This document shows positions 1 to 33,306 of a stretch of 33,306 bases of DNA, in pieces. Each line of letters starts with the position of its first letter. Within the stretch, counting starts at the first letter, position 1. This stretch comes from a virus. The position numbers and the translations under genes are program-made. Location: positions 1 to 33,306 of IMG/VR virus record IMGVR_UViG_3300043331_000398; one strand, 5' to 3'. The notes beneath the pieces were generated by a model. That model was not told the DNA's origin and did not search any database. It saw only the letters and a program-made list of their open reading frames with translations.

Positions 1-386
1 TTGTTCGTGCATTCTTGGCAAACGGTTCAGATCCAGGCAACCTTCTATCTGACCGTATGCGTGACCAGTACTACACCACAGGAACTATTCCTGGTTTCCT
101 AGGTCTTAACTGGACTCCAGTAGAGCACGTATATGAAACTGACGCAGGCGATGAAATCGGTTACCTAGCAGATGACACTGTTATCTTTGGTAACTTTGAT
201 CTAAACCGTCCTGTAGAGTTGCTAGAGGGTCCAACTGCTGACTTCTCAGCACCTCAGAACTTCATTGGTCGTTACTCAAAGAGCTGGACCGAGCCTGACC
301 CATCAGGTCGCCAGGTTCTTATCGAGTACAACTTCCTACCAATTGTAACTCGTCCGGAGCAATTCGTGGTGGCGGATGTGTCCTGA
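1..386 (+). CDS. Major capsid protein, C-terminal part (partial)
   Basis: The gene enters from the left edge in the frame starting at base 3, and 127 residues remain before the TGA. The visible segment includes LLSDRMRDQYYTTGTIPGFL and ends in a beta-rich region (ADDTVIFGNFDLNRPVELLEG). This looks like the C-terminal part of an HK97-fold major capsid protein, which assembles the icosahedral shell. The call also rests on position: connector, closure and tail genes follow in the standard order. A terminator hairpin sits just after the stop, as is common after highly expressed capsid genes. The TTG at base 15 is internal and should not be taken as the start. The family is inferred without a search. 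Confidence 0.75.
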   Translation, partial: VRAFLANGSDPGNLLSDRMRDQYYTTGTIPGFLGLNWTPVEHVYETDAGDEIGYLADDTVIFGNFDLNRPVELLEGPTADFSAPQNFIGRYSKSWTEPDPSGRQVLIEYNFLPIVTRPEQFVVADVS

Positions 387-406
387 CCTGAGCAGGTAAA
401 ACTCCT

Positions 407-443
407 CAAAAGGGGCCTTGGCATTGCGCTAGGGCTCCTTTTG
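407..443 (+). terminator. Hairpin terminator after capsid gene
   Basis: The arms CAAAAGGGGCC (407-417) and GGCTCCTTTTG (433-443) form an 11-bp stem with one G-U pair and a 15-nt loop. A T-rich stretch follows directly. The site lies 20 bases after the capsid stop and would end or attenuate the capsid transcript. The -35 box of the next candidate promoter lies in its loop. Confidence 0.7.
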
Positions 444-452
444 TTGTATCAT
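424..452 (+). promoter_or_regulatory. Sigma-70-like promoter TTGCGC-17-TATCAT
   Basis: TTGCGC (424-429) and TATCAT (447-452) are separated by exactly 17 bases. TATCAT matches TATAAT in five of six positions. The expected start is near 459, just before the structured leader at 461-505. The same TTGC -35 with 17-bp spacing recurs at 20717 and 30772. No experimental support. Confidence 0.45.
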
Positions 453-460
453 GGTAGTAT

Positions 461-539
461 GCACCCACTGTAAATCAGTGCCTAGATCGGGAAGCTAGGT
501 CGTGCTATGATATTCCCTCCGCTGACTAAAAGTGTCAGC
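461..539 (+). ncRNA. Structured leader RNA with three-way junction
   Basis: GCAC (461-464) pairs with GTGC (502-505) and encloses two hairpins: CACTG/CAGTG (466-470, 476-480) and CCTAG/CTAGG (481-485, 495-499). A fourth hairpin, GCTGAC/GTCAGC (521-526, 534-539), lies just before the ribosome site of the next gene. In longer transcripts an outer helix TATCAT/ATGATA (447-452, 507-512) could also form. It does not fold as a tRNA: it has no TTC loop and no seven-base acceptor. It could be a cis-regulatory leader or a processed small RNA. Confidence 0.5.
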
Positions 540-561
540 CCAAATACTAAGGAAAACTATT

Positions 562-1863
562 TTGTCTAATCTTGAATGGAATCAAAGTAACGTAGATAAG
601 CTTCTAGCTTGTGTGACTACAGAAGATTTCATGGCAGCATTCCCTGGACGTAATGTTGAGACCCTTAAGCGCCGTCAGCGATCCATTCGTAATGGGGACT
701 TTACTCCTAATGAGGATGTTCCTGATGCTGATGGAAGCATCACTTTAGTAGGTGATTCTGGCACAATTAACACAGGCACAGTAGAGCAGCCTATTACTGA
801 CTGGACAGATACCCTACAGATTTGGGGTCTAGATCCTGAGCAGTTTGAAGTTGTTGAGCCTGTAGCTATGAAGGCTTGGGACTCTGGTACTGGCCGTAAG
901 TTTTCTTATGCTGCTAAGGTCCGTAAAATTACTAAGTCTGAGGATATTGAGTCTAAACTTGATATTGCTGGCTGGCGCGAAAACCTTAAGCGCAGCGGTC
1001 TTAGCCTTTACAACAGATCAAGGTTTGATAACGGAACATCATATCTCATGCTTGTAGCTGATCCTCAACTTGGAAAGCCAGGCACAAAGGATGCTCTAGG
1101 TAACTGGACTAAAGGTATTGAAGGCCATGTTGCTAGAATTCGCAACCTGATTGCTGTAGGTGTACCAATCAATGATATTGCTCTAGCATTCATGGGTGAT
1201 GAGCACGAGGGTTGCGTAGGAAACTATGCATCTCAGCCATACGAAGTTGAAATGGATTACACATCTCAGATCGAACTAGACTTCGATATGCGAGTATGGT
1301 CTATTCGACAGCTTCTAGCGTTGAATCTTCCGATTGCTGTATCTTCTGTTCCGTCCAACCACGGCGAGCATACTCGCTTTGGAGGTCACCAGGCTCTTAC
1401 CAGCATTTATGACAACTCATCAACTATGGTTGCATCTCTTGCTAAAAAGGTATTCGAAGGCACTACGGCCGAGGAATTTCTAACTTGGCATATCGCTAAG
1501 AATCGCCAAGATGTTAATCTTGAGCTTTCTGGTGTAAAGGCAAACTTCACTCACGGCCACGTATCTAAGGGATCAGGTACGCCTACAGGCGGTATGCGTT
1601 CCAAGAGTGCTCTTGAGAGGCAGATTCTAGGCCGTCGAGATGAATTGACACATACTGATCTGTTCTTTACTGCTCACTACCATCACTTCAACGTAATTGA
1701 GGATAGGGGACGAACCTTCTTCGGTTGTCCTGCACTTGAGGCTGAGAAGTCTTCACAGTGGTTTTTTGATTCTTCTGGTGCATGGTCTCGTCCAGGAATG
1801 TTAGGAATGCTTGTAGGTAAAGCATGTGGTGCTCGTAGCTGGGATGAATTGGCAGTCATCTAA
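562..1863 (+). CDS. Metallophosphoesterase with N-terminal HTH-like region
   Basis: The product is a 433-residue calcineurin-like phosphoesterase. Metal-binding motifs appear in order: ADPQLGK (D near 167), GDEHEG (D near 213), NHGEH (near 266), HGH (near 330) and HYHH (near 372). This is the pattern of two-metal phosphoesterases such as Mre11/SbcD-type nucleases. The first 60 residues contain FPGRNVETLKRRQRSIRNG, which resembles a DNA-binding helix-turn-helix, so a nuclease acting on DNA is plausible but unproven. I place the start at TTG 562 because AAGGAAA at 549-555 is correctly spaced. The in-frame GTG at 532 lies inside a hairpin and has no ribosome site. The gene interrupts the capsid-to-connector order. 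Confidence 0.75.
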   Translation: MSNLEWNQSNVDKLLACVTTEDFMAAFPGRNVETLKRRQRSIRNGDFTPNEDVPDADGSITLVGDSGTINTGTVEQPITDWTDTLQIWGLDPEQFEVVEPVAMKAWDSGTGRKFSYAAKVRKITKSEDIESKLDIAGWRENLKRSGLSLYNRSRFDNGTSYLMLVADPQLGKPGTKDALGNWTKGIEGHVARIRNLIAVGVPINDIALAFMGDEHEGCVGNYASQPYEVEMDYTSQIELDFDMRVWSIRQLLALNLPIAVSSVPSNHGEHTRFGGHQALTSIYDNSSTMVASLAKKVFEGTTAEEFLTWHIAKNRQDVNLELSGVKANFTHGHVSKGSGTPTGGMRSKSALERQILGRRDELTHTDLFFTAHYHHFNVIEDRGRTFFGCPALEAEKSSQWFFDSSGAWSRPGMLGMLVGKACGARSWDELAVI

Positions 1864-1890
1864 ACAACTGATACATTTATACTGTTACAA

Positions 1891-1898
1891 GCCGATAA
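1891..1898 (+). promoter_or_regulatory. Candidate sigma-28-type -10 element GCCGATAA
   Basis: This is an exact match to the FliA/WhiG -10 consensus GCCGATAA. It lies in the gap between the phosphoesterase stop and the next gene. A TACA tetramer lies about 17 bases upstream, a weak -35. The expected start is near 1904. The phage encodes a sigma factor of this class at 22907. Confidence 0.55.
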
Positions 1899-1922
1899 CT
1901 AAATATGTAAGTGATTTTAAGT

Positions 1923-1950
1923 AGCCGGGAGCTTACAAAGCCTCCCGGCT
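1923..1950 (+). other. GC-rich 9-bp leader hairpin
   Basis: AGCCGGGAG (1923-1931) pairs perfectly with CTCCCGGCT (1942-1950) around a 10-nt loop. GTAAG (1907-1911) and CTTAC (1951-1955) could extend it with a bulge. It lies downstream of the candidate promoter at 1891 and upstream of the GTG start at 1974. There is no T-tract, so it looks more like a stable 5' leader than a terminator. Confidence 0.6.
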
Positions 1951-1973
1951 CTTACTTTATAAGGCAGGTAACG

Positions 1974-2372
1974 GTGGAGGTAATTCAAGGTGCATTAGAT
2001 GCAGTAGGGCCGTGGATCGGTACTATCGGCCCGTTGCCGTTGCTTTTCATTGCGCTAGTTAGGGGTTGGTTACTTACTCCTGCCGCAGTGCAGAAAGTTC
2101 ATGAGTCTCAGGAAGCCAGAATTTCTGAGATGAAGGCAAACTATGAAGCCAGAATCGCTGAATCCAAAGAACGAGAGAAGGAATGGCGAGATAAGGCAGG
2201 TGAAGCTTTGACTATTTTGAATGAGCAGACAAAGCAATTCGATGTGGTGACAGAATTAGGAGAAACTTCTGTTAAGCTTCTAGAAGCTGTCCACAGTGCA
2301 CGCTTTGGTAATTCTGACGAGACACGACAGGTCCGAACCACTCACGTAGTACGTCCGGGTAGGGAGGGCTAA
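1974..2372 (+). CDS. Small membrane-anchored coiled-coil protein
   Basis: The product is 132 residues from GTG 1974, which has AAGGCAGG about nine bases upstream. An upstream in-frame GTG at 1911 would put the leader hairpin inside the gene and lacks a ribosome site. Residues 8-35 are hydrophobic (GTIGPLPLLFIALVRGWLL) and probably span the membrane. Residues 40-95 are strongly charged with a helical heptad-like pattern (ARISEMKANYEARIAESKER), so a coiled coil is likely. It is the first gene of a block behind the promoter at 1891. I do not recognise the family. A role in head morphogenesis, membrane contact or lysis cannot be separated from sequence alone. Confidence 0.6.
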   Translation: MEVIQGALDAVGPWIGTIGPLPLLFIALVRGWLLTPAAVQKVHESQEARISEMKANYEARIAESKEREKEWRDKAGEALTILNEQTKQFDVVTELGETSVKLLEAVHSARFGNSDETRQVRTTHVVRPGREG

Positions 2373-2373
2373 A

Positions 2374-2553
2374 ATGTCTGATCGTAGTCGAGAAGAGCAG
2401 AGGGAATTGGATACTGCTCAAGCACAGCTAGATAAAGCTAAAGCATCAACCGATAAGAGATCAGAAAAGGTTGACGATTTAACTACTAGACTCCGAGAGC
2501 TTAGAAGAAAAAATCATTTTCGTCTGATGCTTGAAGAAATTTTTTATGAGTAA
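2374..2553 (+). CDS. Small charged coiled-coil protein
   Basis: A 59-residue gene starts at ATG 2374 behind a strong AGGGAGGG site and ends at TAA 2551. The product is almost wholly charged and helical (QLDKAKASTDKRSEKVDDL, then TTRLRELRRKN), with a likely coiled coil and no hydrophobic segment. It starts one base after the preceding stop, so the two are probably co-translated and may interact through their coiled coils. It contains ACCGATAA near 2448, which I treat as chance inside a gene. Function unknown. Confidence 0.6.
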   Translation: MSDRSREEQRELDTAQAQLDKAKASTDKRSEKVDDLTTRLRELRRKNHFRLMLEEIFYE

Positions 2554-2567
2554 GTGGGAGGCGATAA

Positions 2568-2939
2568 ATGCTAGACTTATGGGGTAACGTTGGCTTCCTC
2601 GTACTGACATTTGGATCTTTACTTTTTACAGTATCATTTTTACTGGGATCTAAATTCTACAAAACATTCATGGGATGGGTTATTGCAGTATTCGTTACTG
2701 CTTTAACTGTGCTCTGCTTGTATTTCAGCCTTAGGGTTTGGGAAATTGCTATTCCTGGAGTTGAATGGGTTAGATTAATAATCTTTTGGGTTCTTGGACT
2801 ATCTTTAGTCTCTGGCGCTATCGGGTTCTTAGAGATCCAATTTGGGAAACGTGGTGAAGCTCTTCGTGCTCGGCTAGCCGCAAAGCAGAAGCTTTTTGAC
2901 GATTTACAAGATAAGAAACCCAATACTAAGGAGGGCTAA
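2568..2939 (+). CDS. Small integral membrane protein
   Basis: The product is 123 residues from ATG 2568 with GGGAGG upstream. Three hydrophobic segments are visible: about residues 7-26, 34-56 (WVIAVFVTALTVLCLYFSL) and 66-87 (LIIFWVLGLSLVSGAIGFL). A charged C-terminal tail follows (GEALRARLAAKQKLFDDL). It sits in a tight block with the two coiled-coil genes upstream and the acidic protein downstream. Membrane proteins are unusual between capsid and connector genes. A holin-like role is possible, but a better holin candidate lies after the tail genes. Family not recognised. Confidence 0.6.
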   Translation: MLDLWGNVGFLVLTFGSLLFTVSFLLGSKFYKTFMGWVIAVFVTALTVLCLYFSLRVWEIAIPGVEWVRLIIFWVLGLSLVSGAIGFLEIQFGKRGEALRARLAAKQKLFDDLQDKKPNTKEG

Positions 2940-2941
2940 TT

Positions 2942-3592
2942 ATGCCGCCACGCAAGAGAGCTGCCAAGGCAGCATCCCCAGCAGTTGATGAAACTGTAGT
3001 AAACCAGGAAAACCCTGGAACTTCTGATGAAGTTCGTCCATCTACAGAAACAACTGAAGAGCCAGAAGTAGCTAAGGTTGCTGAGGCAAACGATGTTGAT
3101 ATTACTGTTCATAACCAAGAAACTCCTGTAGTTGATGTTCAGGATCGTAGCGAGAAGACTAATGAAGGTAAGGATGAAAATCCTTACGTAGAAGTAGCTC
3201 CTGCTAATGAAGTTGATCCTACTGTGGAAAATCAGATGAATCCAGGAGTTAATATGGTTAATCGCACACCAGAGGATCAGGTTGTTACTGACTCTGCTGG
3301 TATCGAGTATAAGCTTAACAGCGGACCATATCCTGAATTAGTAGTAGAAGATGACGAAGAAGAAAAGAATGCCATCAAGCAGAGCACAGCAGTTCTAGAT
3401 GCTCGTGATCATGATGAGCTAGAGAAGCAGAACAAGATTTACTTTGTAAAATCTGGCCTTACTGCGCAACGTCGTGTATGGAAAAAGGGCGAGACTCTTT
3501 ATTACACAGATGAGCAGCATGAGGATTGGATGGATATGAGTGATCAGGATCAAGAAGAACGTTTCGGTCACGTAAAGTTTGAAAAGAGGTAA
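2942..3592 (+). CDS. Acidic virion-associated protein with three internal repeats
   Basis: The product is 216 residues. It begins with a basic patch (MPPRKRAAKAASP) and becomes strongly acidic. Three imperfect copies of a motif of the form D-x-T-V-x-N-Q-x-x-P begin at residues 16, 53 and 92. The last two share the longer frame V-A-x-A-N-x-V-D-x-T-V-x-N-Q. After residue 115 comes a different, probably folded part (GIEYKLNSGPYPELVVED, then FVKSGLTAQRRVWKKGETLYY). The start has AAGGAGGG upstream. Its position next to the connector genes suggests a minor head protein or decoration factor. I do not recognise the family. Confidence 0.6.
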   Translation: MPPRKRAAKAASPAVDETVVNQENPGTSDEVRPSTETTEEPEVAKVAEANDVDITVHNQETPVVDVQDRSEKTNEGKDENPYVEVAPANEVDPTVENQMNPGVNMVNRTPEDQVVTDSAGIEYKLNSGPYPELVVEDDEEEKNAIKQSTAVLDARDHDELEKQNKIYFVKSGLTAQRRVWKKGETLYYTDEQHEDWMDMSDQDQEERFGHVKFEKR

Positions 3593-3595
3593 GCC

Positions 3596-4135
3596 ATGGC
3601 GCTAGTGCCACCTACAGTAGCAGAGCTAGCTATCTTTACAGGTCGTCAGAGCGATACTTTTTCTGATTTCGCTGTACAGGCACTAGCCCAGGCCACCCTA
3701 TTATTTTATTTGGCTACAGAGCTATCAGCCTACCCAAACACCCCTGAGCTAGAGCAGCTAGCCAGGAACGGAATCCTGGACATGGCAGATAACATCTACC
3801 TGTCTCAGGATTATCGTGAGGATATGGCTAGTCCATATCAATCTGAGAGTATTGGATCTTATTCTTACAGTAAAGCAATCAAGGCTGTACGTAAGGGTGA
3901 TGCTACCGGCATTATGTGGTTCGACCTTGCTGTCAACAAATTGAAGCAAGGAACCGGTATTGGAGACACAGGATCTATTCAGGGTATGGAGTGGGATGGC
4001 CTGGAGCTTACTAGCGATGGTAAGCCAAGAATTGCTGGAGCTAAGTCCATCAGCAAGCACGGCAGTAAGGGTGCCTGGGAAATCGATTACAGAGACACCA
4101 ACAGAATTGAATATAACTGGGAGGATGTGCTATGA
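3596..4135 (+). CDS. Head-tail connector (adaptor) protein
   Basis: The product is 179 residues from ATG 3596 with AGAGG upstream. The N-terminal half is helical (VAELAIFTGRQ, then FAVQALAQATLLFYLATELS) and resembles the first connector of HK97- or SPP1-like phages (gp6/gp15 type), which binds beneath the portal ring. The C-terminal part ends with a charged tail. It is the first of four overlapping genes that together make the neck. The call rests on fold impression, size and gene order rather than a diagnostic motif. Confidence 0.6.
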   Translation: MALVPPTVAELAIFTGRQSDTFSDFAVQALAQATLLFYLATELSAYPNTPELEQLARNGILDMADNIYLSQDYREDMASPYQSESIGSYSYSKAIKAVRKGDATGIMWFDLAVNKLKQGTGIGDTGSIQGMEWDGLELTSDGKPRIAGAKSISKHGSKGAWEIDYRDTNRIEYNWEDVL

Positions 4136-4548
4136 GGCATCTATTCAATTCTAAAGTAGAAATCTTGGAATCTGTTACTGACATTATTGATGGCGCAAGA
4201 GTACAGACTTGGGCAAAGTCTTCTGCACGATTTGATAATGTTTCCGCTCCCGGTGAAATGAAATGCAGATTAGATCTTAGCTTTTTACGTGTAGGTAAAG
4301 ATGCTCCTGCACCTATTGTTGCAGGCCGATCACCAGACAGGACTGGAGTATTGTTTTGCAACAATACTCCAAATTTAAAAGCAGGTCACATCATTAAGGT
4401 AATCGAAGGCCCGCACACTGGCTCACAGTTTCTTATTAAAATGAGGCCGGATGAAGCCCAAAATCGTCGCAGAACTCATCATCTTGAAGTTCAAGTTTTT
4501 GAGGTTAACCAGGCAGGATTCAGCTATCCATCAGGAGCGCCGGTATGA
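4132..4548 (+). CDS. Head closure (stopper) protein
   Basis: The product is 138 residues, overlapping the previous gene by ATGA, which indicates translational coupling. The sequence is beta-rich: SKVEILESVTDIIDGARVQ at the start, LKAGHIIKVIEGPHTGSQFL in the middle and HHLEVQVFEV near the end. This fits SPP1 gp16-like head closure proteins, which seal the channel after packaging and provide the tail docking surface. The assignment comes from order (connector, stopper, gp10-like, tail terminator) and this pattern. No catalytic residues are expected. Confidence 0.55.
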   Translation: MRHLFNSKVEILESVTDIIDGARVQTWAKSSARFDNVSAPGEMKCRLDLSFLRVGKDAPAPIVAGRSPDRTGVLFCNNTPNLKAGHIIKVIEGPHTGSQFLIKMRPDEAQNRRRTHHLEVQVFEVNQAGFSYPSGAPV

Positions 4549-4907
4549 TCAAGATTGAGTTGATTGATGATGGTATTTTCAAGGAGATCGATAGGCTTTC
4601 AGAAGGTCTGAGTCTAGAAGATAGAATGCGTTTTGAAGCCATCCTTGTTCGTCAATTCCAAGCTACACAAGCTGCTGTTCACGTAATTACCAGATCTTTG
4701 AAGACTTCTGGTAAATTCAATTCTGAAGGCGATAGTAATAGTTGGAAAGGCGAGATCACATACGGTGGAAGATCAAAAGGTATTCATAATCCTGTAGACT
4801 ACGCCGAGTATGAGCGTGAAAGAGGCGGGGCTCACGATTTTCTACGTCCAGCACAGGCTATGGAGGCAGCTTATGAAGCTGCTATCAGAGAGTTTTTGGA
4901 GGGTTGA
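4545..4907 (+). CDS. HK97 gp10-like tail completion protein
   Basis: The product is 120 residues, with an ATGA overlap with the stopper gene. A helical N-terminal half (RMRFEAILVRQFQATQAAVH) is followed by a short beta region and then YAEYERERGGAHDFLRPA. The phrase HDFLRPA near the end, before a closing helix, is typical of the HK97 gp10 family found between connector and tail terminator genes. The protein is thought to help join tail and neck. It ends within the TGATG overlap with the next gene. Confidence 0.65.
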   Translation: MIKIELIDDGIFKEIDRLSEGLSLEDRMRFEAILVRQFQATQAAVHVITRSLKTSGKFNSEGDSNSWKGEITYGGRSKGIHNPVDYAEYERERGGAHDFLRPAQAMEAAYEAAIREFLEG

Positions 4908-5383
4908 TGGCTAAACTAGAAGGTGAATTAGTTAAGTATCTTCTTACCCTGCCAGAATTAGTATCTGCGGTAGGTAAGTTTACCCTCACCCAAAAGCCTT
5001 TTATTTTTCGTGATGAGATGTTGGTTAATTTAGAAGATAATCAGTACACTGCTGTAAGTGCTGTAGTAGTTGAAGATGGTGGACCGTTAGATACCAATGC
5101 TCTGACGAGATTTAGAGCAAGAAGAGTCGCTGTGCATATCTGGGCTAACGGTAATAGAGATGCTTTAGGTAATCTTGTAAATCCTACAGTAGTAGATGAT
5201 AAAATTGAAACTACTTTTGCAGTGTTAGACAAATATTTGCACAGGACAGATCCTGAAGCTGTTTGGTGGGGTACAGTGCTTACTCAAGCTTCAGACAGGC
5301 TTGGCGATATCAGTAAGCCTGTGCCTGTAATTGATGGTGATGGTATCAAACTTGCTACAGTATACTACTCTGTATTATTCTAA
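4907..5383 (+). CDS. Tail terminator protein
   Basis: The product is 158 residues from ATG 4907, which overlaps the previous stop (TGATG) and has GGAGGG just upstream. The preceding TTG 4904 is less likely. The sequence alternates strands and helices, with FRARRVAVHIWANG in the middle and ATVYYSVLF at the end. This fits a small ring-forming tail terminator that caps the tail tube. Position just before the tail tube gene supports this, although a glycosyltransferase and a small gene intervene. Confidence 0.6.
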   Translation: MAKLEGELVKYLLTLPELVSAVGKFTLTQKPFIFRDEMLVNLEDNQYTAVSAVVVEDGGPLDTNALTRFRARRVAVHIWANGNRDALGNLVNPTVVDDKIETTFAVLDKYLHRTDPEAVWWGTVLTQASDRLGDISKPVPVIDGDGIKLATVYYSVLF

Positions 5384-5390
5384 CCGATAA
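5383..5390 (+). promoter_or_regulatory. Candidate sigma-28-type -10 element ACCGATAA
   Basis: Seven of eight bases match GCCGATAA. The site is in the short gap after the tail terminator stop, 33 bases before the glycosyltransferase start. TACT lies about 17 bases upstream as a possible -35. The expected start is near 5396, inside the left arm of the inverted repeat at 5389-5436. Confidence 0.5.
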
Positions 5391-5436
5391 TACCTTTAGC
5401 TACGAGAATCCCAGGAGGATATATGCTAAAGGTATT
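5389..5436 (+). repeat. 12-bp inverted repeat spanning leader and start codon
   Basis: AATACCTTTAGC (5389-5400) and GCTAAAGGTATT (5425-5436) are perfect complements. The right arm begins at the G of the ATG start (5423-5425), and the AGGAGG site lies in the 24-nt loop. Read-through mRNA would hold the start codon in a stem. mRNA begun at the promoter at 5383 would lack most of the left arm. Confidence 0.7.
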
Positions 5437-6538
5437 ATTGAAAACTCCGATGTCTGTCTATTCCGGGTACGGTAACGATGGCATTGGAATAGCTAGAGCT
5501 TTGGTGCGATCAGGAGCTGATGTGTATCTTCAGCCAACTCACGTAGATGCACCACTTCCAGAAGACATTGCAATGCTGCTTACTAAACGCTTGGTGTCTC
5601 CTTTTGATCTACTCATACATCATGTAGACCCTATGCAATTCGGCCTACTTCCTGAAGAACGTAGAGCATCCAAGGTTACTGTAGGATGGACTATGTGGGA
5701 ATATGACAGCTTCGGTAATATGAAGGGTCGATCCAATCTTAAAACCTCCTTGAAGAATTATGATCTAGTATTAGGTTATGATGATGTAACATTGGAATGT
5801 TTCAAGCCGTATAAGCGCCGAAACCAAGCTTTAGGCGTGCTGCAAGGAGGATTCATTCCTGAAGATTGGCCTTTTGTAGAACGTGACTGGTTCAGCGACC
5901 GTTTCGGGTTTGCCATGTGTGGAGCATTAAGTTTGCGCAAAGATCCTTTCGTAGCTATCGAAGCTTTCAGGGAATTAAAATTAGAACTTCCAGAAGAATT
6001 TGATAAAGCTGAGCTACATCTTAAAACTATCACGCCAGGACTCCATTCAGCTATGGAGGCATGGGTACCTAAACTCCGCGTACATTATGCATCATGGCCT
6101 GAGGATGTATTAAGAGAATTCTATTCTTTCCAGCATGTACTGTTAGCGCCATCTCGTGGGGAGGGTAAGAATATGCCCGCACTTGAATTCATGTCTACTG
6201 GCGGAACAGTAATTGCTACTAATTGGGGTGGGCATACAGGATGGCTATCTCCTGAGTATGCGTATCCTCTTGACTATAAACTTATGCCTCTAGATGATAA
6301 CCCTAATGTGCGAAATGCTCGTGCTAGCAAGGAGCATATGAAACAACTTATGCTTCACACATTTAGGCATAGGGCCGAGGTTAAGAAGAAGGCGGAGCTG
6401 GCTGCTGAGGTTATTCCTCAAATGATGCATTGGGATAAGGTAGTACAGAGACTATACTCTCGCATCACCGATCTAGTCCCAGGTAAGGGTACAGAAATTA
6501 TTCAGAAAACTGCCATGCGAGGTGTTGAAAATGCATAA
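5423..6538 (+). CDS. GT4-type glycosyltransferase
   Basis: The product is 371 residues with a GT-B layout. The N-terminal half opens with MLKVLLKTP and a glycine-rich YSGYGNDGIG. The C-terminal half carries the EX7E motif of GT4-family retaining transferases (E247 to E255, in RGEGKNMPALEFMSTGG), followed by VIATNWGGHTGWL. It would transfer a nucleotide-activated sugar. The gene lies between tail terminator and tail tube with its own candidate promoter and hairpin. Glycosylation of virion proteins by such neighbours is known in some actinophages, so tail tube or capsid modification is a reasonable inference. The acceptor and sugar cannot be read from sequence. Confidence 0.75.
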   Translation: MLKVLLKTPMSVYSGYGNDGIGIARALVRSGADVYLQPTHVDAPLPEDIAMLLTKRLVSPFDLLIHHVDPMQFGLLPEERRASKVTVGWTMWEYDSFGNMKGRSNLKTSLKNYDLVLGYDDVTLECFKPYKRRNQALGVLQGGFIPEDWPFVERDWFSDRFGFAMCGALSLRKDPFVAIEAFRELKLELPEEFDKAELHLKTITPGLHSAMEAWVPKLRVHYASWPEDVLREFYSFQHVLLAPSRGEGKNMPALEFMSTGGTVIATNWGGHTGWLSPEYAYPLDYKLMPLDDNPNVRNARASKEHMKQLMLHTFRHRAEVKKKAELAAEVIPQMMHWDKVVQRLYSRITDLVPGKGTEIIQKTAMRGVENA

Positions 6539-6773
6539 TGAAGAATTTGTATCACCAAAAGGCAGCATAGAAATTCGGTGCCCGGGAAGATTTAGAAAAC
6601 TATTTCTAGTGTTAAAGCGCGATACCATGCCTCAGCCAGGAATGTACATGGAGATCGCCTGTGCTGATTGCGCTAAAGACGCAAGAAGAGATTATCCTAA
6701 TACCGCTAGAATTCTGCATTACTATGATACATCTGGAAACTGTGTAAAAACCAAGCTAGTACCTGGAGAATAG
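6531..6773 (+). CDS. Small zinc-ribbon-like protein
   Basis: The product is 80 residues from ATG 6531, with GCGAGG upstream and an eight-base overlap with the glycosyltransferase end. Cysteines at residue 17 (IEIRCPGRF), at 44 and 47 (IACADCAK) and one near the C-terminus suggest a metal-bound fold. Small actinophage proteins with an IEIRC...C..C pattern resemble Com-like zinc ribbons, which can bind RNA, but that link is tentative. The overlap suggests expression with the glycosyltransferase. Function unknown. Confidence 0.55.
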   Translation: MHNEEFVSPKGSIEIRCPGRFRKLFLVLKRDTMPQPGMYMEIACADCAKDARRDYPNTARILHYYDTSGNCVKTKLVPGE

Positions 6774-6781
6774 ACAATATT

Positions 6782-6789
6782 GCCGATGT
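6782..6789 (+). promoter_or_regulatory. Candidate sigma-28-type -10 element GCCGATGT
   Basis: Six of eight bases match GCCGATAA, and the core GCCGAT is intact. It lies in the gap before the tail tube gene, with an expected start near 6796. TACC lies about 19-22 bases upstream. The same GATGTAAT variant recurs before the tail fibre gene at 19579. Confidence 0.45.
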
Positions 6790-6813
6790 AATTATCGTGT
6801 TCTAAAAAGTGCG

Positions 6814-6828
6814 GGCGACAGGCTCGCC
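6814..6828 (+). other. Leader hairpin before tail tube gene
   Basis: GGCGA (6814-6818) pairs with TCGCC (6824-6828) around a 5-nt loop, downstream of the candidate promoter at 6782 and 13 bases before the GTG start. It resembles the arrangement at 1923-1950 and may stabilise the 5' end of an abundant mRNA. Confidence 0.45.
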
Positions 6829-6841
6829 TAGAAAGAAGAAG

Positions 6842-7414
6842 GTGAGTACAATCGCAGGAACAAATTTTGAAGGCTTTTCTATTAGCCATGCAGCTATCCT
6901 AGATGGTACTGACGGTACTGAAGAAGAGTTCGGCGATATTTACGGCGTACGTTCAGGTACTATTGCAGCAGATACAGGTAACTACGATAACACAGGTGAC
7001 GACTACGTATTGTCATCTTGGTTCTGGCTAAACTTCGCCACCGTTACTGTTGAAGCTGGATATCTACCGTTCCAGACTATCGCCCTATTATCCGGCGCAA
7101 CTCTAACCTCTTCAGGTTCCGGTGCAGCTACCACATATGAGCTTGGTCTATGGGAGGAAGACTCTGTTAACCAGCCAGCCCGCCCAATGCTTATCCGTGT
7201 ACCGTCCAAGGACTCTGATGGTGCTGTTAGGACTATGGATTTCATTCTGTATAAGGTGATCTTCGGCCCTATCAACTTCACCGGTCCGTCCTATAAGTCA
7301 GGTCTATTGCTTAACTACACAGGTCGAGCAGTTATCTCAGATAAGGATGAAAAGGGTGTAGCTCTACCAGGCGGTAAGCGTGCAATCGGACGTGTAGTTA
7401 ACCGCGCTGTCTAA
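6842..7414 (+). CDS. Major tail tube protein
   Basis: The product is 190 residues from GTG 6842, preceded by a purine-rich AGAAGAAG. GTG 6809 is in frame but lies at the leader hairpin with no ribosome site. The sequence is beta-rich and begins STIAGTNFEGFSISHAAIL. It contains long turns and a C-terminal strand region (ILYKVIFGPINFTGPSYKSG), as expected for the tube subunit that stacks around the tape measure. Position immediately before the chaperone and tape measure genes is diagnostic. It has its own candidate promoter, consistent with high expression, and may be a target of the nearby glycosyltransferase. Confidence 0.75.
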   Translation: MSTIAGTNFEGFSISHAAILDGTDGTEEEFGDIYGVRSGTIAADTGNYDNTGDDYVLSSWFWLNFATVTVEAGYLPFQTIALLSGATLTSSGSGAATTYELGLWEEDSVNQPARPMLIRVPSKDSDGAVRTMDFILYKVIFGPINFTGPSYKSGLLLNYTGRAVISDKDEKGVALPGGKRAIGRVVNRAV

Positions 7415-7452
7415 TTAAACTAAAACAAGTCCAAGGAGTCCAGGAGACAATA

Positions 7453-7986
7453 ATGGCAAAATCAGATGTTGAAGTACTTGTCGATGAAGGTGATTTAGTA
7501 GAGCTTTCATCCGGCACCAAAGTTATATTACAGCCGTTGAAGTCACGTCAGTTTTTTAAGCTGCTACGAATTATTACTCACGGCGCAGGCAGCATGCTTC
7601 TTAATGTACGTTTTTCTGGTGACGATACCCCAGAAGAATTCTCAGCTAAACTGTTAGCATTAGTTGGCTTCGCTATTCCTGATGCAGAAGATGAAGTTAT
7701 CGACTTCCTATTTGCCATGATTAAGCCAGTAGGTTTAAAAGAAGGTCGTAAACTTTCCGCATCAGACAGGGCAGACAATAAGCAACTAGAAGAAGATCTG
7801 GCCGTCGAGTTAGACAACCCTGAGCTAGAGGACCTTATTACTCTAGTGGAGGCTATTGTCAAGAGGGAATCCAGTGACCTACAAGCCTTGGGAAAACGAG
7901 TAATGGCAATGTTCGACCTAGCCAAGAAGACAGGCCAACTTCCGGAGCAGATTCAGACAGAAAACGAGAAGACCTCAGACGAGTAA
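7453..7986 (+). CDS. Tail assembly chaperone, short form (gpG-like)
   Basis: The product is 177 residues from ATG 7453 with GGAG and AGGAG upstream. The sequence is acidic and mostly helical (LLALVGFAIPDAEDEVIDFL, then NPELEDLITLVEAIVKRE). It lies directly upstream of the tape measure gene, where the lambda gpG-type chaperone is found. Such proteins bind the tape measure and bring in tube subunits. The short form ends at TAA 7984. A slippery site at 7890-7896 lets a fraction of ribosomes continue in the -1 frame. Confidence 0.75.
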   Translation: MAKSDVEVLVDEGDLVELSSGTKVILQPLKSRQFFKLLRIITHGAGSMLLNVRFSGDDTPEEFSAKLLALVGFAIPDAEDEVIDFLFAMIKPVGLKEGRKLSASDRADNKQLEEDLAVELDNPELEDLITLVEAIVKRESSDLQALGKRVMAMFDLAKKTGQLPEQIQTENEKTSDE

Positions 7987-8459
7987 TTCCTGATATTCCG
8001 GGGCAGGATCTTTTAGGACCATTTTCAAGAGTATTTCATGTCATCAGTTCAGCTTATGGTTGGGATGATGACATGATTCTTGATAAACCCCTGAAGCGAA
8101 TTCGTCAGATCATAGCTGCTATTGCAGAGCAGAAATTAGCAGAAGAGAAAGAGCGAAGGCTCATAGTATCCTGGCAGACTCGCGCTTTGGCTATGGTTAT
8201 CGCCAAGGCCGGGATGAACGAAAGTCAAGAACTTATGGAATTCGCATCTCGATTGACGATAGATAGAGAAGAGTATGAACAATTTGGACACCAGGAGTCT
8301 GAAGTTAAATCTTCTGCACCTAAATCCAAGTTGAGAGTACATGCGACTACTCAGGAGCAGGCAGTAAAGGAAAACTTAGCTGCTGCTGCGGAGAGAAATA
8401 ATTCAGACATGCTGGCTTTATTTGGAAACGGGTTAGAACGAGGAAAGCCAGGACATTAA
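7453..8459 (+). CDS. Tail assembly chaperone, frameshift fusion (gpGT-like)
   Basis: Ribosomes slipping -1 at G_GGA_AAA read 7453-7896, then 7896-8459, giving 335 residues. The -1 frame is open from 7878 (a TGA at 7875 precedes it) to TAA 8457. The T-part contains IPDIPGQDLLGPFSRVFHVI and then a helical segment RIRQIIAAIAEQKLAEE. An independent start at ATG 8073 is possible but has no good ribosome site and would discard the conserved-looking IPDIPGQ part. The long form is normally made at a low ratio and is needed for tail assembly in lambda-like phages. Confidence 0.75.
7890..7896 (+). promoter_or_regulatory. Programmed -1 frameshift site GGGAAAA
   Basis: The zero-frame codons are TTG, GGA and AAA, so the heptamer reads G_GGA_AAA, an X_XXY_YYZ slippery site. 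Lambda uses G_GGA_AAG at the same place in its G-T pair. The -1 frame opens only 12 bases upstream and continues to 8459. Confidence 0.75.
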
Positions 8460-8480
8460 ATACCCAGGAGGTAGCGAGAG

Positions 8481-11400
8481 ATGACTAGTCCAACAGGAGG
8501 ATCACAGCACATCTCTCGTTACCGCGCATTAGGTGAGTTTGATAACCTAATTCGTGAAGCCCAGAGGGCTAGACGAGCTTTACGTGAATTGCGTGAAGAA
8601 GAGGCTCGTTTAAATGCGCAGTCTATTGCTGATGACCGCCGTGTTGCAGCATCTAAGCAACAAAGGGCACAAGCAGAGCGTAACGCTACTGATGCTGCAA
8701 CTCGATCTGCCGCTCAGCAAACATCTCAGTCTCGTAACAGTCAATTCCTAAATGCAGCTACTGCTGCACTGTCTCAAGCTTTTGCTAACGCTGGAGACAA
8801 AGCTGGTGAAGGCTTTACTCGTAACTTTGGTAGAACTGTTGAACGAGATACTACTCGCCGCACAGTCATGGATCGTGTTGTACGCGATACTGAAACTCGT
8901 TTTAGCCGTGCTGGGTTAGATACCGGCACCGCTTTTATTCAGGGATTTGCTCGCAGCCTGAGGCAGCTTAACGGAACCCTCCTAGCTTTAGGTCTAGATA
9001 GGTTAGAGCTAGATGTTGATGTAGACGATGCTCGTCAGCAAGTGCGAAGTCTTGAATTCGAGCTACGCGAACTTGCAAGTTCTACTACACGCCCAGAAGT
9101 ACGAATTGATGCTAATCGCGCCTTGGGCGATCTTCGAGGCATTTCTCGCAAGCTTCGTGACGAATTAGGTGAGGATGTTCTACGTCAGACTGAAAAGGTC
9201 CGTAAGGAATTAGAAAAGATCGATCGCCTTCCATCTGGAAGAGCCTTCCGTTTCTGGGCACTCACTGCTCTTGCTGATATGACTCGTGTATTCAACGAGA
9301 CAGAAAGAGGAGAGCGAGTATTCGGTAGACTACGCGCAGCTATGGGCACATTAGGAGGATCTAGCGGTAGCAGCTTTGCTCGATCTTTCATTTCCAGCTT
9401 TGATAACCTATCTGAAGCTAGCTCTAGATTCCTTCAGCGTTTAGGTCGAGTATCAGGCGAACTTTACCGTATGCCTGGTGTTATTGCTGTATTGGTATCT
9501 TCTTTGCCTGCACTTATTGCAGGTTTGGGAGCACTAGGTGGAGGAGCACTAGGTTTAGTTTCTGCTTTGGGATCACTTAGCGGTTTCTTAGCTGCTGGTC
9601 CAGGACTTATCGCTACCTTCGCAGGCTCTATCGGAGCTATGGGCGTTGTTGTATCTACTGTGTCAGAAGCTTTTGAGGCTATGACAAAAGCTCAGGAACA
9701 GGAAGCTATCGCTGCCGAGCAAGCTCGTCTAGGTACTGAAAAGGCATTAACTCCACAACAGAAGGCTAATGCATTATTGCGTGAGCTGGCTCCTAATACT
9801 CGTAAGGTTACTGAAGGAATCTTTGAATTACGCGATGAGTGGGCAGCACTTCAAGAGACTGTAGGTGAAAGATTCTTTACCCAGGTAGTTAATGACTTTG
9901 ATGAGCTTAGGAGAATTATTCCTGTAGCTAACAACTTCCTTGCACAGTCTGCTGAAGCTATGGGTAAGATTGCAGATCAAGGCATTAGAATGCTGGCATC
10001 TGGACCTTGGAGAAGAGATTTCAAGACATTAGCTAAAGAGAATGCCAACACCATCGATGACATGGGGCAGGCAGGACTATCTCTAGCTAATGTATTCCGA
10101 AACATTGCTATTGCAGCTATTCCATTCACACGTTGGGTTACACAATCTATCCGTGACGGAGCCGAGGCTTTTGCTGACTGGTCTGCTGAGGCTCGCTCTA
10201 CAGGATCTATTCAGGCATTCTTAGCAGAAACTACAGAGACTGGTCAAGTTCTTTGGCAGGTGCTTAAAAATCTAGGTAGTACTATCAATTCATTCTTTGC
10301 ATCTACAGTAGATGAGGGACAGAGTTATCTACGTACTCTGGAAAGCATTACTGCTCATTGGGCTGATGTAGCAGAAGCTCAAGAGTCTGCTAACTCACCT
10401 TTGCGTCAATGGATGGAAAGCATTAGGCCACTACTCTCTTCTATGGGTGACCTCATTCGAGATCTAGGTCGAGGAATCGGTGATCTAGCGTCTAACCAGA
10501 GCAACATCGATACGATGATTGCATTGTTGGATTCTTTGCGTACCGATGTACTACCGCCTATTCTGAGAATTATTCAGCAACTTAATGATTCTGGAATTGC
10601 AGTTACTGTAGTAGAGGCTTTTGGCGGATTCTTAGAAGCTATTTCAGATTTCCTAGAGTCTGGTGCGGCAACTGCTATTAGTGTATTCGTTACAGTACTA
10701 GCCAGCTTTGCTGAAGTTATCTTCAGTTTAGCAAGTCTGCCTGTTATTAGTGACTTCTTAGGAGGGCTAGCTGCCGCATTAGCTACATTAGCTGCTGTTT
10801 CTATCGTAGCTAGGTTCACAGGTTTGTTCAAGCTGTGGGATTTCTTTACTTGGATGTCTCGTAACAGAGGAAACCTGTCTGGTGCATTTGCTGATGCTGC
10901 TCGCGGAGTAGCTGGTTTGCAGACTACAGGACAATCAAATCTGCCTAATAGGATTCCAACTCCTCTTGGAGGAGTTGATGGTGGCGCGGGACGTGCTACG
11001 GAAGCTACTGGAAATGCTGCTTCTCGTGCAACACCTCAGGTTGTCGGGTTTAGTCGTGCATTAAATGGTGTACGCAGTGCAGGTAGTTTGGCACGAGGTG
11101 CACTTAGTGGATTGACAAGTCTACTAGGAGGTCCATGGGGACTAGCTCTTATCGGAGCTACAGTAGCCGCTGGAGCATTGATTGGAAAACTTAACGATCA
11201 GAAGCAAGAAGCTAGGGATACTAAAGAAGCATTCCTAGCATTGAAGAATGCATATGGAGATCTTTCACAAGGAAATACAGAAAACGTTAATAACCTAGCG
11301 GAAACTAATGAGAAGTTCCGTGACATTGCTGGAAATGCTGCGCAGTATGGACTTACTCTGCGCACAGTTTCTGGTGCCCTAAACAACCAAGAGCAGGATC

Positions 11401-13205
11401 TTAACAGAGTTAATTCTGTACTTGATGCACAGATCGCAAACTTGGAACGCCTAAGGATCGCTGCATTTGATGCTGGTGGACCTACTGCGGCATTGCCATT
11501 CCGCGAGCAGCGTATCGAAGCTCAGAAGTTCAAGGATTCTATTAATGAAGTAGCTAATGCTCAGGATACTCAAACTAAGGTGCTTGAGCGTGCATCCAGT
11601 ATGTCCTTGACATATCAGGAGCGCCTAGCTGGAATGACTCAAGGTCAGGTAGATAATTCTGTAGCTATCGGTGAAGTTCAAAGTAGAATTACTACTTTGT
11701 CTAATGCACTGGATGTCATGTCTAGTGCTACATCTACTGCTGCGGATAGGTCTCGCGCATTGCGCGATATCATCAACCAGGAGAAGGGTGTACTAATCAG
11801 TGCAAACGAAGCTTCTGAAACCTGGCAATCAAGTCTTTTAACCTTAAGGGATGCCGTAGAATCTAACGGCAAGTCTTTAAGCAGAAAGACTCGTGAAGGT
11901 CTACGTAATCGTGATGCGCTACAGGCTGCCGCTCAGGCTACTCGTGAACTTTATCTACAGGATATCGCATCTGGTGTTCCTATGGAAGAAGCTACTAAGC
12001 GTCACCGTGACAGAATTAAGGAGCTTCAGAAGGAAGCAGATAAGGCTTTTGGTACCAATAAGGAAACCAAGAAACTTATCGATACTTATGGAGATGTTCC
12101 TGAGGATGTTGCAACCAACCTTAAGGTAACCAACTATGCTGCTGTATGGCAGCAGATGCAAGACCTTAAGGCACTTCAGGCATCCTTGCAGAGCGGTAAG
12201 AGCTTGACTGAAGCTCAGCGTGAAGTTGAGCAGAATAAGGCTCAGGCCGGTATGAAGGGTTGGGGTGACGGTTACGGAATTCCAGGATTCAAGAACGGTG
12301 GACCTGTTTGGGGTGCTGGGACCAGAACATCTGACTCTATTCAGGCTTGGTTGTCTAATGGAGAATTCGTTCAGCCTACTGATGCTGTCGAGTACTACGG
12401 CATGCCTATTATGGAAGCTATCCGTACCCGTAAGTTGGATAGGGCTGCAATTTCTGAGGCATTACCTGATGACAACATGGTTAATTTCAAGTCCGGTGGA
12501 GCAGTACATAGCGGCAAGTGTGTAGCTTGTGCTACAGGTGGACATCACTTTGCACGTGGTGGAGCCGTGTGGCCGTTCCCTACTACTGTTGGTAATACCT
12601 TAATCGATAAAGATTGGGCTACCAATATGGGTGGCCTAGGAGAAGGCTCAGGCTCTGGTGGCTGGCGTTGGCAGATGACTGTATTGCGTAAGCAATTCCC
12701 AGGTTTGCCTTTAATTTCTGGATACCGACCAAATTCCAGAACTTTGTCAGGAAACAGATCTTACCACGCATTAGGTCGCGCAGTTGACCTTCACCCTAGC
12801 CGTGAGGTTGCCGCATGGATTAGAGCGAACTATGGTTCAAGAACTAAGGAACTTATTACTCCATTCCAGGATCTTAACCTGCACAACGGTAAGCCTCATC
12901 GTTATACTGGAGCTGTTTGGAATCAGCACAATTGGGCTGGCGGGAATGCGCACCTACACTGGGCATTCCGTCAAGGTGGTTTGGTTGATCTTATGAATAT
13001 GATGAATATCGGTGGAGGGTTGCCAAGTATGAATACTCCATTGCCGTCAACACCTAGATCACTATCACCTGCGGCCAGCAGCGTAGTAAACAATTCAACA
13101 GATAATGGAACTACTTTTGGCGACATTATTATTAATAACCCTGCACCTGAGCGTGGTGGAGATTCCATCAGAAATGCTCTTTACAGAACACAGCTACTTT
13201 TCTAA
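8481..13205 (+). CDS. Tape measure protein with C-terminal M15-type peptidase
   Basis: The product is 1574 residues from ATG 8481 with AGGAGG upstream. The N-terminal half is helical and charged. Hydrophobic stretches lie near residues 335-400 (glycine-rich) and 720-780, as in other tape measures. Near residue 1270 comes GGPVWGAGTRTSDSIQAWLS, a module common near tape measure C-termini, then a CVAC and HH cluster. Residues about 1400-1495 contain SYHALGRAVDLHP and HLHW, the zinc-binding pattern of M15 D-Ala-D-Ala peptidases (SxHxxGxAxD and HxH). The protein sets tail length, roughly 210-235 nm at 0.15 nm per residue, and probably opens peptidoglycan during DNA entry. Confidence 0.9.
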   Translation: MTSPTGGSQHISRYRALGEFDNLIREAQRARRALRELREEEARLNAQSIADDRRVAASKQQRAQAERNATDAATRSAAQQTSQSRNSQFLNAATAALSQAFANAGDKAGEGFTRNFGRTVERDTTRRTVMDRVVRDTETRFSRAGLDTGTAFIQGFARSLRQLNGTLLALGLDRLELDVDVDDARQQVRSLEFELRELASSTTRPEVRIDANRALGDLRGISRKLRDELGEDVLRQTEKVRKELEKIDRLPSGRAFRFWALTALADMTRVFNETERGERVFGRLRAAMGTLGGSSGSSFARSFISSFDNLSEASSRFLQRLGRVSGELYRMPGVIAVLVSSLPALIAGLGALGGGALGLVSALGSLSGFLAAGPGLIATFAGSIGAMGVVVSTVSEAFEAMTKAQEQEAIAAEQARLGTEKALTPQQKANALLRELAPNTRKVTEGIFELRDEWAALQETVGERFFTQVVNDFDELRRIIPVANNFLAQSAEAMGKIADQGIRMLASGPWRRDFKTLAKENANTIDDMGQAGLSLANVFRNIAIAAIPFTRWVTQSIRDGAEAFADWSAEARSTGSIQAFLAETTETGQVLWQVLKNLGSTINSFFASTVDEGQSYLRTLESITAHWADVAEAQESANSPLRQWMESIRPLLSSMGDLIRDLGRGIGDLASNQSNIDTMIALLDSLRTDVLPPILRIIQQLNDSGIAVTVVEAFGGFLEAISDFLESGAATAISVFVTVLASFAEVIFSLASLPVISDFLGGLAAALATLAAVSIVARFTGLFKLWDFFTWMSRNRGNLSGAFADAARGVAGLQTTGQSNLPNRIPTPLGGVDGGAGRATEATGNAASRATPQVVGFSRALNGVRSAGSLARGALSGLTSLLGGPWGLALIGATVAAGALIGKLNDQKQEARDTKEAFLALKNAYGDLSQGNTENVNNLAETNEKFRDIAGNAAQYGLTLRTVSGALNNQEQDLNRVNSVLDAQIANLERLRIAAFDAGGPTAALPFREQRIEAQKFKDSINEVANAQDTQTKVLERASSMSLTYQERLAGMTQGQVDNSVAIGEVQSRITTLSNALDVMSSATSTAADRSRALRDIINQEKGVLISANEASETWQSSLLTLRDAVESNGKSLSRKTREGLRNRDALQAAAQATRELYLQDIASGVPMEEATKRHRDRIKELQKEADKAFGTNKETKKLIDTYGDVPEDVATNLKVTNYAAVWQQMQDLKALQASLQSGKSLTEAQREVEQNKAQAGMKGWGDGYGIPGFKNGGPVWGAGTRTSDSIQAWLSNGEFVQPTDAVEYYGMPIMEAIRTRKLDRAAISEALPDDNMVNFKSGGAVHSGKCVACATGGHHFARGGAVWPFPTTVGNTLIDKDWATNMGGLGEGSGSGGWRWQMTVLRKQFPGLPLISGYRPNSRTLSGNRSYHALGRAVDLHPSREVAAWIRANYGSRTKELITPFQDLNLHNGKPHRYTGAVWNQHNWAGGNAHLHWAFRQGGLVDLMNMMNIGGGLPSMNTPLPSTPRSLSPAASSVVNNSTDNGTTFGDIIINNPAPERGGDSIRNALYRTQLLF

Positions 13206-13217
13206 GGAGGGTAGGAT

Positions 13218-14057
13218 ATGAGTAACAGCTCTGAAGAATTCTGGGATATCAACGGAGTATCTCTTAACCAGTACTGCTGGTCTATTAAGACTGTAGGAGG
13301 ATCACGCTGGGCAGTTCCTAAACTCCGTGGAGATAACACCTTAATTCCTAACAAGGAAGGTAGGAACTTTCGAGAAAAGAAAGCTGATTCCAGAGTTATT
13401 ACATTAGCTATGTGGGTGGCTGGTATCGACCCAGATCTAGACCAGCCATCTACTAATCAGGTTGTTCAATTCAACGATAACTGGCGCACACTTCAGCAAC
13501 TTTTCTGGTCTCCAGGAGAACAGCTAACTCTTACTCGTAGATGGTGGGAGAATGCAGGAACTCCTGTGTTGCGTGAGGCATCTGCTTTATGTGAGTTGGC
13601 CGGAACCATGGACCCTACCATGACTGGGCGTACACGAGCAGATTTTGCTGTAGACCTGCTTCTCGCAGATCCGTGGTTCTACGGGCCAGAATTAATTGTT
13701 AATTTAGATCCAGATGTCCCGGTAGTAGTGAACAACCCTGGCGATATTGCGGTGTCTAAAACAATTAATATGACATTTAATGGAGAACTGGTTTCACCAA
13801 CTATTGTTAATGAGACAGTAGAGCCTAATGTGTGGATGAGATTGAACACCGCAGTAATTGCCGATGATGTACTTGTAGATGTTGGTGAGTTTACAGTTGT
13901 TAACACCTTCGATAATAGTAATCTTGTAGGCTCAGTATCCCATTCAGGAAATCAGTATTGGATGAGACTGAATAAGGGAGACAACACCCTAAAACTAACA
14001 TCTTTAGGAAATAGCTCAGGTGATGTAGTGCTGAAGTTTCGACCTGCATACCTGTAA
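13218..14057 (+). CDS. Distal tail protein (Dit-like)
   Basis: The product is 279 residues, with AAGGAGGG upstream and 12 bases after the tape measure stop. The N-terminal domain has a pattern typical of distal tail proteins: FWDINGVSLNQYCWSIKTV, then NTLIPNKEGRNFREKKADSR and a region of strands ending in LLLADPWFYG. A C-terminal beta domain follows (about 160-279). Distal tail proteins form the ring joining tube and tip. The order tape measure, Dit, hub supports this. Related actinophage proteins are often just called minor tail protein. Confidence 0.7.
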   Translation: MSNSSEEFWDINGVSLNQYCWSIKTVGGSRWAVPKLRGDNTLIPNKEGRNFREKKADSRVITLAMWVAGIDPDLDQPSTNQVVQFNDNWRTLQQLFWSPGEQLTLTRRWWENAGTPVLREASALCELAGTMDPTMTGRTRADFAVDLLLADPWFYGPELIVNLDPDVPVVVNNPGDIAVSKTINMTFNGELVSPTIVNETVEPNVWMRLNTAVIADDVLVDVGEFTVVNTFDNSNLVGSVSHSGNQYWMRLNKGDNTLKLTSLGNSSGDVVLKFRPAYL

Positions 14058-14081
14058 GCGTGGAAGCTTAAGACACCAGGA

Positions 14082-14097
14082 GTTGCATAAAAGCAAC
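14082..14097 (+). other. Small hairpin in tail-gene gap
   Basis: GTTGC (14082-14086) pairs with GCAAC (14093-14097) around a six-base A-rich loop. It lies in the 60-base gap between the distal tail gene and the next tail gene, 21 bases before its ATG. No T-tract follows. A processing site or leader structure is possible. Confidence 0.35.
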
Positions 14098-14117
14098 CAT
14101 AGCTTAAATGGAGAATA

Positions 14118-14939
14118 ATGAGATATTACAGCAATGTAGCAGTACTTACTACCTTAGCCGACATCGGAGGAATCTCTGTCGGCGCTACAGAATTGACACC
14201 TACTTCAACTACAGGCTTCCCAGGCCAGTACCCTTACACACTTAGATTAGAGCCTGACACATCAAACGAAGAATTAGTTACTGTAACAGGACCAAAGCCT
14301 GGCTCACCAGGAGTCTTACTTGTCACTCGTGCTCAAGATGGTACTACAGCTAAAAGTCATGCTGCGGGATCTGTTATTGTTCACGGAGTATCTGCTCGTG
14401 ATTTTCAGGAACCTCAGGATCATATGGCAACCGAAACTCCTGGAGCAGTACATGGGCTACCTGTGTCTGCTTGGGATGAAGAATGGCTTATCTTTAAGGA
14501 TGTAGATCAGAGCTATTCATCTGATACTACTTTGAACGATGACACTGTTCTGAAATTCACCGCTGAAGCTAACAGCCGCTATGCAGTAGAATTGTTTGCT
14601 GTAGTTTCTGGAGTTGCAGGTGGAGACGTAAGAATTGCTTGGGGTGTGCCATCAGGAGCTTCAGGAACACGTAGTGTATTTGGTCCGGCTACAAGCATTA
14701 CAAACCGTAATAACGCTACTGTTAACTTAGGTGCGTATACCTTCTCTGGTGAAATCGGGTACGGTCTTGCCTCTGCTGAGCCTGGCGCACCAGTAAGCAT
14801 TCAGGAAAGATTCATTATTACTACAAGCGCTACTGGCGGAACCGTAGTGTTCCGTCATGCTCAGAATACTTCCAATGCTACTGCAACTATCATTCGTGGA
14901 TCATCTTACATGCGAGTAAAGAAACTTGCAATCGTCTAA
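14118..14939 (+). CDS. Minor tail protein with fibre-type C-terminal domain
   Basis: The product is 273 residues from ATG 14118 with TGGAG upstream. The N-terminal part (about 1-105) holds turns typical of virion adaptor domains (ELTPTSTTGFPGQYPYTLRL, then TRAQDGTTAKSHAAGS). The C-terminal part (about 125-273) is a beta domain with YAVELFAVVSGVAGGDVRIA and GTVVFRHAQNTSNATATI. This domain is clearly similar to the end of the fibre protein encoded at 19624-20724, so the two tail proteins share a module. It probably forms a trimeric tip or side fibre. Host-binding function is inferred. Confidence 0.65.
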   Translation: MRYYSNVAVLTTLADIGGISVGATELTPTSTTGFPGQYPYTLRLEPDTSNEELVTVTGPKPGSPGVLLVTRAQDGTTAKSHAAGSVIVHGVSARDFQEPQDHMATETPGAVHGLPVSAWDEEWLIFKDVDQSYSSDTTLNDDTVLKFTAEANSRYAVELFAVVSGVAGGDVRIAWGVPSGASGTRSVFGPATSITNRNNATVNLGAYTFSGEIGYGLASAEPGAPVSIQERFIITTSATGGTVVFRHAQNTSNATATIIRGSSYMRVKKLAIV

Positions 14940-14956
14940 TATAGGAGTGAAAGACC

Positions 14957-17900
14957 ATGAGTCTAGCATCACTACCTCATAGGATTCCATTCGCATTAGG
15001 CGGTTTGGTAAGACCTGCTGAAACAAAAGCCTATGGGTTGACTGGAGTATTGCCTAAAAGACTTCCATTCTCACTTAGTGCTCAGATGTCTGAGGAGGAA
15101 ACTCCTTACGGAAGTGTAGGATGGGAGTTGATTTGTCGTGCCCATTTTGATTTCCAGACAGTTCTATTAAGAACTACTGATATGACATCATTGACTTTTT
15201 CTAAAGAATTAAGCGCAATCGGTGCCGCTTCATTTTCATTAGACATGAATCATCCTTTAATGAGGCAGACTAGTGGATACAATGTAGAAACATTAATCGA
15301 TCACGAAAATCTATGGGAAATCAGATTTGATGGTAGAGTAGTATTTCAAGCACTAGGTACTGCTGTAGCAGATTCCATGCTAAATGCTAATGAAGTCAAA
15401 ACAGTTACTGTAACCGGATCTGGGATTGCTCGTGTGCTTGAGTGGGCATCCGTATACCCTGTTGGTTTCCCTGACGACATTACCTTTAAGCTTGAGACAT
15501 TCCAAGATGACTTCTCTGGCGAGGCATTGAACAATGATCTATGGATTGCTATCAAAGGTATGTCTTATACTTCTCTAGGTATGCGCCGAGAAGCAGAACA
15601 GAACTTGGATAGACTAAACCAAGAAAAAGCTCAACTTCTTGAGCAAAAAGACAATGACATCGATCAGTACAACGATGAAGTAGCTGATTATGGATTAGTA
15701 ATGAAGGATAGCGGCTCTACAGCCGCAGAGAAGGCCGAAGCTCTTAAGCAACTTAATGCTGCTAAATTAGAGCTGGATAAAACTAACAAACTCATTGCTG
15801 CTAATACTGCTGAAATTGCTCGTCAGACACAGATTAAGAACTTTATTGGAGAATTGCCTGAGGATGATAACTACGGTCATCTTAGAATGACTCTTACCGA
15901 AGCTGGAAGCAATAGCTTAACTGCGCGCGGAGCCTGGGATATTGTTGATTCAGGTGTGTCTGTTGGAGTTGAGCCACTTCCATCTACCACCACTAGTGGT
16001 GGTCAGGCTACCACAGCAATGATTGTAGGCCACGCACCTGACATTATTGAAGACCTGGAATACCAGACTCTTGATCGTACTCACATGGCTAGAATGTATA
16101 CTCAGAGAATTGGTAACAATCATCGTCTTGTAGCTGAAGTTGTCAACAACAATGAAGTAGCCCAGGAAGAGTGGCAATATTCCACTTCAGAGCAGAGGTA
16201 CTGGAGAATTCGTGAAGATAATGGTGAAATCGTTTTTGATACCTCACCAGATAACTCTACATGGACTGAGAGATTCCGCTCTGCATACAATTGGCCTAAC
16301 AATAAAGTAATTTTACAGTTCACTGTAGAAATTGCTGGGCCTACTGGTGTAGCTCCTCCTATCTCTGCTTATCTATTCCAGCTTAACAATGCTAATATTC
16401 CGACTACGCAAACTACTATGCAGAAGTTTCGTGGGTTACTTGAAGCTGCCCAGGGTAGAGGCGTTATTCCTTATGTAACCCTAGATTTTACTGATGAAGT
16501 TGATTCACGTGGATTAGCTTGGATCGGCAAACCTGATATCGATGTCTCTGAAGGCACTAAACTATCTCAAGCCCTTCAGACATTAACTCAGGTTCAGCAG
16601 GCTGATTGGATTATGGAGCCTGATTTCGTCTTAAAGGCTTATCAGAAAACAAAAGAAGATGTTACTATTCCTCCAGTATATTTTACTAAGGAGGATGTAG
16701 TATTCCATGAAGCAGGATCTCAGGTCTCTAAGGATAGAACTCGTAATCGTGAAGGCATAGCTAATGCTATTGTAGGTAAGAATGCTGCTGGGCAGTATGC
16801 TTATGTCGAAGATAGCGAGTCTATTAGTGCATTTCAGCGTCGTGAGGCTTTTATTTCTGCTGGAAATGCAAATGACCTGACTTCACTAGCTCAAGTTCTT
16901 GATTCCTCATTGCAGGATCTTAAGGATGAGAAATCTTCTTGGAGAGTTGGGGTTACCTTCGACCAGCAGGGCAGACGTCCATTTGTAGACTACGATGTAG
17001 GCGATTGGATTACAGTAGAAACTGTTAATTCTCGTGGACAAGTAGCCGCAGCTCAGTGGAGAGTTGTAGGTATTGCTATCCAGCTTATCGATGGTGATAC
17101 TCTTGTTGAACTTACTCTACAATCAAGAATGGAATTGTTAGCTGAAAGACTAAAAGCCGCTGTAGATAATCTATCTGCATCTAGCGCTGCCGGAGGCACA
17201 TCCCTCGGTAGTGCTATTAGTGCTGCTACTTTAATTGAACAAGTAACTCTAGCAGGATTGCGTGATGTAGTAATTCCTAATCCTGTTGATGGAGATGTAT
17301 TAACTTTCAGCAATGGTTTTTGGGTGCCAGTAGCACCAGGAGATAAGACTGTTCCGTCAACTCCAGAATTCACTACAGTATACAGCAATGTATACTATCC
17401 TGCTGATGGCGTATCTGTGCGTGCTCAGGCAGAAATCTCATGGACTTTACCTACTAACACAGATGGGTCTGTTATTACAGATGGACATCATTTCGAGTTG
17501 AGGTACCGTCCAGATGTGACTGCGGACTATTCTGCTACCTGGGGTGAAGTAGAAGGATTAACCTGGGATGAAGTATACACCTGGGGACAGCCTACTATTC
17601 CACCTATTACTAATGCTGGTTGGCAGATTCTTTATGTAGGATTTGATGAATTATCTACCGTTATCCAAGAATTAACTCCTGGAGTAGTGTACGAAATTCA
17701 AATTCGTGCAGTAGACTCATCTACACCACAGCACTTTTCTGATTGGTCTCCTACTTTCACCTTTGAGGCACAAAGCGATACCATCGCTCCACCTCGCCCT
17801 GCTCCTCCTGTAGTTGCTTCAAGCATGCTTGGTGTGCAGATTACACACTATCTAGGGCAAGCTACTGGTGGTACATTCAATCTGCCACCAGACATGGCAC

Positions 17901-19510
17901 ATCTAGAAGTGCATGTAGGTGGTCCAGCTTTTTATCCTTCTGAAGAAACCATGGTTGGTAAGGTAATTGCTGACCAGGGCTTAATTCGCTCAGGTACCCC
18001 GGTCATTCAGACCTTCTCCTTGGAGAATACTGAGGATGTTTGGGTTAGAGTTATCGCTGTAGATCGTGCAGGAAACAAATCTTCACCATCTAACGCAGTT
18101 ACTTCTACTATCAATCTCATTGATGATGCGCATATCAGTGATTTGACTGCATCTAAGATTACTGCTGGTACTATCAGTTCATCCATTATTCTAGCAGGAG
18201 TCATTAAGACTGCTGAATCTGGCGCTAGAGCAGAAATGAACTTTGAAGGATTCCGAATCTTCTCTGAAGAAGATGATCCTACAGTTTCTCTACTAGGTAA
18301 TCCAGGAACTAATGGAAACTTCCTGCTAATTAAGGATCTGGAAGATCCTACCGCTACACTGGCTGGTATTGATGGTACAGGTAGGGGATCTTTCCAGAGT
18401 ATTTCTGTAGCAAATGACATCACTATGAATGGCGCTTTGCTTAAGGAAGAAATTATCGACCCTATCGGTAGAGGTGTTATTGCTATAGGCACTTATAGCG
18501 AGCCTTATCCTGGTGGTGGTCCTGGTGTAGAGCGAGGATTCCTGGAGATCAGCTTTATTGCTGAGGAATCTCGTACTTACATGATCTGTGCTGTAACAGA
18601 ATGGGAATCTACTGTTGATGGTGCACGACTGTCTATGCGTTTACGTGATGGAGGGGAAAATCAACCTACTCTAGCTCTACCTCATATTCAGCAGTCCATT
18701 ACTGCTCCGGCCGTTGGAGCTAACTCCAACATGGGGGCACAGATCATCTATGCCGGTACGTTTACACCAGGGTTACATAGAATTTTGTGGTCTTTCTATG
18801 CTGTAGGTGTTGCTGGAGCTAATGCTGTTGTGAATGCTCTTGGAGCATCTGGTGTGGAATCTACAACACTTATCTGGGTTGAGGACGTAGGTATGCCTCA
18901 GACTAACACTGTTATTGTAAATGATGCCGGTGTAGATGAATATAATGCACCAGCCCCAATTCCAGCAGCAGAAAAGCCACCAGCACCTAAGCCTAAGATT
19001 ACCTACACCAAGAACTACTCATGTACTTGGTCTGGCACATATCGTTCTAATGGAGATTACTCTTCATCTCATGGAAATACCATGGTGCAGGGAGACTCTG
19101 GTTACGATAGCTGGCTAAATGATGCTAGATCTCTTATGGGCTTCGATTATAGGCAGATTATGGCTGATCTTAAGGGTGCGACCATTAAGGCTTGCTACAT
19201 TACTTTGTATGCAAATCACTGGTATTGGAACGATGGCGGAACAGCTAGGATAGGTACTCACAATTATACAGGACGACCTGGCTCTTGGGCAGGGTCTCGT
19301 GTAAATGAACAACGAGTATCTTCTTCAAACTGGCCGAAGCCAGGTAAAAGAAAAGTAAGTCTGGGAACTACTATTGGAAATGAATTCAAGAGTGGGGCTT
19401 CTAAAGGTATCGCTCTTGGTCCTACATCTGGTAGCAAGACTCAATACGGTAGATTCAACGGTAATGGTCAAAGTAATGAGCCTGTCTTAACTATCGTATA
19501 CGTCAAGTAA
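14957..19510 (+). CDS. Tail hub / minor tail protein, multidomain
   Basis: The product is 1517 residues with TAGGAG upstream. Residues 50-190 and about 490-730 form the hub scaffold seen in siphovirus tip proteins (for example VGDWITVETVNSRGQV). Residues 205-300 are an inserted coiled coil (EQNLDRLNQEKAQLLEQKDN), and 310-480 look like a jelly-roll insertion. Residues 795-1050 contain fibronectin-like modules (VVYEIQIRAVDSSTPQHFSD). Then come ISDLTASKITAGTISSSIIL, a stem often seen in actinophage tail proteins, a beta domain near 1180-1310 and a proline-rich linker. A final aromatic domain of about 180 residues follows. It likely forms the central tip and contacts the cell surface. Confidence 0.75.
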   Translation: MSLASLPHRIPFALGGLVRPAETKAYGLTGVLPKRLPFSLSAQMSEEETPYGSVGWELICRAHFDFQTVLLRTTDMTSLTFSKELSAIGAASFSLDMNHPLMRQTSGYNVETLIDHENLWEIRFDGRVVFQALGTAVADSMLNANEVKTVTVTGSGIARVLEWASVYPVGFPDDITFKLETFQDDFSGEALNNDLWIAIKGMSYTSLGMRREAEQNLDRLNQEKAQLLEQKDNDIDQYNDEVADYGLVMKDSGSTAAEKAEALKQLNAAKLELDKTNKLIAANTAEIARQTQIKNFIGELPEDDNYGHLRMTLTEAGSNSLTARGAWDIVDSGVSVGVEPLPSTTTSGGQATTAMIVGHAPDIIEDLEYQTLDRTHMARMYTQRIGNNHRLVAEVVNNNEVAQEEWQYSTSEQRYWRIREDNGEIVFDTSPDNSTWTERFRSAYNWPNNKVILQFTVEIAGPTGVAPPISAYLFQLNNANIPTTQTTMQKFRGLLEAAQGRGVIPYVTLDFTDEVDSRGLAWIGKPDIDVSEGTKLSQALQTLTQVQQADWIMEPDFVLKAYQKTKEDVTIPPVYFTKEDVVFHEAGSQVSKDRTRNREGIANAIVGKNAAGQYAYVEDSESISAFQRREAFISAGNANDLTSLAQVLDSSLQDLKDEKSSWRVGVTFDQQGRRPFVDYDVGDWITVETVNSRGQVAAAQWRVVGIAIQLIDGDTLVELTLQSRMELLAERLKAAVDNLSASSAAGGTSLGSAISAATLIEQVTLAGLRDVVIPNPVDGDVLTFSNGFWVPVAPGDKTVPSTPEFTTVYSNVYYPADGVSVRAQAEISWTLPTNTDGSVITDGHHFELRYRPDVTADYSATWGEVEGLTWDEVYTWGQPTIPPITNAGWQILYVGFDELSTVIQELTPGVVYEIQIRAVDSSTPQHFSDWSPTFTFEAQSDTIAPPRPAPPVVASSMLGVQITHYLGQATGGTFNLPPDMAHLEVHVGGPAFYPSEETMVGKVIADQGLIRSGTPVIQTFSLENTEDVWVRVIAVDRAGNKSSPSNAVTSTINLIDDAHISDLTASKITAGTISSSIILAGVIKTAESGARAEMNFEGFRIFSEEDDPTVSLLGNPGTNGNFLLIKDLEDPTATLAGIDGTGRGSFQSISVANDITMNGALLKEEIIDPIGRGVIAIGTYSEPYPGGGPGVERGFLEISFIAEESRTYMICAVTEWESTVDGARLSMRLRDGGENQPTLALPHIQQSITAPAVGANSNMGAQIIYAGTFTPGLHRILWSFYAVGVAGANAVVNALGASGVESTTLIWVEDVGMPQTNTVIVNDAGVDEYNAPAPIPAAEKPPAPKPKITYTKNYSCTWSGTYRSNGDYSSSHGNTMVQGDSGYDSWLNDARSLMGFDYRQIMADLKGATIKACYITLYANHWYWNDGGTARIGTHNYTGRPGSWAGSRVNEQRVSSSNWPKPGKRKVSLGTTIGNEFKSGASKGIALGPTSGSKTQYGRFNGNGQSNEPVLTIVYVK

Positions 19511-19532
19511 GCAGCAGTCTATGGAGTGAGTT

Positions 19533-19575
19533 GAAGTGTAGGTAAGTATGTGTCCCTCACAGGAGCCTACACTTC
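19533..19575 (+). repeat. 10-bp inverted repeat before tail fibre promoter
   Basis: GAAGTGTAGG (19533-19542) and CCTACACTTC (19566-19575) are perfect complements around a 23-nt loop. It lies just after the hub gene and ends four bases before the candidate -10 element at 19579. It may end or process the hub transcript, or hold a binding site. There is no T-tract. Confidence 0.6.
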
Positions 19576-19578
19576 ACT

Positions 19579-19586
19579 ACCGATGT
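19579..19586 (+). promoter_or_regulatory. Candidate sigma-28-type -10 element ACCGATGT
   Basis: The CCGATGTAAT string is identical to that before the tail tube gene (6783). It lies in the gap between hub and fibre genes, 38 bases before ATG 19624. The expected start is near 19593. No convincing -35 was found. Confidence 0.4.
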
Positions 19587-19623
19587 AATCAAAGAGATTT
19601 CAGAAACCTTGGAGGTAATACTT

Positions 19624-20724
19624 ATGGCATCTAGCACACCACGTGTCGGATTCTACATGCCTGACGATGATGGTACAGAGCCTATTAATGTCGCTACAGA
19701 TCTTAATGATAATCTAGAAAAACTAGATTCCTCTATTGGCTTTGTTCCGGCAACGGAAGCTTTGCCTCCATCAACCGTGTACGATGGTATGGCTAGGTAC
19801 AACACCGATTCTGGCAAAGCTTCATTCTGGCATGCAACTGCGGCAGCATGGACTCAGTTATTGACAGCAGGTACTACATTCTTGAGCAATCTCTTACTAG
19901 GAGATGCTGTCAGAATTGGTATTGGTACTATTACTCCTTCAGCTATTCTTGACGTTATCGTTAACAACATTACTACAGCACCGTTAGCTAAGTATGCTCA
20001 AAGCGGTGAATCTTTTCATCGCTTACAGATCGATCATGATGGTATTCGTTGGGGAGACGGAACCATTTCTCCAGAGACAAGGCTATATCGACCGGCGGCT
20101 AATCAGTTAAGCATTGTTGGTAGCGTTGCTATGGCAAATGATTTAAGCGTTACCGGAACTGTTGCTACAACCGATCTTAACGTATCTGGTGACTTCAATG
20201 TCGGAGGAAATGTTACTGGAGATTTGCAAATTGTTGGTGGAGCAGTCATTACTGGCATACTAGAAGGTGATGGAATAAATGTACCTATAGTATTGAGAAA
20301 AACTGCGGCAAGCACCAGAACTAACACTACCGTAATGGCTGTAGAGACTGATTTCAATTATGATTTAGATGCTAACAGTAGTTATCTTGTAGAGCTTATT
20401 ATGGTATACGCAGGCCCGTCTGATGTTAAAGTTGGATGGAATTTCCCAGCAGGTACTACAGGTACTAGGTGGTTGTCCGGTATGCCTTCAACAGGAACCA
20501 ACAGCAATGATACTACTTTGGTTATTGCTGCTACAGGTATTACCACTGAATATCCGTACGGTACGCACAACTCTACTGCGTATCAGCACATCAGAGATGA
20601 AATGTGTATTACTACAGGTGGAACCGCAGGACAGTTACAAATGAAATGGGCACAGGTAACAGCTAACGCTACAGCCGCAACAATGCGAGAGAATTCAATT
20701 CTTCGTATTACTAAAGTTGCGTAA
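19624..20724 (+). CDS. Tail fibre protein
   Basis: The product is 366 residues from ATG 19624 with TTGGAGG upstream. The in-frame TTG at 19609 overlaps that ribosome site and is rejected. The N-terminus (STPRVGFYMPDDDGTEPINV, then DLNDNLEKLDSSIG) resembles virion attachment segments of actinophage fibres. The middle has short hydrophobic repeats typical of a beta-helical shaft (DLNVSGDFNVGGNVTGDLQI). The C-terminal 150 residues share a domain with the 14118-14939 protein (SYLVELIMVYAGPSDVKVGW). It probably recognises the host surface. It has its own candidate phage-sigma promoter. Confidence 0.7.
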   Translation: MASSTPRVGFYMPDDDGTEPINVATDLNDNLEKLDSSIGFVPATEALPPSTVYDGMARYNTDSGKASFWHATAAAWTQLLTAGTTFLSNLLLGDAVRIGIGTITPSAILDVIVNNITTAPLAKYAQSGESFHRLQIDHDGIRWGDGTISPETRLYRPAANQLSIVGSVAMANDLSVTGTVATTDLNVSGDFNVGGNVTGDLQIVGGAVITGILEGDGINVPIVLRKTAASTRTNTTVMAVETDFNYDLDANSSYLVELIMVYAGPSDVKVGWNFPAGTTGTRWLSGMPSTGTNSNDTTLVIAATGITTEYPYGTHNSTAYQHIRDEMCITTGGTAGQLQMKWAQVTANATAATMRENSILRITKVA

Positions 20725-20745
20725 TGAGTGAAAATGATCTACAAT
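20717..20745 (+). promoter_or_regulatory. Sigma-70-like promoter TTGCGT-17-TACAAT
   Basis: TTGCGT (20717-20722) and TACAAT (20740-20745) are 17 bases apart. TACAAT differs from TATAAT at one base. The expected start is near 20752, at the left end of the 18-bp palindrome. It would drive holin, the 55-aa gene, the SNF2-like ATPase and the sigma factor. Confidence 0.55.
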
Positions 20746-20750
20746 TAGAG

Positions 20751-20768
20751 TAGTAAAACGTTTTACTA
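20751..20768 (+). promoter_or_regulatory. 18-bp palindrome at predicted transcription start
   Basis: TAGTAAAACGTTTTACTA is a perfect palindrome that starts about six bases after the -10 box and ends two bases before the AGGAGG site of the putative holin gene. As DNA it is placed like a repressor operator. As RNA it would form a hairpin at the very 5' end. Confidence 0.65.
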
Positions 20769-20781
20769 TAGGAGGAATAAG

Positions 20782-21126
20782 ATGGGTCCAGAACTACTAG
20801 TCCTAGGTGCCTTTGTTAAGAAGGCTGTGGACTTTGTACGAAACTTGCGCGGAAGAGATATGAATGCCGTACTTACTCAGCTTCTTGCTTGGGTTTCTGG
20901 TGTAGTCGTTGTGTGGCTAGCTGCACATGTAGACTTTGCATCAGCCGTAGAAGTTGCTAATGTAAGTCTTGATCAGATGAGTCTTTGGACTCAGGCTGCA
21001 CTAGGTGTTCTTCTAGGTTCCGGTGCATCTATCGGTCAGGACTTGCTGAAGAGTATTGACAATACTCAGAGCGAAGCAAAGCCTAAGCTAGTACCAGGAG
21101 CAGACAATTCAACAGCAAACAGGTAA
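20782..21126 (+). CDS. Putative holin / membrane protein
   Basis: The product is 114 residues from ATG 20782 with a strong AGGAGG site. A hydrophobic segment lies at about residues 35-52 (AWVSGVVVVWLAAHVDF). A second, weaker one at 70-90 (LWTQAALGVLLGSGASIGQD) is followed by a charged tail. Small membrane proteins with this layout after the tail fibre genes of actinophages are usually annotated as holins, which time cell lysis by opening the inner membrane. No endolysin gene is adjacent, which weakens the call. Its promoter is sigma-70-like, not of the phage-sigma type. Confidence 0.5.
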   Translation: MGPELLVLGAFVKKAVDFVRNLRGRDMNAVLTQLLAWVSGVVVVWLAAHVDFASAVEVANVSLDQMSLWTQAALGVLLGSGASIGQDLLKSIDNTQSEAKPKLVPGADNSTANR

Positions 21127-21133
21127 TACAGAA

Positions 21134-21301
21134 GTGACGAGCCGACTCCGCAGAGCTACTACCCTGGACACCGCCAAGTATGCTACACTAGTAGCTGAGG
21201 CGATAGACGCATTTGGGCGTGATCCCATGTATGCTGTTCAGGTTGCGGAGTCGGCTCGTTCTATGTCTTCAAAAAAGAAACGTAAAACACCTAAGGAGTA
21301 A
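21134..21301 (+). CDS. Small basic protein (55 aa)
   Basis: An open frame from GTG 21134 to TAA 21299 fills the gap between holin and SNF2-like genes. It encodes 55 residues: a short basic start (TSRLRRATT), an amphipathic helix (TAKYATLVAEAIDAFGRD) and a lysine-rich tail (SSKKKRKTPKE). The ribosome site is weak (ACAGG). The next gene begins three bases after the stop, with its AAGGAG site inside this frame. A 15-bp inverted repeat spans both ends of the gene. It could be a small nucleic acid binding protein, or the region could mainly be a structured RNA. Family not recognised. Confidence 0.5.
   Translation: MTSRLRRATTLDTAKYATLVAEAIDAFGRDPMYAVQVAESARSMSSKKKRKTPKE
21138..21258 (+). repeat. 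15-bp inverted repeat bracketing the 55-aa gene
   Basis: CGAGCCGACTCCGCA (21138-21152) is exactly complementary to TGCGGAGTCGGCTCG (21244-21258). One more pair (21137 with 21259) extends it. The 91-nt interior has a second pair of arms, AGCTACTA and TAGTAGCT (about 21154-21161 and 21192-21199). As RNA it would sequester the start region of the 55-aa gene. Confidence 0.75.
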
Positions 21302-21303
21302 TT

Positions 21304-22905
21304 GTGCTGTTTGAAGTGCAAAAGTTGCCACCTAAGAAAAAGGCAGCCCTTGCAGAGAAGGTCAGAAATGTAAAGGATATAAAACTTCCTGAGTTAAAAT
21401 ACTTCAACAGCTCTCCTTGTGCTAATCATTCTGAGATCGATCCTGCATGTCAACAGTGCGGGATCGTTTTCCGTAAGCATCAGAGAGTCGGAGTAGCATG
21501 GCTCTTTCTAGCAGAAAAAGGATTGCTAGCAGATAGTGTAGGTACAGGTAAGACTATTCAAGCTGCTGGAACTATTGCAGCAATGAAAGAGGCTGGAGAA
21601 CTTGAAGACGATAAAGCTCTAGTTATTTGCAGACCTTCTGCGGTAGATCAGTGGAAAGCACAGCTTCAACGTCTTCTACCAGATTTGAAAATCATCGTAG
21701 CTGCTGGCGCTAAAGATAAGCGCATCGCTAAATATGAGTCAGCAGATTGGGATGTCTGTATTATGGGAGCCCCAATCATCATCAACGATCTTGAACAACT
21801 CGACTTGTGTTTTAATTATCGAGCTGTATTTGTTGATGACGTAGATCCGCTCCGTAATGGAGATACCGCCACAGCTTATGCCCTCAAGAGGATCTCTCGC
21901 TTCTCTCCAAGAGTTTACGTGCTTACAGGTACACCGCTACAGAAGCGTTTGCAAGATCTGTATAATATTCTATTGATCCTGGGTGGTCGAGAGATTCTAG
22001 GTTCTCCTATCAGTTTTGAGCGTAGATATCTCGACAAACAGAGAGTAGAAATGGCTACGGCCTCAGGGAATATTGCAGTAAAAAATCAAGTAGTGGGCTA
22101 CAGGAATCTAGGAGAATTCAAGGAAAAGATTGCACACCTGTCTCTGCGCCGAACCGCAGATGATATTGATGATGTGGATCTACCTGCGATTACTCCTGCT
22201 AATGTGTTTCTTGAGCCGTACCCTGCTCAAATAGCCAAGTATAAAGAACTTCGCCAGGGTGTTCTACGCATTATTCGTGAGCACGGTGAAGAAGTTAAAC
22301 GAGCAACAGCTATTTCTATCTTCAATTATGGCGCTCAGATTTGTGGCGGTTTAGCTACCATCGGAGAACCTGACAATCCTCAGACTTCTATTAAATTAGA
22401 TTGGGTGGAGGAAAAGCTTGTTGATGGAGACCTGTCTGATGAGAAGGTAGTTGTTTTCATTAGATTTAAGAATGGTGTTCGTGCTCTCATGGCTAGATTA
22501 GATCGAGCGGGAGTAGGTTACACCACTATTTGGGGAGAAAATAAGAGTAACGCAGAGAAGTTTTCTAATCAGCAAGAATTCTGGAATAATCCTAACTGTA
22601 GAGTTTTGATCGGAACAAACTCTATCGAGCAGTCCTTGAATCTTCAGGTTGCAAGACACTTGATTAATGTAGATATGATTATGAATCCATCACGTATGGA
22701 ACAGCTTGCTGGTCGCATCAGGCGAGATGGGTCACGATTCAGTACTGTATTCGTACACAATCTTTTGACTGTGGGGACACAAGAAGAAAAGTACTTACCA
22801 GCATTGCAACGTGAGCAAGCTCTTATTGATTATGTTTGGGATTCCAAGAGTGAATTGTTTGATGCGCTATCCCCACTAGAAATGCTTTCTATGATTGGAG
22901 GATAG
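21304..22905 (+). CDS. SNF2-like superfamily 2 helicase/ATPase
   Basis: The product is 533 residues from GTG 21304 with AAGGAG upstream. A zinc-ribbon-like cluster precedes the helicase core (C39, H42, C49, C52). Motif I is SVGTGKT (78-84). Motif II reads VDDVD (177-181) instead of the usual DEAH. Motif III is LTGTP (207-211). The C-terminal half contains GTNSIEQSLNLQVARHLINV and EQLAGRIRRDG, matching motifs V and VI. SNF2-type ATPases move along duplex DNA and remodel protein-DNA or branched structures. In phages they are linked to replication, repair or recombination. The gene overlaps the ribosome site of the sigma gene. Confidence 0.85.
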   Translation: MLFEVQKLPPKKKAALAEKVRNVKDIKLPELKYFNSSPCANHSEIDPACQQCGIVFRKHQRVGVAWLFLAEKGLLADSVGTGKTIQAAGTIAAMKEAGELEDDKALVICRPSAVDQWKAQLQRLLPDLKIIVAAGAKDKRIAKYESADWDVCIMGAPIIINDLEQLDLCFNYRAVFVDDVDPLRNGDTATAYALKRISRFSPRVYVLTGTPLQKRLQDLYNILLILGGREILGSPISFERRYLDKQRVEMATASGNIAVKNQVVGYRNLGEFKEKIAHLSLRRTADDIDDVDLPAITPANVFLEPYPAQIAKYKELRQGVLRIIREHGEEVKRATAISIFNYGAQICGGLATIGEPDNPQTSIKLDWVEEKLVDGDLSDEKVVVFIRFKNGVRALMARLDRAGVGYTTIWGENKSNAEKFSNQQEFWNNPNCRVLIGTNSIEQSLNLQVARHLINVDMIMNPSRMEQLAGRIRRDGSRFSTVFVHNLLTVGTQEEKYLPALQREQALIDYVWDSKSELFDALSPLEMLSMIGG

Positions 22906-22906
22906 T

Positions 22907-23629
22907 ATGCAAGTAGAGCAATTAATTGCTGACCATATGTATTTAGCAGAGCAGATCGGAAGATCAGAATGGCTTACAGCTACACACGCTCTTGATAAAC
23001 AAGAAATGCTCAGTCTAGCTTATTTTGGACTTGTCGATGCCGCAAATAGGTGGGAAGGGTACTGCGCCAAGAAGAATTATGATCCTGGCGCAGTACAGTT
23101 CTTTAAAGTGTTCGCTAGGTTGCGTATCCGAGGAACGATTCGAGACCATCTTAGGAATGAAGATCGTGAAAAAGGAGCATCAAGAACCTTACGTACTAAG
23201 GCAAAAAAGCTAAAGGAAGCAGGTCAAGACGAAGGACTACCTGTAGAAATTCTCTCCGAGAGAACCGGCTTTTCTGTTGCTGACATAAATAAGGTTAATG
23301 CTAGGCTAGGTATTAAAAGAGTAAGTTTAGATGCACCTATTGCTAGCGCTGACGGAGATATGGATTTCTGGGGAGATCAAGTGCAAGATGATATCGACAC
23401 AGAATCTAATGTTTTTGTAAACGAGATCATGGATACCTTTGTATCTACTTTCAAGATTCTTCCTCCAGACCAGCAAGTAGTAATTGCATTGTGCTATTAT
23501 GGTAGACTAGATATTCGCAAGGTAGCTGAAGAGTTGGGAATACCCGAAGCTAAGGTTTCTCAGCTACATGTTCAGGCAGTAAACACCGTACAGCAAGCAA
23601 TGTATAGTGTTGCTCAGGAGAGAGGTTAA
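22907..23629 (+). CDS. Sigma factor, sigma-28 (FliA/WhiG) class
   Basis: The product is 240 residues from ATG 22907 behind GGAGG. Residues 30-85 match region 2, ending in RLRIRGTIRDHLRNED, like the RIRGAI-D-LR core of FliA and WhiG. Residues 108-145 look like region 3 (LPVEILSERTGFSVADINKV). Residues 175-235 match region 4, with LPPDQQVVIALCYYG and the helix-turn-helix EAKVSQLHVQAV, close to the SRVSQIH pattern of this class. It should direct host RNA polymerase to GCCGATAA-type promoters, and six such sites lie in intergenic or leader positions in this window. No anti-sigma gene is evident nearby. Confidence 0.85.
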   Translation: MQVEQLIADHMYLAEQIGRSEWLTATHALDKQEMLSLAYFGLVDAANRWEGYCAKKNYDPGAVQFFKVFARLRIRGTIRDHLRNEDREKGASRTLRTKAKKLKEAGQDEGLPVEILSERTGFSVADINKVNARLGIKRVSLDAPIASADGDMDFWGDQVQDDIDTESNVFVNEIMDTFVSTFKILPPDQQVVIALCYYGRLDIRKVAEELGIPEAKVSQLHVQAVNTVQQAMYSVAQERG

Positions 23630-24064
23630 ATGTTAGTTCCTATAAATATTAATAGGCTTCACCCGGATGCCATTATTCCTACATATGCTCACCCAGGAGA
23701 TGCTGGGGCAGATCTTTATGCAGTAGAGAGTTATTTAATTACACCAGGAAGGCGAGTTCTGATTCCTACAGGAATTGCTATCGCTATCCCAGAAGGCTAT
23801 GTAGGATTGATTCATCCTCGTTCTGGATTAGCCTGGAAGCAAGGTTTAACTGTAACCAATGCTCCAGGGACAATTGATTCAGGATATCGCGGAGAAATTC
23901 TAGTTAATGTTATTAACCTTGGTCAATTAACAATAGAGGTTGAAAAGGGTGATCGTATCGCACAGCTAGTATTCCAGGAGGTTTGCACCGGAGAGTTCTT
24001 CGAGGTAGCTGATCTGGATGAAGCTGTTCGTGGCGATAACGGATTCGGATCTACAGGAGATTGA
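23630..24064 (+). CDS. dut: dUTPase
   Basis: The product is 144 residues, starting directly after the sigma stop. All five motifs of trimeric dUTPases are present: HPGDAGADLYA (near 21-31), HPRSGLAWKQGL (near 64), APGTIDSGYRGEI (near 80), GDRIAQLVF (near 106) and the C-terminal RGDNGFGSTGD. The enzyme hydrolyses dUTP to dUMP and diphosphate. This keeps uracil out of phage DNA and feeds thymidylate synthesis. It fits the nucleotide metabolism and replication role of the surrounding genes, including the deaminase at 30159. Confidence 0.95.
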   Translation: MLVPININRLHPDAIIPTYAHPGDAGADLYAVESYLITPGRRVLIPTGIAIAIPEGYVGLIHPRSGLAWKQGLTVTNAPGTIDSGYRGEILVNVINLGQLTIEVEKGDRIAQLVFQEVCTGEFFEVADLDEAVRGDNGFGSTGD

Positions 24065-24065
24065 T

Positions 24066-24332
24066 ATGGGCAGACTTAAAAGTAAAAAGAGCGTTCCAGC
24101 ATTTAATAAGCCTCGTATTGAAGTAGGTGGCAGTATAAACCGCGAGTGGAGACAAACCTCAGCCATCGATCTAGTTGAAGGTGATACGATTGCTGGCGCA
24201 GGGCTTGTAGTCAAGGCAACTGTAGCGTATGATCCTTACAAGGTAGTCGTACACGCGGGGTACCCGGAATCTAAGATGTGGGTATATAACGCTTGGGATG
24301 AAGTATTGGCTTTTGTTAGAAAGGATAATTAA
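24066..24332 (+). CDS. Hypothetical protein
   Basis: The product is 88 residues from ATG 24066, with AGGAG at 24056 inside the dUTPase end. It has a basic start (MGRLKSKKS) and a beta-rich centre (EGDTIAGAGLVVKATVAYDP). Near the end is an aromatic helix, MWVYNAWDEVLAFVRKD. No family recognised. It sits in a tight chain between dUTPase and the helicase and overlaps the helicase start by one base (TAATG), so it is likely co-expressed with the replication genes. Confidence 0.6.
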   Translation: MGRLKSKKSVPAFNKPRIEVGGSINREWRQTSAIDLVEGDTIAGAGLVVKATVAYDPYKVVVHAGYPESKMWVYNAWDEVLAFVRKDN

Positions 24333-25813
24333 TGGCTCGTAGCGCATTAGATCACAGCAAGGTAGTTTTAGGAGCTGTACTATCTAATAGCAAGCCAAAG
24401 AGGGACCGAGAAGATCTGCTAAGTAGGTTGACTTCTCAGTTGACTGAAGTTCATTTCCCAGACCTGCATTACAAAAATCTTTATCTGATTTTAGATAGGT
24501 ACTTTGAAGGTTATGGTACTGTAATTCCTCGTGCTACTCTCGAAGAGATGTTGGTCAAGAGAAAACTTGATACAGCCAAAGTAGCTTTGTATCTGGAAAT
24601 GTATGATGCACTCGCTAAGTCTGAGGTAGAACCCTCAGATTTCAAGTGGAGCATGGATCAGCTTAAAGAAATTGCAGCAGAGAAGAAAACAGCAGAAGCT
24701 ATTACTACGGGTATGGAGATTCTTACTCGTGGAGCTAAAGGCAAAAAGAATGAGGATCTGCTAGGCCATAAAGATGCTCGTCTGCATGTTCTTGAGAGAT
24801 TTGCTGAGATTGATCGTGAACTTTCTATGCAAGAGTCACCAGAAGGTGATGCTCGAATGGAAGGTGATGAAATTTTAGCAGAATTCAATGAGCCTAGAGG
24901 TCAAGGTGGTATCAAATTTGGTATTCCAGATCTTGATGCCAAGGTTAATGGTCTTCAGCCAGGTGAGCTTGATCTTATTGTAGGTTATTCATCTTCTGGT
25001 AAAACCACTCTTGCGACTATTCAGTTAGCTTGGTCAGCAGCTATTCAGCAAGGCAAGAATGTTGTTATTCTGACTTCTGAAACTCTACGTCCGCAGGTTA
25101 GGCGTAAGTTGATTTGTCGTCATTCTATGCTAGCAGAATTCGGTCTTGAGTCTGGTATTAATTCTCGACACCTTAAGGCTGGTCGTGACAGTGGTTTGAT
25201 GACTCCTGAAGAGTTGCGAGCACTTCCTGCCGTTATCGATGATTTTACTAAGAATCCTAATTACGGTAAGCTGATTATCGTACAGGTTCCTCGTGGTGCA
25301 ACTATCGCTACGTGTGAAGGCAAACTATTACGTTACCAGCGTGAATTTCAAGTAGACTTAGGAATCATAGATTATCTAGCTCTATTGAAGCCTGACCGCA
25401 GATTTACCTCACGTCGAGAGGAGCTTGCAGCAACTATTCAAGAAGGTAAGCAGATGGCTACTACCTTCGATGATGGTAGGGGAATTCCTATCGTATCTCC
25501 ATGGCAGACATCTCGTGACTCCTGGAAAGAGGCTCAGCAGGTGGGGTATTACAACTCTTCAGCGCTAGCTGAGACCGCAGAAGCCACATCAACTTCTGAT
25601 GTAGTAATTACTCTACTAGAGCCTAAAGAAAATGAATCTCGCTACGCTCAGATCAAAGCTCAGGTAGTCAAGAACCGTGACGGTGAGAAGTCTATGGGTA
25701 TCGATCTTATGGTGGATTATGCTACAAGTTACTGGTCTGCTGAGCGCAGAATTGAGAACAACATGGATAATATGCTTCTGAACAGCGGCTCAGGTATGTT
25801 TGGAATGATGTAG
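24332..25813 (+). CDS. DnaB-like replicative helicase
   Basis: The product is 493 residues. An N-terminal helical domain (about 1-170) resembles the DnaB N-terminal collar. The RecA-like core begins with GIPDLDAKVNGLQPGELDLI. Walker A is GYSSSGKTT (218-226) and Walker B is IIDYLAL (near 345). SEVVIT-like SDVVITLLEP and AQVVKNRDGE near the end match the last core motifs. It would form a ring that unwinds DNA ahead of the polymerase. The primase zinc domain and clamp loader genes downstream complete a phage replication set. Confidence 0.85.
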   Translation: MARSALDHSKVVLGAVLSNSKPKRDREDLLSRLTSQLTEVHFPDLHYKNLYLILDRYFEGYGTVIPRATLEEMLVKRKLDTAKVALYLEMYDALAKSEVEPSDFKWSMDQLKEIAAEKKTAEAITTGMEILTRGAKGKKNEDLLGHKDARLHVLERFAEIDRELSMQESPEGDARMEGDEILAEFNEPRGQGGIKFGIPDLDAKVNGLQPGELDLIVGYSSSGKTTLATIQLAWSAAIQQGKNVVILTSETLRPQVRRKLICRHSMLAEFGLESGINSRHLKAGRDSGLMTPEELRALPAVIDDFTKNPNYGKLIIVQVPRGATIATCEGKLLRYQREFQVDLGIIDYLALLKPDRRFTSRREELAATIQEGKQMATTFDDGRGIPIVSPWQTSRDSWKEAQQVGYYNSSALAETAEATSTSDVVITLLEPKENESRYAQIKAQVVKNRDGEKSMGIDLMVDYATSYWSAERRIENNMDNMLLNSGSGMFGMM

Positions 25814-25815
25814 TA

Positions 25816-25823
25816 CCCGATAA
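25816..25823 (+). promoter_or_regulatory. Candidate sigma-28-type -10 element CCCGATAA
   Basis: Seven of eight bases match GCCGATAA, three bases after the helicase stop codon. TATG lies about 19 bases upstream as a possible -35. The expected start is near 25829, giving a short leader before ATG 25863. Confidence 0.45.
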
Positions 25824-25862
25824 TATCGATAGTACATGTGCCGCCTGAAAGGGGCTATAGAT

Positions 25863-26066
25863 ATGGAAACATTAGTTAGTACAGATCGTTGTGACCGTTG
25901 CGGAGCCCAGGCATACGTAAGGGTTAATAATGGAGAACTAGAATTAGATTTTTGCGGGCACCATTACACTAAACTTGCAGAAGATTTGGATTCTCAAGGA
26001 TTTATGATTGCTATAGATACCCGAGATCTACTTACTCGCCGTGCAGTTGGTGCTGAGGTAAGCTGA
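25863..26066 (+). CDS. DUF7455-like cysteine protein
   Basis: The product is 67 residues from ATG 25863. The upstream in-frame ATG 25836 would add residues with no ribosome site, whereas AAAGGGG precedes the chosen start. The sequence begins METLVSTDRCDRCGAQAYVR and continues to FCGHHY. This matches DUF7455, a small family of actinobacteria and their phages, and is the best single clue to host group. The Cys pair and the C-x-H-H likely bind zinc. Function unknown. It lies directly behind a candidate phage-sigma promoter. Confidence 0.75.
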   Translation: METLVSTDRCDRCGAQAYVRVNNGELELDFCGHHYTKLAEDLDSQGFMIAIDTRDLLTRRAVGAEVS

Positions 26067-26076
26067 GGAAAATAAA

Positions 26077-26649
26077 TTGTTGCGTCAGAATAGATCATGG
26101 ATCGACTTAGCTAATGAAAAAATTAGTATAACTGACGTTTTAACAACTCTTGGAATATATGTACCTACCAACGTCAAAGGTGGTGGGAGCAGAAAGGTGC
26201 ATTGCCCCTTCGGCTTCTACCACTCAGACGGTGGACTTTCCAAGGCGATGAGAGTATACTTACAATCTAATACAGTGTACTGTTTCTCATGCAGTAAACG
26301 TTACGGGCCTGTGGCTTTAGCGGCTGCAAAGTGGGATTGCTCCTGGGATAATGCTGCCTTCAGGTTACTGGAGGACTCAGGTTACAAGCCTAAGAGTATT
26401 AAAGAGCGTTGGGCAGAAGCTACTGCTGTGTCAGGGGAAGAGCCTCCTGACACTCTAGCCCTAGCTGAGGCTTTAAAAACCTATTGCTCAGGAATAAGCT
26501 CTGATTGGGACATCAGGCAGCTTGATGGAGATGTTGCCAGTACACTAGATAGTTGCTTAAAGTTACTTGATTCTGTTAAAACAGATGAGAGCGCTCTTAA
26601 GTGGTTGAAAACTTGTAAAGTTGTCATGGCTAGAAAGCTGGAAGCATGA
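26077..26649 (+). CDS. Primase zinc-binding (CHC2-like) domain protein
   Basis: The product is 190 residues from TTG 26077 with GAGGAA upstream; the next TTG is also possible. A zinc finger of the DnaG N-terminal type is formed by C43, H49, C69 and C72 (HCPFGFYHS, then VYCFSCS). In DnaG this domain helps choose the primer start site. No Toprim polymerase domain follows in this frame or in the genes after it. The protein may work with a host or distant phage primase, or as a priming accessory. The rest is helical and unassigned. Confidence 0.7.
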   Translation: MLRQNRSWIDLANEKISITDVLTTLGIYVPTNVKGGGSRKVHCPFGFYHSDGGLSKAMRVYLQSNTVYCFSCSKRYGPVALAAAKWDCSWDNAAFRLLEDSGYKPKSIKERWAEATAVSGEEPPDTLALAEALKTYCSGISSDWDIRQLDGDVASTLDSCLKLLDSVKTDESALKWLKTCKVVMARKLEA

Positions 26650-26843
26650 TGTCTCTAGATGAGCAAATTGATTTAGAAGTTAAGATGTATGTAGGGTATT
26701 GTGAAGCTGCTGCTCGCCACGATGCTTATGAGCAGCAGTATCGAATGTTAGCTCATGGTATCTTCTATCATATTCAGGAGCTGCGTTCCACAAAGAAGCA
26801 AAGCACACTCGGAAGAGTTATTCTACCGATTTCTTCTATGTAG
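26646..26843 (+). CDS. Small hypothetical protein
   Basis: The product is 65 residues from ATG 26646, or 64 from the adjacent ATG 26649. Both overlap the primase gene end. Residues 4-48 are probably two helices (DEQIDLEVKMYVGYCEAAAR, then QQYRMLAHGIFYHIQEL). No recognised family. Overlap with the upstream gene suggests coupled translation. Confidence 0.55.
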   Translation: MMSLDEQIDLEVKMYVGYCEAAARHDAYEQQYRMLAHGIFYHIQELRSTKKQSTLGRVILPISSM

Positions 26844-26852
26844 CAGAAGCTA
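26839..26852 (+). other. Small hairpin between genes
   Basis: GTAGC and GCTAC pair around a four-base AGAA loop, overlapping the stop of the small gene and lying just before the AGAGG site of the next gene. It has no T-tract. It may affect coupling between the two genes. Confidence 0.35.
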
Positions 26853-26870
26853 CTAAGAAAGAGGTGGATT

Positions 26871-27254
26871 ATGGCACAAGCAGATAAGTGGCACGAAACT
26901 AGAAAGGCTCGTATGGATTCTCTGTTCTCAGGAACTAAATTCCGTGTTGTAGAGGAAGTGAGATCAGATGAGCCTTTAGCTACGCCTTTAGGTTATAAGG
27001 TTAAGAATGGGTATAGGTTGACATCTACCGATGGAACTTCAAACATTGTTGTCGGTAAGACCTTGCTACGAACTCTTGATGCAGAGTACAATGCTATCGA
27101 AGAGATGCCTGAACCTAAGAGGCGCGGCCGTCCTCGTAAGCAACCTATCGAACAGGCTGAGGATTGGGCATCTAGAGATATTCCTAATGATGCTGAACAG
27201 ATTACCCAGCCAGGACCAACATATACTAATCCCAACGCAAATGAAAGCCTTTAG
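26871..27254 (+). CDS. Hypothetical protein with AT-hook-like motif
   Basis: The product is 127 residues from ATG 26871 with AGAGG upstream. The N-terminal 70 residues look like a small beta fold (SLFSGTKFRVVEEV, then GYRLTSTDGTSNIVVGKTLL). KRRGRPRKQP at about residues 83-92 is a typical AT-hook core (RGRP), which binds the minor groove of AT-rich DNA. The tail is polar. Position among replication genes suggests a DNA-binding accessory, perhaps at an origin, but this is inference. Confidence 0.6.
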   Translation: MAQADKWHETRKARMDSLFSGTKFRVVEEVRSDEPLATPLGYKVKNGYRLTSTDGTSNIVVGKTLLRTLDAEYNAIEEMPEPKRRGRPRKQPIEQAEDWASRDIPNDAEQITQPGPTYTNPNANESL

Positions 27255-27264
27255 GAGTTTATAA

Positions 27265-28050
27265 GTGCTTGTAGGACACGAGGGGGTAATTGGAGCATTA
27301 AGCTCACAGTTACCCCCTGTTTCTATCATTACCGGGCCTCCGTCTGTAGGTAAGCGTATGGTCGGCATCTATGCTGCAATGGTTCATAATGTAGCGCGAG
27401 TAGACTTTACTGAAGTTAGTAATCTTACAGTTGCTGAAGCTACTAGGGTTAAGCAGTTCATGAGTGTCAGTCCTATGCAGACATTGAAATATGCACTCAT
27501 AGATTTGGATGGATCATCTACTGCTGCAATCAATGATCTGCTGAAGACTCTGGAAGAGCCTCCAAGCTATGCCAGATTTACGCTAATTAGCTCAAGTAAG
27601 CTACCGGCTACCATACTGACCAGAGGCCATAAATACCGTGTAGGCTTGCTAAAAACAAATGAGTTAGAGCAAATTCTTCTCAATAAAGGATTACCTGCCG
27701 AAGATGCTAAAAGGTTTTCCACCTTCGGCAGAGTAGATTTAGCAATGAACGCCTACAACGATGTAGCAGCCAAGGCTAGTGCTATTACAATACTTCAAGC
27801 TGCGGCTAGCGGAGATTATGAACTTTTTTGTCAAGCTTGCAAGGCAATAGATGAAAATTCTGCTAGAATGATATTAGTAGCACTGGAGGAGTCAGCATCT
27901 CAGAGTTGGAAGTTGTTTAAGCCAGAGTATTTAGAGGTGTTCGGTAAAAGGCCAGCAGCTATGAAAATCTTAGCTGCATGGAGTGCTATATCTACTGCCA
28001 GACCACAACTAGCGGTGAGAGCCGCACTAGAATCAGTATTGAAAGGTTGA
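27265..28050 (+). CDS. Clamp loader AAA+ subunit (delta-prime/gamma-like)
   Basis: The product is 261 residues from GTG 27265 with TAGGAG upstream. The AAA+ core has GPPSVGKR in the P-loop position (near 24-31), where the usual Ser/Thr after Lys is Arg. ALIDLDG occupies the Walker B place. NDLLKTLEEPPSYARFTLIS is the clamp loader signature. LTRGHKY stands where bacterial subunits have the SRC motif. It is shorter than host DnaX (260 versus over 400 residues) and resembles delta-prime. It should help load a sliding clamp, together with the delta-like protein two genes later. Confidence 0.8.
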   Translation: MLVGHEGVIGALSSQLPPVSIITGPPSVGKRMVGIYAAMVHNVARVDFTEVSNLTVAEATRVKQFMSVSPMQTLKYALIDLDGSSTAAINDLLKTLEEPPSYARFTLISSSKLPATILTRGHKYRVGLLKTNELEQILLNKGLPAEDAKRFSTFGRVDLAMNAYNDVAAKASAITILQAAASGDYELFCQACKAIDENSARMILVALEESASQSWKLFKPEYLEVFGKRPAAMKILAAWSAISTARPQLAVRAALESVLKG

Positions 28051-28051
28051 C

Positions 28052-28381
28052 ATGTCAGACGAAGAAAGAACTGTAGGAGAATTCCTAGCAGACAAACAAG
28101 CAGCACTAAAAGAGATTAAAGATCTTCAGCAAGCTAATATCAATAAAATCAACGCATTAGCTAGATCAGGTAAAGGTGTCGATCCTACGATGCTAGCAAA
28201 TCTTAAGATCGACTTGATTGTAGAGATGTTCTTGGATGAAAACTCTAAATTGGTTTATGTAAGAAATCTTGAAATTGCCATTCGTGAGCAACTAGATGCG
28301 GCACTTGCTGAAGTTCGTAATGGTTTGGTACAAAAGCCTTCTACCCTTCTAATTCCAGGGAGGCCAGGCGTCGGCCTATGA
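28052..28381 (+). CDS. Hypothetical helical protein
   Basis: The product is 109 residues from ATG 28052 with GAAAGG upstream. It is mostly helical and charged (EFLADKQAALKEIKDLQQAN, later LEIAIREQLDAALAEVRNGL), ending in a proline- and glycine-rich tail. It lies between the two clamp loader genes and overlaps the second by four bases, so a role in that complex is possible. Family not recognised. Confidence 0.55.
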   Translation: MSDEERTVGEFLADKQAALKEIKDLQQANINKINALARSGKGVDPTMLANLKIDLIVEMFLDENSKLVYVRNLEIAIREQLDAALAEVRNGLVQKPSTLLIPGRPGVGL

Positions 28382-29328
28382 ATTTCAATCAGTGGAGAGC
28401 ACATGCCGACAAAGGTTCAGTAGCTAGAATTACATATGTCTGTGGTGATCAGCCAGCTTTAGTAGAATTGGTTGTTGATGACATCAAAAAAATTCTCGAT
28501 GTGCCAGTTATTGATTATGTAGAAGTATCTTCAGTAGAGGCATTTTGGGAAATCTCTAGCCAATATCCTTTGAAGGCAGGAGCTAACAGGCTTACTGTTG
28601 TACGAGATGCTGAGTTAATTGTTGATTGGAGCTACTTGAGTGAGTGGATCGAATACTCTCGCAGCATTCCAAACAACTATATTATATTCGTAGCATCTCA
28701 AGCTGATGCTCCAGCAGTATTCACAAAAGGGAAAAAGCAAGGATATCAAGAGCATATTGAACTTATCCGTACTAAGGGTAAATTCATAAAGTGCTCTACT
28801 CCTAATGATGAAGATCTTGTAAAGTGGATTCAAACATACGGCTTGAATCCAGCGGTTGCTGAGCATTTAGTGGAACGCACATCTGGTGACGTTACTACTA
28901 TTTTGAATGTTCTTCGTAAGGTTCATATTTGGAATGGTTCCCCCAGCTCTAAAGCTATTGATTTATTGTGCGAAGAGCTGGCGTTAGACCCGTTTTCAGA
29001 TTATCTGATACTCAAGGATAAGAAAAACGCTTACCTAGCGCTACAGAATATGTCAGAATCAGAAAGAGCTAAAATTATATCACAGCTAGATTATAGACTT
29101 GACATGCTGATGGAGATAGGCAAGCATGTACGTAGGCGTGCATATGATGGTGACATCGCAGCTAATACAGGAATCAAGATATTCCTGATCAAAAGATTCA
29201 AGTCAGCCGTCAAAGACTACGACAACAATAAGATCAAATACCATCGACAACTTCTGGCTGTTATTGATGCAGCCTGGAGAGATGGTAATCGTACAGGAGT
29301 TATGGAATCTCTCATAGCTTTGTGGTAA
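28378..29328 (+). CDS. DNA polymerase III delta-like clamp loader subunit
   Basis: The product is 316 residues, starting within an ATGA overlap. It follows the HolA plan: ITYVCGDQPALVELVVDDI at the N-terminus, NRLTVVRDAELIVDWSYL near residues 83-100, then CSTPNDEDLVKWIQTYGL and LVERTSGDVTTILNVLRKV. A helical C-terminal domain for ring assembly follows. HolA-type subunits open the sliding clamp. Its presence with a delta-prime-like partner suggests the phage brings its own loader for a clamp encoded outside this window or by the host. Confidence 0.75.
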   Translation: MNFNQWRAHADKGSVARITYVCGDQPALVELVVDDIKKILDVPVIDYVEVSSVEAFWEISSQYPLKAGANRLTVVRDAELIVDWSYLSEWIEYSRSIPNNYIIFVASQADAPAVFTKGKKQGYQEHIELIRTKGKFIKCSTPNDEDLVKWIQTYGLNPAVAEHLVERTSGDVTTILNVLRKVHIWNGSPSSKAIDLLCEELALDPFSDYLILKDKKNAYLALQNMSESERAKIISQLDYRLDMLMEIGKHVRRRAYDGDIAANTGIKIFLIKRFKSAVKDYDNNKIKYHRQLLAVIDAAWRDGNRTGVMESLIALW

Positions 29329-29345
29329 CCCTGAAAGTAACTCTT

Positions 29346-29353
29346 GCCGATAC
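29346..29353 (+). promoter_or_regulatory. Candidate sigma-28-type -10 element GCCGATAC
   Basis: Seven of eight bases match GCCGATAA, in the gap between the delta-like gene and the endonuclease gene. TAAC lies about 17 bases upstream. The expected start near 29360 leaves room for the AGAAGG site and ATG 29380. Confidence 0.5.
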
Positions 29354-29379
29354 ATATGGTAGAGAGAAGGGATCAGGTT

Positions 29380-29883
29380 ATGAGAGTCTGTAGGAAGTGC
29401 AATACTAGTAAGCCAGAGACAGAATTTTACAAAAACCCAAGCAAGTCTAATCCGAATAGACTCCGTGGCGACTGTAAACAATGTCACCAAGTGAAAACTG
29501 CGCACATAAAGCGAAAATTGAGTGAAGAAGCTAAAGCAAAAATGAGAGCGTATGGATTAATTAACGCTGATAAATTAAAAGATGCTAGGCTGCGCAGAGT
29601 ACAAGGTATTTCTATGGAGCAATATTTAATTTTGCTAGATAAGCAAAAAGGGGTTTGTGCTATATGTAATACGCCGCCTACCTCAAAAAAGGGGTTTGAC
29701 ATTGACCACGACCATACTTGCTGTAATAACTTAAACGCAAATAAGGCAGGATATGCCTGCGGAAAGTGTGTAAGAGGTTTGTTATGCCATAATTGTAATG
29801 TAGCCTTAGGTCACTTTAAAGATTCAGTACAACTATTAAGTAATGCAATTCATTACCTAAATCAAGGAAAAGTACTATGGTAA
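29380..29883 (+). CDS. Endonuclease VII-like HNH nuclease
   Basis: The product is 167 residues from ATG 29380 with AGAAGG upstream. The N-terminus is a zinc ribbon (C4, C7, C32, C35). The nuclease core has GVCAICN, FDIDHDH and VRGLLCHNCNVALGHF, the signature of the recombination endonuclease VII family, which resolves branched DNA before packaging. A homing endonuclease of the same fold is the alternative. The DNA looks more AT-rich than its neighbours, which could mean later acquisition. The candidate phage-sigma promoter fits a late function, as for T4 gene 49. Confidence 0.8.
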   Translation: MRVCRKCNTSKPETEFYKNPSKSNPNRLRGDCKQCHQVKTAHIKRKLSEEAKAKMRAYGLINADKLKDARLRRVQGISMEQYLILLDKQKGVCAICNTPPTSKKGFDIDHDHTCCNNLNANKAGYACGKCVRGLLCHNCNVALGHFKDSVQLLSNAIHYLNQGKVLW

Positions 29884-30149
29884 ATGTTGAAGAATCTTAT
29901 TGGAGTGCTGAACCTGATGAAGAGGTGGCAGGTCTGGCACTTATCGTATCAGGTGCTGTTGTCATAGGTTATGATATCCTTACTCCGCTAGCTGAACATC
30001 TTGTGAAGATTCATAATGCTTGGTGGGATGTTAAAGTTTGGGACTCATATTACGACAATATTGAATATTCTATCCTGATGGAATTAGAATCCTATTACAG
30101 AGCTAGCTCTGGCACCGAAGATGAGGACTTGCGCGAGCGAGGTCTGTAA
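29877..30149 (+). CDS. Hypothetical acidic protein
   Basis: The product is 90 residues from ATG 29877, overlapping the nuclease end. It has an acidic start, a hydrophobic stretch at about residues 18-38 (AGLALIVSGAVVIGYDILTP) that could be a single membrane segment or a buried helix, and aromatic residues (AWWDVKVWDSYYDN). Family not recognised. Confidence 0.55.
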   Translation: MVNVEESYWSAEPDEEVAGLALIVSGAVVIGYDILTPLAEHLVKIHNAWWDVKVWDSYYDNIEYSILMELESYYRASSGTEDEDLRERGL

Positions 30150-30158
30150 GCTAGACTC

Positions 30159-30539
30159 ATGCTCATGAGACGTCATGAGAACTTGATCCGCCGATCGATT
30201 AAGGTTGCCCAGCGTAGCACGTATCGTTGGAAGCATGGAGCAGTAGTAGCTAAGGGAAACAAGGTTATCGGGTTCGCACCTAACAAGTTTCGTAATCCTC
30301 CTACTGTTGATGAACATAACGTTAGTGTTCACGCTGAGGCAGCCGTAATCAAGGATCTTACTAAAATCGGAATCGAGCTTAAGGGAACCACTATTTATAT
30401 TGCCAGAGTTAATAATGCTGGCGAGTCTACCATTTCTCGTCCGTGCACTAATTGCATGAAGGCGATTGTGGATGCAGGCATTAAGGAAATCGTATACACC
30501 AATGAACTTGGTGGCTATAGTGTAGAAAGAGTTTACTAG
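30159..30539 (+). CDS. Cytidine/deoxycytidylate deaminase-like protein
   Basis: The product is 126 residues from ATG 30159; ATG 30165 is equally possible because neither has a clear ribosome site. The zinc site of the cytidine deaminase fold is complete: HAE at 58-60 and PCTNC at 95-99. An N-terminal helix and WKHGAVVAKGNKVIGFAPN lead into it. It would deaminate a cytosine nucleotide to its uracil form, and dUTPase at 23630 could act in the same pathway. The substrate (nucleoside, dCMP or polynucleotide) cannot be told from sequence. Confidence 0.8.
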   Translation: MLMRRHENLIRRSIKVAQRSTYRWKHGAVVAKGNKVIGFAPNKFRNPPTVDEHNVSVHAEAAVIKDLTKIGIELKGTTIYIARVNNAGESTISRPCTNCMKAIVDAGIKEIVYTNELGGYSVERVY

Positions 30540-30794
30540 ATGATTCTAGATATCATTGATGGCGACGACTGGAAGGTTGTCTACCTTGATGGTCATGTTG
30601 AGCATGCAGGTCACGACATTCCAGATTTCGTTTGGTCTGAGCTAGTACTCAAGCCGATCACTAGAGTACGTAGGTGGCAGATGGATATGTATGATATGTC
30701 TCCACCTGATGTATTTACAGCAGATTCAGACACTCTAAGCAATTATGGTATTACTCTTGTAGAGTCTACAGTTGCAGATTCTGCTGAAGTCTGA
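30540..30794 (+). CDS. Hypothetical protein
   Basis: The product is 84 residues, beginning directly after the deaminase stop. It has a strand-rich start (MILDIIDGDDWKVVYLDGHV) and later ITRVRRWQMDMYDMSPPD. It is acidic overall. No family recognised. Its last bases overlap the candidate promoter for the structured RNA and tRNA. Confidence 0.5.
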   Translation: MILDIIDGDDWKVVYLDGHVEHAGHDIPDFVWSELVLKPITRVRRWQMDMYDMSPPDVFTADSDTLSNYGITLVESTVADSAEV

Positions 30795-30800
30795 TAAGAT
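30772..30800 (+). promoter_or_regulatory. Sigma-70-like promoter TTGCAG-17-TAAGAT
   Basis: TTGCAG (30772-30777) and TAAGAT (30795-30800) are 17 bases apart. The expected start, near 30806-30807, coincides with the first base of the structured RNA that precedes the tRNA. Confidence 0.4.
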
Positions 30801-30806
30801 AGATTT

Positions 30807-30877
30807 GTCCCCGAAGGGGGTCAGCGACAGGTACCGGTTAGCTGACATAGGAGGACCCGGAAGGGTAGTTAGGGGAC
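30807..30877 (+). ncRNA. Structured RNA directly upstream of tRNA
   Basis: GTCCCC (30807-30812) pairs with GGGGAC (30872-30877) and encloses GTCAGC/GCTGAC (30820-30825, 30841-30846) and ACCC/GGGT (30855-30858, 30863-30866) with a GGAA tetraloop. A rival hairpin, CCCC (30809-30812) with GGGG (30816-30819), would use the same left strand, so two conformations are possible. It is not a tRNA fold. It lies four bases before the tRNA and no gene overlaps it. Confidence 0.5.
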
Positions 30878-30881
30878 GCTT

Positions 30882-30954
30882 GGCGATGTAGCCCAAAGGT
30901 AGAGGCAACGGATTCAAAACCCGTCCAGCGTGGGTTCGACCCCCACCATCGCTA
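30882..30954 (+). tRNA. tRNA with CAA anticodon, short variable loop
   Basis: A full 73-nt cloverleaf is visible: acceptor GGCGATG/CATCGCT (first pair G-U), D arm with GCC/GGC, anticodon stem ACGGA/CCCGT with an A-C mismatch at the loop end, loop TTCAAAA, variable CCAGC, T arm GTGGG-TTCGACC-CCCAC, discriminator A. Anticodon positions 34-36 read CAA (codon UUG, Leu). Leucine tRNAs normally have a long variable arm, which is missing here; the body looks more like a glutamine tRNA. CCA is not encoded. Confidence 0.85.
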
Positions 30955-30991
30955 CTTAGAAGTATTGTAAGGCTGATAATAAGGAGTAATT

Positions 30992-31168
30992 TTGAGCAAC
31001 AACACAGAGGTTAAGCATTCCTGGGAAATGACTTATGAGGAGCTTTACTTGGATTGGGCTAAGCGCCACGATTTCGGCGCTAAGGGAGCCATGACTCCTT
31101 CTGAGGCTCGTGAAGTCCACAACAAGTGGAAGGCTCTAGGTCAGGCTGCCAGGAACGGAACTCTCTAA
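30992..31168 (+). CDS. Small hypothetical protein (58 aa)
   Basis: A 58-residue frame runs from TTG 30992, with AAGGAG six bases upstream, to TAA 31166. The product is helical (SWEMTYEELYLDWAKRHDFG, then TPSEAREVHNKWKALGQAAR). The next gene starts inside the stop (TAATG), which supports it as a real gene. Family not recognised. Confidence 0.65.
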   Translation: MSNNTEVKHSWEMTYEELYLDWAKRHDFGAKGAMTPSEAREVHNKWKALGQAARNGTL

Positions 31169-31590
31169 TGGAAGCTCTTGTGTTTGCTGCGGGATTAGCT
31201 GTGTTTTATGCAGCTCATAACGTAGCAGATCACGTGTTCGGTCAAAATGACCATCAGGCCACTAATAAAATGCAACCGGGTATATCAGGTTGGGTTGCTT
31301 TAATTAGTCATGTCATAGCTTACCACTTAGTAATGCTGTTTATGTTTTTGATTACTTGGGTTGTTTTGGGTCTGCCGTTAACATGGTTGGGACTTATTGC
31401 AGCTTTTGCATTTTCTGCTGTAACCCATGGATTTCTTGATAGACGCTGGCCTGTTCGAAAAATTCTTGAGCTGGTAGGCAGTCCTAATTTTGCTAAGATG
31501 AAGACCCCTATTAATGGAATGTATCAGGCAGACCAGGCATTACATCATTTCTGTCTGTGGATTTCAGCGCTGTTGCTTGCAGCACTTTGA
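31168..31590 (+). CDS. DUF3307-like membrane protein
   Basis: The product is 140 residues from ATG 31168, overlapping the previous stop by one base. Several hydrophobic helices are visible (about 2-18, 45-75, 77-95 and 120-139). Conserved-looking polar residues sit among them: AAHNVADHVFGQNDHQ near the start, THGFLDRRWPV in the middle and YQADQALHH near the end. The spaced His/Asp pattern and closing DQ-LHH resemble DUF3307 membrane proteins, which also occur in actinophages. Function unknown. A host membrane or exclusion role is speculation. Confidence 0.6.
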   Translation: MEALVFAAGLAVFYAAHNVADHVFGQNDHQATNKMQPGISGWVALISHVIAYHLVMLFMFLITWVVLGLPLTWLGLIAAFAFSAVTHGFLDRRWPVRKILELVGSPNFAKMKTPINGMYQADQALHHFCLWISALLLAAL

Positions 31591-31601
31591 GGATTCTTTC
31601 T

Positions 31602-32024
31602 ATGAGTGTGAATCCTTTACATTGTGATCTTTCTAGTTGGTCAGGCTTTGAGGATGAGTGCCGATGGTGCTCATCCAAACTAGATCCAGTTCAAAAAAGA
31701 TGGTGCTCAGGTGCATGCTTAGAAGCATGGCGCTTGCAGCACCGTTATTTTTTGGCACGTCAATTAGCTGTTAAGTTAGCTCGTGGTAGATGCAATTGTG
31801 TCAGAAAAGACCATGAGACTCGTCATGCGCTATGTGCAAACTGTGGCCTGTGCGAGTCGATCATCAAGCTTCGAGGTGGTATACTGACGTGTGACCACAT
31901 CATCCCTAGACAGGGAGATAAGTCTCGCTTTAGCTGTAGGCATCATCAGACTAATTTGCAGATTCTGTGTAGCGCCTGCCATGCCGATAAGACTAAAATT
32001 GATGAAGTAATTTATGGAGTTTAA
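31602..32024 (+). CDS. HNH endonuclease-like protein with zinc ribbons
   Basis: The product is 140 residues from ATG 31602 with TGAGGA upstream. Upstream in-frame codons would overlap the membrane gene without a ribosome site. Cysteine pairs occur at CRWCSS, WCSGAC, CNC and CANCGLC. The HNH core is LTCDHIIPRQGDKSRF, then QTNLQILCSACHADKT. HNH proteins in phages act as homing nucleases or in packaging and recombination. It lies just upstream of DNA polymerase, a favoured site for homing nucleases. Its end contains GCCGATAA, discussed separately. Confidence 0.75.
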   Translation: MSVNPLHCDLSSWSGFEDECRWCSSKLDPVQKRWCSGACLEAWRLQHRYFLARQLAVKLARGRCNCVRKDHETRHALCANCGLCESIIKLRGGILTCDHIIPRQGDKSRFSCRHHQTNLQILCSACHADKTKIDEVIYGV

Positions 32025-32067
32025 GCGACCTCTCCAGTAATCAAGTGTCGCACGATAGGAGAATGCA

Positions 32068-33306
32068 TTGTCTACAAAAAATTATGGCATTGTACGATCT
32101 GTTGATGAACTACGTCAGCATTTCAATAAGATCGTAGATGAAGGAAAGCCGTTCGGATTCGACATTGAAACAGGATATCGTGGAGAAGATGAAGATCGCG
32201 GCGCTCTTAAGTTGGAGACAAACCTATTAGTAGGTTTCAGCTACACAAACTCTTTGACATGGGCGAGATATTGTCCTCTAGCTCATGATTTTGATGATAA
32301 CATTACAGACCATCTTGAGGTTGCTGTAATTTTATGGAACGCATTCAAGACCGGTCTGCTGGTAGCACATAACCTAGGCTTCGAACTTAGGCGCATGGCT
32401 AGATTCTTTCGTGAAATGCTATCCGATCACCCGCTTTTTGGTGAGGAAGTTCGTGAAAGTAATGGATATTTTCCTGCGCGATCTGATACCCAGGTGGAAG
32501 CTTATATTGAGAGACGTTTTCAGGATTTCGATCTTAAGGGATTGACTCTGAACAAATTCGGACACCGCATGATCAAGTTCGAAGAGCTGTTCGAGCACCT
32601 TACTGAGAAAAAGAAAAAAGCTTTCCGATTCAATATTCTAAGTCTTAACGAACAAGTAGTTACGTATGCATGTGAAGATGCGCTATGGTGTCTTGCACAT
32701 CACGAGGACACCTATCCTAAGATTAAAGATCAATTTGTTTATCAGGTTGACATGGAAATTGTTTATGTCATTGCTGAAATGGAAGATTGCGGCATTCGCT
32801 ATGACTGGTATTTCATGCAGGAAGCGTCTGCACGCGCTAAGGACTTCACAGCCAAATTAAATGATGAAATTCAGGCTGAGCTAGCTGAACTACTAGGCAT
32901 GCCTGGAACTAAATTGAACGTAAATCTAGGTAGCCCAAAGCAGCTATCTGAAATCTTGTTCGATCGTCTAGGTTTGACCGTGAACGTCTACACCACAAGC
33001 ACCAAGGGCGCAGCCAAGGAAGACAAGAAGATGTCTACCGGCAAGATGGCTCTAGACATTCTAGCAGAACAGAATCCTGTAGTTAAGAAAATTTCTAACT
33101 ATAAGAATATGAAGCGTCTGACTACATCATTTCTTGACAAGTACCCTAAAGATTACGGATACGCACCAGATGGAATGGTGCATCCATCACTTAACCAGAG
33201 CTATGTTCGTACAGCTCGATTCTCATCTGCTAATCCAAATCAGCAGAATCAGCCGTCAGTAAACCTGAAGGATGATGATGGAACTCCACTTAGTTACTAT
33301 TATAAA
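32068..33306 (+). CDS. DNA polymerase I, family A (partial, N-terminal part)
   Basis: The frame starts at TTG 32068 with TAGGAG six bases upstream and runs off the right edge; 413 codons are visible. The 3'-5' exonuclease domain has FDIET (Exo I, near residue 32), LVAHNLGFELRRM (Exo II, with Glu where Asp is usual) and YACEDAL (Exo III). A helical thumb follows, and the palm begins with VRTARFSSANPNQQNQPS, the family A pattern near motif A. There is no 5' nuclease domain ahead of Exo I. This is the probable phage replicative polymerase, used with the DnaB-like helicase and clamp loader upstream. Confidence 0.9.
   Translation, partial: MSTKNYGIVRSVDELRQHFNKIVDEGKPFGFDIETGYRGEDEDRGALKLETNLLVGFSYTNSLTWARYCPLAHDFDDNITDHLEVAVILWNAFKTGLLVAHNLGFELRRMARFFREMLSDHPLFGEEVRESNGYFPARSDTQVEAYIERRFQDFDLKGLTLNKFGHRMIKFEELFEHLTEKKKKAFRFNILSLNEQVVTYACEDALWCLAHHEDTYPKIKDQFVYQVDMEIVYVIAEMEDCGIRYDWYFMQEASARAKDFTAKLNDEIQAELAELLGMPGTKLNVNLGSPKQLSEILFDRLGLTVNVYTTSTKGAAKEDKKMSTGKMALDILAEQNPVVKKISNYKNMKRLTTSFLDKYPKDYGYAPDGMVHPSLNQSYVRTARFSSANPNQQNQPSVNLKDDDGTPLSYYYK

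Follow-up and report, generated by a model that had tools for sequence, protein, structure and literature searches.

A phage-encoded sigma factor of the FliA/WhiG class is highly likely to start late transcription in the virus represented by IMGVR_UViG_3300043331_000398, acting at promoters that consist essentially of a -10 element, with hairpins that would gate translation at a subset of them. This viral contig is a genome fragment of 33,306 bases, here called the window, and every gene called on it lies on the + strand. In gene order, the 3' end of the major capsid gene comes first, followed by the tail genes, the operon containing the sigma gene and a replication module. The first 25 kb have no DNA-level match among the phages of the annotated collection; among named phages, Microbacterium phage Magritte (OR553905) is the closest relative. 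Orthologues of the sigma factor occur in seven viral contigs at 43-58% identity. A further nine viral records gave matches to the sigma or to its profile, one of which is weak. Among the genome contigs searched for relatives of the sigma, none was confirmed.

We propose that the sigma operon would be read first, from a host-sigma (sigma-70-like) promoter, and that the resulting sigma-28-like factor would join host core RNA polymerase. The sigma would then turn on the portal, scaffold, capsid, tail, fibre, glycosyltransferase and DUF7455 genes. Each late promoter would be essentially a -10 octamer, NCCGATAN, with no sequence-specific -35 and with transcription starting about 15-16 bases downstream of its first base. 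Where the promoter serves the glycosyltransferase or portal gene, the -10/+1 segment would double as the left arm of a hairpin hiding the start codon or the ribosome-binding site. RNA reading through from upstream would go untranslated, and RNA from the late promoter, which lacks the left arm, would be translated. The initial annotation had paired a FliA/WhiG-class sigma with dispersed matching promoters before late genes; placement, strand, orthology and held-out relatives all support that pairing, the genes concerned being presumably late.

A FliA/WhiG-like sigma factor encoded within an operon

The sigma gene (22907..23629, + strand) encodes 240 amino acids comprising regions 2, 3 and 4, with no region 1. 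The best-fitting sigma-70 subfamily is NCBIfam FliA_WhiG (TIGR02479), at 4.5e-24 versus 3.3e-12 for SigBFG (SigB/F/G), with a score of 85.4 bits against the FliA_WhiG model that lies under the curated cut-off of 189.6. Among PDB sequences, FliA and WhiG were matched at 1e-8. Region 2.4 retains RxRGxxxDxxR (RIRGxxxDxxR), the motif containing FliA residues R74, D81 and R84, which we take to be the residues that read the -10. Their equivalents are invariant across the sigmas of the low-GC relatives, and SQLH in region 4.2 is retained in the window sigma and in these relatives. Together, the subfamily and PDB matches and the retained region 2.4 and 4.2 motifs bear out the FliA/WhiG assignment that had been made for this protein. 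An AlphaFold model (pLDDT 79, pTM 0.45) confirms the sigma fold only; its best Foldseek matches were FliA and an RPSD model, presumably B. subtilis sigma-D.

The sigma gene is internal to its operon, and no gap precedes it. A gene for 114 amino acids comes first (20782..21126, + strand). It is followed by a 55-amino-acid gene with a GTG start that carries an inverted repeat (21134..21301, + strand), a reading of the sequence; in G005 and G006 its counterparts are among the called genes. Next comes an SNF2/superfamily 2 helicase gene directly 5' of sigma (21304..22905, + strand; Pfam SNF2-rel_dom, 1.6e-28). The sigma gene had been described as lying behind a sigma-70-like promoter. Such an element, TTGCGT-17-TACAAT (20717..20745, + strand), does precede the operon, but it stands before the gene at 20782, about 2.1 kb upstream of sigma, and not directly before sigma itself. 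Related elements with 17-bp spacing precede the sigma operon in seven contigs. The window copy is the weakest, and stronger orthologous copies in relatives include TTGACT-17-TATACT and TTGATC-17-TATAAT. A phage sigma gene behind a promoter of host-sigma type is the arrangement of the phiEco32/7-11-type relay. Its conservation here fits the suggested relay from host sigma to phage sigma, though the promoter is weak in the window.

Six candidate late promoters in the window

The six octamers on which the initial annotation was built are all present on the + strand, each before a gene. The first, GCCGATAA at 1891..1898 (predicted +1 at 1906), precedes the gene at 1974-2372, lies about 75 nt upstream of its likely start at 1974 and has an orthologous site in G006. 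The second, ACCGATAA at 5383..5390 (predicted +1 at 5398), precedes the glycosyltransferase gene (5423-6538) and is kept in every low-GC relative tested; the A at 5383 doubles as the last base of the stop codon upstream. The third, GCCGATGT at 6782..6789 (predicted +1 at 6797), lies before the major tail protein gene, which starts at 6809 or 6842 and ends at 7414, and has an orthologous site in G001/G002. Before the tail-fibre gene (19624-20724) stands ACCGATGT at 19579..19586 (predicted +1 at 19594), with the orthologous sites reading ACCGATAC in G003 and G005 and CCGATTT in G001, G002 and G006. Before the DUF7455 gene (25863-26066) stands CCCGATAA at 25816..25823 (predicted +1 at 25831), whose orthologues in G001-G004 and G006 lie 35-40 nt 5' of the start. 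The last and weakest, GCCGATAC at 29346..29353 (predicted +1 at 29361), precedes the endonuclease VII gene (likely start 29380, end 29883) and has no orthologue footprint with which to compare it. The sites had been described as lying in short gaps or leaders before gene starts. All six are so placed, with the qualification that the site at 5383 overlaps a stop codon and the one at 1891 is distant. Two further copies that the initial annotation does not list, a perfect GCCGATAA at 31983 and ACCGATAA at 2449, lie inside the HNH gene and a small gene, respectively.

Within the window alone, the excess of the motif is real but modest. Matches to GCCGATAA with at most one mismatch number 29, versus 18.9 +/- 4.4 in shuffled sequence (2 of 100 shuffles were as high). 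Of all 6-mers, CCGATA ranks second for enrichment in the window's gaps, which make up 7.7% of its length and hold four of six plus-strand copies when the HNH gene is treated as coding (binomial 5e-4). For CCGAT[AG] the count is 6 of 13 (2e-4). A de novo motif search on the gaps placed ttgCCGATaa first, by a marginal score of 23.4 versus 22.0 for the best of 15 simulated sets.

The motif is enriched across related phages

Across the related phages, we judge the evidence that the sites exceed chance to be decisive. When all 6-mers of six low-GC genomes are ranked by their placement in the zone 15-60 nt before starts that follow a gap, CCGATA comes top. This zone makes up 3.2% of the sequence and holds 20 of 60 copies (10^-14.8). 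The reverse complement places only 4 of 54 copies in the same zone, so the enrichment is confined to the coding direction. Distances to the start codon peak at 30-39 nt for CCGATA and at 50-80 nt for TTGACA, the positions expected for a -10 and a -35, respectively. Some two thirds of CCGATA copies lie outside promoter position, and the CCGATG variants, which account for two of the window's six sites, are enriched only weakly overall (7/55).

De novo discovery gave a similar picture. Expectation maximization (EM) against a genome-wide background yielded for the most part AT-rich or SD-like patterns; the gaps then served as background in a second run. The motif from the pooled low-GC relatives had an LL of 98.9 versus a null maximum of 33.5. 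When genomes were searched singly, CCGATA headed the list for the window, G001 and G007 and came close to doing so for G002, and TTGACA headed it for G005 and G006.

The enrichment was repeated in held-out genomes. In four low-GC contigs fetched through their capsid protein, 14 of 40 CCGATA copies fall in the zone (10^-10.3), with a strand bias of 14:1. G008, likewise held out but retrieved through its sigma, has 4 of 15 copies there. Major-capsid leaders carry one site in 13 of 13 cases, 119-134 nt upstream and within diverged surrounding sequence; the 13 include near-duplicates, amounting to about eight distinct backgrounds, and three come from motif-discovery genomes. The negative control, three unrelated phages with no detected copy of the sigma, gave 0/51 for CCGATA. 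Genome-wide enrichment in gaps, the check that had been proposed for these sites, is thus present, along with strand specificity, orthologous placement, repetition in held-out genomes and a sigma-less control. A short functionless motif chosen by eye could account for the small excess within the window, but this explanation is refuted by the held-out genomes, and also by the orthologous leaders and the ranking against all 6-mers, and we consider it hardly credible.

The motif precedes structural genes and is distinct from sigma-70-type promoters

Orthologous sites precede the portal, scaffold, major capsid, glycosyltransferase, major tail protein, tail-fibre and DUF7455 genes, and in G007 a site also precedes the terminase gene. 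In three genomes, the structural module holds 23 of 38 sigma-28-type gap promoters versus 5 of 56 of sigma-70 type (Fisher 1e-7). In G002 and G006, one of the few sigma-70-type promoters in that module is that of the sigma operon. A phage late-sigma relay calls for a motif shared by the structural genes and unlike host-type promoters, which is the pattern seen here. The motif occupies matching places in at least a dozen related viruses, and this virus very probably uses it to switch on its late genes.

Since the motif is identical to the cellular FliA/WhiG -10, such promoters might be read by a host FliA/WhiG-type sigma instead of, or besides, the phage protein. We find this improbable. Every motif-bearing relative whose sigma region is present in the data encodes the sigma, and the gene adjoins structural genes behind a sigma-70-like promoter of its own. 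Moreover, in G017, where the sigma is more diverged, the gap motif has drifted to ACGATAGTA. Recognition by the phage sigma is the reading that we carry forward.

The predicted promoters have a -10, no detectable -35 and a predicted start register

When aligned, the sites share a conserved octamer and almost nothing upstream of it. The octamer corresponds to the -10 of FliA/WhiG sigmas, GCCGATAA (PMC2859248; PMC8325347), which is present in the predicted target promoters. The initial annotation had proposed a weak TANN -35 at varying distance, but in the aligned sites no column or tetramer, neither TANN nor TAAA, rises above chance at fixed or variable spacing. TAAA was observed upstream of four sites versus 4.7 expected. 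The TAAA -35 of FliA/WhiG promoters is not detectable although the sigma retains region 4. In E. coli, contact of sigma-28 with the -35 is weak (PMC10216364), which makes loss of the element here plausible.

Downstream of the octamer, [TA]A[AG] occurs at offset 14-16 in 18 of 40 sites versus 1 of 25 genic copies. Among 163 CCGATA octamers in nine GC-rich or divergent sigma-bearing genomes, 13 have a start codon exactly 7 or 8 nt after their end, versus 0.44 expected (p 2.5e-15). None has one at 0-6 or 9-12 nt, and only Shine-Dalgarno-like 6-mers top the ranking at the 7-8 nt distance. The 13 genes, which include terminases, portal and a scaffold gene, mostly have no evident Shine-Dalgarno sequence, and their transcripts look like leaderless mRNAs. 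An octamer placed exactly 7 or 8 nt before leaderless start codons would put +1 at offset 15-16, in agreement with the position of [TA]A[AG]. The mapped start of E. coli aer lies 6 bp past the octamer (PMC2859248), a similar register that is about two bases shorter than the one predicted here.

Some copies of NCCGATAN lie within long palindromes and copies lack an accompanying -35, as might be expected if the octamer were bound, as DNA or RNA, by a different phage regulator, or marked a site of RNA processing, and were no promoter element. Its identity to the FliA/WhiG -10, its sharp position at leaderless starts with conserved bases at the expected +1, and a distribution complementary to that of sigma-70-like promoters make this very improbable, and we treat the sites below as predicted late promoters.

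Hairpins overlap a subset of the predicted late promoters

The glycosyltransferase hairpin of the window (5385..5440, + strand) has a 16-bp stem. Its left arm (5385-5400) spans -10 to +1 and pairs with a right arm (5425-5440) comprising the start codon and first codons. Seven pairs of this stem have changed on both sides, in six distinct versions, a degree of covariation reached by 0 of 500 shuffles and far above slid controls. In low-GC portal leaders whose upstream sequence is present, a left arm reading CTCCTGCCGAT or a variant pairs with an arm holding the ribosome-binding site. The predicted accessibility of this site is 0.00-0.18 in read-through RNA versus 0.56-0.83 in RNA from +1 (five examples). 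The portal arms are nearly invariant, and their covariation is not above that of shuffles. A 20-bp version of such a hairpin lies at 44930 in G009, and at 48160 in G002 a 20-bp stem is followed by a T tract and is more like a terminator.

In both leaders, the start codon or SD is paired with sequence 5' of the predicted late start. This is the logic of T4 gene e, where the 5' strand of a hairpin contains the late promoter and the longer read-through RNA is silenced by that hairpin (PMC3014915). At the glycosyltransferase and portal genes, then, we expect translation from late-initiated RNA and none from read-through RNA. The placement of a putative promoter in the left arm of a hairpin masking the start codon or ribosome-binding site of these genes is newly recognised here.

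Such hairpins are not a rule at all late sites, a generalization that we rejected: over 60 sites the pairing excess (mean z -0.71 versus -0.30 and -0.07 in controls) is significant but partial, and only 18% of sites have a hairpin at p<=0.05. Sigma-70-like leaders show some excess pairing too. In the window, the hairpin is at the glycosyltransferase gene, and the fibre and endonuclease VII leaders pair more weakly, at non-significant levels.

Relation to known sigma factors and significance

The window sigma shares its domain order, its -10-proximal residues and the -10 GCCGATAA with cellular FliA/WhiG (sigma-28; PMC2859248, PMC8325347). It differs from these in being a phage gene with a predicted late-gene regulon, in having no detectable -35 TAAA and in scoring below the curated family threshold. 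The scheme proposed here, with host sigma used early and phage sigma at dispersed late promoters before structural genes, is shared with phiEco32 gp36 and phage 7-11 gp47, which belong to other sigma classes and use other motifs (PMC8948821). The promoters of phiEco32 are single-element, as here, but gp36 is without region 4, which the window sigma retains (PMC8948821). The T4 gp55 system (gene e, soc, 49 and I-TevI leaders; PMC3014915) likewise has a late phage sigma. Its motif, TATAAATA, contrasts with the sigma-28-class motif of the present sites, whose hairpins would guard portal and glycosyltransferase genes. For phage 7-11, promoters called in silico (PMC4331800) differ from the consensus later mapped experimentally (PMC8948821). 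Unlike those calls, the present case has far more copies and cross-species conservation, yet it remains a prediction.

Magritte (OR553905) resembles the window in having syntenic structural and replication modules. Directly 3' of its helicase gene it encodes a sigma homologue, gp47, annotated as a DNA binding protein. Unlike the window sigma, gp47, at 29% identity to it, has lost SQLH in region 4.2, and a CCGATA-type regulon was not clearly detected in Magritte. Its TTAGCGCG and TGCAATAAT blocks were considered as a late regulon and rejected; they resemble the spacers and -10s of sigma-70-like early promoters.

Our literature search, which covered open-licence PubMed Central papers, turned up no account of a phage late regulon of the sigma-28 class. 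Phage sigma factors are often annotated, but their promoters have been defined for few. In the present case, the sequences of many uncultured phages allow the cognate motif, start register and regulon to be read, yielding candidate late promoters that are directly testable. The sigma would show -10-only specificity while retaining region 4, and the hairpins suggest that an unrelated phage group applies control of the T4 gene e type to structural genes. More broadly, and with confidence not quite even, we suggest that this may be an actinophage-like family whose sigma-28-class late sigma has shed the -35, whose -10/+1 segment serves as an anti-start or anti-SD arm so that translation is limited to RNA begun by the phage sigma, whose GC-rich members use leaderless transcripts from the same promoters, and whose motif drifts with its sigma.

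Elements associated with predicted late promoters

Two of the predicted late promoters are followed by GC-rich hairpins in their leaders, AGCCGGGAG..CTCCCGGCT downstream of the promoter at 1891 (window 1891-1974) and GCGGGCGACAGGCTCGCC downstream of that at 6782 (window 6782-6842), which perhaps stabilise the mRNA. A perfect GCCGATAA, missing from the sites of the initial annotation, lies at window 31983-31990 within the HNH endonuclease gene (31557-32024), with the DNA polymerase I gene approximately 77 nt downstream.

In two related viral genomes (G002, 48160; G006, 50443), a stem of 15-22 bp has the -10 element in its left arm, and its right arm leads into a T tract. These stems resemble terminators, so read-through RNA would be expected to end at the stem and late-started RNA to pass.

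Sigma operon, and putative promoters in relatives

Between the 114-aa and helicase genes of the sigma operon is a 55-aa gene (window 21134-21301), absent from the ORF list compiled at 60 aa. Its DNA includes a long inverted repeat, CGAGCCGACTCC..GGAGTCGGCTCG, present again, slightly altered, in the related genomes G001-G004.

In the syntenic Microbacterium phage Magritte, TTGTGCGTTAGCGCGTGACGTGCAATAAT blocks recur upstream of many small genes (L048, record 87,000-116,000) and look like early promoters whose spacer holds a common operator.

The related genome G017 encodes a diverged sigma that has lost the region 4.2 SQLH, and its gaps preceding larger genes carry GACGATAGTA in place of CCGATA (L191-L195), suggesting that sigma and its motif drift together.
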